Origin: an uncultured Bacteroidales bacterium
GTDB taxonomy: Bacteria > Bacteroidota > Bacteroidia > Bacteroidales > F082
DNA: 64,000 bases
Assembly: GCA_946184615.1 (NCBI GenBank)
Contig: CAMHFN010000004.1
Location: 62,001-126,000, forward strand
Reading direction: 5' to 3'
Shown: piece by piece, positions 1 through 64,000 of the stretch
How the letters are laid out: every line of letters starts with the position of its first letter
Numbering within the stretch: position 1 is the first letter of the stretch
Translations under genes and position numbers: made by a program
Notes under the pieces: generated by a model
Seen by the model: the letters and a program-made list of their open reading frames with translations, nothing else
The model's database searches: none
Told to the model about the DNA's origin: nothing

Positions 1-1407
1 GAAAAACCCAACTGGAAACCCCTTGAAGCCAAGAATACCAATATGAAGTCCGACTTCGCCAAGATGATTGAAGCTGAACAAGTGCCAGAGGTTACCCCAC
101 AGGTCATTGAATTCGGCAAAGATGTGAAAATCACCGACATCACTGACGGCTTCAAGCTCTATTCCGCCATCAACACCGCCAACGACATCTTCGAGTTGAA
201 ATTCCACTTCAACTATGGCCTTTTAGACGATCCCGATCTGGAACGTGCCGCCAGCTACTTATCGATGCAAGGCACCGAAGACATGCCTTATCAAGAGTTT
301 GCCCTTGAACTTCAAAAGATGGGTGCTCGTTTATACACTTATGTAGAAGATAATGAATATATTGTAACCTTATCCGGTTTTGAGAAGGATCAGGAGAAAC
401 TGTTGGAAATGTGCTACAACAAGCTCTACCATCCTTCCAACGATGAAAGCCAGATTGCCATTCTGGTTGATGGCGAAAAGATGGAAATCCAGACCCAAAA
501 AGACGATGCTTCTACCTGGGCCAGTGCCGTCCGTGCCTACGCCCTTTACGGCGAGAAGTCGAGTTACCTGAATCATAGCAGCCTCAAGGAGTGGGCGAAA
601 CGCACTGGCAACGAACTACTTGCTGAAGTCGCTGAGCCGCTGAAATACGACGGCTATGTCACCTATTCTGGCAATCACTTCCCCAAAGTGATGGTACAGT
701 CTATCAAGAGCCACCGTATTCTCCCCTTGAAACCGCTTCACAGAACAGAAACCTTCAGGCTTGAGACCCGGTTTACCGAACCCCAAGTGTTCTTTGCACC
801 CAACAAGAAGTTCCGTCAAAGCAATATTTGGTTCCATGTACCTGGTGAGAAGCTGACTCAAGAAGATGAAGCCATGGCCAGCTTGTTCAACAAGTATTTC
901 GGCACCGACATGTATTCCATCATCTTCCAGGAAATCCGCGAGTTCCGTTCTTTGGGTTATACTGCATACGCCAGCTATGCCCACGATTACTTGGAGCGCA
1001 AACCAGGCTTCCTGTACGGCTACCTAGGCACTCAAGGTGACAAAACCATCGATGGCATTGAGGCTTTCAGTAACTTGATTAAGAACATGCCGGAGCGTAT
1101 CGAAAAGTTCAATGCCTCAAAGGATGCACTGCTCAAGTCGAGAGCCAGCAACTACATTACGTTCCGCAACAAGCCCTACACTGTTCAGCATTGGATTAAA
1201 TCCGGTTATGACCATGACCCAAGAGCTGAGGTCACGGAGATCATCCGCAAGGCCGAGTATAAGGACGTGGAAAGCTTCTACACCCGAATGATCAAGGATC
1301 GTCCGATTGTCATCATGATGTCCGGTCCGAAAAAGGTCAACAAAAAAGAGCTTGGCAAGTACGGGACAGTCACCAAGCTCAAGTATAAGAAGATCTTTAA
1401 AGAATAA
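1..1407 (+). CDS. M16 family zinc metallopeptidase, C-terminal part (5' end outside window)
   Basis: The reading frame is open from base 1 and continues upstream of the window; the first internal ATG is at 43. The visible ~468 residues resemble the second, non-catalytic half of pitrilysin/insulinase-type (M16) peptidases: a fold about keeping up with small substrates, with segments such as GTEDMPYQEFALELQKMGA. No HxxEH zinc motif is visible, as expected if it lies in the missing N-terminal half. Two-half M16 proteins of Bacteroidota are usually periplasmic and degrade peptides. The gene ends with TAA at 1405-1407, just before a hairpin at 1428-1463. The family assignment is from overall resemblance. 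Confidence 0.8.
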   Translation, partial: EKPNWKPLEAKNTNMKSDFAKMIEAEQVPEVTPQVIEFGKDVKITDITDGFKLYSAINTANDIFELKFHFNYGLLDDPDLERAASYLSMQGTEDMPYQEFALELQKMGARLYTYVEDNEYIVTLSGFEKDQEKLLEMCYNKLYHPSNDESQIAILVDGEKMEIQTQKDDASTWASAVRAYALYGEKSSYLNHSSLKEWAKRTGNELLAEVAEPLKYDGYVTYSGNHFPKVMVQSIKSHRILPLKPLHRTETFRLETRFTEPQVFFAPNKKFRQSNIWFHVPGEKLTQEDEAMASLFNKYFGTDMYSIIFQEIREFRSLGYTAYASYAHDYLERKPGFLYGYLGTQGDKTIDGIEAFSNLIKNMPERIEKFNASKDALLKSRASNYITFRNKPYTVQHWIKSGYDHDPRAEVTEIIRKAEYKDVESFYTRMIKDRPIVIMMSGPKKVNKKELGKYGTVTKLKYKKIFKE

Positions 1408-1433
1408 AGAAGTAAGAAGCAAGAAGCAAGAAG
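1402..1433. repeat. Degenerate heptamer array (GAAGYAA type)
   Basis: Consecutive 7-mers GAATAAA, GAAGTAA, GAAGCAA, GAAGCAA and GAAGG follow each other without a break from 1402. The array begins over the last codons of the M16 gene and runs into the left arm of the hairpin at 1428-1463. The mirror-complement array at 1459-1479 lies on the other side of the hairpin. Confidence 0.8.
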
Positions 1434-1463
1434 GCTGGAACTCGTTGGAGAACCAGCCTTCTT
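1428..1463. terminator. Hairpin between convergent genes
   Basis: AAGAAGGCTGG at 1428-1438 pairs with CCAGCCTTCTT at 1453-1463, an 11-bp perfect stem with a 14-nt loop. It lies between the plus-strand M16 gene and the minus-strand Hsp20 gene, where a bidirectional terminator is expected. There is no long T-run, so efficient termination is uncertain. Confidence 0.5.
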
Positions 1464-1479
1464 ACTTCTGTCTTCTCCC
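1459..1479. repeat. Degenerate heptamer array (TTCTTAC type)
   Basis: Three in-register 7-mers, TTCTTAC, TTCTGTC and TTCTCCC, directly after the Hsp20 stop codon on the minus strand. Read on the other strand they match the GAAG-type array at 1402-1433, so the two arrays face each other across the hairpin. Confidence 0.65.
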
Positions 1480-1480
1480 C

Positions 1481-1903
1481 TTATTGTACCTCAATCGTTT
1501 GCATCAAGGCTTTCTTTTCATCGACGGTCACCCTTGGCAAGATGACTTCAAGAACTCCGTTTTCAACCTTAGCGGTGATTTTGTCTCGATGGATGTCCTC
1601 AGGCAACACCAGCGCGTTACGGAACTGTTCGGACGAGAACTCATGGCGCAGATAACGGACGCCCTCTTTGCCTTCGTTCTTCTTTTCAGTTTCCTTGCAC
1701 ATTTCCACCACCAAGTTGCCATCGTGGTCGATGTTGATCTTGAGGTCTTCTTTCTTCAGGCCAGGGACACTATACTGAATGGTGTAGTTCTCTTTGGTCT
1801 CAATCACGTTCATCTTGGGTTCTGAGAAGGACACGCTGTCCATGTTCATCAGTTCATTGAATAAGGTAGGAATAAAATCCTGATTTCTTCTGGTTAAATA
1901 CAT
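1481..1903 (-). CDS. Hsp20/alpha-crystallin family small heat-shock protein
   Basis: This 140-residue protein has the normal length for a bacterial small heat-shock protein. An alpha-crystallin domain covers roughly residues 33-137, including VPGLKKEDLKINID and the C-terminal strands with GVLEVILP. Family members are ATP-independent holdases that form oligomers and bind unfolding proteins in the cytoplasm. The ATG at 1903-1901 fits the family start (MYLTRRNQDFIPTLF). The gene is monocistronic: a strong terminator at 2003-2036 isolates it from the SPFH/NfeD genes upstream. No TAnnTTTG box was found directly upstream, so a different promoter class is possible. Confidence 0.93.
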   Translation of the reverse strand: MYLTRRNQDFIPTLFNELMNMDSVSFSEPKMNVIETKENYTIQYSVPGLKKEDLKINIDHDGNLVVEMCKETEKKNEGKEGVRYLRHEFSSEQFRNALVLPEDIHRDKITAKVENGVLEVILPRVTVDEKKALMQTIEVQ

Positions 1904-2002
1904 AACTTTGGTCTCCTATTTTTTAGTTGTTTATTTATTCAGTTGTTCCGTTGTTCAGTGGGTTGAACAACGACACTGCACCCTAGTCAATTTCTGGACC
2001 AA

Positions 2003-2036
2003 AACAAAAAAGCGGCCTTTTCAAGCCGCTTTTCTT
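2003..2036 (-). terminator. Rho-independent terminator of the SPFH/NfeD operon
   Basis: AGCGGC at 2011-2016 pairs with GCCGCT at 2025-2030, extended by A:T pairs at both ends. On the minus strand the hairpin is followed by a T-rich tract (2011-2001). It lies between the SPFH gene end (2096) and hsp20. Confidence 0.8.
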
Positions 2037-2095
2037 AAATAATATGTCAATTTGACAGTTTAATCCGCAAAAATAGCAGAAAATATGTCAATTTG

Positions 2096-3055
2096 TCATT
2101 TTGATTGGAACAAATCCTTGATACCTCCAATGGAACCCAGCATGTTAGTGGCTTCGTATGGCAGATAAACGGTCTTGTTCTGCTGACCTGAAGCAATCTC
2201 CTTCAGGGCTTCAACATATTTTACCGCAAGCAGATAATTGACTGGATCAGCGCCACCACTGGAAACTGCCTCAGTAATGTTGCGAATGGCAGTAGCTTCA
2301 GCTTCGGCCTGGAGGATCTTGGCACGGGCTTCACCTTCTGCCTTAAGGATATTGGCCTGCTTGTCAGCTTCGGCAGCATTGATTTCGGCCTGCTTCTCAC
2401 CTTCGGAGTTCAGGATCTGGGCCTGCTTCTCGCCTTCGGCTTTCAAGATTTCGGCACGACGGTTACGCTCGGCCTGCATCTGAAGTTCCATGGTACGGCG
2501 GATGCTCTCGGGAGGTGTGATGTCCTGCAGTTCCACACGGTTGACCTTTACACCCCATTTATTGGTGGCATCGTCGAGCACATTGCGGAGCTTCGAGTTG
2601 ATGGTGTCACGCGAAGTGAGGGTCTCATCAAGTTCCATCTCACCCACTACATTACGGAGGGTGGTCTGGGTGAGCTTTTCGATGGCCACGGGCAGGTTCT
2701 GGATCTCATAGACGGCCTTCATGGGATCGACAATCTGGAAATACAGCAAAGCATTGATCTCGGTCATGACGTTATCTTTGGTGATCACGCTTTGTTTGTC
2801 GAAATCGTAAACCTGTTCACGCATATCAATGCGCGAGGTGGCGATCAGACGTCCGTCCTGCCGGCGAGCAATGGTCTCTTTGGCCTTTTCGATGATGGGA
2901 AGGATCACATTGATGCCCGCATTAAGGGTGCGGTTATACTTGCCGAGACGTTCGACAATCAAGGTCTCCGATTGGGAGACGATCTTGATACCCCTCAAGA
3001 TGTAGATGACGACGAGGGCGATCAAGACGACAAGGACGATGTTTAGAGGGCTCAT
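2096..3055 (-). CDS. SPFH/band-7 (stomatin-like, QmcA-type) membrane protein
   Basis: 319 residues. One N-terminal membrane anchor (about residues 5-24, IVLVVLIALVVIYILRG) is followed by an SPFH/band-7 domain. After it comes a long charged coiled-coil (about 190-255) made of repeated AEGEKQA-like heptads, and then a C-terminal hydrophobic segment. Such proteins oligomerise in the inner membrane as microdomain scaffolds that influence membrane-protease activity. The upstream NfeD gene is its classic partner, 12 bp away on the same strand, which strongly supports the call. The start ATG (3055-3053) sits just behind a heptamer array. Confidence 0.92.
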   Translation of the reverse strand: MSPLNIVLVVLIALVVIYILRGIKIVSQSETLIVERLGKYNRTLNAGINVILPIIEKAKETIARRQDGRLIATSRIDMREQVYDFDKQSVITKDNVMTEINALLYFQIVDPMKAVYEIQNLPVAIEKLTQTTLRNVVGEMELDETLTSRDTINSKLRNVLDDATNKWGVKVNRVELQDITPPESIRRTMELQMQAERNRRAEILKAEGEKQAQILNSEGEKQAEINAAEADKQANILKAEGEARAKILQAEAEATAIRNITEAVSSGGADPVNYLLAVKYVEALKEIASGQQNKTVYLPYEATNMLGSIGGIKDLFQSK

Positions 3056-3060
3056 AATAG

Positions 3061-3081
3061 TTAGAAGTTAGAAGTTAGATG
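3061..3081. repeat. Degenerate heptamer array (TTAGAAG type)
   Basis: TTAGAAG, TTAGAAG and TTAGATG lie in exact 7-bp register. The array fills the short spacer between the NfeD stop codon (3068) and the SPFH start (3055) and includes the last NfeD codons. Confidence 0.75.
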
Positions 3082-3514
3082 TGTAGGGTTTTACGGTTAA
3101 TATAATGCTATCCAGTTTAACGATTTCGACTTCGACACCTTTTTCAATCACAGCGCCATCGACAGCAATGGCTTTCCAGTCGTCGCCATCAATTGCAACG
3201 CGCCCCGTGTGTTGAGCGGCATCAATACGTTCCGACACAATTGCTTTCCGCCCAACGAGAGCATCTGCATTGGTTTTTACATCTTTCGACTTGCGATCCA
3301 AAAACTTCAGCATGAAGGGACGAAGGAAGATAAAGGTAAGCAAAGAGACCACCGCAAAGATGATGATTTGCCAGGTCAAGTTGAGGCCCAATGCGGCGGC
3401 AAGAGCCGAAAAACCAGCTCCAATCGCAAAACAGATGGCGCCAAAAGTGGCCGAACAAATCTCAAAGATAATCAGAAGAAAGGCCACAATGAGCCAGATT
3501 TGATATAAAGCCAT
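3068..3514 (-). CDS. NfeD-family membrane protein
   Basis: 148 residues. Three closely spaced transmembrane segments lie within about residues 7-70, followed by a soluble OB-fold domain (about 85-145) with GRKAIVSERID and GDDWKAIA. This is the short NfeD form without the serine-protease domain. NfeD proteins pair with SPFH proteins and are thought to modulate their assembly; here the SPFH gene follows after 12 bp in one operon. A TATCTTTG box (3558-3551, minus strand) with TTG 20 nt upstream is a good promoter candidate. Confidence 0.88.
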   Translation of the reverse strand: MALYQIWLIVAFLLIIFEICSATFGAICFAIGAGFSALAAALGLNLTWQIIIFAVVSLLTFIFLRPFMLKFLDRKSKDVKTNADALVGRKAIVSERIDAAQHTGRVAIDGDDWKAIAVDGAVIEKGVEVEIVKLDSIILTVKPYTSNF

Positions 3515-3521
3515 AATGCCA

Positions 3522-3549
3522 GTTAAGAGTTAATGGTTAAAAGTTATTT
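3522..3549. repeat. Degenerate heptamer array (GTTAANA type)
   Basis: GTTAAGA, GTTAATG, GTTAAAA and GTTATTT run in strict 7-bp register in the 5' untranslated region of the NfeD gene, between its -7 box and start codon. Confidence 0.75.
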
Positions 3550-3550
3550 G

Positions 3551-3581
3551 CAAAGATAATAATTTTGTACTTTTGTCGCAA
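3551..3581. promoter_or_regulatory. Divergent promoters with head-to-head -7 boxes (nfeD/SPFH and M3 peptidase)
   Basis: CAAAGATA (3551-3558, reads TATCTTTG on minus) and TAATTTTG (3560-3567, plus) both match the Bacteroidota -7 consensus TAnnTTTG and are separated by a single base. A second plus-strand match, TACTTTTG, is at 3568-3575. For the minus promoter a TTG (3581-3579) lies 20 nt upstream, close to the known -33 spacing. Confidence 0.65.
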
Positions 3582-3601
3582 CAATACCAAAACAATTTTA
3601 C

Positions 3602-5725
3602 ATGAATAAAAGAATAATTCCTATGATTGCTTTAAGCGTCATTATCCTGGCCTCCTGTACCGATAACGGGAAGCCACAAACTGAAACCGTTGAAAATCCT
3701 TTCTTGACGGAATATCAGACCCCATTCAAGGTGGTACCGTTCGACAAAATCAAGACCGAGCACTACATGCCCGCCTTTGAAGCGGGCATGAAGGAACAGC
3801 TTGCCGAGATCGATGTCATCGTCAACAACACCGAGGAGCCGACTTTCCAGAACACCATTTTGCCTTACGACAAATCAGGTGAAACCCTGAGTCGTGTCAG
3901 CAGCGTGTTTTTCAACATCATCGAGTGCAATACCACCGATGAGCTTCAAGAAATGGCCGAACAAGTGATGCCAATGCTCTCAAAGCACGGCGATGCCATT
4001 GCCATGAATCCCAAGCTCTTCGAAAGAATCGACTACGTATACCAGCATCGCCACGAAACCGGCCTTGACGATCAGCAAATCCGCGTGGTAGAGAAATACC
4101 ACGAGGACTTCGTACGTCATGGTGCCGCCCTGAACGCTGACCAGCAAGCCGAGTTGAGTCAAATCAACGAACAACTCTCCACATTAAGCCTCCAATTCGG
4201 CAACAATTTGTTAAAAGAAAACAGCAATTTCAAACTCGTGATCGAGAACCCCGAGGATTTAGCAGGTCTGCCACAAGGCAGCATCGACGCAGCTGCTCAA
4301 CAGGCCAAAGAGGACGGTATGGAGGGCAAATGGGTGTTCACCCTCAGCAAACCCAGCCTCATTCCCTTCCTGCAATATGCCAACAACCGTGAGCTTCGCA
4401 AACAGATGTATCTGGCCTATTACAACAGGGGCGACAACAACAACGAGTACGACAACAAAGAAATCATTAAGGAAACGCTTCGTCTGAAGCAACAGAAAGC
4501 CAAGTTGCTTGGCTATGATTGCCCTGCCAACTACATTTTAGCCGTCAACATGGCTCAAGATGCCGCTACTGTCGACCAATTCCTCGCCGACATCTTCACT
4601 CCTGCCCAAGAGCTGGCTAAGAAAGAGCTGAAGGAGATGCAGGCCATCGCCGACAAAGAAGGTGCTGGCTTCAAGCTCGAAGGTTGGGACTGGTGGTACT
4701 ATGCCGAGAAGTTGCGTGTAGCCAAATATGAATTCGATGAGACCCAGATCCAGCCTTTCCTCACCGTCGACAATGTTCGCAACGGCATGTTCGAGGCGGC
4801 CAACAAACTCTACGGGGTGACCTTTACCCAGAACAACACGCTACCCGTGTATTATCCTGGCGTGGAGACTTACGAGGTGAAAGAAGCCAATGGCGACTTC
4901 CTCGGCATCCTTTATCTCGACTATTATCCGCGCACCTCAAAGAGCGGCGGTGCCTGGTGCACCAGTTTCCGCGAGGCAGGGCACGACATCAACGGAAACA
5001 AGATCTATCCCCTGGTTTCATTGGTGATGAACTTCACTCCTCCCACCGACAATGTTCCCGCCCTGCTCACCTGGGACGAGACCGAAACTATGTGGCATGA
5101 GTTCGGTCACTCCTTGCACGCTTTCTTCTCCGATGGACTTTACAGTCGCACCTGCGGTGCCGTGCCTCATGACTTCGTGGAACTTCCTTCGCAAATCATG
5201 GAGAACTGGGTGGCTGAGCCTGAGGTTATCCGCATGTATGCCAAGCACTATCAAACTGGCGAGGTCATGCCCGACAGCCTGATACAGAAGATCGAGAACA
5301 GTGCCTTGTTCAATCAAGGCTTCATGACTACCGAGTTGATTGCCGCTTCCATCCTCGACATGAAGTTCCATGAACTCACCAGCGTGGAGGGTCTCGATGT
5401 AGACGCCTTTGAAAAGCAACAGATGGAGGCCATCCATTTGATGCCTGAGATTCTGCCCCGCTATCGCAGCACCAACTTCTCCCACATTTTCAGTGGCGGT
5501 TACAGTGCCGGTTATTATGCCTACACCTGGGCTGAAGTGCTCGACAAGGATGCTTTCAATTACTTCAAGACCTCAGGCGACCTCTTCAACCCCGAGATCG
5601 CCAAAGCCTTCCGCACCCATTGCCTGCAAGATGGAGGCAACGACGAAGGTATGGTTCAGTACCGCAAGTTCCGCGGTCAGGACCCCGACAACGAGCCCTA
5701 CCTCAAAGCAAGAGGACTGAAATAA
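3602..5725 (+). CDS. M3 family zinc peptidase, peptidyl-dipeptidase Dcp-like lipoprotein
   Basis: 707 residues, full length for the M3A (Dcp/oligopeptidase A) family. The N-terminus is a lipoprotein signal with lipobox LASC (lipid-bearing Cys20), so the enzyme is membrane-anchored outside the cytoplasm. The zinc motif HEFGH is at about residues 499-503, followed by SLHAFFSDG; the downstream third-ligand Glu region is also present. Family members remove dipeptides from, or cut, short oligopeptides, probably here for peptide nutrition. It is a single gene with its own promoter at 3560-3575 and a strong terminator at 5744-5776. Confidence 0.93.
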   Translation: MNKRIIPMIALSVIILASCTDNGKPQTETVENPFLTEYQTPFKVVPFDKIKTEHYMPAFEAGMKEQLAEIDVIVNNTEEPTFQNTILPYDKSGETLSRVSSVFFNIIECNTTDELQEMAEQVMPMLSKHGDAIAMNPKLFERIDYVYQHRHETGLDDQQIRVVEKYHEDFVRHGAALNADQQAELSQINEQLSTLSLQFGNNLLKENSNFKLVIENPEDLAGLPQGSIDAAAQQAKEDGMEGKWVFTLSKPSLIPFLQYANNRELRKQMYLAYYNRGDNNNEYDNKEIIKETLRLKQQKAKLLGYDCPANYILAVNMAQDAATVDQFLADIFTPAQELAKKELKEMQAIADKEGAGFKLEGWDWWYYAEKLRVAKYEFDETQIQPFLTVDNVRNGMFEAANKLYGVTFTQNNTLPVYYPGVETYEVKEANGDFLGILYLDYYPRTSKSGGAWCTSFREAGHDINGNKIYPLVSLVMNFTPPTDNVPALLTWDETETMWHEFGHSLHAFFSDGLYSRTCGAVPHDFVELPSQIMENWVAEPEVIRMYAKHYQTGEVMPDSLIQKIENSALFNQGFMTTELIAASILDMKFHELTSVEGLDVDAFEKQQMEAIHLMPEILPRYRSTNFSHIFSGGYSAGYYAYTWAEVLDKDAFNYFKTSGDLFNPEIAKAFRTHCLQDGGNDEGMVQYRKFRGQDPDNEPYLKARGLK

Positions 5726-5743
5726 ATATAAAACTAATATAAG

Positions 5744-5776
5744 AAAAGCGGCTGTTTGAGGCAGCCGCTTTTTTTT
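5744..5776. terminator. Strong bidirectional terminator
   Basis: AAAAGCGGCTG (5744-5754) pairs with CAGCCGCTTTT (5762-5772), loop 7 nt, followed by a run of about nine T on the plus strand. On the minus strand four T follow the stem, so it can also end the polysaccharide operon. The TAA of the CpsB-like gene (5775-5777) overlaps the T-run. Confidence 0.9.
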
Positions 5777-6500
5777 ATAGGGTTTTGTTATTTTCCAAAA
5801 GGACTTCCAACTGGTCTCGTTCTTTGGTCGTCAGCTTAATTGCCTCTATCCATCGTTCCACATTGGCGACCCGATGAAGGTCCGTGCCCACATAATTATA
5901 CATCTTCTCCACGAGCAACTTCCGGGCTTTTGCCTTGGCGGTATCACCGTAGGCTCCACCCAGCGACAGCAAATTCAACTGCAACAAATAGTCACGCTCT
6001 TTCCATCGCTTATACAATGCCATTGACGCATAGTTGTAACGCTCGGGATGGGCGATCACCGGCTGAAGGCCTTTGAGCATGATTTGATACAGCATCTCTT
6101 TGGCATTGGGCTCGGCCATCATATAAGAGGTCTCACAAAGCACCATTGTTTGTTCTCTGTCAAGCGTAAGGAAACCTTCTTCAAAGCGGTCCAAGAACTG
6201 AGAATCAAGCATATACTCCCCAGCAAGCGATAGTTCCAATGGAAGTGGTCCTGCCTTGGCGAGAAATTCTTGGTATTTTGCTTCAATCGTCTCCCGGACA
6301 TTCTCCCTGTAGTCTTTCATGAAATGCGGAGTCATCTTGGCTTTTCTGTACCCCAACTTTTTCATGAAAGACAGTCCTTCCATTGTTTTTTCAAAGTCGG
6401 GAAAGCCATCATCCACCCCAGGAAGGAGATGGCTGTGCATATCACACGCTCCCTCAAGGAAATTCTTCGGGAGAGACGACCGAAACAAGTCAAAAAACAT
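5775..6500 (-). CDS. CpsB/CapC-type tyrosine-protein phosphatase (PHP fold)
   Basis: 241 residues from the ATG at 6500-6498. The PHP-family metal motif CDMHSHLLPGVDDG lies at about residues 19-32 (His22, His24, Asp30), with later TDLH near the C-terminus; this is the manganese-dependent YwqE/CpsB phosphatase family. It dephosphorylates the tyrosine tail of the partner BY-kinase, whose gene ends 13 bp upstream, completing the Wza-Wzc-phosphatase control module. A longer open frame up to 6689 exists but its extra N-terminus is only an alternative-frame reading of the kinase GY-repeat DNA, so I reject it. It is the last gene of the polysaccharide locus. Confidence 0.92.
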   Translation of the reverse strand: MFFDLFRSSLPKNFLEGACDMHSHLLPGVDDGFPDFEKTMEGLSFMKKLGYRKAKMTPHFMKDYRENVRETIEAKYQEFLAKAGPLPLELSLAGEYMLDSQFLDRFEEGFLTLDREQTMVLCETSYMMAEPNAKEMLYQIMLKGLQPVIAHPERYNYASMALYKRWKERDYLLQLNLLSLGGAYGDTAKAKARKLLVEKMYNYVGTDLHRVANVERWIEAIKLTTKERDQLEVLLENNKTL

Positions 6501-6513
6501 AAAAGTCAAGTCT

Positions 6514-9012
6514 TTATTCTTCTTTTTTTGAATGGCGATGGCGATGCTTCTTTTTCTTTTTACCCTCCTCATCGTCCCCATAGCCATAGCCTCCATAACC
6601 ATAACCATAACCATAACCACCATAGCCGTAACCGTAACCATAGCCGTAGCCATAGCCGTAACCGTAGCCATAGCCGTAACCATAGCCATAGCCTCTATGT
6701 TTCTTATACTTGACGGAGTTCAGAACGACTGACAAGTTAGGATAACGGCCTGCTCTATAGATCTTGTCAAGTTCAGACACGAGGCGCTTATCCGTCTTAT
6801 TAGCACGCACCACAAACACCGTGCTGTCGGCCAAACGCTTCACAATCTCGGGGTCGGCCACAATGCCCAAAGGGACATTATCAAGGAACACATAGTCGTA
6901 ACGTTCTCGCAGGTAATCCACCAACGCATCAAGCCTCTCGCTCATGAGCAATTCGGCGGGGTTAGGTGGCACGGGGCCAGAAAAGACGACATCCAAATTC
7001 TGGGCAATCAAATCCGGGTTAATCAGTTCGTCCACGGTATCAGCCGTACCTGAGAGGTAATTGGAAACGCCCATTCTAGACTTCACTCCGAACACTTTAT
7101 TCAAAGTGGCCTTTCGGATGTCCAGGTCGACTAGCACCACTTTTTTGTTTGCCAAGGCGAAACTGGTAGCCAAGTTCGTGGACACGAAAGTCTTACCAGA
7201 ACCCACAATGAAAGAAGTGAACATGACCACTTGTCCGTTCTTACGATCATGGTTTTTCATATACTCCAGGTTAGACCGCACCAGTCGGAAAGCTTCCGAA
7301 ACCGAGTCTCTTCCATTTTCCCTAACGACAATGGCATGGTCTTTTGAACCTTCCTTGAAGGGGATTTCACCCAAGAACGGGGTCTTGGTGATGCGTTCCA
7401 CATCTGCTCCATAATGCACGGTAGTATCGAGCAACCGACGAAGCACCAACACCAGAACAGGAACCAGCAATCCAATCAAAATGCCACGCGAAACGGCCTG
7501 GCGGGGTTTGGGAGCGATAACCGTGTAGTTGGCCCAAGCTTGGTCGATGATCTTGCAAGAAGGCTCAATTTTCGGTTCATTCAACATCAATTCCTCACGT
7601 TTGGTAAGCATCGTCAGCAACAGCCCTTCCTTGATCTGTTTTTTGCTCTCAATGGCTTTCACCCGCAGCTGTTCCACAGGCACCGACTGAACCTGCGCAT
7701 TCACCGATTGGCGTCCCCTTGACACGGAAGCGATACGCGTATCCAACTCATCGTGATAGGACTGTAGCGACTCTTTTACTGTTTTTTCCAAAGTGATAAG
7801 TTCTGTCAATTTGGCCTGTGCATTGGGGTTGTTCATGGTCCCTGTCTGCTTGTACTTATTCAACAAAATTGCCATTTCGTTATATTTGTCAATCAACATG
7901 GCAGCTTTGCCTTTCAGGCCCATATTTCCCGGAATCAAGTCGTGGTCAGTGTTGCTTTCAACATAATCAATAAGATACTCCGTAAGTCCGCGTTGTGCTT
8001 CCAAATCCTTAAGTTCTTGCGAATATTCAATACTGGAAGCCACGTAAGACTGTCCATACGATTGGACATCAATAATATTATGCCTCTGTTGGAAGCTGAC
8101 CACCTGTTGCGAGATAGAATCAATGTCGCTATCGAGGTATGCGATACGGTCATCAATATATTGTGTTGAATACTTGAGAATACGCTTTTGGTCTTCCATG
8201 GAATCCTCGTTATACACATCAATCAAGGTATTCAGCACATCGGCAGCACGTGTCGGGGAAGTGTCCGACAAAGAAAGACGGAGGATGGTATTCTTTTTCT
8301 CATCGTCAGGAACCACATTCACCGCATAGCGGTATTTGGTGGCCACGGTTGCCACTGGCAGATGTTGCACCCGGATGGAGGTACCATTGAATTGATCATA
8401 ATACCAAGTATGTTTGACCATTACTTTCCCCACGGGGGTATTCACCACCTCTCCCACTCGAACTGTCATCTTAGGTGATTCGTCGTTCCCCTGAAAATTT
8501 GAAAGCTCAACGGTAGATACATCTATGGGAGTCACTACAAACGAAGCGGAAAGCTGTTCGTTAGCATCAGGGAAAAGCACTTCGATAGGTGAATCGTTAT
8601 AGAGGGTTTTGTTACGTTTAGCCAAACGGGTAGTATAGGAATAGTTCGTATTAAGATTCAACTTACGGACCACTCTCTCCATCAGTGTCTGTGACTTAAG
8701 GATAATGATCTCATTGTTGATAGAGCTCAATGCCACACCGCCGCCTGAGAATTCACTCATCAGAGCAGACGATCTTAGCGATTCCGATCCACCACTGACT
8801 CCGGTCTTCAAGAGAATGGTAGCGGAACTGGAATAGATTCTTTCCTGGCCTTTCACAATATAATAAGCAATACCAGCACCAATCAAAGCGCAAAGAATAA
8901 ACCAGTGCAGATTGTGCAGGACCAAAAACAAAATGTCTTTGAACTGTATTCCACTGGAGTTATCCTCAAGGAAGCTTACGTCTTCTGTGGTGTTTTGTTT
9001 ATTGTTTTCCAT
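6514..9012 (-). CDS. Wzc-like polysaccharide co-polymerase / BY-type tyrosine kinase with long Gly-Tyr tail
   Basis: 832 residues. Transmembrane segment 1 lies at about residues 34-56, then a Wzz-type periplasmic domain with coiled coil, then transmembrane segment 2 near residue 510-530, then a cytoplasmic BY-kinase domain. Walker A has VGSGKT with Lys607; Walker A' is VVLVDLDIRK and Walker B is YVFLDNVPLG. The C-terminus has 18 tyrosines in alternating Gly-Tyr units, followed by an acidic then basic tail. Family members autophosphorylate on the tyrosine cluster, and cycling with the phosphatase controls chain length and export with Wza. The wza gene is 23 bp upstream and the phosphatase gene 13 bp downstream. 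Confidence 0.95.
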   Translation of the reverse strand: MENNKQNTTEDVSFLEDNSSGIQFKDILFLVLHNLHWFILCALIGAGIAYYIVKGQERIYSSSATILLKTGVSGGSESLRSSALMSEFSGGGVALSSINNEIIILKSQTLMERVVRKLNLNTNYSYTTRLAKRNKTLYNDSPIEVLFPDANEQLSASFVVTPIDVSTVELSNFQGNDESPKMTVRVGEVVNTPVGKVMVKHTWYYDQFNGTSIRVQHLPVATVATKYRYAVNVVPDDEKKNTILRLSLSDTSPTRAADVLNTLIDVYNEDSMEDQKRILKYSTQYIDDRIAYLDSDIDSISQQVVSFQQRHNIIDVQSYGQSYVASSIEYSQELKDLEAQRGLTEYLIDYVESNTDHDLIPGNMGLKGKAAMLIDKYNEMAILLNKYKQTGTMNNPNAQAKLTELITLEKTVKESLQSYHDELDTRIASVSRGRQSVNAQVQSVPVEQLRVKAIESKKQIKEGLLLTMLTKREELMLNEPKIEPSCKIIDQAWANYTVIAPKPRQAVSRGILIGLLVPVLVLVLRRLLDTTVHYGADVERITKTPFLGEIPFKEGSKDHAIVVRENGRDSVSEAFRLVRSNLEYMKNHDRKNGQVVMFTSFIVGSGKTFVSTNLATSFALANKKVVLVDLDIRKATLNKVFGVKSRMGVSNYLSGTADTVDELINPDLIAQNLDVVFSGPVPPNPAELLMSERLDALVDYLRERYDYVFLDNVPLGIVADPEIVKRLADSTVFVVRANKTDKRLVSELDKIYRAGRYPNLSVVLNSVKYKKHRGYGYGYGYGYGYGYGYGYGYGYGYGGYGYGYGYGGYGYGDDEEGKKKKKHRHRHSKKEE
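6577..6693 (-). repeat. Hexanucleotide repeat tract encoding the kinase Gly-Tyr tail
   Basis: About 39 codons are built from GGN-TAY hexamers (on plus: GCC/ACC alternating with ATA/GTA), interrupted twice by an extra glycine codon. The unit length of 6 bp means slippage changes the tyrosine number without breaking the frame. Synonymous variation (ATA/GTA, ACC/GCC) shows the array is not freshly homogenised. Confidence 0.9.
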
Positions 9013-9035
9013 AAGCTGTTGAACCTATTAATACA

Positions 9036-9818
9036 TTATTCCTTTCCCGTAATAATCATATATAACATCGCTGTCGAGGAAATCAATGCAGCCACCGCTG
9101 ACACGATATTCATCGAAGTGTTTAAAGCATTCTGCGTATAAGCCCTACGGAACGATTGGGTAACGATGATGTCATTTTGTTGAAGCAAAAAGAATTCATC
9201 ATAAAACACATCGGTAGAGCGTGGATCCAGGAAATGGGTGACAATTTTTCCATTCTCTTCACGCATCACGGCAATTTTGTCGCGTTTTGTGAACTGGTTC
9301 AAGCCACCCGCCATGGCAAGAGCTTCGAGGAAGGTGCAGCGCTCATTTTCGATATTCAGCACTTTGCCACCGTCAGCGGTCCCCAACACAAACACTCTGA
9401 AGTTCATAAACCTCACATCGACCATGGGTTCGTTCATATAGCCCCCTTCGATAAGTTTTTGGGTGATGAGATCCTGCAATTGGATTCGGGTCATACCTTT
9501 CACATGCAGTTTTCCCAAAGTAGGGAACTGGATATCTCCATTGACATCGACCAGGTAACCTATGGCGTTTTGTCTTACAATATCTTGAGTATTGCCAAAG
9601 GGGTTAAACGGCTCGGCAAGCTCTTTTTCGTCGCCCACACCAATGACGGTGATACGTAATTGATCATAGGGACTAATCAGCGCCTCGAAGTTTCCGCTCA
9701 AAGGGATTGTTTGGTTATGTTTCAAGTTTTGCAGGTAACTCACTTCTTTGGAAGTGACGCAAGAACTCACGGCAATCAACAGTATAACAAAAGAAAGAAT
9801 TGATCTGAAACGCTTCAT
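9036..9818 (-). CDS. Wza-like outer-membrane polysaccharide export lipoprotein
   Basis: 260 residues. A lipoprotein signal ends in VSSC (Cys20). It is followed by a polysaccharide-export (Poly_export) domain with SPYDQLRITVIG and an SLBB-like domain (VFVLGTADGGKV). A hydrophobic segment near the C-terminus (AAVAALISSTAMLYMIITG) takes the place of the outer-membrane helix of Wza. It forms the outer-membrane exit channel for capsule or exopolysaccharide and works with the BY-kinase encoded 23 bp downstream. A TAATTTTG box at 9852-9845 could give the export module its own transcription start. Confidence 0.93.
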   Translation of the reverse strand: MKRFRSILSFVILLIAVSSCVTSKEVSYLQNLKHNQTIPLSGNFEALISPYDQLRITVIGVGDEKELAEPFNPFGNTQDIVRQNAIGYLVDVNGDIQFPTLGKLHVKGMTRIQLQDLITQKLIEGGYMNEPMVDVRFMNFRVFVLGTADGGKVLNIENERCTFLEALAMAGGLNQFTKRDKIAVMREENGKIVTHFLDPRSTDVFYDEFFLLQQNDIIVTQSFRRAYTQNALNTSMNIVSAVAALISSTAMLYMIITGKE

Positions 9819-9844
9819 AACACTAAAAATATTTCAATGAAAAT

Positions 9845-9852
9845 GCAAAATT
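9845..9852 (-). promoter_or_regulatory. Internal -7 box (TAATTTTG) ahead of wza
   Basis: CAAAATTA on plus reads TAATTTTG on minus, a perfect TAnnTTTG match 27 nt upstream of the wza ATG and overlapping the stop codon of the deacetylase-like gene. No convincing -33 TTG at 19-20 nt was found, so it may be a weak internal start. Confidence 0.45.
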
Positions 9853-10660
9853 ACATTTTTTTCCAATACCATGCCACTAATTTCTCATAACACTTAGCCA
9901 GTACTGGATGTTTTTTCGCTGCCATTTTGATACGATTTCGGATAAACTCCCTAACATGAAGGAAAAACCACTGAAATCCATTGTCTGACCATAGCGTATG
10001 TGCCAATATCAACGCAGTTTCGGGGAAGGTTTTATTGGCAATCGCTTCGATAATTTGTTGAGAATGGTGAAATGAAAGACCGAAATGGTTCACCACGATG
10101 TCACGAACAGCAAAACGGCCTCCATCCCACGCATACCCCGTATCCGTGAGATAATACACGCTGTCAAAATCGATGGAAAGGTAGGGCTCGCCCACCAAGC
10201 CATAATCCTCCAACGAATGGTTTTGCCACAGCAAACGGTTGTCGTATTTTGAAGTTGAGCTACCATGCATACACACCGACCTCACAGGATAGTATTGGCG
10301 GAAATAGGCGAGATTCGTCTCGAACGACTCCCATGCTTTTGTTATGTCGCCATTCGCTGTCGACAAATCTTCGTAATGATACCCCACCTCATGTCCCATT
10401 TTGACGATTTCACGAATCACTTCCGGCACATTGCTTTGTTTGACAACACGGAAAAAATACGTAGCTTGAATACCAAGACCGTGTTCAACTTGGGCCATCT
10501 TCAACGCATTTCTAGCCAGTTCATCCACATCATGACGCATCACGATGACCTTTCCCTTGGCAGGATGTACCATAAACTCCTCAAAGGTCTGGAACTGGTA
10601 GCCAGCGCGTTGAAAAGATTCAAGCAGGGTCCGATACGTTTTCAGGGTAAAGTCTCGCAT
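9851..10660 (-). CDS. Polysaccharide deacetylase-like (NodB-fold) protein
   Basis: 269 residues. NodB-homology features are visible: the metal motif region VMRHDVDE near residues 40-47, then TYFFRV, and GHEVGYHYEDL. The second motif lacks the usual HxxxH second histidine, as in a subgroup common in polysaccharide loci that may have altered activity. The family removes N- or O-acetyl groups from sugars, often outside the cytoplasm, but no signal peptide is visible here. Its start overlaps the preceding deacetylase gene by 41 bp, implying translational coupling. The substrate is unknown. Confidence 0.78.
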   Translation of the reverse strand: MRDFTLKTYRTLLESFQRAGYQFQTFEEFMVHPAKGKVIVMRHDVDELARNALKMAQVEHGLGIQATYFFRVVKQSNVPEVIREIVKMGHEVGYHYEDLSTANGDITKAWESFETNLAYFRQYYPVRSVCMHGSSTSKYDNRLLWQNHSLEDYGLVGEPYLSIDFDSVYYLTDTGYAWDGGRFAVRDIVVNHFGLSFHHSQQIIEAIANKTFPETALILAHTLWSDNGFQWFFLHVREFIRNRIKMAAKKHPVLAKCYEKLVAWYWKKM

Positions 10661-11585
10661 GATTCAGACAGGTCTTTTGATACAAATCTTTACATGTAAT
10701 AAACTCAAAACCTTTCTTTTGGAAAAAAGCCAATTCGTGTTCATAAATAGGCAAGGCTTTTTCGCCCAGATTTTTCACTTTGAGTTTATGGCGCAACACA
10801 TCCCCCAACAGGTAAGCGATGTAATTGCTGGCCCTTCGTTCAATCTTGCCTCCCTCCCGGTCCTCATCAATAAACTCATTCGGGTGGGTGAGAAACACAA
10901 ACTGCCTTCCGTTGCACAAGGTCTCCCAATACAACATCCGCCGAGTGGCTCGATTCAACCAGGGTGCGATGCGCATGAACGTACCAATATAAGGGAATCC
11001 CATGGCTGAGATGGGAGCTTCCAAAACGGAAGAATCCCCTTTTCTAAAGATGTTGTCCTCTCTTACAAAATAAGCCTTACGGGGAGCGGTAATCCAATGC
11101 AGTTTTTTCAAAGCCCCAAAGGAGAACATCATGTCAAATCGTTGTGAGGAGACGGAGCTGTCCACCTTGAATCCCGCTTCCCGCATAATGGAAGAAAAGC
11201 CCTTGTCTACACGGGCGGCAGGGGCGCGGAAAGAAACCACTTCCTCCCCTATGATGTCCTCAAGAATCTGTTTCGACTGTTTCAGATGCGACAGTTGTTC
11301 CTCGGGCGACAGCACATCAAAAGCCTGAGCGACCTCATGCGTCAAGCCGTGGGAGCCCACTTCGTGACCACGCTCATAGGCCATTTTCACCACCTCAGGG
11401 AAAAGTTGGGCGATGTGTCCCGTATAGAAAAACGTCGCCTTAACTCCATACTTATCGTAGAGGTCCAACAACCGAGGCATGCCTTGGGCAAGCACATACT
11501 CCCCTGTCTTGTCTCGAAGTTTGTGATTTAGAATTGACGTGGTTTCCACGTCGTTGGTAATTAGGCAGATCCTATCTTTTGCCAT
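10620..11585 (-). CDS. Polysaccharide deacetylase family protein
   Basis: 321 residues starting at ATG 11585-11583; a TTG 12 bp upstream is less likely. NodB-fold motifs: ITNDVE near the N-terminus replaces the usual TFDD, HGLTH supplies the HxxxH metal ligands, and FRAPA matches the third motif. It therefore looks more complete than its downstream neighbour. Predicted role: hydrolysis of an acetamido or acetyl group on a sugar of the locus polysaccharide. It lies 21 bp after the KAS III gene and overlaps the next deacetylase by 41 bp. Confidence 0.82.
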   Translation of the reverse strand: MAKDRICLITNDVETTSILNHKLRDKTGEYVLAQGMPRLLDLYDKYGVKATFFYTGHIAQLFPEVVKMAYERGHEVGSHGLTHEVAQAFDVLSPEEQLSHLKQSKQILEDIIGEEVVSFRAPAARVDKGFSSIMREAGFKVDSSVSSQRFDMMFSFGALKKLHWITAPRKAYFVREDNIFRKGDSSVLEAPISAMGFPYIGTFMRIAPWLNRATRRMLYWETLCNGRQFVFLTHPNEFIDEDREGGKIERRASNYIAYLLGDVLRHKLKVKNLGEKALPIYEHELAFFQKKGFEFITCKDLYQKTCLNHARLYPENVSDPA

Positions 11586-11606
11586 ACTTATAAACAACCT
11601 AATTCT

Positions 11607-12614
11607 TCAGAATCTGAACATGACTCCTCCCCAGGAATAGCCTAAACCCTGCGCAACCGATAACACTTTGTAGCCTTGCTGAATGGCCCCTTCGTTCAAG
11701 GCTTCTTTCAAGGCAATGGGAATCGTGGACGAAACCGTGTTGCCCATACGCTCAAAACAGCAGTAATACTTCTCTGGTGCAATCTTCATCTTAACACGCT
11801 GTAAGTTGGCTATGTACTTATTGGCCTGATGGTAAACATGCAAATCGATGTCATCCATGCCACAGCCGTTTTTTTGCAATACTTCTTCGATCAATCCTGG
11901 AATGCGGTCGAGCGTATAGTTCAAGATCTCGGTGCCGTTCATGTACAAATAATCCGACGATTTCGGATTTCCGAAATTATCAAATTGCAAATCATCAAGA
12001 GGTGTTTTCTGGCGTGAAGCGCCCGTCTTCACAATCAGGTTTTCCGCTCCATTGCCATCAGTGCCAAAACTGAATTCTCCAATCTCGGCAAATCCATTAT
12101 GACTCACCAGTGTTGCTGCCGCACCATCACCAAAGATGGTTCGATTGCCTTTGTCACGCGGATGAAGGTATTTCGAATAGGTCTCTGCTGTCAAAAGCAA
12201 CACGCGCTTTGCCATGCCACTCAAAACAAGCCCTTTGGCGAATGAAAGACCAAAAATCCAGCCAGAGCATCCCAGATTCACATCCACGGCACCGATATGA
12301 TTTGCCAAGCCTAGGCGTTGCTGGATCAGGCAAGCTGTTGTGGGGAGGAAATAATCTGGACTCTGCGTGCAAAAAATCAGGAAATCAACCGATTGCCGCT
12401 GTATGTCATATTCAGCAAACAACTTCTCTGCCGCGTTCACTGCGAGATCGGAGGCAGTCTCTTGCTCTGCAACCACATGTCGCTCAGCAATGCCCAATTT
12501 CTTCATGATCTTCTCTTCGGTCCATTCTGGGAACTCCTTTGCCAGTTCCGCATTGGTCAACACCTTTTCTGGAAGGTCATAAGCCAATGCTTCGATATAA
12601 GCTTTCATCATCAT
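11607..12614 (-). CDS. 3-oxoacyl-ACP synthase III-like (KAS III / FabH family)
   Basis: 335 residues from the ATG at 12614-12612, which overlaps the SDR stop codon as TGATG. The thiolase-fold catalytic triad is complete: Cys116 (NLGCSGW), His262 (YHQANKYI) and Asn292 (MGNTVSS). KAS III enzymes condense an acyl-CoA with malonyl-ACP to make a 3-oxoacyl-ACP. Being inside a polysaccharide operon next to SDR, ACP and FabD genes indicates a dedicated acyl-supply role rather than the general fatty-acid starter enzyme. An acyl-O/S transferring KAS III relative (CerJ-like) is an alternative. Confidence 0.88.
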   Translation of the reverse strand: MMMKAYIEALAYDLPEKVLTNAELAKEFPEWTEEKIMKKLGIAERHVVAEQETASDLAVNAAEKLFAEYDIQRQSVDFLIFCTQSPDYFLPTTACLIQQRLGLANHIGAVDVNLGCSGWIFGLSFAKGLVLSGMAKRVLLLTAETYSKYLHPRDKGNRTIFGDGAAATLVSHNGFAEIGEFSFGTDGNGAENLIVKTGASRQKTPLDDLQFDNFGNPKSSDYLYMNGTEILNYTLDRIPGLIEEVLQKNGCGMDDIDLHVYHQANKYIANLQRVKMKIAPEKYYCCFERMGNTVSSTIPIALKEALNEGAIQQGYKVLSVAQGLGYSWGGVMFRF

Positions 12615-13363
12615 CAAACTAAAGTATAACCACCATCGATCTTCAATTCCGTTCCAGTCACCCAGGAAGAGGCATCCGACAAAAGGTATATAATTCCATT
12701 CGCCACATCTTCGGGCGCTCCAAAGCGTTTGAGAGGAAACAGTTTCTTCAACTCGTCAATATCTTGCGTCAGCGTGTCTTGTGCCGACTGAAACAACTCG
12801 GTCATAATCATACCCGGATGCACACAATTCACACGTATGCCTTGAGGTGCCAGATCCAATGCCGCGGCCTTAGCGAAGCCGCTCAAAGCACTTTTGGTAG
12901 CTGCATATAGTGCTTCGCCATGGCGCACGCTATCGTTTCCCGAGATTGAAGAGGTGAAAACGACAGAAGAAGGTCGGTTCAGTTTCTTACGAGCCACCAG
13001 GCAACGAGTCAGCCAAATGGCAGAGAACACATTGGTCTGCGAAAGGTCATACCAGTCGTTCTCCTTCATAAACTTAATCATGCCAATGCTTGTGACCCCT
13101 GCGTTGTGCGAAACGCCGTCAAGTTGCGGCAGGTGCTCTACCATCGCTTCAACTGAATGGTGATCTGTCAAATCGGCCGCAAGGACAATATGTCCATCGC
13201 CTTCCAACATGGCAAGCGTCTGGGCAAGACGTTCTTGGTTACGGCCATTGATGACCAACTTGGCGCCCATTTTGGCGCATTCCACTGCCACACCTCGTCC
13301 TATACCCGATGAGGCTCCCGTCACAAGGATGGTCTTCCCTTCCAACAAAAACTGGTTACCCAT
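12614..13363 (-). CDS. Short-chain dehydrogenase/reductase, FabG-like 3-oxoacyl-ACP reductase
   Basis: 249 residues from ATG 13363-13361; its start overlaps the ACP stop as TGATG. The Rossmann motif TGASSGIG is at residues 15-22, NAG at 87-89, catalytic Ser near 138-141, and Tyr153/Lys157 (YAATK). This is the classical SDR signature of NAD(P)H-dependent carbonyl reductases. Sandwiched between ACP and KAS III genes, reduction of 3-oxoacyl-ACP to 3-hydroxyacyl-ACP is the most economical role. A sugar or other substrate cannot be excluded from sequence alone. Confidence 0.88.
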   Translation of the reverse strand: MGNQFLLEGKTILVTGASSGIGRGVAVECAKMGAKLVINGRNQERLAQTLAMLEGDGHIVLAADLTDHHSVEAMVEHLPQLDGVSHNAGVTSIGMIKFMKENDWYDLSQTNVFSAIWLTRCLVARKKLNRPSSVVFTSSISGNDSVRHGEALYAATKSALSGFAKAAALDLAPQGIRVNCVHPGMIMTELFQSAQDTLTQDIDELKKLFPLKRFGAPEDVANGIIYLLSDASSWVTGTELKIDGGYTLV

Positions 13364-13590
13364 CAAAGTTTCTGGATAAAGTTATAAAGATCCTCGATGG
13401 TTGTGCAGGCCAACAAGTTAGAGCCCGTAATACGTTTTTCCATCTCAGCGTCTACCATAGTAATGACGGAGAGTGCCGTAAGAGACCCCCATTCGTCCAA
13501 TTCTTTGTAATCGGTGGAAGGGGTGAATTGATCGACCGGCGTTTCGTCAAACTGTTCGGCAAAAATTTGCACAAATTGATCTAATGTCAT
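13363..13590 (-). CDS. Acyl carrier protein (dedicated)
   Basis: 75 residues from ATG 13590-13588, which overlaps the FabD stop as ATGA; the longer frame to 13632 lies inside fabD and is rejected. The carrier motif is EWGSLTAL with Ser36 as the phosphopantetheine site; Gly replaces the Asp of the usual DSL, as in specialised ACPs. The protein is acidic and of ACP size. It is coupled to malonyl transacylase, reductase and KAS III genes, so it probably carries the growing acyl chain for a locus-specific modification. Confidence 0.85.
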   Translation of the reverse strand: MTLDQFVQIFAEQFDETPVDQFTPSTDYKELDEWGSLTALSVITMVDAEMEKRITGSNLLACTTIEDLYNFIQKL

Positions 13591-14516
13591 GATAATATAG
13601 GTTTTAAATGTTGATAATCTTTTAAATCCCAAATGGAGCGCACATCGTTTTCAGGGCACATACGCGCTACGATTTTTTGTAGTGTATCATCCGTCCCGAC
13701 CTCAAAATATGTGCCAACGCCATCCGCCTGCATATTACGGACCATCGACGTCCAAAGCACAGGATGTGTGATATGCTCTATCAAATTGGCTTTCAACTCT
13801 TCTGGGGCTGTATGAGGCTTACCGTCCACGCATTGGTAAATAGGACAATTGGGCTCTCTGAACGAGGTCTTCTGGATGATTTCACCCAATTCCTCACGTG
13901 CTTCGTTCATATAAGGCGAGTGGAACGCCCCTCCGATACCCAGAAGAACCGCCTTCTTAGCACCTTCCTCCTTCAACCGTTTCAATGTAGTGCGGATTCC
14001 CATTTTGCTACCCGTAATCACCACCTGACCTGGGCCATTGAAATTGGCCAAATACACGGGTTCATTTGTTTCTTCCCATATTTCCTGGATACGTTTCTCA
14101 ACATATTCTTCAGACAAACCGATGACAGCCCCCATCGCCGTAGGGGTTTTCTCGCAAGCCTTTTGGCCAAACAAAGCTCTGTGATAGACCAAATTGAGCC
14201 CGTCTTCAAAGCTCAGGCTCCCATTTACGACCAAAGCGGCAAATTCTCCAAGCGAATGACCCGCCACCACATCGGGAACAACGGTTTTCTGGCTCAAGGC
14301 AGCAGCCACTTCATAGATGAAGACAGCAGGTTGGGTATTCTTCGTCTCCATCAACTCAAGTTCAGAGCCAAAGAACATCACATCAGTGATGCGCCGGCCA
14401 AAGAAATCATTCGCACGTTCAAACAAAGCCTTAGCTTGGGGGAAAGCCTCATACAGCTCTTTCCCCATACCTTCTTTTTGACAGCCTTGGCCAGGAAATA
14501 TCAAAGCGGTTTTCAT
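13587..14516 (-). CDS. fabD: Malonyl-CoA:ACP transacylase (FabD-like)
   Basis: 309 residues, normal FabD length. The PGQG motif near residue 8 and the nucleophile motif GHSLGEF with Ser88 are present, as is the later AFHSPYM histidine region. It loads malonyl groups onto ACP phosphopantetheine. It overlaps the upstream LbH acyltransferase gene and the downstream ACP gene by 4 bp each (ATGA), so the whole set is translationally coupled. Location inside the polysaccharide operon suggests it charges the adjacent ACP; I cannot exclude that it is also the genome's main FabD. Confidence 0.92.
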   Translation of the reverse strand: MKTALIFPGQGCQKEGMGKELYEAFPQAKALFERANDFFGRRITDVMFFGSELELMETKNTQPAVFIYEVAAALSQKTVVPDVVAGHSLGEFAALVVNGSLSFEDGLNLVYHRALFGQKACEKTPTAMGAVIGLSEEYVEKRIQEIWEETNEPVYLANFNGPGQVVITGSKMGIRTTLKRLKEEGAKKAVLLGIGGAFHSPYMNEAREELGEIIQKTSFREPNCPIYQCVDGKPHTAPEELKANLIEHITHPVLWTSMVRNMQADGVGTYFEVGTDDTLQKIVARMCPENDVRSIWDLKDYQHLKPILS

Positions 14517-15088
14517 TCTTCTGTCAGTTTATCTTTCATTAATCTAGAAAAATCAACTTTCTTGCGTGCTGGGTTACCCACCACTATGGTACAAGGATCC
14601 ACTTTCTTGTCCACCACGGATCCAGCCGAAACGATGGCATACTCACCAACTTCAGTGCCACAGAGCACGGCACTCTTCACCCCGATCCAAGCTCCTTTTC
14701 GAATGACCACAGGAGCCACTTTGGGCTCGATGACACCTTCAAAATGGGGATAAGGATTCATGTGAGCTATCACCGTCACCTCACCAGCCAGTGAAACATC
14801 ATCTTCAATATAAACGAATTCCGGATAGGCATTGTCAATGACGCAATGCATTCCCAGATACACATTCTTCCCAATATGGACGCCTCGCCAGCGATTCATC
14901 TTAACTCGCCATCCGTTGAGTGGACAAAAATACGACAATCGCGCCAAAATGATATTTTTTATCTTTCTAAATGCGAAATGCAATGGGCTCATATTACGTC
15001 TGGCACCGGCACTTTTAACTGCCTCGCCCAGTTTTTTGTCCCCCCCATAGAAAGGGATTGTTCTCGGTTCTTGTATGTCGAACTGCAT
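14513..15088 (-). CDS. Left-handed beta-helix (LbH) acyltransferase, WcaF-like
   Basis: 191 residues. Hexapeptide repeats run through the C-terminal two thirds (VHIGKNVYLG, VVIRKGAWIG, TEVGEYAIVSAGSVV). They end with the family pattern VVGNPARK. The layout matches WcaF-type acetyltransferases that transfer acyl groups to sugar hydroxyls or amines. It begins the acyl-ACP module and overlaps fabD by 4 bp. It is therefore the best candidate to use the acyl-ACP made by FabD, ACP, SDR and KAS III, although acetyl-CoA remains the usual donor for this family. Confidence 0.85.
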   Translation of the reverse strand: MQFDIQEPRTIPFYGGDKKLGEAVKSAGARRNMSPLHFAFRKIKNIILARLSYFCPLNGWRVKMNRWRGVHIGKNVYLGMHCVIDNAYPEFVYIEDDVSLAGEVTVIAHMNPYPHFEGVIEPKVAPVVIRKGAWIGVKSAVLCGTEVGEYAIVSAGSVVDKKVDPCTIVVGNPARKKVDFSRLMKDKLTEE

Positions 15089-15128
15089 ATCTTTCTGTGT
15101 TATTCCTTACTTAAAATCCCTTTGTTCC

Positions 15129-16151
15129 TCAGAGCCTTTCCAACAAGTCTACAATCGTCTCATTCGAATCACCGACTCTCTCGTAATAGGAGCGCCGTTT
15201 GGCCTTCCATTCTTCTTTTCGTTTGTTTTTCGCAAAATCTGTCACAACGGACAACACTTCCTCATATTCCTTGATATTCCGAAGCAATCCGTAGGTGTTT
15301 TCCAACACCTTAAAATTGGTCATGTCATTCGGACCGACAAAAGAGTTGGATCGAATGGCAGGAGTTCCTAGTAATGCGGCTTCAGTCGCCATAGTTTGAG
15401 AATCTCCCAAATACAGATCAGCTTCCGATAATACACTGTGTATCATTGACGCAGGCGTTGGCAATTGATAACGTTTCAACTCCTCAGGCAGTTCCTTTTC
15501 CGAGGACAAGTATACATGCATATAAGGTGACACCGCATTTACCAATTGCTTCTTTTCTTCCAAAGTGAAACCGCTATTGTTGACATCATGATTCGCAAAC
15601 CATCCAACAAAACGGAACACAGCATAAGGCCTTTCAAGACCATACTTCTCAACCACTTTGGGATCGGGTGTAAACACGGAGGGAGCCAAGTAGCAATCTT
15701 CAAATAGACCTTTGATACGGACATGTTTCTTTCCATAATCCAAGCCAAACGTCTCAGGGGTAACAACGACCGAAGCAATTGGAACCACATATTTATTAGT
15801 CAAGGATACGACCTCGGAGTCTGGGAAAATCACTGATTTACAGCCAAATCGTCTAGCGCAACGACAACCATAGTAGGAAGCTTTTGATACGATCACATCC
15901 GGCTTATAACGTTTTACTATTCGCCAATAATTGCGAAGAATAGAAAACGACCCGAAGACCTTTCCCGTCATCGTTTTCTTATGCAGTCCAAAGATTTCGA
16001 AAGGCACCTTTTCCTCTTTCAAGACATCCAATAGTACGTCTTTATCCCTTCCTAAGACCAAAACATCATGACCATGATCTTTAAGCATCCGCATTACATA
16101 CTTGAATTGATAGTAATGCTTGGGGTGGTTTAATTCAAATATAAATCGCAT
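15129..16151 (-). CDS. DUF354 family protein (glycosyltransferase-B-like fold)
   Basis: 340 residues. The start MRFIFELNHPKHYYQFK and the central pattern match DUF354 proteins, which share a GT-B-like two-Rossmann layout with UDP-GlcNAc epimerases and MurG-type transferases. A C-terminal donor-site-like segment LYLGDSQTMATEAALLGTPA is visible. DUF354 genes are frequent in archaeal and bacterial polysaccharide loci. Biochemical function is not established to my knowledge. The gene is 6 bp downstream of an LbH acetyltransferase gene and 40 bp upstream of the acyl-ACP module. Confidence 0.8.
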   Translation of the reverse strand: MRFIFELNHPKHYYQFKYVMRMLKDHGHDVLVLGRDKDVLLDVLKEEKVPFEIFGLHKKTMTGKVFGSFSILRNYWRIVKRYKPDVIVSKASYYGCRCARRFGCKSVIFPDSEVVSLTNKYVVPIASVVVTPETFGLDYGKKHVRIKGLFEDCYLAPSVFTPDPKVVEKYGLERPYAVFRFVGWFANHDVNNSGFTLEEKKQLVNAVSPYMHVYLSSEKELPEELKRYQLPTPASMIHSVLSEADLYLGDSQTMATEAALLGTPAIRSNSFVGPNDMTNFKVLENTYGLLRNIKEYEEVLSVVTDFAKNKRKEEWKAKRRSYYERVGDSNETIVDLLERL

Positions 16152-16156
16152 CTCTT

Positions 16157-16639
16157 TTATTTTTCAAATGTTTTAATTACCTTAGCTGGAACTCCCACCG
16201 CAACACTATACGGAGGGATGTCGTGGGTAACGACTGCACCTGCACCAATAATTGCACCCTCTCCTATCGTTACACCAGGCATAATAATGCTTCCGATACC
16301 CAAATGAGCGCCATCTTTTACAATGACTTTCCCTTCTTTGAAAGGACAATGCATGGCATACATCCCAGGTTTGTATTCCGACAGGTCTCTTTGATGGCAT
16401 AGGATCATGACTCCAGAGGTAACCGCCACTCCCTTACCGATCTCTATTAGTTCAGGATTTCTTTCATCCAAAATCACCCCCCTAGCCACATGAGATTGTT
16501 TTCCTATCTTTACCCCACGCAAGCGATGCAAAAAAACAGTCACTTGATAAGGGAAAGTAAACATGGTCAGTATGGAAAGGGAATGCGTCCAAATGCCTTT
16601 TATTATGGAACCTATACTTCTGCGTTTTACAATTGACAT
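16157..16639 (-). CDS. LbH (hexapeptide-repeat) acetyltransferase
   Basis: 160 residues. Several hexapeptide turns are visible (VRGVKIGKQSHVARG is followed by IEIGKGVAVTSG, and then [20 protein letters not shown]). The protein ends with the common YSVAVGVPAKVIK pattern. Family members acetylate sugar hydroxyl or amino groups using acetyl-CoA in trimers. It sits 2 bp after the CapK-like gene and 6 bp before DUF354, within the locus operon. The sugar target is unknown. Confidence 0.85.
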   Translation of the reverse strand: MSIVKRRSIGSIIKGIWTHSLSILTMFTFPYQVTVFLHRLRGVKIGKQSHVARGVILDERNPELIEIGKGVAVTSGVMILCHQRDLSEYKPGMYAMHCPFKEGKVIVKDGAHLGIGSIIMPGVTIGEGAIIGAGAVVTHDIPPYSVAVGVPAKVIKTFEK

Positions 16640-16641
16640 AA

Positions 16642-17985
16642 CTATGCTTTTTGTTCACCTATTTCATTATAAAAATACCTACGCTTCCCATTTTTCAACG
16701 GTTCGAACTTTTCAACATACTCAATATCCAACGAGCAATCCTCACCTAAATATTTTAGAAAGGTTTTCTTGATTTTGTCTTCTTGGTCTTTGGTGTATTT
16801 ATCAGGAACGGGTTGTATACGAAGGAGCAGTTTCAAATCTCCGAGTTTCTGGAAATCGAAAGCAACAACATCAAATTCTTTCATGATCATGGAGAAACCC
16901 GTGGCTGTTAAATGGTGTCCATTGCCCAGTCTCATCACATCGGAAGTCCTTCCCATCACACGCTTAATTACTTGCCCATTGTACTCATTGTCATATACGG
17001 ATGAGGCAAGTTCCACTTCATCGCCTAACTGATACCGTATCAACGGGAAAGAATAGTTCAAGAAATTGGTCGAAAGCAAGCTCCCTGTGTTAGGTTCTAT
17101 TTCATCCACAACTTCTGCAATCGCATTGTAGCCCACCTGATAAACTCCTCTTGCACTTTCATAGGCCGTTATTCCCGCATCCCGTGCTCCATAGCAATCC
17201 ATCACTTTACAGCAGTAGGTTTCTTCCATGGTTTTCCTATAATAATCGGTCAGATTCTCCGATGTGGAAAACACGGCTTTGATTTGAGTCAAATCGATAC
17301 CCTTGTCTTTCACATATTTGGTGAAGGTAAAAAGGGCAGCGGCATACCCGTACAAATAATGGATACCCTCTCGCTTTATGGTTTCAACATACTGTTGGCA
17401 CAATTCATCCGTAAGGTTCACCGCATTCATTGGATACTCATTGCGCAGCTTATCATAAATACGCCTGACCAAAGGCGGCTTTTGCGAGAACAGCGAAGAG
17501 CTCCCCATGGCGGCAAATTTATCGCCATAATGATATCCTACCCTTTTCCAATGAAAGATCTTTGCCGCAGTCACATACCCCCATGTGTTTTCATCGCACA
17601 AATACAACATGGGTTCCCCTGTGGTACCGCCCGTTTTGCCCTTACGATACTTGAACTGCTGAAGATTGTCAGGAATAAGTTCATCATAATGAGCATTGAT
17701 GATTGCCTTATTGATAACTGGCAGTTTTTTTAGGTCTTCTGCACTTTGAATATCAGAGGGATTCAGGCCCAATGAATCAAACAGGTTTTTATAATAGATT
17801 GTATGATAATAGGCGTGTTTGACAAACTCCTGTAATTGGGCCTTCTGCCAGTCAGCAAGTTGATCCGCGGACCAGTTTGACATCAAACTGATTTGGCGAT
17901 ACCAAGTATGGGCATTAGTGCCAATCACTCGTTCTGAAATTGGCAGAAACACTTTGAGTAATAACTTTTCCTTTATTTTACTCAT
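16642..17985 (-). CDS. CapK/PaaK-like adenylate-forming family protein
   Basis: 447 residues from ATG 17985-17983, two bases after the preceding stop. The sequence resembles phenylacetate-CoA ligase/LuxE-type ANL enzymes: a P-loop-like segment KTGGTTGEPM near residues 115-125, a YGARDAG adenine-site-like motif, and RYQLGDEVELA. Homologues named CapK occur in many capsule loci but their reaction is poorly known. Activation of a carboxylic acid for attachment to the polysaccharide is a plausible role. It follows a GT4 gene and precedes an LbH acetyltransferase. Confidence 0.82.
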   Translation of the reverse strand: MSKIKEKLLLKVFLPISERVIGTNAHTWYRQISLMSNWSADQLADWQKAQLQEFVKHAYYHTIYYKNLFDSLGLNPSDIQSAEDLKKLPVINKAIINAHYDELIPDNLQQFKYRKGKTGGTTGEPMLYLCDENTWGYVTAAKIFHWKRVGYHYGDKFAAMGSSSLFSQKPPLVRRIYDKLRNEYPMNAVNLTDELCQQYVETIKREGIHYLYGYAAALFTFTKYVKDKGIDLTQIKAVFSTSENLTDYYRKTMEETYCCKVMDCYGARDAGITAYESARGVYQVGYNAIAEVVDEIEPNTGSLLSTNFLNYSFPLIRYQLGDEVELASSVYDNEYNGQVIKRVMGRTSDVMRLGNGHHLTATGFSMIMKEFDVVAFDFQKLGDLKLLLRIQPVPDKYTKDQEDKIKKTFLKYLGEDCSLDIEYVEKFEPLKNGKRRYFYNEIGEQKA

Positions 17986-17987
17986 AC

Positions 17988-18923
17988 TCAACTAATTACA
18001 TCATTATACACCTGTATAATTCTTTTGGCCACCATTTCAACTGCAAGTCCTTGATCCACAAGTGCTTTTCTACCTTCGGTTCGACACCCGAATTGAAGTG
18101 CTTTTTTTAGCAATCCTGCTACTTCTGAGGGTTCAAAGGTTTTTGCCACATAACAACCTTCCACACCATCAAGACGTTCATGCACATCACCCACGTCAGT
18201 GACCACAATGGGGCAATTACAAGCCATAGCTTCTTTGATCACATTAGGAGAGCCTTCTTTCAAGGAAGTCATCAACAAGACATCTGCAGCGCACATGAAT
18301 TTGACCACTTCGTCATGTGTCTTGTCAAACACTGGAAACAAAACAACCTTTTCGTCATTCAGCAAATCGACTGCATTCTCGGCCAAAGGATAGTTTTTTT
18401 CTTTTCTTGCTGGATTTGAAACGAAAACAATGTATTTCTTATCACTTTCAAACCCTACCATCTCTTTGGCTTTGTTTTTCTCAATAATAGTAAACTGTTC
18501 CAAATTTACCCCATTGGGAATTACATAGACTTCCCTATCCAATTGTTTTTTTGTACGTTCAGACTTCACAATTGTAGCATCCCAAACATGATCAACAAAA
18601 TAGCGGACGCTCTTTCTCTTTCGATTGTCTTTAGGGAAACTACCCAAAATGGAAACCACCACCTTGTTTTTCAGCCCCAAAGATGCCATTGTAGCCAAAT
18701 AACCGCAAGTGGAATAATGGGCATGGACGATGTCTGGTTTATCTTTTTTCAACACACGTCGTAATGAAGCAAGATGTTTAAGATATCCGAAAAAGCCATG
18801 GCCCACGATGGGAAACAGGGCCATATCAACACCCTGTTGAACGAGTGAATCATATTGCGAACGGACAAAAGGACTTATTGTTCCCACTGTCTTGTTACCA
18901 CTTGCAACAAACAAAACCTTCAT
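17988..18923 (-). CDS. Glycosyltransferase family 4
   Basis: 311 residues from ATG 18923-18921, overlapping the epimerase stop as ATGA; an upstream extension to 18944 is rejected. GT-B fold: an N-terminal Rossmann-like start MKVLFVASGN, an acceptor-side segment DIVHAHYSTCG, and the donor-site EX7E region SLKEGSPNVIKEAMACNCP. Retaining glycosyltransferase that would add one sugar of the repeat unit at the cytoplasmic membrane face. The donor sugar cannot be read from sequence. Confidence 0.9.
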   Translation of the reverse strand: MKVLFVASGNKTVGTISPFVRSQYDSLVQQGVDMALFPIVGHGFFGYLKHLASLRRVLKKDKPDIVHAHYSTCGYLATMASLGLKNKVVVSILGSFPKDNRKRKSVRYFVDHVWDATIVKSERTKKQLDREVYVIPNGVNLEQFTIIEKNKAKEMVGFESDKKYIVFVSNPARKEKNYPLAENAVDLLNDEKVVLFPVFDKTHDEVVKFMCAADVLLMTSLKEGSPNVIKEAMACNCPIVVTDVGDVHERLDGVEGCYVAKTFEPSEVAGLLKKALQFGCRTEGRKALVDQGLAVEMVAKRIIQVYNDVIS

Positions 18924-19933
18924 TGCATGTTCCTCCAATACCATTCACAAGCCTCGGCGAAGCCCGCCTTGGCGTCATACTTGGGGTTGTAGCCCAAAAC
19001 CCGCTGTGCTTTCAAGATGGATGCCTGCGAATGAGGAATGTCGCCCGCCCTATTCTCACGGAACTTCGGTTCAATAGCCGCAATTTCAGGGTCAAACTTG
19101 GAAAGGTTATCCCTAAGGCAGTCAAACAATGCCAACAAGGTCGTATTACCACCGTATGCCACATTAAACACTAAATCCAAAGGTGCATTCTTAGGAAGGT
19201 CCATATTATACAAAGCCGATCTCTTGACAATATCTTCTTTCGGCAAGGTAGCCGCCAATTCGTTGGCCTGAATCACGTTATCAATATAGGTAAAGTCTCT
19301 TGAATAGGAGCCATCACCATTGATGAAAGGTGACTCGTGATGGATCAGTGCCTTTACCCATAAGGGTATGACAGCGGCATAAGCCCCATTGGGATCCTGA
19401 CGACGGCCAAACACATTGAAATAACGCAGTCCTATGGTCTCCAGCCCATACAAGGAAGAGAACACGTTGGCATAGAGCTCATTCACGAACTTTGTGATGG
19501 CATAAGGAGAAAGCGGACGCCCAATGTTATGCTCTATCTTGGGTAGTTCCTTACTGTCTCCATAAGTGGAAGAGCTGGCTGCATAGACAAATCTCCCCAC
19601 CCCTTCGTCACGGGCAGCCACAAGCATGTTTAGGAAACCGTCAATGTTGTTGCTATTGGTCGTAATCGGATCGTTGATGCTCCGTGGCACGGAACCCAAT
19701 GCCGCCTCTTGTAGCACCACTTGACAACCCTTAACGGCATGGCGGCAAGTATCCAAATCTCGGATGTCGCCTTCAATGAAAGTGAAATTAGGCAAGCCGA
19801 TCAAAGGCTCGATATTATGTCTGAATCCCGTAGATAGATTATCCAAGCAGACCACTTCGTGGCCTTTTTGAACGAAATACTCACAAAGATTGCTTCCGAT
19901 AAATCCGGCACCGCCGGTGATAAGGATTTTCAT
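18920..19933 (-). CDS. WbpP/TviC-type UDP-N-acetylhexosamine 4-epimerase
   Basis: 337 residues. Extended SDR: GGAGFIG at residues 7-13 binds NAD, and the catalytic set is Ser121/122 with Tyr144 and Lys148 (YAITK). The segment QEAALGSVPRSI is characteristic of the WbpP/TviC/Gne2 subgroup, which interconverts UDP-GlcNAc and UDP-GalNAc (or their uronic acids). It supplies a galacto-configured sugar nucleotide for the locus. It overlaps the downstream GT4 gene by 4 bp and lies 27 bp after another GT4 gene. Confidence 0.88.
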   Translation of the reverse strand: MKILITGGAGFIGSNLCEYFVQKGHEVVCLDNLSTGFRHNIEPLIGLPNFTFIEGDIRDLDTCRHAVKGCQVVLQEAALGSVPRSINDPITTNSNNIDGFLNMLVAARDEGVGRFVYAASSSTYGDSKELPKIEHNIGRPLSPYAITKFVNELYANVFSSLYGLETIGLRYFNVFGRRQDPNGAYAAVIPLWVKALIHHESPFINGDGSYSRDFTYIDNVIQANELAATLPKEDIVKRSALYNMDLPKNAPLDLVFNVAYGGNTTLLALFDCLRDNLSKFDPEIAAIEPKFRENRAGDIPHSQASILKAQRVLGYNPKYDAKAGFAEACEWYWRNMQ

Positions 19934-19960
19934 AGTTTAATGATTAAATTCACAATCAAT

Positions 19961-21085
19961 TCAAACAACCGCCTCGTAAACTTTATTTAGGTTCTGAATA
20001 TGAGTTTGTATCGAATAGCGTTCTTTTACCTGAGCCGCAAGCAGCCTGGCATTGCGTTTATTAGCTTCCAAATCCAAGAGCAATTGCTCCATTTTCTCTA
20101 CACAATCGGCAACATCGCCTGTCCGGTAAAGCGTAGCCCAGTTACCCTTTTCAGTAATTTCCTTCATCACCTCCCAATCATTAACCACAACAGGCAATCC
20201 AGCTGCCATTGCTTCCACTACAGCTATTCCAAATGTATCGTGTTCACTAGAATAAATGAAAGCGTCTGCATGTTGTAGAATGGCAGGCACATCATCGCGT
20301 CCTCCAAGGAAGAACACGTTTCTATCCAACAAGCCATGCTCCCTACAATACCTAACACAACCATCATAGCGTTCTGGAGCAGATACAACACGTTTCCCGA
20401 TAAAGAAAAGGCGGAAACCGCTTACACCCCGCTCAACAAGAGCATTTACAACTTCACACACAAAGCTTTGAGAGCGTCCTTTCACGAAATTGCCAACCAT
20501 AACCCAATTCATACCACTCAATGAATCGGAACTAGCTTTAGTCAAGAAATCAGGAACAGCATATTCTTTCTCAAATTTAGAGAAGTCTATTCCATTATAA
20601 ACCAAATGGCAACGATTTCGTGGTGTTAAAAAAGTATGTTTAATATACCAATCTCTCACATACTCACTCACAAAAATGGAAGCATTGGCAAACCACATTA
20701 CCACATGCGTTTTGAGTCTTTCCGTAAAAGAATAGCGAAACCCATGAAAAGAAGCCACCAGTTTCACATGCGAGAAACAAGTGCAGAAAATGCCCAGCAA
20801 GGCATTCAACAGCGTTTGCGCATGAAGGACGGTCACTCCTTCTTGCCTTAACAATTGTCTTATTTTCGTAATATATCCAAGCTTAAGGCCCTTAGGCTTA
20901 ATCTGAAACATAGGGACTCCTGTGGCGTGATAAGCATCACTTAAATCACCCTCATTACGGTAAATGAGAATAGTATGATAAGGAGCTTCCGCCTGTCTAC
21001 GAAAGGAATCCAGCACTAGGGTCTCAGTGCCTCCTCGATTAAGACTCCCAATAAAAAACGCCACTTTTATCTTTTGCCCTCGCAT
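19961..21085 (-). CDS. Glycosyltransferase family 4
   Basis: 374 residues. The N-terminus KVAFFIGSLNRGGTET has the glycine-rich acceptor loop of GT4 enzymes, and the donor site EX7E motif lies in SSEHDTFGIAVVEAMAAGLP. A typical retaining GT-B transferase acting on lipid-linked intermediates in the cytoplasm. It lies 17 bp after the GT39-like membrane protein gene and 27 bp before the epimerase gene. Confidence 0.9.
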   Translation of the reverse strand: MRGQKIKVAFFIGSLNRGGTETLVLDSFRRQAEAPYHTILIYRNEGDLSDAYHATGVPMFQIKPKGLKLGYITKIRQLLRQEGVTVLHAQTLLNALLGIFCTCFSHVKLVASFHGFRYSFTERLKTHVVMWFANASIFVSEYVRDWYIKHTFLTPRNRCHLVYNGIDFSKFEKEYAVPDFLTKASSDSLSGMNWVMVGNFVKGRSQSFVCEVVNALVERGVSGFRLFFIGKRVVSAPERYDGCVRYCREHGLLDRNVFFLGGRDDVPAILQHADAFIYSSEHDTFGIAVVEAMAAGLPVVVNDWEVMKEITEKGNWATLYRTGDVADCVEKMEQLLLDLEANKRNARLLAAQVKERYSIQTHIQNLNKVYEAVV

Positions 21086-21102
21086 TATTGTATTCTTTAC
21101 AT

Positions 21103-22503
21103 TTACAACAATCCTCTACTTCCAATTTTAAAGAAAGCCCATCCTATCTCCATGATGGGAACAATAATGTACCATGCCTTGACGAATCGGTAACTCTTTG
21201 CATTCAATCCTGAAATCCCGTAAGCCCAAAAAATAATTAGACACGGAAGCCCAGGCAGAAGAAATCGTTCAGAACCGGCGAATCCGCTCAATGAGATCAC
21301 GCCCAAATAACCTATTACGAAAGAGCCTATCAATGCAAAGTCTCGCCAATTCTTTTTAATGAAGATTGCACTAAACAATGAAAGCAGCACAAAGGCCCCC
21401 ATATAGTTACGTACGAAATTGCCTCCATGGAGCATCGTTTGGTTCTCCTGGTCGGTATCTACCATGGTAGAAAACGGCAAGACAAACACCATAGGAGCCA
21501 TCACGGTTCCCGTTGCATATTTTGCCCACCGATTCCCACGTATTTCTTGTTGCTCCCGCTTCACTTCTTGGTTCGTTTGCCTATTCAGCCACAGCTCCTC
21601 CACTTCATTCAGAATCACACCTCCAGCCAAAATCGCAACGCTCCCAACGACCCACAAAATCAAGGCCACCCTACGGCCTTTTTTCATCACATGGTTAGGA
21701 CTAAACAACAATGCAGTAAGGAAAGAAAACAAAGTAACCACACCTAACACGGTACGAAACAAGAATAATGTACCAGATAGCACCACAGGAATTAACACAT
21801 TCCACAAAGTAATCTTTCGACTTCGGATTGCGAAATCAGCACGTTCCAAAAAAAGCACAATCAATAGGAGCATCTCTGTTTCTTTCAAGTGAAGGCCGCA
21901 ATAGATAATCAAATTGGGCATGAGCACCGCAAAGACAGCTGCCATCTTCCCCACTTTTTCATCGATGATTCGCGTGGTAAGCTTATAAATCAAAACACAC
22001 AAAACAGACCCCCAAACAGCTTTAATGATTCGTGTCACAAAAACATTGGGACCAATAAGTTTATAAATGAATGTCAAATATAAGCAGTAACCTGTGTCGG
22101 AATAGCTCGCCCGATCCACAAATAGATAATTCCACGTTGTTGTCCACGGCTCGCGCGCAAGCCACTCAGCATCCCCATGATACGATATGGAATCTGCTGC
22201 ACCATATTCGAAAGGACTCCCTGTTTGATAAGAATAGAAAAAATAAGAGAAAACCACCCAAACCACTCGCAATAAGAAAGCCAACCAGAACACATTCCTG
22301 ACAAACAATTTTTGAGGCATGTCTTTCCATTGTGTGGTTAGCTTATGAGATACCAAGAAAAACAAAGACACTTCAATGATGCCCAACACGAACCATACTG
22401 CATCCATAGCATGACTCATGAATGCCACGCTCACCAGCACCAAGCTAATCATGTAAAGCGTCAAGCCTCTATTGGCGATTATTTTGGGGAAAAAGGAGAT
22501 CAT
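21103..22503 (-). CDS. Multispanning membrane protein, GT39-like glycosyltransferase (or polymerase)
   Basis: 466 residues with about ten to twelve transmembrane segments. The first loop region carries an acidic patch (YGAADSISYHGDAEW) followed by a long extracytoplasmic stretch, an arrangement like the GT39/PMT-type GT-C transferases that use polyprenyl-phosphate sugars. An O-antigen-polymerase (Wzy) role is a serious alternative, because the locus has no other obvious polymerase; the architecture favours GT-C. It overlaps the preceding GT2 gene by 4 bp (ATGA). Confidence 0.65.
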   Translation of the reverse strand: MISFFPKIIANRGLTLYMISLVLVSVAFMSHAMDAVWFVLGIIEVSLFFLVSHKLTTQWKDMPQKLFVRNVFWLAFLLRVVWVVFSYFFYSYQTGSPFEYGAADSISYHGDAEWLAREPWTTTWNYLFVDRASYSDTGYCLYLTFIYKLIGPNVFVTRIIKAVWGSVLCVLIYKLTTRIIDEKVGKMAAVFAVLMPNLIIYCGLHLKETEMLLLIVLFLERADFAIRSRKITLWNVLIPVVLSGTLFLFRTVLGVVTLFSFLTALLFSPNHVMKKGRRVALILWVVGSVAILAGGVILNEVEELWLNRQTNQEVKREQQEIRGNRWAKYATGTVMAPMVFVLPFSTMVDTDQENQTMLHGGNFVRNYMGAFVLLSLFSAIFIKKNWRDFALIGSFVIGYLGVISLSGFAGSERFLLPGLPCLIIFWAYGISGLNAKSYRFVKAWYIIVPIMEIGWAFFKIGSRGLL

Positions 22504-23459
22504 ATAGAACTAAAAAAACGTTTGACTTGAGAGCCAATGGTTCTCGCATTAACAATTAGTTTTACTAAAAAGCGTGGCATTCGATACAAAAAAACATTAC
22601 GTAGTCCTTTATCGTGCCAATCTATCTTAACCAGTTCCTGCTTGGCAGCAGCATGATACTCGGATGAAACATAGTATTTCAACAAACTGTTCGCCCGTAA
22701 TCTATCAATCAGATGCTTATAATCCTCGTCTATCCTTTCTAACGGTTCCAAATCTGTCAAATTCCACAACATGTGTTCTTCGGGCTTGTACAACCTTCCG
22801 ACCCCCCGATTGGCAGCATCCACATCTTGATTGTAATTTGACAAAGACTTATTCAAGAATGCCACCTTGTATTTAAGTGCGACATGAATCCATAGCAGAA
22901 AGTCCTCCCCCAACTTAACACCTTTGAGGAAACCATTCATTTCATCAAATACATTTCGTGGAATACATACCGCCCCCGTCCACAACGGCATCGCCATAGT
23001 TTTGGCATACACTTGACAATAATTGATGTAGCCTTTCTCAAAACCAGGTTCTACACCAATCGGGGAAACACGTGTTTTATGTTTGGTTTCGTTTACAATA
23101 GTATAGTTTGTCCCATAGATGCCGGCTTCGGGATATTCTATAATCAGCTTAGACAATTCATCTAAAAAGTGTGAATCCCACCAATCATCCGCATCAAGGA
23201 AGCAAAGAAAATCACCATGTGAAGCAGCTACGCCATTGTTTCGTGCCATGGAAACCCCTTCATTTTCCTGTCGAATCAACCTGCAATTCGCATGACCTTC
23301 GATGGCATGGGCAGCTACATCCGCAGAATTGTCCTTGCTACCGTCATCGACAATAATCAATTCATAGTCGTTGAAGGTTTGGGCCAACACGCTTTGGATG
23401 GCCTTCGCTATGTAAGGTGCTTTGTTATAAAGCGGAATAACAACGGAAAACATCATCAT
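22500..23459 (-). CDS. Glycosyltransferase family 2
   Basis: 319 residues from ATG 23459-23457, which overlaps the stop of the SGNH-like gene (ATGA). GT-A fold: VVIPLYNKAPYIAKAI at the start, the nucleotide-binding VDDGSKD near residue 40, and the metal-binding LDADDWWD (DxD) near residue 90. It would add a sugar to the repeat unit, with inverting chemistry expected for GT2. The longer frame to 23489 lies within the upstream gene and is not used. Confidence 0.92.
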   Translation of the reverse strand: MMMFSVVIPLYNKAPYIAKAIQSVLAQTFNDYELIIVDDGSKDNSADVAAHAIEGHANCRLIRQENEGVSMARNNGVAASHGDFLCFLDADDWWDSHFLDELSKLIIEYPEAGIYGTNYTIVNETKHKTRVSPIGVEPGFEKGYINYCQVYAKTMAMPLWTGAVCIPRNVFDEMNGFLKGVKLGEDFLLWIHVALKYKVAFLNKSLSNYNQDVDAANRGVGRLYKPEEHMLWNLTDLEPLERIDEDYKHLIDRLRANSLLKYYVSSEYHAAAKQELVKIDWHDKGLRNVFLYRMPRFLVKLIVNARTIGSQVKRFFSSI

Positions 23460-24460
23460 TTGCCATACACCTTTTCGAGAATCATCCATCCTACCCTTTG
23501 ACCAAAATGATTGGGATCGGAAAAATTATTATAGTCCGCTGTCATTTCGTTTTTTCCCGTGAAGTCATAAACTCTTTCGTCACCAAAAATCAAATTTAAT
23601 TTCTCCAAATCTTTTGGATTGACCGTAGGATTTGTATAACAAAACGCCGGCGTCAGAATCACATAGTAATCCGTATGGTTCCGTTCCAGAATTCCCAAGA
23701 TGTGGAGCAACTGTTCTTCGAACAAGGTGGAGATCAAGGGGTCCGACACTTTGATGTCGTCATCTGTCATGCAGGCAATACGCGAAAGAAACTCTTTTCG
23801 CGACACCTTGCTGCAATTGTTCAAGCTATCTTGTCCTGGGACCACGTCATACGAGAACTTGCTTTGGCTGTCCCAATCGTTGCTTAGGGTATCCGAAACA
23901 CAGAACAACTTATCCTTTTTCAAGGTTTTTTGAACGCTTTTCACCCACAAGGAAGGTTTTTGCAGAAAGTTGAAAAACTGCATCGCATTATAACTGAACC
24001 GCGACTTCCCTGTAAAGACAAAGTGCTTCATTGATAAGGCTTCGGTTGGCAACTGCTTTTCATCAAAGCTTCCTGGAATATCAATCAAAATCAAAGCATT
24101 GTCGATCGGCACATGGTTGCAATCCAGATAATCCATCTTCATCTCAATCCCAGTCAAAGTCTCACTCCACGCTTGAAAAATGAAAGGTTTGGCTTGCTTG
24201 GGAAGATAGGTTTTCCATCGATAAGTATTCATGCCGCAACCCCGTGAACTACTAAAGATAAACGAGTTATACTGTTGCTGCTCATAGTTCCTGAGGAACA
24301 ATTCGGTGGAGAGGTATTCTCGATTGGTTGGATCCGTATCCGACAAATCAAATTCATGAAGGCATTTGAACGGGTCCGTCCACCAATACACGCCTAACAA
24401 CAAAAGCACAGGCGCACCAACAATAACTAGCAGTCTAACAAGGAACCTTTTCATATCCAT
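23456..24460 (-). CDS. Membrane-anchored SGNH/AlgJ-like protein, partner of the MBOAT acyltransferase
   Basis: 334 residues. One N-terminal membrane anchor (about 6-26) is followed by a soluble, presumably periplasmic domain. An SGNH-like pattern is suggested by FSSSRG (Ser71/72) and a C-terminal SDPNHFG giving the Asp-x-x-His pair; the overall match to characterised families is weak. Its start overlaps the MBOAT gene stop (TGATG). This pairing is the usual arrangement of AlgI/AlgJ or DltB/DltD systems that move an acyl group across the membrane and attach it to a polymer. Function by context and motif only. Confidence 0.62.
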   Translation of the reverse strand: MDMKRFLVRLLVIVGAPVLLLLGVYWWTDPFKCLHEFDLSDTDPTNREYLSTELFLRNYEQQQYNSFIFSSSRGCGMNTYRWKTYLPKQAKPFIFQAWSETLTGIEMKMDYLDCNHVPIDNALILIDIPGSFDEKQLPTEALSMKHFVFTGKSRFSYNAMQFFNFLQKPSLWVKSVQKTLKKDKLFCVSDTLSNDWDSQSKFSYDVVPGQDSLNNCSKVSRKEFLSRIACMTDDDIKVSDPLISTLFEEQLLHILGILERNHTDYYVILTPAFCYTNPTVNPKDLEKLNLIFGDERVYDFTGKNEMTADYNNFSDPNHFGQRVGWMILEKVYGK

Positions 24461-25908
24461 CAGAACTGAAAGTAGATGAATGACTGGCTATGCCCAGCAA
24501 GCTCCAGAATCATGAGAATCAATGAATAGCATGTCACCATCCTAAACGCAAGCGGAAGATTCCCGATGGACAAACCATGTTCTTTGGAACGATTAATCCA
24601 TTCCAAAAGTACCAATACAACAATGGCGAAAACCGTCCGCTTCACTCCTACCATCATCATCGGCAAAGTAAACAAAGAACGGTCAAACAGACCTACCATC
24701 ATTTCCCATGCTTGAGAAACCGTTGCAGCCCTAAAAATGATCCATCCAAAGACAGCCAGGAAGAAAGTCAAAAGCATTTGGCCGAACTCTCCGATGGTGG
24801 GCAAGTATCGACCCTCAGCAATTGGGTTGGTATATTTCCGATTTCGTCCTGTAAGAATCAGTGGAAGGAACAAAAGGGCATGATAGGCACCCCATGCAAT
24901 GAACGTCCAATTGGCTCCATGCCAGAAACCACTTAAAAGAAAAATAACAAACGTGTTTCTGATGACTTTTGCTTTGCTTACTCTACTACCTCCCAAAGGG
25001 ATATATACATAATCCCGAAACCATGTCGTCAGCGAAATGTGCCACCTGCGCCAAAATTCCGCAATGTCGCGACTGAAATAGGGAACGTTAAAGTTGCGCA
25101 TCAACTTAATTCCAAACAACTTGGCTGTACCTATTGCAATATCAGAGTAGCCTGAGAAATCGCAATAAATCTGAACAGAGAAGAAGATGGCTGCAAGAAG
25201 AAGGGTACTTCCGCTCTGCACCGAATAAGTTGAAAACACTTGATCTACATACACGGCACAATTGTCAGCCACCACCATTTTTTTAAACAAGCCCCAAAGG
25301 ATCTGTCTCAATCCATCAGCGGAAGTGTCGTAATCGAACTCACGTTTCTTCAAAAATTGCGGCAAAAGGTTCGTTGCCCTCTCGATAGGACCTGCCACCA
25401 ACTGTGGAAAAAACGAGATGAAAGCGAAGAACGCAATAACATCCTTGGTTGGTTCCATCTTGCCTCGATAAACGTCAATTGAATAGGAAAGTGCCTGAAA
25501 GGTATAAAACGAAATACCAACAGGCAGAATCACTTTCAAAAGACAACCTTCTGCTGAAAGGTGAAACAGCTGGGCAAACTCAATGACAAAGAAATCGTAA
25601 TACTTGAATAGTGCCAGAATGCCTAAGTTAAGGACAATGTTCAACACCATCCACATCCTCGCCCTTTTCTTCGACTCAGCCTTGCCAATCAACAAACCGC
25701 TGCCCCATGAGCAAAACGAGGTGAAGGCAATAAGTAGCAGAAAGCGCCAATCCCACCAACCGTAAAAGACATAGCTTGCCACCACCACAAAGGCATTCTG
25801 CAAACGCAACTGGCATTTCGACTTGCTGACAAAGCGGTCAAAGACAAACCAATAGAGCAGAAACACTATCGGCAAGAACACCAGAAATTGTATCGAGTTA
25901 AAGAGCAT
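24460..25908 (-). CDS. MBOAT family O-acyltransferase (AlgI-like)
   Basis: 482 residues, multispanning, normal for AlgI-type MBOAT proteins. The invariant histidine is His330 in GFWHGANWTFIAWG, and the second conserved motif WRRWHISLTTWFRDYVYIPLGG lies upstream. In alginate and related systems the MBOAT protein carries acetyl groups across the inner membrane for O-acetylation of the polysaccharide. The immediately following SGNH-like gene should encode the transferase partner. Confidence 0.93.
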   Translation of the reverse strand: MLFNSIQFLVFLPIVFLLYWFVFDRFVSKSKCQLRLQNAFVVVASYVFYGWWDWRFLLLIAFTSFCSWGSGLLIGKAESKKRARMWMVLNIVLNLGILALFKYYDFFVIEFAQLFHLSAEGCLLKVILPVGISFYTFQALSYSIDVYRGKMEPTKDVIAFFAFISFFPQLVAGPIERATNLLPQFLKKREFDYDTSADGLRQILWGLFKKMVVADNCAVYVDQVFSTYSVQSGSTLLLAAIFFSVQIYCDFSGYSDIAIGTAKLFGIKLMRNFNVPYFSRDIAEFWRRWHISLTTWFRDYVYIPLGGSRVSKAKVIRNTFVIFLLSGFWHGANWTFIAWGAYHALLFLPLILTGRNRKYTNPIAEGRYLPTIGEFGQMLLTFFLAVFGWIIFRAATVSQAWEMMVGLFDRSLFTLPMMMVGVKRTVFAIVVLVLLEWINRSKEHGLSIGNLPLAFRMVTCYSLILMILELAGHSQSFIYFQF

Positions 25909-25926
25909 GCTATTACTTGTGTTGTA

Positions 25927-26829
25927 TCACTTCGTCCTATTCTTCCAATAATTCATCCGATGTCTTAGTTTCGTTCGGCTAACCTTACGATACAAGTGCC
26001 AATCACAAAGCTTTTTCAGTTCTTTACGTTCTTCCACGGTAGCCTTTACAAAAACCACTTGATAATGATGGGTGATCGCTCGATAGACCATGGTTTTGTT
26101 GAGACCTTGTTTGGGAACGAAGAAAGCGGCCAAGGCATTCGCCGTCCCCAACAAGTCGCGCAGTCGCTTAACGTTACCTGTTGTGGTAATACTGTTCTCA
26201 CGCACTCTGTAATCATACAGACAATCATTGATAACCTTCACTTTTCCAGCATAATAGCAAGCCAAAGGCGTAAAAAGATTATCTTCGTGGTAAATACCCT
26301 CCTTAAACCAAAGCTGATGGTCAAGAAGAAATGCTCTTTTGTAGGCTCTCAACACAACACATACAAATGCGAAATCGCGACTCAGCAAGGCATTCTCATT
26401 ATAATAATCCATGCCTGTTGCATACGCTCTAGGTTTCAGTTGGTCAGCTTCTCGATATTGTCTTTCTTCTTCAAAATAACGGCGGCCACTAAAACAAAGC
26501 ATGTCCTCGCCAGCCAAAGATTCAGAAATGGTTTCCAAAGCCCGAGGTTCCAACCAATCATCACTATCCAAAAATAAGACATAGTCCCCTTCAGCCGCTT
26601 TCAATCCTGTATTACGTGCAGCAGATAAGCCTCCATTGGACTGGTTGACAATCTTAAATCGACCATCTTTATGGCCATATTCTTCCAGTATGGCAGCCGA
26701 GTTGTCAGTAGAGCCGTCGTTTACGCAAATGGCTTCCCAATCAGCAAATGATTGTTGGAGGACACTGGCCAAACACTCTCGAAGATAGGGCTCTACGTTG
26801 TATACAGGTATAATGATGGAAAAACTCAT
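25927..26829 (-). CDS. Glycosyltransferase family 2
   Basis: 300 residues. GT-A fold: SIIIPVYNVEPYLRECLASV at the start, VNDGSTDNS for nucleotide binding, and LDSDDWLE for the divalent metal. Catalyses transfer of one sugar in repeat-unit assembly. It overlaps the previous GT2 gene by 4 bp (ATGA) and is 18 bp upstream of the MBOAT gene. Confidence 0.93.
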   Translation of the reverse strand: MSFSIIIPVYNVEPYLRECLASVLQQSFADWEAICVNDGSTDNSAAILEEYGHKDGRFKIVNQSNGGLSAARNTGLKAAEGDYVLFLDSDDWLEPRALETISESLAGEDMLCFSGRRYFEEERQYREADQLKPRAYATGMDYYNENALLSRDFAFVCVVLRAYKRAFLLDHQLWFKEGIYHEDNLFTPLACYYAGKVKVINDCLYDYRVRENSITTTGNVKRLRDLLGTANALAAFFVPKQGLNKTMVYRAITHHYQVVFVKATVEERKELKKLCDWHLYRKVSRTKLRHRMNYWKNRTK

Positions 26830-27653
26830 TTTCTCTTTTTACTCATTTTATACAAGCGTTTGCCCAACAATTTCCAATCGAAAAAACCATCGTGAAGGTT
26901 GGCAAAAAAAGCAGGCCAAAGCTTCTTCGGAAAGACTTCTCTATTTCTATCCGATAACGACGGCAGGGCTTCCAGCAGATAAGCCATTTGCACCTCACGA
27001 CTCTTGGCGGTAGTTTTATCGGTTTGCAAGGTAGCTTGTGCCTCATGGATGCGGTATTCATAGAGCACCACGGGCAAATTCACCAATTTCAGTCCTTTCA
27101 GCATAGCCCTCACCCACAAATCATAATCCTCAGCTGGAACCATCTCTTGACGGAAACGGAGTCCCTGTTTTTCAAAGGCCTCTTTCCTCCAAACGCTGGA
27201 AGCATGAAGCACCGGCGAATGAAACAGGGCTTCAATCTTCACTTTCTCAGGGTTGAGTTCCCTAATCCAAGTTCCTTCCTTGGCACCAAAAAGCCGCATA
27301 CCTACCGAAACCAAATCCACATCAGGGTGTTTGTCCAAATAATCGACTTGGACTTGCAAACGCTGTGGTAATGAAATGTCATCGCTGTCCATGCGAGCAA
27401 TGTACTTTCCTCTTGCCATCCCTATGCCGACATTAAGCACATTCGACAAGCCGACATTTTTCTCGCCTTTATACCTCACAATTCTGGGATCATCGTATGC
27501 ATCCAATATCTCCTCCTCGTTATCAGGCGAACAATCATCAAGCACAATCAGCTCAAAATCCTGGAAGGTCTGACACAGCATGCTATTCATTGCCTCACGA
27601 AGATATGGAGCCGTTTTGTAAACAGGCATAAGAATGGAAACAAGAGGAGCCAT
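26826..27653 (-). CDS. Glycosyltransferase family 2
   Basis: 275 residues from ATG 27653-27651, which shares bases with the preceding stop (TAATG); an in-frame ATG two codons upstream is a less neat alternative. GT-A motifs are SILMPVYKTAPYLREA at the start, LDDCSPDN and MDSDDIS. It would add one sugar of the polysaccharide. Located between an AT3 acyltransferase gene and a second GT2 gene. Confidence 0.92.
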   Translation of the reverse strand: MAPLVSILMPVYKTAPYLREAMNSMLCQTFQDFELIVLDDCSPDNEEEILDAYDDPRIVRYKGEKNVGLSNVLNVGIGMARGKYIARMDSDDISLPQRLQVQVDYLDKHPDVDLVSVGMRLFGAKEGTWIRELNPEKVKIEALFHSPVLHASSVWRKEAFEKQGLRFRQEMVPAEDYDLWVRAMLKGLKLVNLPVVLYEYRIHEAQATLQTDKTTAKSREVQMAYLLEALPSLSDRNREVFPKKLWPAFFANLHDGFFDWKLLGKRLYKMSKKRK

Positions 27654-28678
27654 TACCATTTATCAATTTGTTTTACGATTCCAACACGCAATCTATCGTA
27701 ACGGGACAACTTTTCCAATACATCAATCAGCATGGCAGCCGCTAAACAGACAGCAACAAACACCATAAAGATCAGCACCGAATACTTCACTCCGTATATC
27801 ATTCCAGGAATCAGCTTAATAAACAACATGTGAATCAGGTACATCATGGTGGCATACTTACCGACAAACTCCAACACAGAAATATGCTTATCCCCTATCG
27901 ATTTATAGGCGACAATAACACAAAACGCCATTGAAGCACGAAGCAAGACAGCCACATAGGGGTCTTTCACCACCCTTACATGTAAGACCGCCAATCCGAT
28001 GCACACCAACAAACCCGCAAAATGCAGCAACGGCCTCCACTTTCCATTGCTTGCCTCGGGGGCCACACGACAACGAGCACATAACATGCCAAGATAAAAC
28101 GCTGGGAGCCCACCTTCTACGATAAAAAACACATTGCCAGGAATGCTCTTGGCGCACAATTGCACAACGATAATCAAGGCCCAGCCGACCCATGACAAGT
28201 ATTTATTACGTATGATCAAGAACAATATGGGAAAGACCAAATACAATTGGATGATCATCTTATTGAACCACCATGGATTCAAATAAGAGTTGTAGCCCAT
28301 TTGTCCGAAAAAGTCGAGTAGTATACATTTCAACATATTTCGAGAAGCCGGATAGGCATCTTGAAAGGCAAATCCTGCCAAATTCCCCACCAAAACCACC
28401 AGCACAAAACAAAACCAGTAGGGCAAAAAGAAATTGACATATCTCCGCAACAAAAACTTAATCGTGTTCTTGAAATACGGCTTTTCAAGCTGAGAATACT
28501 GCTTCGTCAGCCCATATCCGCTGACAAACAGGAACAATGCTACGCATACTTTAAAGACAACCGCCAAGGAATGTGTCAAGGTCCCATAGGCCATTGTGTT
28601 CAGGAACAAATGATGCCACAGCATTAAAAGAATAGCGATTCCTTTAATAGCAGTAGTATCCGACTTGCTTAGCTCCAT
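27653..28678 (-). CDS. Acyltransferase family 3 (AT3) membrane protein
   Basis: 341 residues with about ten membrane segments. The N-terminus [18 protein letters not shown] contains the conserved histidine pair and the KGIAILLM pattern of AT3 (OafA/NodX-like) proteins, and SGYGLTKQY follows. AT3 proteins transfer acetyl groups to sugars, usually on surface glycans. Its start overlaps the end of an LbH acetyltransferase gene by 10 bp. One of several predicted O-acylation functions in the locus. Confidence 0.9.
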
Positions 28679-29295
28679 GTGACATCTGTTTTGACCACCT
28701 TAGCTGGGACACCAGCCACCAGACAATGCGGCGGCACATCTTTGTTGACAACGCTTCCAGCCGCAATAACAGCACCCTCTCCAATCGTAACGCCTTTCAA
28801 CACCATCACATTCATTCCAATCCAAACATGGTCCCCAATGACTATCGGAGCGGTCAAAGCCGATTCATCCGACGAGATGGCATCTATAGCCTTAATCGTA
28901 TGGTTATCGGAATCTCTCAGTACCACCCGCTCAGAAATCACTACATTATGCCCTATCGAAATTGAATCAAAACAATCGATCACGCAATCATGGTTCATGT
29001 AACCGCTACCCAAGGACAGTTTCGCACCATGATTCACATTGATCCTACTACCCGCATACACATCGAAGGCATCCACTTCCAACGATGCGCCCTTTGCGAT
29101 GTACAACGAACCAACCATCTTGTTACGCAACATTCTTTGGTTGTCCCATTGTCTATTAAAGTTCAAATACTTTTTTATCCTTACCAGAGCTTCTGGATGC
29201 ACGTAACACATGGATGGTTTGAAGACACGAAGACTTCTTGGTGTAAAAAGCTTCATACACAGGAAACGCAAGACTTTATCCATCAGACCTTTCAT
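28669..29295 (-). CDS. LbH acetyltransferase (WcaF/NodL-like)
   Basis: 208 residues from ATG 29295-29293, 2 bp after the preceding stop; a TTG three codons upstream is rejected. Hexapeptide repeats cover about residues 80-200 ([18 protein letters not shown], then [15 protein letters not shown]), ending [14 protein letters not shown] soluble, trimeric acetyl-CoA-dependent sugar acetyltransferase is predicted. It lies between two AT3 genes, consistent with a heavily O-acetylated product. Confidence 0.87.
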
Positions 29296-29296
29296 C

Positions 29297-30280
29297 TTAA
29301 ACAAACAGTTTCTTTACCTTGGGGATATGGACCAAAACGATAGCCAATCCCAATGTCAGCACCAACCTCCATACAAACATGGGCCACATTCCTAGTTCAA
29401 CACCCACAAGGGCTTTGATATGGTTGCCCAAATGAGAATACATCTCAAAACAATGCACACACATGATAGCCAAAGACCAAACACCTAACATCGAAAAGGC
29501 TTTTGCTGTTATTCTCAAGTATTTCTTTATCATTTGGCTCAACAAGTACACACAATAGGTGCCTCCACAAGCACCGAGGACATCCAAAGGATAACATTTC
29601 CATGTAAAAGAATACATGTCCAATCTAGAAAAACAGCTAGCGACAATCCAACAGACAACCGCCACAATTTTCAACCATAAAGGCACTGGATGGTTCTTCA
29701 CCCACCATCCAATTGTCACAAAAGGCAAGGCCATCAGTCCCAACGAGAGGCACCAGATTGAATAAGGGAATACTTTGTGCAGCATAAATGTCCCAAAAGC
29801 CACCACCAACGACACAGGGATCGCCCATTGCTTCAGTCGCGACAAGGGTATCAGCAATGATTTAGCCACAAACAGTGCTATTAAAAACCAAATTACACCC
29901 AAGCTCAACCCACCCCATGGGGTCATCGGACCAAACACATCGGCCCACACCAGGGAAAGCGATTCACGGATCGGCGAATCCCAACCTTCATGCTTTGCCA
30001 CCGCCATCAACACGGCCCAAGCCACAATCATGAGTTGAGTTATGGCAAAAGCCGGATAAAGACGAGCAAAATAGCGTTTTACATTAGCTTTTGACGAAGG
30101 CCCGTCAACATACGGTTTGGAAAAAACGCCTGCAACGATAAAAAACAAGGGCATGTGAAACGACAATATGACTTGTGCAAGATAGGGATGATTCCATCCT
30201 ATCAAATGGCAGACAATCACCAGCAAGATGCCGATGCCTTTCATGATGTCGAATGTGATATCACGCTGCTTTTCTGACAT
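29297..30280 (-). CDS. Acyltransferase family 3 (AT3) membrane protein
   Basis: 327 residues from ATG 30280-30278, 17 bp after the preceding stop; a TTG at 30301 would add seven residues. AT3 signature: [21 protein letters not shown] with the conserved His, then [14 protein letters not shown], and many transmembrane helices. Predicted to O-acetylate a sugar from the membrane. It is the second AT3 in the locus and is distinct in sequence from the one at 27653-28678. Confidence 0.88.
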
Positions 30281-30297
30281 ATTCCGAACGGAAAGGT

Positions 30298-31104
30298 TCA
30301 ATGTTTTTTCCCTTTTCTAATGCTTTTTATCCTCTCATAAACAGACCGCAGCCCTAGCTTGTCAAAAAAGTAAGCCCTCTTTTGTGAACGGCTCCATTTC
30401 TCGGTGTCCCATGTGGTTGCATTATGATGATACGAGACCTCATAGTTCTTATCGGGACAAAAAGCATGACCGAACAATCCGGTCCCGTACACTACGAAAC
30501 CATTATCAAGATATTGAGTTTCATTCTTATATTTGAAGCCAAAATCCACCAGATGGCGTGCCACCAAACGGTCATTGTTGACCCATTCACGATAATGCAA
30601 CGCCCTGTCGGCATCCACTTCAACCGTGTTATAATAATCCCTTATTTTACATATCATTTCATTGCCTGGATTGCAAGCCATAGAAGAGGTCAAGATTTCC
30701 ATATGTGGAACATCAATTCCTCTTTCTTTCGGAGATCCTTCTTCATCCAGATACTTTTCCGCGACATGCTCTAACTCGAATTCACGGTACAATTCAATCC
30801 CTGAGAAGAAGTTACAATCCAAAAAACGATCAAAGCTCTGAAACACTTCAACGTCAGTATCCAAATAGATGCCGCCGTACTCGGCCAGCACATTGTATCG
30901 GCACACATCGGAAACGAGCGCGTATTTCTTCACCTCATAGGCGTATTTAGATGCCTCATACTTTGTATAGTCAAAGTTGGACTCGTCCCAACGCATGATC
31001 TGGTAATCAGGCATCAATTTCTTCCAACCTTTGATGCAGTCTTTCTGGGACTTGGGCATCAAGCCTTTGCCAAACCAACAGTAATGAATTATTTTAGGAA
31101 TCAT
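30298..31104 (-). CDS. GT32-like (Och1/DXD-type) glycosyltransferase
   Basis: 268 residues. The start IPKIIHYCWFGKG and the core GGIYLDTDVEVF (DxD metal site) are hallmarks of the glycosyltransferase sugar-binding region containing DXD motif (GT32-like) family, often capsular transferases that add Gal, Man or GlcNAc. A retaining mechanism is expected. It lies 19 bp after a GT2-like gene and 17 bp before an AT3 start. Confidence 0.9.
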   Translation of the reverse strand: MIPKIIHYCWFGKGLMPKSQKDCIKGWKKLMPDYQIMRWDESNFDYTKYEASKYAYEVKKYALVSDVCRYNVLAEYGGIYLDTDVEVFQSFDRFLDCNFFSGIELYREFELEHVAEKYLDEEGSPKERGIDVPHMEILTSSMACNPGNEMICKIRDYYNTVEVDADRALHYREWVNNDRLVARHLVDFGFKYKNETQYLDNGFVVYGTGLFGHAFCPDKNYEVSYHHNATTWDTEKWSRSQKRAYFFDKLGLRSVYERIKSIRKGKKH

Positions 31105-31123
31105 ATTATCTCTCTATTATTAC

Positions 31124-31960
31124 TCAGTGTTTTCGCAACCACCTCAATGGGTGAAGCAAAACTTTTCCCAGCCTATAGGCTTTTGATTTGTATACCATTT
31201 GAGTTTTATAGGTCTGTTGGAACAGTCCATTCACTCTATCGTACACTTCATCAGGCAATTCCAAGCCTTTATGAATGGGAAGTAGATCGTGCCATTTTTG
31301 GGCAAACAGCTCCAAATTATAAGCAAAGAGGTCTCCCCCATCTTTGGAAAATTGTTTGCTTTCCGACCAACAATGCTCTGCCATCACATCCCTGCACACG
31401 CCGACCTTAAAACCTGCTTGAATCACCTGCATGCAGATATCCATGTCGTAAAGATGAAAGCCTTGATAGGTCTTTTCATCAAATGCAATATGGTCGAAAA
31501 GCGGTTTTCTCGCAAAAAAACAAAAACCGTCCACTGCCACTACCTCGATAATATTGCGGTCTCCGAACCAGTCTTCATGGAAATGCTCTTCAACAACGCC
31601 TTGATCGTTATTCAAACTGCGTTGGGAGACAAAAGGCGAACTGTACCAATACATGGGAGTAGAGGGCAGGAAATGTGTTCCCGCGAAACCTATCAGTCCC
31701 ATTGTCTCGTCTGCCTGAAAATGGATGTTTATTTTTTCTCCCCAATTTGGTGTACAGAATAGCACGTCATCATGCATAAAACACAAAACGCTACCTTTTG
31801 CGCGTTGTACTCCCTCATTGTAAGCTTGGAAAATACTCAATTGGTTGCGAGAATTGTCGATTACAACCAACTCATACTCACAGCCAACGGTTTCAGCAAT
31901 ATTCTGCCTTAACTCAGTGGGAATAGCTGGTTTTCTAGAACAAATGATGATGGAAATCAT
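31124..31960 (-). CDS. Glycosyltransferase (GT-A fold, StrF/GT2-like)
   Basis: 278 residues. The start ISIIICSRKPAIPTELRQNI and the metal-site region CFMHDDVLFC indicate a GT-A enzyme of the StrF-type subgroup, with variant DxD as HDD. A segment DVMAEHCWSES near the C-terminus fits the family pattern. It would add a sugar to the polymer or a side chain. It is located 24 bp after the Wzt gene. Confidence 0.85.
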   Translation of the reverse strand: MISIIICSRKPAIPTELRQNIAETVGCEYELVVIDNSRNQLSIFQAYNEGVQRAKGSVLCFMHDDVLFCTPNWGEKINIHFQADETMGLIGFAGTHFLPSTPMYWYSSPFVSQRSLNNDQGVVEEHFHEDWFGDRNIIEVVAVDGFCFFARKPLFDHIAFDEKTYQGFHLYDMDICMQVIQAGFKVGVCRDVMAEHCWSESKQFSKDGGDLFAYNLELFAQKWHDLLPIHKGLELPDEVYDRVNGLFQQTYKTQMVYKSKAYRLGKVLLHPLRWLRKH

Positions 31961-31984
31961 GGAATTATTATCACTTAAGAATAA

Positions 31985-33262
31985 CTAATGAATTTTATTA
32001 TAGTCAACCAACCATAATCCCCTAACGATACTACTCTTTAAATCAATGTTTTCAGAAAATGCATTTATATTGGACTGATCATTAATGTCAACCCTAAAAG
32101 ATAGAACCGTTTCATCACCTGCATAATTCTTCACATTTTTCTCAGCCACATCCAAAACTATCGTATAATCACCTTCACTCAATGTATGTGGGGGTATCCG
32201 AAAATGGAATTCATACACCCCTCTCTCCAAAGTTGCCCTACCGTCCAGGTCATTATAATCAGCTCTTGCCAAAGGATGTTGAAAACTGCTATAGATGTTA
32301 AAACCAATTACCAATGAGCCTATGTTATCATTGATTCGCACGCAGAAAGACACATCAATTGCTGTGTCATTAAAAAAAGCATCACCTTTACTTGGAGATA
32401 CCTTAGCCCATAGCAAATTGAGCTTATCGGTCTCCTTAGGGTTCTTATTATTATACGCTGACTGTATTATTTGCGTTGATAGATAGTTATGGATGGTATC
32501 TGAGATATTCCCCATAAAACTAATCTGTCCATTGGCCAACAACACTCCATGATGACAAAGCCGCTGTACACTCGCCATATTATGGCTTACAAACAACACC
32601 GTTCTACCTTCTCCTTGGCTCACATCCTGCATCTTACCAATGGCTTTTTTCTGAAACTCAGCATCACCCACGGCCAACACCTCGTCAACGACAAGGATCT
32701 CCGGATCTAGATGGGCAGCCACGGCAAAACCAAGGCGAACCATCATACCGCTACTGTAACGCTTTACTGGGGTGTCAATATAACGCTCACAACCAGAGAA
32801 ATCAACGATTTCGTCCAACTTCCGAGTGATTTCTGCCTTGGTCATACCCAAAATAGCTCCGTTCATGTAAATATTTTCGCGACCCGTCATTTCTTGATGG
32901 AACCCTGTCCCCACTTCAAGCAGCGAACCGATACGTCCCCTTGCCTTGATGGTTCCAGTAGTAGGACCAGTAACTCTGGAAAGCAGTTTCAGCAATGTGC
33001 TCTTCCCAGCACCATTCTTGCCAATGATACCCACCACATCGCCTTGTTCCACCTTGAAGTCAATGTCTCTCAAGGCCCAGACATAATCGCTTCCACCTTT
33101 GGTGCTACGGTCGTTGGTCTCTCCAATCTTAAGATAAGGATCCTCTTTACCTCGAACGTTGACCGTCCACCAACGTTTCAAATCGTGGCTTAAGGTTTTT
33201 GTAGATACCAAACCCAACCTATATTGCTTGCTGATATTATCGAATTCTATTGCTGTAGCCAT
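31985..33262 (-). CDS. Wzt-like polysaccharide ABC transporter ATP-binding protein with C-terminal Wzt_C domain
   Basis: 425 residues. The ABC domain fills the first ~250: Walker A GKNGAGKST at 81-89, signature KRYSSGMMVRLGF, and Walker B ILVVDEVLAVGD. Residues ~265-425 form a beta-rich Wzt_C-like domain, which in O-antigen exporters recognises the capped non-reducing end of the glycan. With the Wzm permease encoded 36 bp upstream it would export the lipid-linked polysaccharide. The C-terminal coding region is visibly more A+T rich than the ABC part, as is usual for rapidly evolving specificity domains. Confidence 0.93.
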   Translation of the reverse strand: MATAIEFDNISKQYRLGLVSTKTLSHDLKRWWTVNVRGKEDPYLKIGETNDRSTKGGSDYVWALRDIDFKVEQGDVVGIIGKNGAGKSTLLKLLSRVTGPTTGTIKARGRIGSLLEVGTGFHQEMTGRENIYMNGAILGMTKAEITRKLDEIVDFSGCERYIDTPVKRYSSGMMVRLGFAVAAHLDPEILVVDEVLAVGDAEFQKKAIGKMQDVSQGEGRTVLFVSHNMASVQRLCHHGVLLANGQISFMGNISDTIHNYLSTQIIQSAYNNKNPKETDKLNLLWAKVSPSKGDAFFNDTAIDVSFCVRINDNIGSLVIGFNIYSSFQHPLARADYNDLDGRATLERGVYEFHFRIPPHTLSEGDYTIVLDVAEKNVKNYAGDETVLSFRVDINDQSNINAFSENIDLKSSIVRGLWLVDYNKIH

Positions 33263-33263
33263 A

Positions 33264-33298
33264 TTCTTACATCTTTCTTCTGTCTTCTTACTTCTATC
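33264..33298. repeat. Degenerate heptamer array between wzm and wzt genes
   Basis: TTCTTAC, ATCTTTC, TTCTGTC, TTCTTAC and TTCTATC run in exact 7-bp register and fill the whole spacer between the Wzm stop codon (33299) and the Wzt start codon (33262). On the transcribed strand they read as purine-rich GAAG-type units. Confidence 0.8.
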
Positions 33299-34168
33299 TC
33301 AAACTGTATCCATGAAACTCTTTTGAACCCTATTGAACACCACTACACCCAAGCCGAGCAGCACCCACATGAAAACGAAACTGTAAATCAGCCAACGCCA
33401 ACCAATAAACTCACCAGCACCAAGGAAGCCGTATTTGAATGTCTCAATAACTGGGGTTACGGGATTGAGGCACATCAGTTTGTGGACTGGGATACCTGCC
33501 CAGAACATGCTTTTGGTTTGTGACAAAGGATATACGATAGGCGTGGCATACATCCATAACTGGACGATGAAGGAGAAGAGCACCTGTAGGTCACGATACT
33601 TGGTGGTCATGGAAGATATCAGGATGCCAAAACCCAAGGCCAATCCCGCCATCATCATCACCAACAAAGGAAACATCAATGCATACCAATTGAGATGGGC
33701 TTCCAAGTCTCCAATAATAGCATAAATGATGTAGATGAGGACGAAAAAACCGAATTGGATACTGAACCGCAACAAGTTGGACAGCACATCGGAAATTGGC
33801 ATGGTCAACCTCGGGAAATACACCTTCCCAAAAATATTGGAGTTGGTCACAAACGTATTGGAAGTCTTGGTGAGGCACTCGGAGAAATAGTTCCACATGC
33901 AAGTACCAGCCAAATAGAACAACGGACGCGGCACTCCATCGGTAGGAATACCAGCGATACCGCCAAACACAATCATATACATGATCACCGTCAAAGCAGG
34001 CTGCACCACGAACCACAGCGGTCCCAAAATAGTCTGTTTGTACTGGGTGATGATATTACGTTTGATAAAGAGGGAAATCAAATCCCTGTAATCCCAAAGT
34101 TCTCTGATATTTACTTCAAAGAGTTTATTCTTGGGCTTGATGACCGTAGTCCATTTTTCTTCATTCAT
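33299..34168 (-). CDS. Wzm-like polysaccharide ABC transporter permease
   Basis: 289 residues with six predicted transmembrane segments and the ABC-2 type arrangement. The cytoplasmic N-terminus RDLISLFIKRNIITQYKQTILGP is characteristic of Wzm/KpsM/TagG permeases, as is WFVVQPALTVIMYMIVFG. It forms the channel for export of undecaprenyl-linked glycan with the Wzt-like ATPase encoded next. Located 74 bp after the phosphoglycosyl transferase gene. Confidence 0.93.
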   Translation of the reverse strand: MNEEKWTTVIKPKNKLFEVNIRELWDYRDLISLFIKRNIITQYKQTILGPLWFVVQPALTVIMYMIVFGGIAGIPTDGVPRPLFYLAGTCMWNYFSECLTKTSNTFVTNSNIFGKVYFPRLTMPISDVLSNLLRFSIQFGFFVLIYIIYAIIGDLEAHLNWYALMFPLLVMMMAGLALGFGILISSMTTKYRDLQVLFSFIVQLWMYATPIVYPLSQTKSMFWAGIPVHKLMCLNPVTPVIETFKYGFLGAGEFIGWRWLIYSFVFMWVLLGLGVVVFNRVQKSFMDTV

Positions 34169-34242
34169 GGCTTTACACAGCTTCGCCCCCTGACTCCCAT
34201 CAGAAAGTCATAAGAGGCTGAATAACAAATAAATCCGCAATA

Positions 34243-35355
34243 CTATTGCGAACGCTTTCGACGGAACACAATGTTTCCTATGATTTTCCAAAAATACTTC
34301 CAGTTTGTCCGGAAAGGATGCTTCTCGTATGCCTCTAAATACCGCATCTCACTTTCCTGGATTTCCTGTAAGGTTTCGGGCATATCCGCATAATAAGGCG
34401 GCAACATGCCTGGTTTGCATTTGATACGCTTCTCTCGCACCTCCGGATCATACAGCTCATAATATTGATTGCTCAACGGACGCACCCCGATAAGCTTCAT
34501 CTGCCCTTTCAAAACATTGAAAAACATGGGCAACTCATCCATCCACAACTTACGCATAACCCGGCCCCAATCCGTGATACGGTAATCGTCTTTGAACTTT
34601 CCACCCACTTGAAGACTGTTGTTATTGTACACATAAGTCTGCAAGTATTCCGCATACGCATACATCGTCCGGAATTTATACACCAAAAAAGGTTTCCCAT
34701 TTTTCCCAATTCGTTTCAACTTGACGATGATGCCATAATGGCGCCGCTCCGTATCAGGTTCCTGCACCTTACGTGCTATCACGCAATATCGGTCGTGGAT
34801 ATATTGTTCGGAGACCACTTCAAAGCCGCAATAATACAGTCTACCCAAAACCTCAGGACGGGGGAAAACCTTCCTGACTTTCTTGGTGCATAAGTAGTAA
34901 AAACGCCGTGTTATCCAAAGTCTTGGAAACACACGATGCCAAAGGAAGTCAAACGAATACAGAATATTTGCCAACCACCTTGGGTATTTGCTATAATACT
35001 GCAAACGTCGTTTCATGGCCGTGTCAAACGCCACTGCCAGATAACCTCCATCTTTAAGCTTCCGATTGGCTTCTCGCAGGAAACGGTTCACATAACGGAT
35101 TGCATTGAGATGGTCCTTCGCCAGCAGCACCTCCGCCTCTCCGTCAGGCACTTCCCAGCACTGTGCCGCAAACGTGTTAAGATAGTTGGAACGCTCAGCA
35201 CTTCGCGGCATATATGCCCAATACATCAAGTCGCGTAACTGCTGAGGAGCCGTTACCAAGTTGAACTTCGGGGCATACTTCGTCTCTACCTTGGAAAGAT
35301 ACTCCAATGCGGTGTCAAAATCTTCGCGATAGGTAAGAGACTTAAGCAGGGACAT
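34243..35355 (-). CDS. Phosphoglycosyl transferase (bacterial sugar transferase) with methyltransferase-like N-terminal region
   Basis: 370 residues in two parts. Residues ~205-300 are a bacterial sugar transferase (monotopic PGT, WcaJ/PglC type) domain: GKNGKPFLVYKFRTM (KFRTM 227-231) and WMDELPMFFNVLKGQMKLIG with the catalytic Asp273-Glu274 pair, followed by VRPLS. Residues ~70-200 resemble the end of a class I methyltransferase (LKDGGYLAVAFD, then RPEVLGRLYYCGFEV). The usual re-entrant membrane helix before the PGT domain is not evident. It likely starts glycan assembly by moving a phosphosugar onto undecaprenyl phosphate. Confidence 0.85.
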   Translation of the reverse strand: MSLLKSLTYREDFDTALEYLSKVETKYAPKFNLVTAPQQLRDLMYWAYMPRSAERSNYLNTFAAQCWEVPDGEAEVLLAKDHLNAIRYVNRFLREANRKLKDGGYLAVAFDTAMKRRLQYYSKYPRWLANILYSFDFLWHRVFPRLWITRRFYYLCTKKVRKVFPRPEVLGRLYYCGFEVVSEQYIHDRYCVIARKVQEPDTERRHYGIIVKLKRIGKNGKPFLVYKFRTMYAYAEYLQTYVYNNNSLQVGGKFKDDYRITDWGRVMRKLWMDELPMFFNVLKGQMKLIGVRPLSNQYYELYDPEVREKRIKCKPGMLPPYYADMPETLQEIQESEMRYLEAYEKHPFRTNWKYFWKIIGNIVFRRKRSQ

Positions 35356-35361
35356 GGGGAA

Positions 35362-35396
35362 GTTGAAAATTGAAAATTGAAAGTTAAGAGTGAAGA
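35362..35396. repeat. Degenerate heptamer array upstream of the sugar transferase gene
   Basis: GTTGAAA, ATTGAAA, ATTGAAA, GTTAAGA and GTGAAGA are in perfect 7-bp register. The array lies 6 bp upstream of the sugar transferase ATG and overlaps the last codons and stop (35384) of the DegT-type aminotransferase gene. Confidence 0.8.
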
Positions 35397-36517
35397 GTTT
35401 GGGTTAGGAGGGTGCAAATACGATCTTGGTCTTCCTCGGAAAGATAAGGATGGATGGGGAGCGAGAGGACGATATCCGCCAGACGGTCGGCTACTGGACA
35501 TTGGTTTTCGTTCGGGTCAAGCAAAGCGAAGGCCGTCTGTCGATGCATTGGAATGGGATAATAGATGGCCGTCGGGATCCCCGCCGCTTTCAACGCTTCT
35601 TGAACCTTGGCACGCATTTCCTTGCTGGGGAGTTGGATGGTATATTGGGCCCAACTGGAATAAAAGCCTTTCGGAATCTCTGGAGTCTTCACCACACCTT
35701 TCAGTTTTTGGGTATAACGTTCTGCCACTCGGTTGACATCCTCCAACTCATAATCACGGAACGCTTTAAGTTTGACCAAAAGGATGGCGGCTTGAAGGCT
35801 ATCAAGTCGGGAGTTCATGCCAATGCGGATGTTGTCATACCGGTCGGTTCCTTTGCCATGCAGGTGATACGACTCCATCAGGTTCGCCCATTCGTCGTTG
35901 TTGGTGAACACTGCACCACCGTCGCCATAACAACCCACTGGCTTTGCGGGGAAAAACGAAGTCGCGGCAATGTCTCCAAAAGTGCAGGCTTTTTGGTCAC
36001 CGATACGACCGCCGAAGCCTTGCGCCGCATCTTCGAGCAGATACATCCCATAGCGTTGGGCAATCTGCTTGATCAATTTAAGGTCCGCTGGCAGTCCAAA
36101 CAAGTCGACGGCGATAATGGCTTTCGGTTTCAGTTTGCCCAACTTGACGGTCCGCTCAATTTTATGAAGCAGGTCGCGGACATCCATGTTGAACGTATCT
36201 TGATCCACATCGACGAAAACAGGAGTAGCACCTTGCATGGAGACCACTTCTGCTGAAGCAAAGAATGTAAAACTGGGCACAAAGACAGCATCACCTGCTT
36301 TCACATCCCACGCCTTCAGCGCCAGCAACAGGGCATCGGTACCACTGTTGCAAGCGATGCAGTGCTTCACTCCCACATAATCGGCAAAAGCCTGTTCCAT
36401 TTCTTTGACCTTAGGCCCCATCACGTAGGCACTAGAAGCCACCACGTCGAGGATGGCCTGATCCATTTCGTCCTTCAGGGCGTTATATTGAGCTTTTAAA
36501 TCTCTAAATTGAAGCAT
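35384..36517 (-). CDS. DegT/DnrJ/EryC1 family PLP-dependent sugar aminotransferase, WbpE-like
   Basis: 377 residues. The PLP-binding lysine is Lys192 in ATSFFPAKPVGCYGDGGA, and LLEDAAQGFGG contains the Asp pairing with the pyridine nitrogen. This pattern is typical of WbpE/WlbC enzymes that aminate the 3-keto group of UDP-GlcNAc-3-ulosonic acid using glutamate. The next gene upstream encodes a WbpD-like N-acetyltransferase, the following step in that pathway, which supports a 3-acetamido sugar in the product. The oxidising enzymes WbpA and WbpB are not in the window. Confidence 0.9.
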   Translation of the reverse strand: MLQFRDLKAQYNALKDEMDQAILDVVASSAYVMGPKVKEMEQAFADYVGVKHCIACNSGTDALLLALKAWDVKAGDAVFVPSFTFFASAEVVSMQGATPVFVDVDQDTFNMDVRDLLHKIERTVKLGKLKPKAIIAVDLFGLPADLKLIKQIAQRYGMYLLEDAAQGFGGRIGDQKACTFGDIAATSFFPAKPVGCYGDGGAVFTNNDEWANLMESYHLHGKGTDRYDNIRIGMNSRLDSLQAAILLVKLKAFRDYELEDVNRVAERYTQKLKGVVKTPEIPKGFYSSWAQYTIQLPSKEMRAKVQEALKAAGIPTAIYYPIPMHRQTAFALLDPNENQCPVADRLADIVLSLPIHPYLSEEDQDRICTLLTQTLHS

Positions 36518-36518
36518 A

Positions 36519-36552
36519 GTTGTTAGTTTTCAGTTAGCAGTTTTCAGTTAAG
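36519..36552. repeat. Degenerate heptamer array upstream of the DegT gene
   Basis: GTTGTTA, GTTTTCA, GTTAGCA, GTTTTCA and GTTAAG lie in strict 7-bp register. They fill the spacer before the aminotransferase start (36517) and encode the last residues and stop of the WbpD-like protein. Confidence 0.8.
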
Positions 36553-37094
36553 TTTCCTCCGGATTCCTTGTACGTCCTACCACATTCGCATTGTAGGGAG
36601 GAGTTGAGTTTCTTACCGCACTCGCACACCCAGCCTATCTGACGGGCTGGTACACCTGCCATCAGCGCATAAGGTTTCACGTCTTTGGTCACCACGGCTC
36701 CGGCAGCAATCAAGGCACAGCGTCCTACGGTATGGCCGCACACCACGGTGCTGTTGGCTCCCAGCGAGGCACCTTCACAGATTTTGGTTTTGGCATAATG
36801 TCCATGAACGGGGAAATGCGCCCTTGGCGTGCTGACATTCGTAAACACACAGCTCGGGCCGCAAAACACATGGTCCTCCAGCTCGACACCCTCATAAACC
36901 GATACGTTGTTCTGGATGCGGACTCCGTTGCCAATCTTCACATTGTTGCCAATGTTGACGTTTTGGCCTAACGAGCAATTCTCTCCCAGCACCGCTCCTG
37001 ACTGCACATGACAAAAATGCCAGATCTTGGTTCCTTTGCCTATCGAAACATTCTCATCGATATAACTGCTTTCGTGCACGAAGTATTCTTTCAT
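36534..37094 (-). CDS. WbpD-like UDP-3-amino-sugar N-acetyltransferase (LbH) with C-terminal Cys-rich tail
   Basis: 186 residues. LbH repeats run from about residue 10 to 145 (NCSLGQNVNIGNNVKIGNG among others), ending MAGVPARQIGW. The pattern matches WbpD/WlbB, which acetylate UDP-GlcNAc(3NH2)A at the 3-amino group. Residues ~155-175 add CECGKKL and CECGRTY, four cysteines in two CxC pairs that could bind zinc. It is 1 bp downstream of the Fe-S protein gene and adjacent to the WbpE-like gene, forming a consistent two-step pathway. Confidence 0.88.
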   Translation of the reverse strand: MKEYFVHESSYIDENVSIGKGTKIWHFCHVQSGAVLGENCSLGQNVNIGNNVKIGNGVRIQNNVSVYEGVELEDHVFCGPSCVFTNVSTPRAHFPVHGHYAKTKICEGASLGANSTVVCGHTVGRCALIAAGAVVTKDVKPYALMAGVPARQIGWVCECGKKLNSSLQCECGRTYKESGGNLTENC

Positions 37095-37095
37095 T

Positions 37096-37815
37096 TCAAC
37101 ACCCTTTCGCTAAAATGTCAACAATATGAATCACTTTCATCGACAGGCCGTTCGCATCAATATATCCTTTTTGATGCATCAAGCAAGACATGTCGGTCGA
37201 AACAATATATTCCGCTCCCGTATTCATGGCATTACGCACCTTATGGCTTGCCATACCCATTGAGACCTCCTCGTGGTTCATGGCAAAGGTAAACTCACCT
37301 CCGCAACACAAGTCGAGTTGTTTCATCTCCACCAATTCCAACCCTTTCACTTTGGAAAGCAGCTGACGTGCCTCGGCTCCTAACCCCAAACCTCGCTGCG
37401 CACTGCAACTGTCATGATAGGTGACTTTATGCGGGAATTCAGCACCAAAATCATCATAATGCAGCACGTTGACCAAAAAGTCCGTAAGCTCAAAAACATT
37501 CTTTTCAAGCTTTTTCACATTAAGGTGATTGGCGGTGTTAAAAAACAATTCGGGATAACGTTTCCTAATGAAGGACACACACGAGGCGGCAGGAGAAACC
37601 ACGGGGCGCTCCCCACAAAACTCATCAAGGAATTTATCGCCCAAGGCCTTGGCTTCTTCAACAAAACCCGCATGGTAAGCAAAGCGCCCACAGCACGTCT
37701 GGTCAGGATTATAATTCACTTCAACTCCAGCTCTTTCAAGCACTTTCACGGTATTCATGGCCGTCTCTGGATAAAACTGGTCGATGAAGCAGGGTATAAA
37801 CAAATTGATTGTCAT
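37096..37815 (-). CDS. CCG-domain Fe-S protein (LutA/YkgE-like)
   Basis: 239 residues. Two cysteine-rich CCG motifs are present: TCCGRF with Cys41/Cys42, and LDLCCGGEF around residue 170; C9 (PCFID) and other family cysteines are also seen. LutA/YkgE proteins form part of the LutABC lactate-oxidation complex, and related CCG domains occur in heterodisulfide reductases. Neither LutB nor LutC is nearby: the gene is the first of the polysaccharide locus, 1 bp before the WbpD-like gene. Its role here is unclear; an unrelated housekeeping role with shared transcription is possible. Confidence 0.88.
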   Translation of the reverse strand: MTINLFIPCFIDQFYPETAMNTVKVLERAGVEVNYNPDQTCCGRFAYHAGFVEEAKALGDKFLDEFCGERPVVSPAASCVSFIRKRYPELFFNTANHLNVKKLEKNVFELTDFLVNVLHYDDFGAEFPHKVTYHDSCSAQRGLGLGAEARQLLSKVKGLELVEMKQLDLCCGGEFTFAMNHEEVSMGMASHKVRNAMNTGAEYIVSTDMSCLMHQKGYIDANGLSMKVIHIVDILAKGC

Positions 37816-37826
37816 AGTCGATCAAA

Positions 37827-37863
37827 TAATTTGCAAAAATAGCAAATTAAAGCAATCGGCCAA
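37827..37863 (-). promoter_or_regulatory. Promoter at head of polysaccharide locus, -7 box framed by an inverted repeat
   Basis: TATTTTTG (37841-37834, minus) has a TTG (37863-37861) exactly 19 nt upstream, a full match to the Bacteroidota -33/-7 arrangement. The -7 box is framed by TAATTTGC (37827-37834) and GCAAATTA (37842-37849), a perfect 8-bp inverted repeat that could be an operator. The Fe-S gene ATG follows about 19 bp downstream. Confidence 0.7.
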
Positions 37864-37897
37864 CTAAATTTATAATAAAAAATAAAAGAAAGAAAAA

Positions 37898-39136
37898 TTA
37901 GTCCAAATCAAGCTTATGGACCTCTTCCCAAAATGTTGGATACGACTTGTTTACTACTTCATTCCCCTGAATCTCAACTTGCCGGAATCTAACCGAAAGT
38001 CCCATCAATGCCATAGCAAGCCGATGGTCATTATATGTATTCAATACTATTTTACTCTTATTGTATTTATTTATATGTAATAAAGATTTTCTTATAATAA
38101 GATTATCATTAGTAATTATATAATCAAAACGATATAATTTTGACAACTCAGAAATTAGCCCATTCACTCTATCTGATTCTTTATTATACAATGTTGATAT
38201 ACTATTAAATACAGTTTCGATATGTAAAGATACACAAGTAACTATAAGTGAAGGAAACAAATCAGGGGTATCAGAAAAATCAATTTCAAGTCTATTTCTG
38301 GCAAGAGAAGCACCTCTTTGTAACGTTATCAAAACCCCTTCATCAACAAACTGGGTAACAACTCCAAGCTCCTTAAAGATTTCAGCCACACGGGAATCGC
38401 CTTGAAGGGGATCATGTCGCAGTCCCTTTAACAGCAAGTTTCCTCCAGAGCTCAAGGCCATCATTTCATACCAATAGGAGGCTGCGCTCCAGTCGGCCGA
38501 TACTGTAAAACAGCAAGGATGATAACGTTGGTGGGCTACCGTGATAACCTTCTTATTTCTGATGACTCGGACACCAAAACGTTCCATCATCGACACGGTC
38601 ATGTCAATGTAAGGTCCTGAAACGGTTTCTGCCGTCAAGGTCAACTGCAATCCCTTCTCCCATGTCGGAGCAGCCAGCAGCAAAGAAGAGACGAATTGGC
38701 TACTCTGTGAAGCATCGAGGCTGACACCGCCACCTTTGAGTTTTTTCCCTCGAATACGAAGCGGAAGGCATCCCTCTTTTTCGAGACAGGTCAAGTCGGC
38801 CCCCAATTGCCTCAAAGCCTTGATAAGGGGAGCCATCGGCCGTTGCCTCAACCTTTCCTTCCCTGTCAGGAGCCATTCCCCAGGGGTATCTGCCAGATAC
38901 GTCATCAAGAAACGCGAAACGGTGCCTGCATCCTCACAATCCAGTACTACGACATCCGAAGAGGTTTGTTGATTCACTTGCTCAAGCAGCGACTGGAGCA
39001 GCACCGTATCGTTCGCCTCGGAGATGTTTTCTACTTCAGGCCGGAAGCCTCCGTATGCGGCAATCATCAGGGCCCGGTTGCTCTCGCTTTTGCTTCCGGG
39101 CAGGCCCACCGTTCCCTGAAGTGGTCGTCCCATCAT
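37898..39136 (-). CDS. aroA: 3-phosphoshikimate 1-carboxyvinyltransferase (EPSP synthase)
   Basis: 412 residues. EPSP synthase motifs are visible: LPGSKSESNRALM near the start (PEP/shikimate-phosphate site), DAGTVSRFL (variant of NAGTAMRFL), and NTYNDHRLAMALM near the C-terminus. It forms EPSP from shikimate-3-phosphate and PEP in aromatic amino-acid synthesis. It overlaps aroB by 4 bp (ATGA). A stretch around 38040-38270 (residues ~290-365) is strikingly A+T rich compared with the rest of the gene, although the frame stays open and the motif after it is intact. Confidence 0.92.
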   Translation of the reverse strand: MMGRPLQGTVGLPGSKSESNRALMIAAYGGFRPEVENISEANDTVLLQSLLEQVNQQTSSDVVVLDCEDAGTVSRFLMTYLADTPGEWLLTGKERLRQRPMAPLIKALRQLGADLTCLEKEGCLPLRIRGKKLKGGGVSLDASQSSQFVSSLLLAAPTWEKGLQLTLTAETVSGPYIDMTVSMMERFGVRVIRNKKVITVAHQRYHPCCFTVSADWSAASYWYEMMALSSGGNLLLKGLRHDPLQGDSRVAEIFKELGVVTQFVDEGVLITLQRGASLARNRLEIDFSDTPDLFPSLIVTCVSLHIETVFNSISTLYNKESDRVNGLISELSKLYRFDYIITNDNLIIRKSLLHINKYNKSKIVLNTYNDHRLAMALMGLSVRFRQVEIQGNEVVNKSYPTFWEEVHKLDLD

Positions 39137-40137
39137 TCGTTGAGGCTTTTCAACAATTCCACCAGCGACTCACGCACCAGCGCTTCATCCACCTGCTGGT
39201 CCACCAGCGGCTTCTCTATCGCTTTAATCAATACGAAGCCCGAGTGTCCGTCGCAACGTTTTTTGTCATAGGCAAGCAGACGCATCACGGCATCGACATC
39301 CATTTCTTCCCAAGGCATCACCGTTTGTTCGGTAAGCATTTTCATCTTAGGCGTGTAATCCATCAACACCTCTTCATGCAAGCCACATTGTCTGACGGAG
39401 AGCCACAAAGCGCACCACATGCCGAGTGCCACGGCTTCGCCATGGGTCAGTGGAGTGTCCGTCGTCAAAGAGAATGCCTCCATGGCATGGCCCAAGGTAT
39501 GGCCAAAATTCAGCACATGCCGTTTATTACGGTCACGGAAATCCTGCTCGACGATGTCTTTCTTGATTCGGCCAGCCCGAAGAATATACTGTTCATAATT
39601 GTCCACTGTCACATCGACCAGATCCTCGTCGGCGATAAAGCCACATTTGACCATTTCAGCGATACCTGAGAGCAATTCCCTGTCCGAGAGCGTACTAAGA
39701 AAAATAGGATTGACCAGCACTTCGACGGGCTCCGCAAAAGTGCCGATTTGGTTTTTGCATCCCGCCAGATCCACTCCATTTTTCCCACCGATAGCGGCAT
39801 CAACCATGGCCAACAGTGTGGTAGGAACATTGACAAAACGGATGCCTCGTTGGTAACACGAAGCCACGAAGCCACCCAAATCGGTGACCGTGCCGCCACC
39901 AAGGTTAACCAGAACGGATTGGCGGTCGGCCTCCTGTTTCAACAGCGTCTTCCAAACTCGGTTTGCTGTTCCAAGGGTCTTGTAACGTTCTCCTGCTTTG
40001 ACCACCACCTCCACAGCTTGTTCACAACCCAACCAGTGTTCCAGCTCAGGAAGCCAGTACATGGCAACATTGGCATCCGTCAACACGAACACCTTTGAGG
40101 CCTCAGCCAACATCGCTTTCAACTCATCATGCGTCAT
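39133..40137 (-). CDS. aroB: 3-dehydroquinate synthase
   Basis: 334 residues, slightly shorter than many AroB proteins. NAD-binding and active-site motifs are present: NLGGGTVTDLGGFVAS, VPTTLLAMVDAAIGGK, CKNQIGTF, and the metal-ligand segment NFGHTLGHA. It converts DAHP to 3-dehydroquinate, the second step of the shikimate pathway. It overlaps tsaE by 11 bp upstream and aroA by 4 bp downstream, so these genes are translationally linked. Confidence 0.95.
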   Translation of the reverse strand: MTHDELKAMLAEASKVFVLTDANVAMYWLPELEHWLGCEQAVEVVVKAGERYKTLGTANRVWKTLLKQEADRQSVLVNLGGGTVTDLGGFVASCYQRGIRFVNVPTTLLAMVDAAIGGKNGVDLAGCKNQIGTFAEPVEVLVNPIFLSTLSDRELLSGIAEMVKCGFIADEDLVDVTVDNYEQYILRAGRIKKDIVEQDFRDRNKRHVLNFGHTLGHAMEAFSLTTDTPLTHGEAVALGMWCALWLSVRQCGLHEEVLMDYTPKMKMLTEQTVMPWEEMDVDAVMRLLAYDKKRCDGHSGFVLIKAIEKPLVDQQVDEALVRESLVELLKSLNE

Positions 40138-40561
40138 AAGTCACAATTTCAATGATACGGTCGTCATCCGTCTCTCCAGGACGGATATTCACCCGGATAT
40201 GATTGTCGGGCAACAAAGGCTCTATCATTTCCGGCCATTCAATCAAACAAAGATTACCGCTATAAAAATAATTCTCGAAGCCGATGTCGTAAGCTTCCTC
40301 CAGTTTCTTGATTCGGTAGAAATCGAAATGATACACCGACTCGTTTTCCATCGTGACATATTCGTTGACGATGGCGAAGGTAGGACTGTTCACTTCATCG
40401 GTAACCCCCATGCGGTGGCACAGATTCTTAATCAGGGTGGTTTTTCCCGCGCCCATTGAGCCGTAAAAAGCAATGACATCCGCCTCGTTGCGCAGGGAGA
40501 TTAAACCATCTGAAACCTCCGCAAGGGCATCCACTCCATGGATATGAAATACTTTATTCAT
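40127..40561 (-). CDS. tsaE: TsaE, ATPase of the tRNA N6-threonylcarbamoyladenosine complex
   Basis: 144 residues, normal TsaE length. The P-loop is GSMGAGKTT at about residues 34-42, followed by SPTFAIVNEY and HFDFYRI, both family hallmarks. TsaE acts with TsaB and TsaD in making t6A37 in ANN-decoding tRNAs. The gene overlaps porX (4 bp) and aroB (11 bp). Confidence 0.95.
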   Translation of the reverse strand: MNKVFHIHGVDALAEVSDGLISLRNEADVIAFYGSMGAGKTTLIKNLCHRMGVTDEVNSPTFAIVNEYVTMENESVYHFDFYRIKKLEEAYDIGFENYFYSGNLCLIEWPEMIEPLLPDNHIRVNIRPGETDDDRIIEIVTYDA

Positions 40562-42111
40562 CGTTTCGAAGAAAGAGCTATGACCGGGATCAACATTTCG
40601 TTCATGGAGATGCCTCCGTGTTGGAATGTATTGCGGTAATAGCTGACATAATAGTTATAGTTGTTCGGATAAGCAAAGAAATCGCCAGAACCTGCGAAGA
40701 CGTAGGTCGTGCTGAGATTGATACGAGGCAGGCAAGCCGTCTCTGGGGCTTTGACCTCAAAGACTTCTTTGGGATTGTATTTCAGGTTCTTCCCGTATTT
40801 GTACCGGAGATTCGTGTTGACCTCACGATCACCCAAAATCTTGACAGGGTTCTTGACGTAGGTGGAGCCGTGATCGGTGGTGACAATCATGTTGCAACCC
40901 TTGTCGGCAATGAAACGCATCATGTCGAGCAGACTAGAGTGCTCAAACCAGGAGTACATCAATGAGCGATAGGCCTCCTCGTCGTCGGCCAGTTCACGAA
41001 TGATTTCCATTTCAGTTCGGGCGTGTGAGAGCATGTCGACGAAGTTGTAAACGATGATATTAATCTTGTTCTGCATCAGGTTCGACATCTGCTCGTAGAG
41101 TTTTTTCCCAGCCTGAAGGTTCAACACCTTATTGTAAGAATACTTGATATTTTTCCCGTAGCGTTTCAGCTGTTCGCCAAAAAGTTCCCCTTCAAACTGG
41201 TTCTTGGTTCCTTCTTCGTCCTCGTCGACCCACCATTTGGGATAGCGGCGGCGTATTTCCAATGGCATCAGCCCTGCAAAAAGGGAATTACGCGCATATT
41301 GCGTAGAGGTGGGCAAGATGCTGTAATACACATCGTCGGCATCCACACGGAAATAGTTTTCGAGGATGGGTTGAATGGCCTTCCACTGATCGTAGCGCAA
41401 GTTATCGATCACGATGAAAAACAGCGGCTTGTTATCGTCGGTCAGTCGAGGCAACACTTTGTCGCGCACAAGAGTGTGCGACATCACGGGTTTGTCGGCT
41501 TTGCCTTGAATCCAATCAATATAATTCCGCTCCACGAAACGGGTGAAGAGCGCATCTGCTTCCTGCTTTTGTTCGGCCAAGATTTGTTTGATGCCTTCGT
41601 CACTTGACTTCTGAAGCTCCAGTTCCCAGCGGACCAGTTTCTTATAAAGGGCAACCCACTCGTCGAAATTCAAATTACCACCCAACTCCATGGCAATGCT
41701 GCGGAATTCCTGTTGGTAATTCATCGTTGACTTTTCGTCGCGAAGCTGACGGTGTTCTAAGTTACGTTTGAGTGAAAGGAGAATCTGGTTGGGGTTGACC
41801 GGCTTGATCAGGTAGTCGGCAATATCGGAGCCGATGGCCGACTCCATGATGGTTTCCTCTTCGCTTTTAGTGATCATCACCACGGGCAGGTTGGGGTATT
41901 CGCGTTTGATGACTTCAAGGGCCTCAATACCGCTTACACCAGGCATCTGTTCATCGAGAAACACGATGTCGAAAGGGCGCTCGCGCACGAGGTCGATGGC
42001 ATCGGAGCCACTATTGGCAGTGATCACCTCGTAGCCTTTTTGTTCCAGAAACATGATATGGGGCTTGAGAAGATCAATTTCGTCGTCAGCCCAAAGAATT
42101 GTAGTATCCAT
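40558..42111 (-). CDS. porX: PorX-type response regulator with PglZ domain
   Basis: 517 residues. A receiver domain fills ~1-120, with acidic pocket Asp9/Asp10/Glu11, phospho-acceptor Asp53 (FLDEQMPG) and Lys103 (LIKPVNP). The rest is a PglZ/alkaline-phosphatase-superfamily domain with VIDNLRYDQW, TTDHGSTYV and a later HGG. This is the PorX architecture, the regulator that with PorY controls type IX secretion genes in Bacteroidota. The T9SS-tagged peptidase at 46416-48947 gives it a plausible target. Its promoter is shared back-to-back with the HD gene. Confidence 0.93.
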   Translation of the reverse strand: MDTTILWADDEIDLLKPHIMFLEQKGYEVITANSGSDAIDLVRERPFDIVFLDEQMPGVSGIEALEVIKREYPNLPVVMITKSEEETIMESAIGSDIADYLIKPVNPNQILLSLKRNLEHRQLRDEKSTMNYQQEFRSIAMELGGNLNFDEWVALYKKLVRWELELQKSSDEGIKQILAEQKQEADALFTRFVERNYIDWIQGKADKPVMSHTLVRDKVLPRLTDDNKPLFFIVIDNLRYDQWKAIQPILENYFRVDADDVYYSILPTSTQYARNSLFAGLMPLEIRRRYPKWWVDEDEEGTKNQFEGELFGEQLKRYGKNIKYSYNKVLNLQAGKKLYEQMSNLMQNKINIIVYNFVDMLSHARTEMEIIRELADDEEAYRSLMYSWFEHSSLLDMMRFIADKGCNMIVTTDHGSTYVKNPVKILGDREVNTNLRYKYGKNLKYNPKEVFEVKAPETACLPRINLSTTYVFAGSGDFFAYPNNYNYYVSYYRNTFQHGGISMNEMLIPVIALSSKR

Positions 42112-42120
42112 GTTGAAAAA

Positions 42121-42155
42121 ATTAAGAATTTGAAATTTAGAATTTAGAATTAACC
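42121..42155. repeat. Degenerate heptamer array in the porX leader
   Basis: ATTAAGA, ATTTGAA, ATTTAGA, ATTTAGA and ATTAACC run in strict 7-bp register between the porX start codon (42111) and its -7 box (42186-42179). Confidence 0.8.
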
Positions 42156-42161
42156 TCTAAA

Positions 42162-42195
42162 TTTGTGATTCTATAACGCAAAAATAATAATTTTG
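42162..42195. promoter_or_regulatory. Divergent promoters of porX and the HD-domain gene, -7 boxes head to head
   Basis: CAAAAATA (42179-42186; TATTTTTG on minus, for porX) and TAATTTTG (42188-42195, plus, for the HD gene) are separated by one base, the same geometry as at 3551-3567. For the plus promoter a TTTG at 42162-42165 lies 22 nt upstream. The two promoters overlap and cannot be occupied together. Confidence 0.65.
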
Positions 42196-42237
42196 TTGCA
42201 TAAAAACTCTTTATTTGAAATTTCTAGATTCATAAAG

Positions 42238-43476
42238 GTGGAAACCAACAAGAAAAAAATCGTCAACGATCCGATATATGGATTTGTCGCCATTCCCGAC
42301 GAGTTGCATTTTGACATTATCGAACATCCGTTGTTCCAGCGTCTCAGACGGATCAAGCAAGTAAGTCTCACCAATCTGGTATATCCAGGAGCCAACCATA
42401 CAAGGTTTGCACACAGCTTGGGCGCGATGCACTTGATGCGCCGAGCGATTCAATTGTTGCGAAGCAAAGGTTATGACATCAGCGACCAGGAGTTGGAGGC
42501 TGCTTCGCTGGCCATTCTACTTCACGATAGTGGTCACGGGCCTTTCTCTCACACGCTGGAGAACAGCATTGTGAAAGGGGTGACCCATGAGGACCTCTCC
42601 CTTATGATGATGGAAAAATTCAATCAACTTCACGACGGGAAGCTCGATTTGGCCATCAAGTTTTTCAACAATACTTACGAGAAGGGGTTCCTGAGCAAAC
42701 TTATCTCAAGTCAACTCGATGTAGATCGCATTGACTATCTGAAGCGCGACAGTTTCTTCACCGGTGTTGCTGAAGGCAATGTAAATGCCGAACGTCTGTT
42801 GGACATGATGGAAGTGGTAGACAACAACTTGGCCATTGAAGCCAAAGGCATCTATTCGGTAGAGAGTTTCCTGGTCTCGCGTCGCATCATGTATTGGCAG
42901 GTCTACATGCACAAGACGGTGTTGAGTGCCGAATACATGTTACGGGAAATCCTTAAGCGCGCCCGTCTCATCAGTCGGCAACGGGAACTCCCCGCCTCAC
43001 CTGCCCTATCGTACTTCCTGAACCACGAGGGAGTGTTTACTGAGGCTGACCACATGGAGGAGGTTTTGGAGTTCTTCGGAAGGCTCGACGATTACGATGT
43101 GATGACAGCGGTAAAAATATGGTGCGACGACCGTGACTTTGTGCTTCGGGAGCTTTGCCAGAGGCTCATCCACCGAAAATTGTTCCGCATTGAGCTTTCG
43201 AGCGAACCCTTCGACCCCGACTATGTCGATCACATCCATCACTCCATTGCCCAACAGTTTGGCATTAGCCTCTACGATGCAAGTTTCATGTTACTACAAG
43301 GCATTTCCTCGAACCATGCCTACCACCCCAAGAAACCAGCCATTAACATTTTGTTTAAAGACGGCACGGTGAAGGACATCAACGAGGTCGCTTACGAGTT
43401 TAACCTTTCGGTGCTTTCTCAACCTGTTGTGAAACATTTTATTTGCTATCCCAAAGAGTTGATTTTGAAACGATAA
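42238..43476 (+). CDS. HD-domain phosphohydrolase (dGTPase/YdhJ-like)
   Basis: 412 residues from a GTG at 42238; a TTG at 42193 lies inside the -7 box and is rejected, and the family usually begins just before KKKIVNDPIYGF. HD-superfamily metal motifs: RFAHSLGAMHL, LLHDSGHGPFSHTLE, and later DVDRIDYLKRD. The set matches dNTP triphosphohydrolase/SAMHD1-like proteins, which cleave (d)NTPs, although many members have unproven substrates. It is transcribed alone, divergent from porX. Confidence 0.87.
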   Translation: METNKKKIVNDPIYGFVAIPDELHFDIIEHPLFQRLRRIKQVSLTNLVYPGANHTRFAHSLGAMHLMRRAIQLLRSKGYDISDQELEAASLAILLHDSGHGPFSHTLENSIVKGVTHEDLSLMMMEKFNQLHDGKLDLAIKFFNNTYEKGFLSKLISSQLDVDRIDYLKRDSFFTGVAEGNVNAERLLDMMEVVDNNLAIEAKGIYSVESFLVSRRIMYWQVYMHKTVLSAEYMLREILKRARLISRQRELPASPALSYFLNHEGVFTEADHMEEVLEFFGRLDDYDVMTAVKIWCDDRDFVLRELCQRLIHRKLFRIELSSEPFDPDYVDHIHHSIAQQFGISLYDASFMLLQGISSNHAYHPKKPAINILFKDGTVKDINEVAYEFNLSVLSQPVVKHFICYPKELILKR

Positions 43477-43545
43477 CCGAGGAACAATTTTTTTTCAAAA
43501 AAAACGAAACATTTTGAGGAACGCGCTACTTCATGTTGCATTCAG

Positions 43546-43584
43546 AAAAAAAAAACTGGATGGGGCAGTCGCAGCAGCATCCAG
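43546..43584 (-). terminator. Terminator of the XRE gene
   Basis: CTGGATG (43556-43562) pairs with CATCCAG (43578-43584); on the minus strand the hairpin is followed by ten T (43555-43546). It ends transcription of the small regulator gene and is convergent with the HD gene. Confidence 0.75.
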
Positions 43585-43605
43585 TCGGTCGAGATACAAA
43601 TGAAC

Positions 43606-43644
43606 CATTAGTTATGCAACTAATGCTGATGATATCAGTTGCAA
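43606..43644. other. Nested inverted repeats in the XRE/HD intergenic region
   Basis: The 226-bp gap 43477-43702 carries no gene. Besides the terminator it contains CATTAGTT-ATGC-AACTAATG (43606-43625, perfect 8-bp stem). This overlaps a second possible pairing in which GCAAC at 43616-43620 pairs with a later GTTGC around an inner CTGAT/ATCAG stem. The two foldings exclude each other. It may only be 3' untranslated structure. Confidence 0.5.
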
Positions 43645-43702
43645 AATAAGTGAAAAAAAATGAATCTTATATCTTATTTAAATTGATTTTTTAGGTACAA
43701 TT

Positions 43703-43960
43703 TTATTGAAAGTTTAGGTACATTTGAAGAATTTCGTCATAATGGTCACGCATTTTCTGGGAGACATCTAAAAGAAAGTCGTGATCCATAACAACGCTGA
43801 TGCGAATCAAGAGTCCGACATCGAGGCTACTGCGATCAAAGATTTTGTAAATGCTGCTACGTTCCATGTGGATGGTACGGGCAAGCCAGGAAACACTTCT
43901 GCCTTGGGCTTTGAGTTCCTTTTTAATCATGTTGCCGAGATGAATAGTTTGATTGTCCAT
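43703..43960 (-). CDS. Small XRE-family helix-turn-helix regulator
   Basis: 85 residues. An HTH covers about residues 10-60 (MIKKELKAQGRSVSWLARTI, then MERSSIYKIFDRSSLD), matching Cro/C1-type DNA-binding proteins; the remaining C-terminus is short and has no obvious extra domain. Likely a dimeric repressor. A near-perfect 31-bp palindrome lies directly between its -7 box and start codon, suggesting autoregulation. Targets elsewhere are unknown. Confidence 0.82.
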   Translation of the reverse strand: MDNQTIHLGNMIKKELKAQGRSVSWLARTIHMERSSIYKIFDRSSLDVGLLIRISVVMDHDFLLDVSQKMRDHYDEILQMYLNFQ

Positions 43961-43993
43961 TTTGTGTCAATTTTGAAAATCGACACAAAAATA
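43960..43993 (-). promoter_or_regulatory. Palindromic operator candidate and promoter of the XRE gene
   Basis: TTTTGTGTCAATTTT (43960-43974) and its near complement AAAATCGACACAAAA (43976-43990) surround a single G; 14 of 15 positions pair. The palindrome starts at the first base of the ATG and overlaps the -7 box CAAAAATA (43986-43993, TATTTTTG on minus). A TTTG (44015-44012) lies 18 nt further upstream. Confidence 0.7.
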
Positions 43994-44105
43994 GCAGTTT
44001 TTACAATACTACAAACAATTTTTGAAAAATATTTTTAAAAAGGCATATTTTTTAGATATATACCTTATAAATAATATATGAGTTTAGGATTAAGAAATAA
44101 TTCAG

Positions 44106-44870
44106 TTATACTTCAAAACTTAAACCGTCGTATGCAAGACACATATTTGGGGGTAATTGGTCATTCACATCGACCGCTCTGCCGATTTGATGACTGCAAT
44201 GGGTAAACCATGCCTTTTTCACATCGAGTTGGCGAGCCATCTCAACGGCCTGCTGGATGCTGATATGGGAATAATGCGGCACCCAACCCAAGGCTTCTAT
44301 GATGATGTATTCGACGCCCTGAAGCTTTGATAGCAGATGGTCGCTGACCTCGCTCAAGTCCGTGACATAGGCAAAATTCCCGACACGGAACGCATAGCAG
44401 GTCAAGGTATAATGCTTCATCTTGATGGGTTCCACGTGCAGATCCCCGAAAACGAAAGGGGTCTCATCAATGAGATGCACATCGTAGGTAGGTGCTCCTG
44501 GGTAGAGATGTTCCTGAAAGGCATACGAAAACTCACGTTTGATCTCGGGAAGTGCTGTCTCATCGACAAACAAAGGCATGGGCTTATTGCCCTGGCTGAA
44601 AATGAAAGGACGCACATCGTCAAGTCCTCCGATATGATCCTTATGCTCGTGGGTGATAAAAATGCCATCCAGATGGCTGATGCCCTCCCGGAGCATCTGC
44701 ATCCTGAAATCAGGACCCGCATCAACAGCCACCGTAACCTGATTTGTCCGAAGGAGAATCGACGTCCGCGTCCGCTTATCGCGAGGGTCTTTCGAGCGAC
44801 ACACGGGGCATTGACACCCAATGACAGGAACGCCCTGCGAAGTACCACTGCCTAAAACCGTAACCAGCAT
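44106..44870 (-). CDS. MBL-fold metallo-hydrolase (PhnP-like)
   Basis: 254 residues. Metallo-beta-lactamase motif THEHKDH gives His74, His76, Asp78 and His79; later GNFAYVTDLSEV and WFTHCSHQIG fit the family. A cysteine cluster Cys19/Cys21/Cys24 (GCQCPVC) matches the extra zinc site of PhnP-type phosphodiesterases. Its substrate (cyclic phosphate or other phosphodiester) cannot be told from sequence. Divergent from the DUF6913 gene, with a promoter 15 bp upstream. Confidence 0.87.
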   Translation of the reverse strand: MLVTVLGSGTSQGVPVIGCQCPVCRSKDPRDKRTRTSILLRTNQVTVAVDAGPDFRMQMLREGISHLDGIFITHEHKDHIGGLDDVRPFIFSQGNKPMPLFVDETALPEIKREFSYAFQEHLYPGAPTYDVHLIDETPFVFGDLHVEPIKMKHYTLTCYAFRVGNFAYVTDLSEVSDHLLSKLQGVEYIIIEALGWVPHYSHISIQQAVEMARQLDVKKAWFTHCSHQIGRAVDVNDQLPPNMCLAYDGLSFEV

Positions 44871-44883
44871 CTCTATTTTTTTC

Positions 44884-44924
44884 GCAAAAATAACACTTAT
44901 TAAATAAGAAATCGCTATTTTTGC
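44884..44924. promoter_or_regulatory. Divergent promoters with dyad symmetry (MBL hydrolase / DUF6913)
   Basis: GCAAAAATA (44884-44892) and TATTTTTGC (44916-44924) form a perfect 9-bp inverted repeat and contain the minus and plus -7 boxes. Between them, nearly concentric, lies CTTATT-A-AATAAG (44896-44908), a second inverted repeat. No good -33 TTG was seen. Confidence 0.55.
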
Positions 44925-44948
44925 CGAATTAATTCTTCAACACGCCAA

Positions 44949-45482
44949 ATGTTTGAAAAACTGAGATATAGAATCCTGAACCGCACCATAAACCAGTTCA
45001 TCGCTAATAAAAATGGTTGTAAGATGCCTGATTTTGAGAAGATCAGCTCTATCATCATCATCCTCGAAGACCTGGACAAACAAACGGTTCGTGCCCTTGA
45101 AGAACGCATCAAAACCCTATTCGGCATCGGCAGAAGCAGGTTCATCATCATCACCGAGAAAGCCTCTGACAATGTCCTGCTCAGCGACCAATACTGCGAG
45201 GTGACCACCAAGGACTTCGGATTCATGAAAGTGCTGAAAGCGGAAAAACAAGAGGAAGTACGAAAACTACCCATGACCCACATCCTCGTCAACATGGCTA
45301 AAAACCATATCGACATCAGTGATTTTCTCGCCACCCTCCCCCATGCTGGCTTCCGAGTCAGCATGACAAAAAGCGACCATTATGGCATTTACGACCTTAT
45401 CATTGACAGTGGTGACAACACAGATCCCGTGAAGGATATCGAAGCTTTGTATAAGTATTTGAAAGCGTTGGTAGGGAATTAA
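44949..45482 (+). CDS. DUF6913 family protein
   Basis: 177 residues, soluble, no signal peptide. It resembles a conserved Bacteroidota protein family of unknown function (DUF6913) often found next to dapA. Visible features: an N-terminal basic segment (KLRYRILNRTINQFI), then an alternating alpha/beta region with IIIILEDLDKQTVRALEERI and DISDFLATLPHAGFRVSM. No catalytic motif is recognised. dapA follows after 26 bp filled by a heptamer array, so they probably share a transcript. Confidence 0.7.
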   Translation: MFEKLRYRILNRTINQFIANKNGCKMPDFEKISSIIIILEDLDKQTVRALEERIKTLFGIGRSRFIIITEKASDNVLLSDQYCEVTTKDFGFMKVLKAEKQEEVRKLPMTHILVNMAKNHIDISDFLATLPHAGFRVSMTKSDHYGIYDLIIDSGDNTDPVKDIEALYKYLKALVGN

Positions 45483-45484
45483 TA

Positions 45485-45505
45485 ATTTAGAATTTAGAAT
45501 TTTGA
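45485..45505. repeat. Degenerate heptamer array before dapA
   Basis: ATTTAGA, ATTTAGA and ATTTTGA in 7-bp register occupy the spacer between the DUF6913 stop (45482) and the dapA ATG (45509). Confidence 0.7.
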
Positions 45506-45508
45506 GAT

Positions 45509-46405
45509 ATGAAAAACATATTTAGAGGAACAGGCGTTGCGCTGATTACTCCGTTCAAAAAGGATTTCTCCGTTGACTACGAAGCATTGGAGCGCATTGT
45601 TCATCATGTCATCGACCATGGGGCCAACTTTTTAGTCGTATTGGGAACCACCTCTGAAGCTCCTACGCTTAACGCTGAAGAGAAAAAACTCGTCGTTGAC
45701 ACCATCTTGAGGACCAACCAAGGTCGTCTCCCCGTGCTTCTCGGCATGGGCGGGAACAACACCCAAGCCGTCGTCGAGGCAATCAAAGCGCAGGACTTCA
45801 CGGGCGTCCAAGGCATTCTCAGTGTGGTGCCCTATTATAACAAGCCCAACCAGCGTGGCATGAAAGCCCACTTCGAAGCCATCGCCGATGCGAGCCCAGT
45901 ACCGGTGATTCTCTACAACGTACCCGGCCGCGTGGGCGTAAACCTGCAAGCTGCCACCTGCGTGGAACTAGCCCAACATCCCAACATCATCGCCGTCAAG
46001 GAAGCTTCGGGTAACTTGCAGCAAATCATGGAGATCCTCCGCGACAAGCCCTCCGACTTCGACGTGCTTTCAGGCGATGACGGAATCACTCAACCTCTTA
46101 TGGCCTTGGGTGCCTCAGGGGTCATCTCCGTGGCCGCCAACGCCTACACCCGACCTTTCAGTCGCATGATGAATGCCATGAAAGAAGGTAAAACCGAAGA
46201 AGCCCTGAGGCTCCACTATTCCATGATGCGCATGAACCAACTCATCTTCGCCGATGGCAACCCCGCGGGCATTAAATGTCTGATGAACCACATGGGGCTA
46301 TGCGAAAACGTGTTGCGGCTACCTTTGGTCTCCGTCAACGAAAAGGTGGAAAATGATATTTTGGATGAATTTAGAATTGGAAATTTAGAATTTAGAGATA
46401 AATAA
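45509..46405 (+). CDS. dapA: 4-hydroxy-tetrahydrodipicolinate synthase
   Basis: 298 residues. The Schiff-base lysine is Lys164 in IIAVKEASG, the tyrosine of the triad is in ILYNVPGRVGVN, and the N-terminal GTGVALITPF and GTTSEAPTL motifs are present. It condenses pyruvate and aspartate semialdehyde in lysine/diaminopimelate synthesis. The last thirteen or so residues (from DEFRIG) are encoded by a heptamer array that runs to the stop codon, apparently a recent extension. Confidence 0.95.
   Translation: MKNIFRGTGVALITPFKKDFSVDYEALERIVHHVIDHGANFLVVLGTTSEAPTLNAEEKKLVVDTILRTNQGRLPVLLGMGGNNTQAVVEAIKAQDFTGVQGILSVVPYYNKPNQRGMKAHFEAIADASPVPVILYNVPGRVGVNLQAATCVELAQHPNIIAVKEASGNLQQIMEILRDKPSDFDVLSGDDGITQPLMALGASGVISVAANAYTRPFSRMMNAMKEGKTEEALRLHYSMMRMNQLIFADGNPAGIKCLMNHMGLCENVLRLPLVSVNEKVENDILDEFRIGNLEFRDK
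46369..46396. repeat. Degenerate heptamer array inside the 3' end of dapA
   Basis: ATTTAGA, ATTGGAA, ATTTAGA and ATTTAGA in strict 7-bp register encode most of the last residues of DapA, ending nine bases before the end of the gene and 19 bp before the M14 peptidase start. Confidence 0.75.
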
Positions 46406-46415
46406 CATTGTAACG

Positions 46416-48947
46416 ATGAAAAAAACATTGATTTTTTTGGCTGTCTTATTATGCGGCACCCTGTTTGCCCAAAAAAGCCAACAAGAACTGAATCAACTCA
46501 TGCAAGAACGCAATGAGTATTATTTTACCTTCAATTTGAATGGCAATGATGACTTCAATGCCATCGCCCACACCATTTCTGTGGATCGCATCGATGACAA
46601 CACCGTCACCGCATACGCCAACAACAAAGAATTTGCTGCATTTCAAAAACTCGGGTATGACATCACCCTTCAGACTCCGCCTTCCATGATGTTCAAGGCC
46701 GAGATGTGGGACGGCAACAACCGAGCCGAATACGACTGGGACCAATACCCCACTTACGAAGCATACGAAAGCATGATGTATGCCTTCGGCACCGACCATC
46801 CCGACAAATGCGAAATAGTAACCCTTGGAACCTTGCCGAGCGGCCGAAAGATTTTGATTGCCCATATCAACAATGGCTCAGGCACTGGAAAGCCCAAGTT
46901 CTTATACACCTCCACCATCCACGGTGACGAGACCACAGGCTGGATGCTGATGCTTCGTTTGATTGACTATCTCCTTGAAAACCCAACACAGCCCGAATGC
47001 CAAAATGTGCTTAACAACATCGATTTGTATGTCGGTCCCCTCACCAACCCTGATGGCACTTTCCACGGCGGTAACAGCAATGTTTACGGGGCCACACGTT
47101 ACAATGCCAATGGTGTGGATATGAACCGTAATTATGCCGACCCACACGGCAGTGCCCATCCTGACGGCGAAGCATACCAACAAGAAACACTTTGGTTCAT
47201 GGAGTTGGCAGAAAACAACAACTTTGTGATGGGTGCCAACTACCACGGAGGTGCCGAGGTGATGAACTATCCTTGGGACAACACCTACACCCTGCATTCC
47301 GACGATGCCTGGTATCAGCTCATTTCACATGAATACGCCGACCTTTGCCATGCTGTCAGCTCAAGCTACATGACGGAATATAACAACGGCGTTACCAACG
47401 GAGCACAGTGGTACATGATTGGTGGTGGCCGCCAAGACTACATGAACGGGTATGCCCAATGCCGTGAGATGACCATTGAGTGTTCTGATACGAAATGCCC
47501 TAACGCAAGCCAGATGCCTAATTTCTGGAACATCAACAAGAACTCCATCTTTGCTTTTATGAACCAATGCCTTAACGGCATTCATGGCACTGTGGTTGAT
47601 GCAGAATCCAAAGCTCCCATAGGCGGTGCAACCATCACTCTGGTGGGCCACGATGACCAATACGCATCCGTCTCGACACAACTTCCTGGTGGTGACTTCC
47701 ACCGTCCCGTGAAGGCCGGAACCTACAATGTAAGAATCACCAAAAATGGCTATGAGGCTTACGAAACCCAGGTCACCGTTAACGACAACGAAGCCATCAC
47801 CATTGATGCACAACTGGTTGCCCTTGAAGGCATCGTCGCCGACTTCACAGTCGACGCCACCGCCGTCAGCATCGGAGGCACCGTACACTTCACTGACAAC
47901 TCATGGGGTGCCCAGTTAGTGAGTTGGGAATGGGAGTTCGAAGGCGGCACGCCTGCCACTTCCACCGCACTGAATCCCACCGTGACCTACAACGAAGCTG
48001 GGACTTTCGGCGTGCGCCTCACAGTAACCAATGCCGATGGGGAAAGCAATACCAAATACATGCCGAATTACATCTCGGTTGTCTCCGCCTATAACATGAC
48101 CAACGGCACCGTAACCACCTGTGATGCCATCTTTTACGATGATGGAGGTCCGAATGCAAACTACAGCAACAACACGGATATGACCATGACCTTCCTTCCG
48201 GAAGTACCAGGCGGTATTATTGAAGTCTCCTTCCTGACCTTCAACACGGAAAACGACTATGACTTTTTGTACATCTACGATGGAACCTCCACATCGGCCC
48301 CACAAATCGGACAATATTGTGGAGGCGGCACACCCGGCACAGTGACCGCAACCAACGCCGATGGTGCCTTGACGTTCAAGCTCCATTCCGATTACAGCGT
48401 GAATGCAGAAGGATGGTCAGCCCATGTCAGTTGCTTAGGCATCAGCTACGATCCTCTTACTATCGAAGTCTTTGCTGACCCAGAAGTTGTCGAGGAAGGC
48501 ACAAGCACGCTCCTGGGAGTCGAAGTCACTGGTGGCGACGGCCATTACAGCTATAGATGGGAACCCTCTGAGACCCTCGATAACCCAACGAGTGCAACTC
48601 CTACTGCCACTCCCGTTGAACCGACGACCACCTATCATGTCACCGTCACCGACGGACAGGGTAGCAGTGCCAGCGGCGAAGTTACCGTTACCATCCGCAA
48701 CTGGTCAGTGGAAGAATTGGGCAATTCATGGGAAATCTACCCCAACCCCAGCAAGGGCAGCTTTACCATTGAGACCGTTGGTAGCTTCGACTACAGCATC
48801 ATCAACAGTTTCGGACAGCAACTCCTGTCGGGCAAAGCCAACAACAAAACCGTAATCGATGGTTCAAAACTGAGCCAAGGTGTCTATTTCCTGCATCTTG
48901 ACGGCGAGCAAGGCCATCGTGTCAAAAAACTCATCATCGAAAAATAA
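46416..48947 (+). CDS. Secreted M14 zinc carboxypeptidase with PKD, CUB and type IX secretion sorting domains
   Basis: 843 residues. A signal peptide (1-18) is followed by a M14 catalytic domain: zinc ligands His169 and Glu172 (IHGDETTG), Arg238 (GVDMNRNYAD), third ligand His277 (NYHGG) and catalytic Glu355 (MTIEC). After it come a carboxypeptidase-regulatory-like beta domain (~390-470), PKD (~475-550), CUB-like (~560-660), an Ig/PKD-like domain (~670-755) and a T9SS type A sorting domain (~765-843, WEIYPNPSKGSF, LSQGVYFL). The enzyme trims C-terminal residues from peptides at the cell surface or outside. It starts 10 bp after dapA. Confidence 0.93.
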   Translation: MKKTLIFLAVLLCGTLFAQKSQQELNQLMQERNEYYFTFNLNGNDDFNAIAHTISVDRIDDNTVTAYANNKEFAAFQKLGYDITLQTPPSMMFKAEMWDGNNRAEYDWDQYPTYEAYESMMYAFGTDHPDKCEIVTLGTLPSGRKILIAHINNGSGTGKPKFLYTSTIHGDETTGWMLMLRLIDYLLENPTQPECQNVLNNIDLYVGPLTNPDGTFHGGNSNVYGATRYNANGVDMNRNYADPHGSAHPDGEAYQQETLWFMELAENNNFVMGANYHGGAEVMNYPWDNTYTLHSDDAWYQLISHEYADLCHAVSSSYMTEYNNGVTNGAQWYMIGGGRQDYMNGYAQCREMTIECSDTKCPNASQMPNFWNINKNSIFAFMNQCLNGIHGTVVDAESKAPIGGATITLVGHDDQYASVSTQLPGGDFHRPVKAGTYNVRITKNGYEAYETQVTVNDNEAITIDAQLVALEGIVADFTVDATAVSIGGTVHFTDNSWGAQLVSWEWEFEGGTPATSTALNPTVTYNEAGTFGVRLTVTNADGESNTKYMPNYISVVSAYNMTNGTVTTCDAIFYDDGGPNANYSNNTDMTMTFLPEVPGGIIEVSFLTFNTENDYDFLYIYDGTSTSAPQIGQYCGGGTPGTVTATNADGALTFKLHSDYSVNAEGWSAHVSCLGISYDPLTIEVFADPEVVEEGTSTLLGVEVTGGDGHYSYRWEPSETLDNPTSATPTATPVEPTTTYHVTVTDGQGSSASGEVTVTIRNWSVEELGNSWEIYPNPSKGSFTIETVGSFDYSIINSFGQQLLSGKANNKTVIDGSKLSQGVYFLHLDGEQGHRVKKLIIEK

Positions 48948-48982
48948 TCCCGATTAACACCCGTTGTTAGCCAAAAAAAATG

Positions 48983-48990
48983 TAATTTTG
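48983..48990 (+). promoter_or_regulatory. -7 box (TAATTTTG) for the bamD operon
   Basis: TAATTTTG 7 bp before the bamD ATG, with TTG at 48964-48966. A start site about 7 nt downstream would make the mRNA almost leaderless. Confidence 0.5.
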
Positions 48991-48997
48991 CGGATTC

Positions 48998-49795
48998 ATG
49001 AAAAAAAGGATTATCATAGCAACTTGTTTCGCTCTCCTGGCGCTCAGTTCATGCAATGAATTCAACCGAATGCTCAAAAGCACCGACAACGAGGCGAAGT
49101 ACGAGGTGGCCATGGATTACTATGACCGCAAGGACTACAACCATGCGCTTCAACTTTTCGACCTATTAAGCAATGCGTTTCGCGGCTCAACACGAGGCGA
49201 AATGATCACCTTTCGCACCGCCATGTGCTATTACTTGACCTACGACTACGAAATTGCAGCTTATTACTTTAATAAATTCGTCAACAACTACCCCTACTCG
49301 GACGATGCGGAAAAGGCAGCATACATGAATGCCTATTGCAGTTACATGACCTCTCCCAAGGTCACACTCGACCAACAGAACACCCTTACTGCCATCGAAC
49401 ACCTCCAAGCGTATATGGAGCGTTATCCTGAAGGGGACAGCATTATGCGGGCTAAAGAGCTGTTGGTCGACCTTAACAACAAACTGGAGGAAAAGGACTA
49501 CAACATTTGCATCCTCTACTACCGCATGGAAAACTACAACGCCGCCATTACCAGCTTCGAGAATCTGCTGAAGAAATATCCAAACACTTCACACCGCGAA
49601 GAGATTCTCAGCGACATGGCGAAGACCTATTACGACTATGCAGCGAACAGCGTCCCTGAAAAGCAAAAAGAACGTTACGAGGCCTGTATTGAGCGATACA
49701 ACACGCTCAGCTACCTCTACCCTGACAGTCCTTACCTGAAAGAGGCCGCTGACATCGCCAATAAAGCACGAAAGAAATTAGAAAACTTACATTGA
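48998..49795 (+). CDS. bamD: Outer-membrane assembly lipoprotein BamD
   Basis: 265 residues. A lipoprotein signal with LSSC (Cys19) is followed by TPR-like helical repeats (AMDYYDRKDYNHALQLFD, AAYYFNKFVNNYPYSDDAEK and others) of the YfiO/BamD type. BamD is part of the BamA machine that inserts beta-barrel proteins into the outer membrane. The omega-like RNA polymerase subunit and DUF4835 genes follow closely, a conserved Bacteroidota arrangement. Confidence 0.92.
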   Translation: MKKRIIIATCFALLALSSCNEFNRMLKSTDNEAKYEVAMDYYDRKDYNHALQLFDLLSNAFRGSTRGEMITFRTAMCYYLTYDYEIAAYYFNKFVNNYPYSDDAEKAAYMNAYCSYMTSPKVTLDQQNTLTAIEHLQAYMERYPEGDSIMRAKELLVDLNNKLEEKDYNICILYYRMENYNAAITSFENLLKKYPNTSHREEILSDMAKTYYDYAANSVPEKQKERYEACIERYNTLSYLYPDSPYLKEAADIANKARKKLENLH

Positions 49796-49803
49796 CAAAT
49801 ACC

Positions 49804-50139
49804 ATGGATTTCAAAAAAATCAGAACCGAAACGACGGTGGTTACCCGTCAAAAAGATCAGTTTTACAAAGGCACCGGCAACATCTACGAGACTGTGGCTA
49901 TCCTGACCAAACGCGCCAACCAGATTGCCACTGAAATGAAGGAAGAGCTCAACAAGAAGATTGAGGAATTCGCCACCAACAATGACAGCCTGGAGGAAGT
50001 GTTTGAAAATCGCGAACAAATTGAAATCGCCAAGTTCTACGAGCGTCTGCCCAAACCGACCCTGATCGCCATCCATGAATTTCTCCACGACGAGATCTAT
50101 TTCCGCAACCCGAGAAAAGACTCCCAGGACGATTTCTAA
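49804..50139 (+). CDS. rpoZ: Omega-like DNA-directed RNA polymerase subunit (Bacteroidota type)
   Basis: 111 residues from ATG 49804; the upstream TTG in frame overlaps the bamD stop and is rejected. The N-terminus MDFKKIRTETTVVTRQ, the GNIYETVAILTKRANQIA helix and IAIHEFLHDEI are characteristic of the Bacteroidota omega/Rpb6-like subunit. It aids assembly and stability of RNA polymerase. It lies 8 bp after bamD and 4 bp before the DUF4835 gene. Confidence 0.9.
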   Translation: MDFKKIRTETTVVTRQKDQFYKGTGNIYETVAILTKRANQIATEMKEELNKKIEEFATNNDSLEEVFENREQIEIAKFYERLPKPTLIAIHEFLHDEIYFRNPRKDSQDDF

Positions 50140-50143
50140 GCCC

Positions 50144-51058
50144 ATGAAAAGACTTCTCGTTACCGTCATAGCAGCCGTTTGCCTGTTCCTCACCAACACG
50201 GTTACTGCCCAAGAATTGAAATGCGACATTCGCATCAACTCCAACCAAGTGGCAGGCACCGACAAGACCGTGTTCCAGAACTTGCAAACGGCCTTGTATG
50301 AGTTCATCAACAACACCAAGTGGACCAATGTCAACTTCAAGACCGCGGAGAAAATCGAGTGTTCCATCGCTATTACCATCAAGGAACGCACCGACTCCAA
50401 CACGTTCTCCGGTGAACTCAACCTGGCATTGCGCCGCCCATGCTATAAGGCAAGCTACACTACCCCCATGCTAAACTACCTGGACCAGAAACTCACGTTC
50501 GAATATACCGACGGCCAACCTTTGGACTTCAGCCTGAACACCCACATGTCAGACCTGACCTCCACTATTGCCTTCTACGTATATATGTTCCTGGGCCTTG
50601 ACTTCGACAGCTTCTCGCTAAACGGTGGTACCCCCTACTTCGAAGCTGCGCAGCAGATAGTCAACAATGCGCAAAGCTCATCACAACCAGGTTGGAAATC
50701 CTTTGACGGCAACAAAAACCGCTATTGGATGGCTGAGAACATGACTAACAGCAGCTATGCTCCTCTGCATCAGTTTCTATATGATTATCACCGTCTCGGA
50801 CTTGACGTGATGTCAGAGAAACCCGAGCAAGGCCGTGCTGCTATCCTCCGCTCACTTCACCACCTTCAGGAAGTTTACAAAAGCTATTCCACCTGTTTCT
50901 TCCTTCAGCTTATCGTAGAAGCCAAACGCGATGAGATTATCAATGTGTTCAGTCAAGGTGATCAAAAAGAAAAGACCGAGGCTGTCAACATCATGAAACA
51001 GATCGACCCAGCACAGTCGTCGCAATACGATGCCATCCTGCAAGGCGGAAGAAGATAA
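50144..51058 (+). CDS. DUF4835 family periplasmic protein (PorD-like)
   Basis: 304 residues from ATG 50144, where a clear signal peptide begins (MKRLLVTVIAAVCLFLT, cut after TAQ); an upstream in-frame extension is inside rpoZ and rejected. The mature protein matches the DUF4835 family of Bacteroidota, some members of which are annotated as T9SS protein PorD; experimental role is unclear to me. It lies between rpoZ and recN on one strand, spaced 4 and 11 bp. Confidence 0.82.
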   Translation: MKRLLVTVIAAVCLFLTNTVTAQELKCDIRINSNQVAGTDKTVFQNLQTALYEFINNTKWTNVNFKTAEKIECSIAITIKERTDSNTFSGELNLALRRPCYKASYTTPMLNYLDQKLTFEYTDGQPLDFSLNTHMSDLTSTIAFYVYMFLGLDFDSFSLNGGTPYFEAAQQIVNNAQSSSQPGWKSFDGNKNRYWMAENMTNSSYAPLHQFLYDYHRLGLDVMSEKPEQGRAAILRSLHHLQEVYKSYSTCFFLQLIVEAKRDEIINVFSQGDQKEKTEAVNIMKQIDPAQSSQYDAILQGGRR

Positions 51059-51069
51059 CGTCCTTTCCC

Positions 51070-52725
51070 ATGCTTCAGCACCTCCATATCAGGAACTATG
51101 CCCTAATTGAAGCCCTTTCCGTCGACTTCACCAATGGATTTAGTGCCATCACTGGCGAGACTGGCGCAGGAAAGTCCATCTTGTTGGGAGCACTCGGCTT
51201 TGTATTAGGCGAAAGAGCCGACACCGGCGTGCTGTTCGACAAAGAAAAAAAATGTATGGTGGAAGCCTTGTTTCATCTGGAGGATGAGCAGCTGAGATCT
51301 CTCTTCGAAGCACACGACCTCGACTTCGATACCGAATGTATCCTGCGCCGTGAACTCAATCCCCAAAAGAAAAGCCGCGCCTTCGTCAACGACACCCCTG
51401 TGACGATTCAAGCCATGAAAGAAATTGGCAGCCGACTTGTGGACATCCACTCCCAACATGATTCACTGCTGCTGACCGATGCAGGGTTCCAACTGCATCT
51501 TTTAGATGAAATTGCGCAAAACAACCCACTGTTAGCCCAATATCAGCAAGAGTTTACACAATACAACCTCTTGAGCCGCCGATTGAAAGAACTCCAAACT
51601 TTGGCAGAAAAAAACATCGGCGAAAACGATTACCTCAAGTTTCAACTCGACGAGTTGCAAAAGGCGCAGCTTCAAGGAAACGAATATTCCGAAATCGAAC
51701 AGAGCCTGAACGTGATGGAAAATGCCGAGGAAATCAAGACGCTTCTCGTCAGTGCCGACGGACTCTTGGAAGGCATAGACAACGCCATCTTACCCCAACT
51801 CAATGAACTGTCCTCCGCCCTGCACCGACTCGGTCAACTCCTCCCTCAAACCAACGAACTTCAGCAACGCGTGGAAAGCACACAAGTGGAACTGAAAGAC
51901 ATTGCATACGACTTGGAACGTTTGCAAGACGATGCCCAATTCGATGAAGAACGGATGCAAGAGCTCCAGGAACGGATGGACCTGCTCAACCGATTGATGA
52001 TGAAACATCACGTGAAGGAGTTTGACGCGTTGATCACCTTGCGCGATGAGCTTGAAGCCAAAGTGAATGCCTTTGAGAACATCGACAAAGACATCGAACA
52101 GGCGGAGAAAGCCCTCCAGGATCAGACCTCGCTGCTAAAACAAATCGCCTCCGCTCTTCACAAGCAACGTGAGAAAGCTGCCAAAAGCTTCGGTGCCGGT
52201 GTTACCGAATTGGCTCGACAGCTGGCTATGCCCCACGCCCAGTTCCAAATCCTACTCGATCCACTGGAAACCTTCAACGCCACGGGTCTAGACCAAGTCC
52301 GCTTCCTATTCTCCGCCAACAAAGGCGTGGCCGTGGCCGAACTCAGCAAAGTGGCCTCGGGTGGTGAACTGTCGAGACTCATGCTCTCCATCAAGAGCGT
52401 AGTATCGCAATATAACTACATCCCCACCCTGGTTTTCGATGAGATTGACACAGGTGTCTCGGGTGAAGTGGCAGCCAAAATCGGCGACATCATGCAAGGG
52501 ATGGGGACTTCGCTGCAACTCATCGCTATTACCCACCTACCCCAAGTGGCCAGCAAAGCACAGCATCATTTCCTCATCTATAAGGATAACGAAGGCTCTA
52601 GGACCCAATCGCACATCAAACTGTTGACCACCAACGAACGAGTCGCCGAACTTGCCAAGATGCTCAGTAACGACACCGTCACCCCCGAAGCGCTTAAAGC
52701 TGCAGAAGCACTCTTGAGGAATTAA
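51070..52725 (+). CDS. recN: DNA repair ATPase RecN
   Basis: 551 residues, SMC-like. Walker A GETGAGKS is near residue 30, long coiled-coil arms occupy the middle (~160-370), followed by the ABC signature ASGGELSRLML and Walker B VFDEIDTGVSG. RecN binds DNA ends and supports recombinational repair of double-strand breaks. It overlaps the convergent DUF4159 gene by 4 bp at its 3' end. Confidence 0.96.
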   Translation: MLQHLHIRNYALIEALSVDFTNGFSAITGETGAGKSILLGALGFVLGERADTGVLFDKEKKCMVEALFHLEDEQLRSLFEAHDLDFDTECILRRELNPQKKSRAFVNDTPVTIQAMKEIGSRLVDIHSQHDSLLLTDAGFQLHLLDEIAQNNPLLAQYQQEFTQYNLLSRRLKELQTLAEKNIGENDYLKFQLDELQKAQLQGNEYSEIEQSLNVMENAEEIKTLLVSADGLLEGIDNAILPQLNELSSALHRLGQLLPQTNELQQRVESTQVELKDIAYDLERLQDDAQFDEERMQELQERMDLLNRLMMKHHVKEFDALITLRDELEAKVNAFENIDKDIEQAEKALQDQTSLLKQIASALHKQREKAAKSFGAGVTELARQLAMPHAQFQILLDPLETFNATGLDQVRFLFSANKGVAVAELSKVASGGELSRLMLSIKSVVSQYNYIPTLVFDEIDTGVSGEVAAKIGDIMQGMGTSLQLIAITHLPQVASKAQHHFLIYKDNEGSRTQSHIKLLTTNERVAELAKMLSNDTVTPEALKAAEALLRN

Positions 52726-53369
52726 TTCTCAAAGACATATCTAAGGATATTCGCCCCCATCCTCAAGGCTTTTTCCCTGGTCTCTTGGGAGTCGTGATGG
52801 ACTCGCTGGTCCTCCCAACCATCACCCAGATCACACTCATACGTGAAGATACACACCAATCGGCCCTCGTAAATCAGTCCAAAAAGCTGAGGCGGCTTAT
52901 TGTCATGCTCATGAATCTTGGGCAAGCCATTCGGAAAAGAATACGGCTTTTTGAAAATATCATGGGAGAAAGGCAGTTCCACGAAATCCAGTTCGGGGAA
53001 GACTTTCTTCATCTGAGGTTCGATATATTGGCGGATACCATAGTTGTCGTCGATATGCAGAAATCCGCCTGCCAGCATATAGTTGCGGAGGTTTTGTGCT
53101 TCTACAGCATCAAACACCACATTACCATGTCCCGTCATGTAGACATAGGGATAGTTGAAGATTTCAGGGCTGGAAGGTTCCACTGTGGGGACATCCGGAT
53201 TGATATCCGTGCCCAAGTTTTGATTGCAAAAACGCACTAGATTGGGCAAAGAAGTCGGATTCCCATACCAATCACCCCCACCGCGGTATTTCAACAGGGC
53301 AATGTTAAGTTGCTGAGCAAAAGCCAGTAGAGGAAAAAGAAGCAATATAATTATTGTGATTCTTTTCAT
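52722..53369 (-). CDS. DUF4159 domain secreted protein
   Basis: 215 residues. A signal peptide (cut after AFAQ) is followed by a DUF4159 domain (NIALLKYRGGGDWYGNP, then YVYMTGHG, and later GGFLHIDDNYG). This resembles a glutamine-amidotransferase-like fold used in Bacteroidota of unknown activity. It overlaps rsmE by 4 bp (ATGA), giving one transcript, and its 3' end overlaps recN. Confidence 0.85.
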   Translation of the reverse strand: MKRITIIILLLFPLLAFAQQLNIALLKYRGGGDWYGNPTSLPNLVRFCNQNLGTDINPDVPTVEPSSPEIFNYPYVYMTGHGNVVFDAVEAQNLRNYMLAGGFLHIDDNYGIRQYIEPQMKKVFPELDFVELPFSHDIFKKPYSFPNGLPKIHEHDNKPPQLFGLIYEGRLVCIFTYECDLGDGWEDQRVHHDSQETREKALRMGANILRYVFEN

Positions 53370-54073
53370 TTCATCTGATTAATGAGCTGTATGGTATGGC
53401 AAGCCACCATGGCTGCTGTTTCCGTACGCAGACGTGCATCTCCAAGGCTACACGGCACAAAGCCGTTTTCTTTGGCCAAGGCCACTTCTTCGGGACTAAA
53501 ATCCCCTTCGGGACCAATCAACACCAGGACATTTTCCCCTTTATGATACAAATCGCATAGGCAGTCCTTCACATTATCGTCAATCCAGGCGATGAACTTC
53601 TGCCCTTCAAAGGGCTGTTTCACCAATTGATCAAACGAAATTAAACCGTCAATCCTAGGCAGTCTGGATTTAATGGACTGCTTCATAGCGGCCACCATCA
53701 CCTTTTGGAACCGCTCCACATTGGCCGCGCGGCGTTCCGAATGGTAAGAAGTAAACAGTCGCACACGGTCGATGCCGATTTCTGTGGCTTTCTCAAGAAA
53801 CCACTCCGTACGTTCGTTGAGTTTGGTTGGAGCGATAGCGATTTCGAGCTTGAAACCCCAATGATCATAGCCAGGACGTTTGTTCGTCAAGTTGACGGTT
53901 GCTCGTTTGGGAAAGGCTTCCACCAGTTCCGCATCATAAAGGTTTCCCACCCCATCGGTTACACAAAAGCGTTCCCCTTCGGTCATCCGCAGCACCTTCA
54001 CACAATGCTTGGATTCCTCTTCAGGAAGGACATTAAGGCCTTCAGCAGCACCTTTTATGTAAAAAACGTTCAC
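53366..54073 (-). CDS. rsmE: 16S rRNA (uracil1498-N3)-methyltransferase RsmE
   Basis: 235 residues starting at GTG 54073-54071, the natural family start (NVFYIKGAAEG). It ends in the SPOUT knot with VLIGPEGDFSPEE and CSLGDARLRTETAA, the SAM-binding hallmark of RsmE. It methylates U1498 of 16S rRNA. A heptamer array separates it from argS upstream. Confidence 0.95.
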   Translation of the reverse strand: MNVFYIKGAAEGLNVLPEEESKHCVKVLRMTEGERFCVTDGVGNLYDAELVEAFPKRATVNLTNKRPGYDHWGFKLEIAIAPTKLNERTEWFLEKATEIGIDRVRLFTSYHSERRAANVERFQKVMVAAMKQSIKSRLPRIDGLISFDQLVKQPFEGQKFIAWIDDNVKDCLCDLYHKGENVLVLIGPEGDFSPEEVALAKENGFVPCSLGDARLRTETAAMVACHTIQLINQMK

Positions 54074-54076
54074 CTA

Positions 54077-54104
54077 TTCTTACTTCTTTCTTCTGACTTC
54101 TAAA
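54077..54104. repeat. Degenerate heptamer array between argS and rsmE
   Basis: TTCTTAC, TTCTTTC, TTCTGAC and TTCTAAA in 7-bp register fill the gap between the argS stop (54108) and rsmE GTG (54073). Confidence 0.75.
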
Positions 54105-54107
54105 AAA

Positions 54108-55919
54108 TCACATCCGTTCAGGCATCCCAATCCCAAGGAGTTCAGATGCGTTACGCAGCAAGGCCGCAACCATGTCGCAGACTTGTAAACGGAACATACG
54201 GCGGTTGGCATCTTCTTCCTTAAGGATACTGCACTCCTGATAAAACTGGTTGAACTCCTTAGCCAGATCGAAGATGTAGTTGGCAATCATCGCGGGGCTA
54301 CGTCCTTCGGCGGCCTGATTCAGCACTGTTGGCCAGCTGTACATCATCACGATGATTTCCTTTTCCTTGGGTTGAAGGTCGGAAATTTTGACCTCATGTT
54401 CCAACTGGATGCCTTGTTCAGCAGCCTTACGAAGCACCGAACAGATACGGGCATGGGTGTATTGCACGAAAGGACCTGTATTGCCATTGAAGTCGATGGA
54501 TTCTTCGGGGTTGAACAGCATGGTCTTCTTGGGATCTACCCGAAGGATGAAGTACTTCAACGCACCCAGGCCGATGGTATGATACAACTTGTCGGCCTCT
54601 TTAGGAGCAAGGTCCTTGGCTTTGCCCAGTTCATCGGAAACGCTCTTGGCGGTGGCCACCATCTCGTCCATAAGATCGTCGGCATCAACCACTGTGCCTT
54701 CGCGTGATTTCATCTTACCGTTGGGCAGTTCCACCATGCCGTATGACAGGTGTTCGATGTCTTTGCCCCATTCACGGCCCAGACGCACCAACACCCGCTT
54801 CAGCACGTCAAAGTGATAGATCTGCTCATTACCCACTACATAGATAAGTTTCTCAGGATCGTATTCCTCCACACGAAGTTGGGCGGTGCCCAGATCTTGT
54901 GTCATATATACCGAGGTGCCATCACGGCGGAGCAACAACTTCTCGTCGAGTCCTTCATCGCGAAGGTCACACCAAACGGAGTTATCGTCACGGCGGTAGA
55001 GCACACCCTTTTCAAGGCCTTCCTGTACCAGCGACTTACCCAGCAAATAAGTTTGGGATTCGTAGTAAATCTTCTCGAAACTCACGCCGAGCCGCTTGTA
55101 GGTCACATCAAAGCCATCGTAGACCCACTGGTTCATCATCTCCCAGAGTTGGCGCACCTCGGGGTCGTTGGCTTCCCATTTACGCAGCATTTCGCGGGCT
55201 TCCTGCATCAAGCTGGACTGGGCTTCAGCCTTGGCTTTGGCTTCTTCCTGGGCTTTTTCATCCAAGGTATCGAAATCGGCCGGCAGCAAGGTTTTCAGCT
55301 CCTTTTTAAATTCTTTGTCAAACAAAACGTAAAAGTCGCCAATCAGATGGTCGCCTTTCTTCCCTGTGGATTCAGGCGTACAGCCGTTGCCCCACTTTTT
55401 CCATGCCAACATGCTTTTACAGATATGGATGCCACGGTCATTGACCAGGTTGACACGCACCACGTTTTTGCCGTTAGCTTTTAATATTTCAGAAACGCTC
55501 CAACCCAGGAGGTTGTTACGAATATGGCCCAGATGCAAGGGTTTGTTGGTGTTCGGCGAAGAATATTCAATCACCACTGTCTTTCCCTCCACTGGTTTGC
55601 GACCGTAGTTCTCGTTCTCATGATTCGCACGGAAAAACTCGATCCAGAACGTGTCGGATATCAAAATATTAAGGAAGCCTTTCACCACATTGAATTTGGC
55701 AATCATGGGGGATTCCTTCATCATCTCGGCACCCATCTCGTTGGCTAATTGTTCAGGATTACGACCCGCCAATTTACCAAAGGGGAACACCACCACAGTG
55801 AGATCACCTTCGAATTCAGGTCTTGTCTTTTGAAAGTTGACTTGCTGCGCAGGAGGTTCTTGACCATATAAAGTCTTGAACGACTTGATAAACAGTTGTT
55901 TAAGGAGCTCTTCTAACAT
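54108..55919 (-). CDS. argS: Arginyl-tRNA synthetase
   Basis: 603 residues from ATG 55919-55917 (MLEELLKQLF); an upstream extension of nine residues is rejected. Class I motif HLGHIRN (HIGH variant) is near residue 120, GKMKSREG stands for KMSKS, and the C-terminal anticodon-binding domain ends the protein. It charges tRNA-Arg. Co-transcribed with rsmE and the DUF4159 gene. Confidence 0.97.
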   Translation of the reverse strand: MLEELLKQLFIKSFKTLYGQEPPAQQVNFQKTRPEFEGDLTVVVFPFGKLAGRNPEQLANEMGAEMMKESPMIAKFNVVKGFLNILISDTFWIEFFRANHENENYGRKPVEGKTVVIEYSSPNTNKPLHLGHIRNNLLGWSVSEILKANGKNVVRVNLVNDRGIHICKSMLAWKKWGNGCTPESTGKKGDHLIGDFYVLFDKEFKKELKTLLPADFDTLDEKAQEEAKAKAEAQSSLMQEAREMLRKWEANDPEVRQLWEMMNQWVYDGFDVTYKRLGVSFEKIYYESQTYLLGKSLVQEGLEKGVLYRRDDNSVWCDLRDEGLDEKLLLRRDGTSVYMTQDLGTAQLRVEEYDPEKLIYVVGNEQIYHFDVLKRVLVRLGREWGKDIEHLSYGMVELPNGKMKSREGTVVDADDLMDEMVATAKSVSDELGKAKDLAPKEADKLYHTIGLGALKYFILRVDPKKTMLFNPEESIDFNGNTGPFVQYTHARICSVLRKAAEQGIQLEHEVKISDLQPKEKEIIVMMYSWPTVLNQAAEGRSPAMIANYIFDLAKEFNQFYQECSILKEEDANRRMFRLQVCDMVAALLRNASELLGIGMPERM

Positions 55920-55943
55920 GATATAAGAATTACTAACGAATGG

Positions 55944-55951
55944 CAAAAATA
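55944..55951 (-). promoter_or_regulatory. -7 box (TATTTTTG) of the argS operon
   Basis: CAAAAATA on plus, 24 bp before the argS ATG. No clear -33 TTG was seen. The gap 55920-56080 otherwise holds only this and the divergent box at 56035. Confidence 0.5.
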
Positions 55952-56034
55952 CAATTTTTACTTGAATTTATGAATCTTGCCGTTTTACACCTTGAAAAAA
56001 AACGAGCGCGGAGCGATATCTATTTCCTTTTTAC

Positions 56035-56042
56035 TATTTTTG
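56035..56042 (+). promoter_or_regulatory. -7 box (TATTTTTG) of the secreted protein gene
   Basis: TATTTTTG on plus, 38 bp before the ATG at 56081. Confidence 0.5.
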
Positions 56043-56080
56043 CAGACTAATTACCATTAATTATTAATCATTTTATTATC

Positions 56081-56668
56081 ATGAAAAAAGTAGTTATAAT
56101 TGCAATGCTGTTCTCCATGATGACGATCAGCGCCCAAGCCCAATGGTTTGACTTTTCAAGGAACATGAACCGTGCCGTCGTTGGTGTCAACACCGGTCTT
56201 GTCGGATTCCGCTCTGTCAGTGACCTGGGCAACGCTGAAACTTGGAATTTCTCTGATATTGGTGTTGGTGTCAGTGCTGCCATCGCAGGATTCTATGTCG
56301 ATTTCGTTTACGTCAATCCTGACCACCGGTTCGACAGCCATGTCGTTATGGGCAACTGGGACGACCATTCTGCTTTGACCATCAATGCAGGTTACCAGAT
56401 TCCGATTTACAAGGATTATGTTTTTATCACTCCTATAATCGGTATTGCTCGTGTCACAACAGGTTACACCGAGGGTAACAACATTGGCATCGATACCGAA
56501 TCACAGTCCATTTACCACAAATACACTGCCACTTGGCACCGCAATGACTTCAACTACGGCGCCCATCTTACCGTGGTGCCCTGCAAATGGTTTGAGATCT
56601 GCGCCTCCTGCACAGCTCATGCTGCCACTGCAGGTGTAGCTTTCAACCTCATGAATTTTAACGACTAG
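56081..56668 (+). CDS. Secreted protein of unknown function, possible small outer-membrane beta-barrel
   Basis: 195 residues. Signal peptide MKKVVIIAMLFSMMTIS, cut after AQA. The mature part alternates hydrophobic and polar residues and has glycine/aromatic-rich strands (GVGVSAAIAGFYVDFVYV, then ALTINAGYQIPIYKDYVFI), as in small outer-membrane barrels, ending FNLMNFND. I do not recognise a specific family. It stands alone, with pyrBI downstream behind a separate promoter. Confidence 0.6.
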   Translation: MKKVVIIAMLFSMMTISAQAQWFDFSRNMNRAVVGVNTGLVGFRSVSDLGNAETWNFSDIGVGVSAAIAGFYVDFVYVNPDHRFDSHVVMGNWDDHSALTINAGYQIPIYKDYVFITPIIGIARVTTGYTEGNNIGIDTESQSIYHKYTATWHRNDFNYGAHLTVVPCKWFEICASCTAHAATAGVAFNLMNFND

Positions 56669-56711
56669 GAATAAATTTTTCAAAAAAATCCCTTTTAGAA
56701 AAAAAAGATTG

Positions 56712-56719
56712 TATCTTTG
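56712..56719 (+). promoter_or_regulatory. -7 box (TATCTTTG) of pyrBI
   Basis: TATCTTTG about 120 bp before the pyrB ATG, so the mRNA would begin around 56726 and include the leader ORF and terminator. No clear -33 element was found. Confidence 0.5.
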
Positions 56720-56726
56720 CATTCCG

Positions 56727-56810
56727 ATGATGTACAAAAAAGTATCACCGGAAAGCTTAATAAAAGGAATCGAGACGGTTGCTATAAGGCAACCGTCTTT
56801 TTTTTGCTAA
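56727..56810 (+). CDS. Putative 27-residue leader peptide overlapping the pyrBI leader terminator
   Basis: ATGATG at 56727 opens a 28-codon frame ending with TAA at 56808-56810. It runs through the whole terminator hairpin (56773-56805), so translation would disrupt the hairpin. Composition is unremarkable: residues MMYKKVSPESL, later FFC at the end. Role inferred from position only; a chance ORF is possible. Confidence 0.35.
   Translation: MMYKKVSPESLIKGIETVAIRQPSFFC
56773..56805 (+). terminator. Rho-independent terminator (candidate attenuator) before pyrB
   Basis: AGACGGTTGC (56773-56782) pairs with GCAACCGTCT (56789-56798), a perfect 10-bp stem with loop TATAAG, followed by 8 T (56798-56805). 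It lies between the -7 box (56712) and pyrB, so it would act inside the pyrBI leader. It could also serve only the upstream gene. Confidence 0.85.
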
Positions 56811-56834
56811 TCAACAAACTAAACACTATATTCC

Positions 56835-57755
56835 ATGTCAATCTCACTAAAAAACCGCAGCTTGATCTCCATCAGCGACTACACGCCCGAGGAGATTTGC
56901 CATGTGCTCGACATTGCAGAAGATTTTGAGAAGAATCCTCATCAAAATCTGCTCAACGGACGCATTATCGCCTCGTTGTTCTTCGAGCCTTCCACTCGCA
57001 CACGCCTCAGCTTTGAGACGGCCATCCAACTATTAGGAGGCAATGTCATCGGCTTCAGTAGCACCTCGGGCACTAGTATCCAGAAAGGCGAATCGTTGGC
57101 TGACACCATCACCATGGTAGCCAGTTACGCTGACCTCATCGTGATGCGCAATCCCATTGATGGCTCCGCTCGCTTCGCTTCCGAAGTATCAAAAGTGCCG
57201 ATCATCAATGCTGGCGATGGTTCCAACCAACACCCCACCCAGTGTATGCTCGACCTCTACTCCATCCGCAAGACCCAAGGCACCCTTGAGAACCTTGAAA
57301 TCACCCTAGTGGGTGACTTGAAATATGGGCGCACCGTCCACAGCCTGGTGGAGGCCATGAGCCACTTCCATGCCAAATTCAACCTAGTATCGCCCGTGGA
57401 GCTGAAACTCCCCAGAACCGTGAAGCAGCACATCAAAGATGCGCACTTGGAATATGAGCAGTTCACTGAATTGGAGGAGGTCATCCCCCATTCCGATATC
57501 ATCTACATGACCCGTGTACAACGCGAACGTTTCCCTGACCCGTTGGAATACGAAAAGGTGAAAAACTCCTATGTGTTGCGTAATGCCATGCTCGCCAACG
57601 CAAAACCCAATTGCCGTGTACTGCATCCGTTGCCACGCGTCAACGAAATCCACGTGGATGTGGATGCCAATCCGAAAGCATACTATTTCCAGCAGGCCCA
57701 GAACGGCGTTTACGCACGTCAAGCACTGATTGCTGCTATTCTTGGGTTAAAGTAA
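56835..57755 (+). CDS. pyrB: Aspartate carbamoyltransferase catalytic subunit
   Basis: 306 residues. Carbamoyl phosphate motif [11 protein letters not shown] (STRTR 53-57), [12 protein letters not shown] and HPLPRVNEI are all present. It makes N-carbamoyl-aspartate in pyrimidine synthesis and partners with the PyrI regulatory chain encoded next (30 bp later). Confidence 0.97.
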
Positions 57756-57783
57756 TTTAGAATTAAGAATTTAGAATTAAGAG
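57756..57783. repeat. Degenerate heptamer array between pyrB and pyrI
   Basis: ATTTAGA, ATTAAGA, ATTTAGA and ATTAAGA in 7-bp register, a perfect 14-bp duplication, fill the spacer; the next in-phase heptamer, GTTATGG, contains the pyrI start codon. Confidence 0.8.
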
Positions 57784-57785
57784 TT

Positions 57786-58250
57786 ATGGAAAAGAGAAAA
57801 GAATTGATCGTTTCAGCCATTGAGAATGGCACGGTCATCGACCATATCCCTGCTGACAAAGTGTTTCAAGTGGTCAAGATTTTAGGCTTGGACAAAATGA
57901 ACAACCCCGTGTATCTCGGCATCAATGTGGAAAGCAAGAAATATGGCACCAAGGGGTTCGTAAAAGTCTCAGACAAGTATTTTGATCCTGAAGACGTGAA
58001 CAAGATCGCCTTGGTGGCTCCCACCGCCTCCATCATCGAGATCAAGGACTTCGAAGTAATCCGTAAGCAAACGGTAACCATCCCCGAGCGTATCGAGCAC
58101 ATTGTGAAGTGCTTCAATCCCAACTGCGTCACCAACAAGGAACATGACATTCCTACCAAGTTCCGTGTGAAGTACGTTGATGGAAAGCTTCGCCTGGTGT
58201 GCCACTACTGTGAGAAGTACACCTCGGAAGAAAACATTGAGTTTATTTGA
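57786..58250 (+). CDS. pyrI: Aspartate carbamoyltransferase regulatory subunit
   Basis: 154 residues. Allosteric nucleotide-binding N-terminal domain, and a C-terminal zinc domain with Cys109, Cys114, Cys139 and Cys142 (KCFNPNC, VCHYC) that contacts PyrB. It mediates feedback by CTP and activation by ATP. Confidence 0.96.
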   Translation: MEKRKELIVSAIENGTVIDHIPADKVFQVVKILGLDKMNNPVYLGINVESKKYGTKGFVKVSDKYFDPEDVNKIALVAPTASIIEIKDFEVIRKQTVTIPERIEHIVKCFNPNCVTNKEHDIPTKFRVKYVDGKLRLVCHYCEKYTSEENIEFI

Positions 58251-58313
58251 ATTTAGAATTTAGAATTAAGAATTAGGAGAAGAAATCTCTAAATTCTTAA
58301 TTCTAAATTATCC
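58251..58313. repeat. Mirror-inverted heptamer array after pyrI
   Basis: Nine in-register heptamers: ATTTAGA, ATTTAGA, ATTAAGA, ATTAGGA, GAAGAAA, TCTCTAA, ATTCTTA, ATTCTAA, ATTATCC. The second half is the reverse complement of the first, giving an 18-bp perfect stem (58257-58274 with 58292-58309) and a 17-nt loop. It lies between convergent pyrI and DUF3467 genes and could act as a bidirectional terminator. Confidence 0.75.
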
Positions 58314-58314
58314 C

Positions 58315-58623
58315 TTAGGCTTGTGCCTTGGGTCCCATGGTGAACGGGGGCAGCATCTCTGTGCCTGCGTCTTTGATAGGGCCAAAAGAATTCTCGTATT
58401 TGCTCAGATTATCAGCCAAGGCTTTATAGAGACGTTTGGCATGTTGAGGAGTCATTACGATTCTTGACTTCACCTTCGCTTTGGGTGCGCCGGGCATGAG
58501 GCTCACGAAGTCGAGCACAAATTCGGTCGGTGAGTGAGTAATGATAGCTAAATTGGAATAGATACCACCGGCAACTTCGTCGGTCAGTTCAATATTGATT
58601 TGGTTTTTTTGTTTTTCGTCCAT
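58315..58623 (-). CDS. DUF3467 family protein
   Basis: 102 residues from ATG 58623-58621 (MDEKQKNQINIEL); an upstream extension is rejected. Matches the small DUF3467 family, with YSNLAIITHSPTEFVLDFVS and IVMTPQHAKRLYKALADNL. Function unknown. It follows rpoC behind a strong terminator, so it probably depends on readthrough or a weak promoter. Confidence 0.85.
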   Translation of the reverse strand: MDEKQKNQINIELTDEVAGGIYSNLAIITHSPTEFVLDFVSLMPGAPKAKVKSRIVMTPQHAKRLYKALADNLSKYENSFGPIKDAGTEMLPPFTMGPKAQA

Positions 58624-58647
58624 GGTATTCTTTTTTGATGGATTTAT

Positions 58648-58681
58648 AAAAAAGTAGAGACGCAAAATCTTGCGTCTCTAC
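58648..58681 (-). terminator. Rho-independent terminator of the rpoBC operon
   Basis: GTAGAGACGCAA (58654-58665) pairs with TTGCGTCTCTAC (58670-58681), a perfect 12-bp stem with a 4-nt loop. On the minus strand it is followed by six T (58653-58648). It lies just after rpoC (ends 58701). Confidence 0.92.
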
Positions 58682-58700
58682 ATTCATTTACAATTAAGGA

Positions 58701-63011
<4,311 letters not shown>

Positions 63012-63025
63012 ATATCGCTCCTATA

Positions 63026-64000
63026 TTAATTCAAGACATTACCATCTTTATCTTTAAAAGTCACCTCAAGTCCCAGACCACGGAGTTCGTGGATCAAGAC
63101 GTTGAAGGATTCGGGAGTACCCGGCACCGGCATGTTGTCGCCTTTGACGATGGCTTCGTAAGCCTTGGCACGACCCACCACGTCGTCGGACTTCACGGTC
63201 AAGATCTCTTGAAGCACATTGCTTGCGCCGAAGGCTTCAAGGGCCCAAACCTCCATTTCACCGAAACGCTGACCGCCGAACTGGGCTTTACCACCGAGAG
63301 GCTGCTGCGTGATCAATGAGTATGGTCCGATGGAACGGGCGTGCATCTTGTCGTCGACCATGTGATGCAGTTTCAGCATATAGATGTAACCCACCGTGGC
63401 AGGCTGGTCGAAAGGTTCTCCTGTCTCACCATCATAGAGTTGGACACGGCCGTTCTTCGGAAGTCTGGCTTTCTCCATCAAGGCATTGATCTGTTCGAGC
63501 GAAGCACCGTCGAAGATCGGGGTAGCGAACTTCATACCGAGTTCATGACCAGCCCAACCCAACACGGTTTCGTAGATCTGACCCAAGTTCATACGAGAAG
63601 GCACACCCAAGGGGTTCAGCACGATATCGACTGGAGTACCATCGGCGAGGAACGGCATGTCCTCGGCACGGACGATACGGGAGACGATACCCTTGTTACC
63701 GTGACGACCGGCCATCTTATCGCCGATCATCAACTTGCGTTTCTTGGCCACATACACCTTAGCCATTTGGATGATGCCGTTCGGAAGTTCGTCACCAACG
63801 CTGGCCACGTACTTCTCACGGTTGTACTTACCTTGGACTTCCTTAAATTTCACAGTGTAGTTATCAATCAAGGTAGCCACCATCTCATTCTTCTTCTCGT
63901 CGCTGGTCCACTTGTGGGGGTTGACGACAGAGTAGTCGAGTTCCATCAAGGTCTTCTGAGCAAACTTGACACGCTTAGGAATGAGTTGTTCCTTAAAGTT
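63026..64000 (-). CDS. rpoB: RNA polymerase beta subunit, C-terminal part (5' end outside window)
   Basis: About 324 C-terminal residues are visible and the frame stays open to base 64000. [18 protein letters not shown] and [18 protein letters not shown] are invariant RpoB segments. Upstream partner of rpoC, 14 bp apart. Confidence 0.98.

Follow-up and report, generated by a model that had tools for sequence, protein, structure and literature searches.

In REP/RAYT systems, a gene for a REP-associated tyrosine transposase (Y1/HUH) is accompanied by single short palindromic repeats. In the intervening sequences of 23S rRNA, an S23 open reading frame is flanked by inverted repeats able to form a stem, a description that does not include heptamer arrays. 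Cyanobacterial STRRs are intergenic tandem heptamers with degenerate units and occur many times per genome. Reports of heptamer repeats cover several phyla and explain them by slippage or by an unknown binding protein (main texts of PMC4679880 and PMC4692102); published units include GGGAATC in Xanthomonas (PMC4692102) and TAACTGA in Beggiatoaceae (PMC4679880). The arrays described here share with STRRs and with these two repeats that they are intergenic, tandem, degenerate and numerous in each genome. On the basis of sequence comparison, we propose that they are probably the terminal repeats of a one-gene S23 insertion element, whose movement is putative. The full element would consist of an array, a gene for an S23 four-helix-bundle protein (PF05635/TIGR02436) and the same array inverted, with each S23 subfamily having its own unit.

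The window analysed here is a 64,000 nt stretch from an uncultured Bacteroidales bacterium (F082; GCA_946184615.1, contig CAMHFN010000004.1, positions 62,001-126,000, forward strand). A sequence-only reading had listed 13 heptamer arrays in it and taken them for a single degenerate family that occurs genome-wide, keeps its 7-bp phase and resembles cyanobacterial STRRs. Our results bear this out. Tandem Repeats Finder recovers 12 of the 13 intervals at a score of at least 30 (the exception is 1459-1479), and 10 reach a stricter lag-7 score of 10, those at 1459, 3522 and 46369 lying below it. In a 464-kb sample consisting of the window and twenty 20-kb stretches of the same genome (215 spacers, 33.5 kb of spacer), spacers hold 26 period-7 segments, whereas dinucleotide shuffles average 0.8. 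For period 8 the count is 7 against 0.8, and for period 14, a harmonic, 7 against 0.2; the remaining periods in the 2-22 range give 0-4 segments each. Heptamer arrays are also present in the rest of the genome and in the genomes of relatives, so neither of the two outcomes named as contrary to the claim, a spacer signal at the level of shuffles and a lack of arrays elsewhere, was seen. As in STRRs, the 7-bp units stand in tandem, carry substitutions and are mostly intergenic: 864 kb of the genome contain 93 period-7 segments, 65 of them mostly intergenic and 20 wholly within predicted genes. Among spacers, arrays occur in 52 of the 492 between co-directional genes, in 9 of the 99 between convergent genes and in 4 of the 95 between divergent ones.

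Table 1. Arrays of the window and the genes that border the compared slots (window coordinates).
Feature	Position	Strand	Context
Solo array, AGAAGNN class	1398..1433	+	overlaps stop codon of M16-peptidase-like gene 43-1407
Solo array, AGTTAGA	3059..3082	+	between Band_7 gene 2096-3055 and NfeD gene 3068-3514
Solo array, AGAAGNN	33265..33295	-	fills 36-bp gap, 31985-33262 / 33299-34168
Solo array, AATTGAA/AGTTAAG/AGTGAAG	35360..35398	+	top match: arrays of S23 L274 (G038)
Solo array, AGTTNNC	36517..36549	+	top match: arrays of S23 L258 (G034)
Solo array, AATTTAG	42127..42151	+	divergent spacer, PorX gene 40558-42111 / 42193-43476
Solo array, AATTTAG	45477..45505	+	between DUF6913 gene and dihydrodipicolinate-synthase-family gene
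Solo array, AGAAGNN	54077..54101	-	between argS and rsmE
Solo array, AATTTAG/AATTAAG	57754..57786	+	directly adjoins pyrB stop and pyrI start
Left arm, inverted array pair	58246..58278	+	after pyrI stop codon
Right arm, inverted array pair	58288..58309	-	abuts 3' end of convergent gene 58315-58665
pyrB (landmark, outside element)	56835..57755	+	upstream border of pyrB/pyrI slot
pyrI (landmark)	57786..58250	+	downstream border of pyrB/pyrI slot
rsmE (landmark)	53366..54073	-	border of 54077 slot; GTG start
argS (landmark)	54108..55919	-	upstream border of 54077 slot

Some details of the earlier description need revision. What had been read as one array at 58251-58313 is in fact the inverted pair of Table 1, whose arms form a hairpin (-24.4 kcal/mol, z -4.98), and the supposed spacer array at 46369-46396 lies inside gene 45509-46405. 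Some arrays do stand upstream of start codons, as had been claimed, but stop codons are abutted at least as regularly. Several arrays enter the 3' end of a neighbouring gene, and the one at 3059..3082 extends into that of the NfeD gene. Heptamers had been thought undescribed in Bacteroidota, yet TAACTGA is published for five Bacteroidetes (PMC4679880).

S23 genes sit between two inverted arrays. The unit varies from locus to locus but agrees across one S23 gene: upstream and downstream units match in inverted orientation at 59 of 69 S23 loci, against 4.2% of 828 cross-locus pairs, and at 34 of 39 in the subset gathered after the hypothesis had been formed. A match in direct orientation occurs at 16 of the 69. 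The inverted match was missing from ten of the 69 and, in the last set, from 7 of 26 loci, mostly low-scoring PF05635 hits. A period-7 array lies within 150 bp on both sides at 34 of 69 untruncated S23 loci and on at least one side at 55. Among control genes, arrays stand on both sides of 8 of 657 in the same genome and 0 of 266 in congeners; when controls were picked for gaps of at least 40 bp on both sides, 4 of 257 were array-flanked. Searching in the opposite direction, from inverted pairs to an enclosed S23 gene, recovered none in 1.62 Mb not selected for S23 (335 arrays), where gaps are below 150 bp in 22 of the 30 inverted pairs; the L117 stretch holds an S23 element, so this search missed a known case. 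Outside short co-directional gaps, 33 of 34 assigned arrays point inward from the adjoining gene end, and in co-directional gaps of up to 60 bp the same sense is seen in 20 of 29 arrays only.

The units are mostly 7 bp long, sometimes 8 or 9, and have a rather fixed core with one to three freer positions. We considered unit length as an S23 subfamily trait and rejected it, as length changes 12 times on the S23 tree against a shuffled mean of 12.6, which is no clustering; S23 proteins of the MA[GST]Y[KR]RFEDLPIW type have both 7- and 8-bp units. A stop-codon cassette was likewise discarded: units like ATTTAGA place a stop in every frame, whereas AGAAGAC, GTTTTCC and TTTCAGA fail to do so (units were read, not counted), so that such a function is not general.

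Unit sequence, in turn, follows the S23 subfamily. Over the 1922 locus pairs in which no homologous neighbours were detected, unit and S23 similarity correlate with a Mantel r of 0.588, a value reached in 0 of 2000 permutations (permutation maximum 0.13). Where S23 proteins are at least 70% identical (43 locus pairs), the unit is shared in 79%. There are also pairs of 87-89% identity whose units agree and whose neighbouring genes are unrelated. This tracking between unrelated sites argues that arrays and gene travel together. The solo arrays of the window bear units of S23 genes from the same clade; the array at 42127..42151 has its top match in S23 L259 (G038), and that at 1398..1433 falls just under the cut (L254, score 11, cut 12). 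In this genome, 82 of 93 arrays match S23 arrays of the close clade, compared with 33% of column-permuted arrays. Matching pattern hits are more numerous in genomes with a cognate S23 gene (p 5e-4 and 9e-4, values that ignore phylogeny), an association that is modest in the genus-wide counts; a reversed-pattern control of these counts was uninformative because the reversed pattern is itself near a rotation of such arrays. Many AGAAGNN-rich congeners have no cognate S23 (overlapping pattern hits: G010 173, G034 113, G004 112), so the gene was presumably lost or is not needed there.

Two slots of the window vary among congeners: some have an array-S23-array element there, some only the paired arrays and some next to nothing. 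In 30 argS/rsmE loci, the spacer measures 2 bp in six, contains an AGAAGNN array in five and paired arrays without S23 in two, and congener G024 has the array-S23-array element here. The six loci with the 2-bp spacer start rsmE with ATG. In congeners, the pyrB/pyrI slot can contain arrays of a different unit, an array pair or an S23 element; reading 30 loci by eye gave an array-ORF-array insert in five, paired arrays only in three and a heptamer array in eight. The slot of the array at 45477..45505 holds an AGAAGNN array in G036 and an ACGGAAA array in G008. Presence and absence at orthologous sites (two slots), together with kin at unrelated sites (the 1922 pairs), is the pattern of a mobile element. 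The comparisons defined neither a target-site duplication nor a sharp end of the element. The solo arrays and short hairpin pairs, including all those in the window, may be gene-less copies or remnants, and gaps at stop or start codons would be the places where insertions survive.

The S23 gene of this genome (G000:C32:2632-2994) scores 117.7 bits against TIGR02436 (curated cut-off 24), and its product is predicted with a pLDDT of 95.8 (AlphaFold) to adopt the four-helix fold, with a TM score of 0.92 to 2gsc. Solved S23 structures bear titles such as 'hypothetical' or 'unknown function'. We infer that the S23 protein recognises the core of the repeat in either DNA or RNA and, since the family models name no catalytic domain, that it recruits host enzymes. 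It has the fold of Avd from DGRs (Foldseek TM about 0.8 to 4dwl, 8ube and 8ub7; weak profile match) at an identity of 10-12% and a score below the Avd model cut-off. Unlike in DGRs, a reverse transcriptase partner is not needed in every genome with S23: PF00078 was not found in S23-bearing G011, G025 and G027 (91-100% complete, 5-6 S23 hits each). Such an enzyme is encoded by 34 of 60 relatives.

The closest parallel is REP/RAYT, with a small gene, flanks of inverted short repeats, subfamily-specific repeats and many gene-less intergenic copies; the cognate repeat is likewise inverted around the S23 gene and dispersed without it. However, the gene here encodes a TIGR02436/PF05635 four-helix bundle rather than an HUH/Y1 transposase, and the repeats are tandem heptamers rather than single palindromes. 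By this analogy, gene-less arrays may relate to S23 as REPs do to RAYT genes. In contrast to 23S intervening sequences, the present S23 loci lie between protein genes, with no Rfam match in any of the 14 loci scanned, nor in the window.

Slippage that favours 7-bp units could build neutral microsatellites wherever insertion is tolerated, as proposed by Mrazek et al. 2007 (as cited in PMC4679880 and PMC4692102). Copy number does vary, point variants occur within arrays and the arrays lie in tolerant gaps, and replication slippage, which the sequence-only reading had offered as an origin, may still shape copy number inside arrays after insertion. As a full account, it is contradicted by subfamily-specific units between unrelated sites, and it predicts neither the inverted, unit-matched pairs around one gene family nor the inward orientation; S23 genes also show periods 8 and 9. 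We regard a purely neutral origin as very unlikely. The spacer, translation and curvature roles suggested earlier fare no better, explaining neither S23 enclosure nor subfamily-specific units, and none of the suggested roles accounts for orientation. That arrays or hairpins are host features into which S23 genes merely insert seems very unlikely. S23-less inverted pairs with short loops exist, and arrays far outnumber S23 genes, but the unit would then be expected to follow the host genome, whereas it follows the S23 subfamily across genomes and sites, and the empty argS/rsmE slot is 1-2 bp with no array.

An S23 protein acting as a nucleic-acid-binding regulator, with the arrays as operators or mRNA sites of a regulon and of its own gene (autoregulation), is compatible with the insertion element, yet we think it unlikely. 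In its favour, the units are subfamily-specific, the repeated core is typical of a binding site, and MacGregor suggests that a repeat-binding protein may be the mobile element (PMC4679880). Against a stable regulon, congeners with 98-100% identical PyrB differ at one and the same slot, some having an array, others none and others an array of another class. A regulator does not account for inverted arrays on both sides of the S23 gene either, and Rehm et al. write that cell-surface and adaptation genes are not the only ones with which the repeats are associated (PMC4692102).

The main texts of PMC4679880 and PMC4692102 contain neither 's23' nor 'four helix', and relative to these the S23 link is new; the S23 literature itself lay outside the scope of the search. 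We lean towards a broader hypothesis, with some hesitation: that the heptamers found in cyanobacteria, in xanthomonads, in Bacteroidota and in many further phyla represent the cis ends of one unrecognised class of minimal mobile elements, whose sole gene product has the S23/Avd fold, lacks a nuclease or polymerase of its own, recognises a tandem heptamer specific to its subfamily and spreads itself and gene-less arrays. If true, this would be a mobile-element class without a recognisable transposase, and would account for species-specific 'dialects' of repeats in operons that are otherwise nearly identical. The S23-heptamer link makes both the repeats and the S23 family testable: the protein and its cognate repeat are available, along with natural copies that lack the gene and sites that are nearly empty.

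The link recurs across many phyla, which suggests an origin for long-unexplained heptamer repeats. At 77 S23 loci from many phyla, arrays lie upstream in 31 and downstream in 41, and in 5 of 146 outer flanks; the inverted match reaches 44 of 77 against 2.1%, leaving 33 with none. At all 17 plasmid S23 loci examined, mostly cyanobacterial, at least one side carries an array of period 7 or 8, with an inverted match at 11 of 17 against 5.9% of cross pairs. In nine Xanthomonadales-type S23 loci, arrays are one-sided or absent and three reach the inverted-match cut; six of nine S23 loci from xanthomonads and kin have a GGGAATN, GGGAGTN or GGGATTC array on one side.

The heptamer arrays are probably the terminal repeats of a one-gene insertion element encoding an S23 protein (PF05635/TIGR02436), with solo arrays as its gene-less copies or remnants. 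The sequence-only reading had placed tandem heptamers in at least thirteen gene-gene gaps of the window; of the 13 intervals it listed, TRF recovers 12 and a stricter lag-7 score 10. Its expectation that lag-7 signal in spacers would exceed that of shuffled sequence was borne out, as 464 kb of the source genome holds 26 period-7 spacer segments versus 0.8 in dinucleotide shuffles. Period 8 (7 versus 0.8) and the harmonic period 14 (7 versus 0.2) are also raised. Over 864 kb, 93 period-7 segments were counted; they occur in 52/492 co-directional, 9/99 convergent and 4/95 divergent spacers, and 20 of the 93 are wholly intragenic by predicted genes. Gene calls came from a home-made codon-usage finder, which makes their start codons approximate. 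The arrays lying in long predicted frames (see table) could represent either read-through linkers or errors of the gene finder. Arrays are also present inside the polysaccharide/O-antigen-type cluster of the window, most genes of which receive low scores under the codon model of the genome. PorX and a Por secretion tail, also in the window, indicate Bacteroidota.

Coordinates of features in the source genome, the window and fetched loci (L numbers)
Feature	Location	Remark
Source-genome S23 gene	G000:C32:2632-2994	121 residues
Coding repeats of 33/66 bp	window 2331-2455	within Band_7 (SPFH) gene
About 20 CCATAG copies (6-bp unit)	window 6578-6693	3' part of gene 6514-9012; type differs from heptamers
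Polysaccharide/O-antigen-type cluster	window ~9000-40000	ABC exporter, sugar transferase, PseC-like aminotransferase
argS-rsmE slot	window 54077-54104	
rsmE start	window 54073	
Array within long predicted frame	L018 7147-7178	
Array within long predicted frame	L023 18478-18605	
Array within long predicted frame	L125 18219-18243	
Array within long predicted frame	L132 17285-17331	
Array within long predicted frame	L136 2068-2109	

The association of S23 genes with the arrays is near certain. Loci were picked blind to their flanks, as the best match in each of 30 genomes plus 40 more, mostly in score order, among the matches listed; of these 70, one truncated locus was excluded (n = 69). A period-7 array lies within 150 bp upstream of the gene in 45, downstream in 44, on both sides in 34 and on either side in 55. 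Control genes carry arrays on the left, right and both sides in 59, 53 and 8 of 657 cases in the source genome and in 22, 22 and 0 of 266 in congeners; among controls with gaps of at least 40 bp on both sides, two-sided arrays and inverted matches each number 4/257. With a cut at score ≥12, the upstream flank and the reverse-complemented downstream flank matched at 59/69 S23 loci versus 4.2% of 828 cross-locus pairs, and a direct flank match was found at 16/69. The inverted match held in 25/30 loci that generated the idea and in 34/39 fetched later. A further 29 loci from close and other congeners yielded 26 recovered ORFs, 19 with an inverted match; the seven lacking one include the weakest PF05635 matches. 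Broken S23 genes, with internal stops or split matches, lie beside intact ones in G132:C35, G022:C18 and L203, as expected of decaying elements.

The source-genome S23 protein is modelled as four helices (pLDDT 95.8) and superimposes on 2gsc with a TM of 0.92, followed by 2rld; both crystal entries contain five chains. Among solved structures, XCC0516 from Xanthomonas campestris gives the best match by sequence. The model also resembles Avd of DGR (TM ~0.8, identity 10–12%). Avd acts together with a reverse transcriptase, whereas three S23-rich genomes of 91–100% completeness gave no reverse transcriptase (PF00078) match.

Comparison of single gene junctions reveals alternative fillings. The arrays are not confined to the source genome: at 14 loci with 98–100% identical PyrB (the source genome plus 13 close congeners), eight pyrB-pyrI spacers consist of a heptamer array that runs flush from stop to start, and six hold other sequence. 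The array unit differs by genome, being TTTAGAA/TTAAGAA in our genome, AGTGAAA in G037 and G038, ACGGAAA in G010 and G013, and AGATAAA in G020, G036 and G054. Across 30 pyrI loci read by eye, the slot holds an array in eight, two back-to-back arrays in three, at most 14 bp in three and an array-ORF-array insert of 482–510 bp in five. PF05635 and S23 protein searches match the insert in G031, G134, G045 and G135; the fifth (G044) is judged S23-type from sequence resemblance. The argS-rsmE slot, compared over the source genome and 29 congeners, is 2 bp in six loci (G136, G037, G126, G125, G022, G003), an AGAAGNN array in five, own included, and gene-less paired arrays in two (G044, G104). G024 alone carries an S23 element, in the order argS stop, array, S23, inverted array, rsmE (L214). 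The other 16 loci have other fillers, several being GC-rich palindromes by eye (L081, L082, L085, L086, L092, L095, L096, L098; GTCATTGCGAG- and GACGC-type examples); since these fill the slot in other species, unrelated small repeats appear to compete for the same junctions. Over loci L073–L102, the rsmE start is GTG (5/5) or TTG (3/3) where such an array abuts and ATG (6/6) with the 2-bp spacer; the arrival of an array beside rsmE goes with GTG or TTG in place of ATG.

Within one clade, S23 loci carry the units of the solo arrays: AATTTAG and AGTGAAG in G038, AGATAAA in G036, AAAACGG in G008 and G020, AGAAGAC in G036, G109 and the source genome, and AGTTGGC in G034. In the more distant G039 the S23-locus unit, GAGTTAA, is also the commonest among that genome's pattern matches. 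Close-clade S23 arrays match 82/93 source-genome arrays at score ≥12 versus 33% after permuting the seven columns, and 81% versus 22% at ≥14. Leaving out three mid-spacer arrays and those scoring <12, 33 of 34 assigned arrays in co-directional spacers >60 bp, convergent and divergent spacers point inward from the adjoining gene end, the orientation of element arms; the bias is weaker in co-directional spacers ≤60 bp (20/29).

Unit sequence follows the S23 tree. ME[IV]FGYRKLIAY proteins mostly have AGTKKAG-type units, MRNFKNYEIW proteins TGGCYTC-type units, MRDF proteins a TTAGC- or ATAAGC-type core, MKSSDYKQLIVW proteins TAGTCTT, MAT[KR]SYKELIVW and MATRSFKELIVW proteins AGAAGNN, and MA[GS]Y[KR]RFEDLPIW proteins ATTTAAAG or AATTCAA; the length of the unit shows no clustering across the tree. 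Across the 63 loci for which array letters were available, with locus pairs left out when their neighbours were detectably homologous, unit similarity correlates with protein identity (r 0.588, 1922 pairs; maximum ≤0.13 in 2000 permutations). In the 43 pairs at ≥70% identity, mean unit similarity is 0.51 for the same strand against 0.08 for the opposite one; among the exceptions, L175 has the pattern of L169–L171 (78–81% identity) but few exact words in common with them. As unit tracks protein among locus pairs without detected homologous neighbours, this comparison suggests that the gene relocates together with its arrays between sites that are unrelated.

Several results weigh against the element. 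The cognate S23 gene is missing from many array-rich genomes. S23 presence is significantly associated with pattern-match number, at p values uncorrected for phylogeny (5e-4 and 9e-4). No S23 gene within an inverted pair was found in stretches not picked for S23, by a method that also missed the known L117 element, and no target duplication was defined.

The pattern recurs outside the genus, and we lean slightly towards one system across phyla, with gene-less copies made in trans. Scanning one genome per species (84,980 species) and taking the best 80 of at least 587 relatives, 77 with usable flanks, we found 31 with a period-7 array upstream and 41 with one downstream, versus 5/146 control stretches 550–700 bp from those genes. 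Inverted matches reached 44/77 versus 2.1% of cross pairs, and direct matches 13/77. Nine xanthomonad-type loci (Xanthomonas, Luteimonas, Dyella, Dokdonella, Rhodanobacter) include six with GGGAATN, GGGAGTN or GGGATTC arrays on one side only, resembling the xanthomonad heptamer type described in PMC4692102; of the nine, three score high enough to count as an inverted match, and no array is seen at two Xanthomonas loci and one Luteimonas locus. A tblastn search of plasmids with one S23 protein matched 28 records, 23 cyanobacterial by organism name. All 17 examined have a period-7 or -8 array (score ≥9) on at least one side, with units including AGGGAAC, GGAGTAG, GGTGACA and GTCAGGA, and 11 show an inverted match versus 5.9% of cross pairs. 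On cyanobacterial plasmids, S23 genes lie inside CRISPR gene rows, as cas6-S23-cas4 (L234, L237) and cas10-S23-cmr3 (L239); in L235 the genes on either side of S23 encode ribonucleotide reductase beta and alpha.
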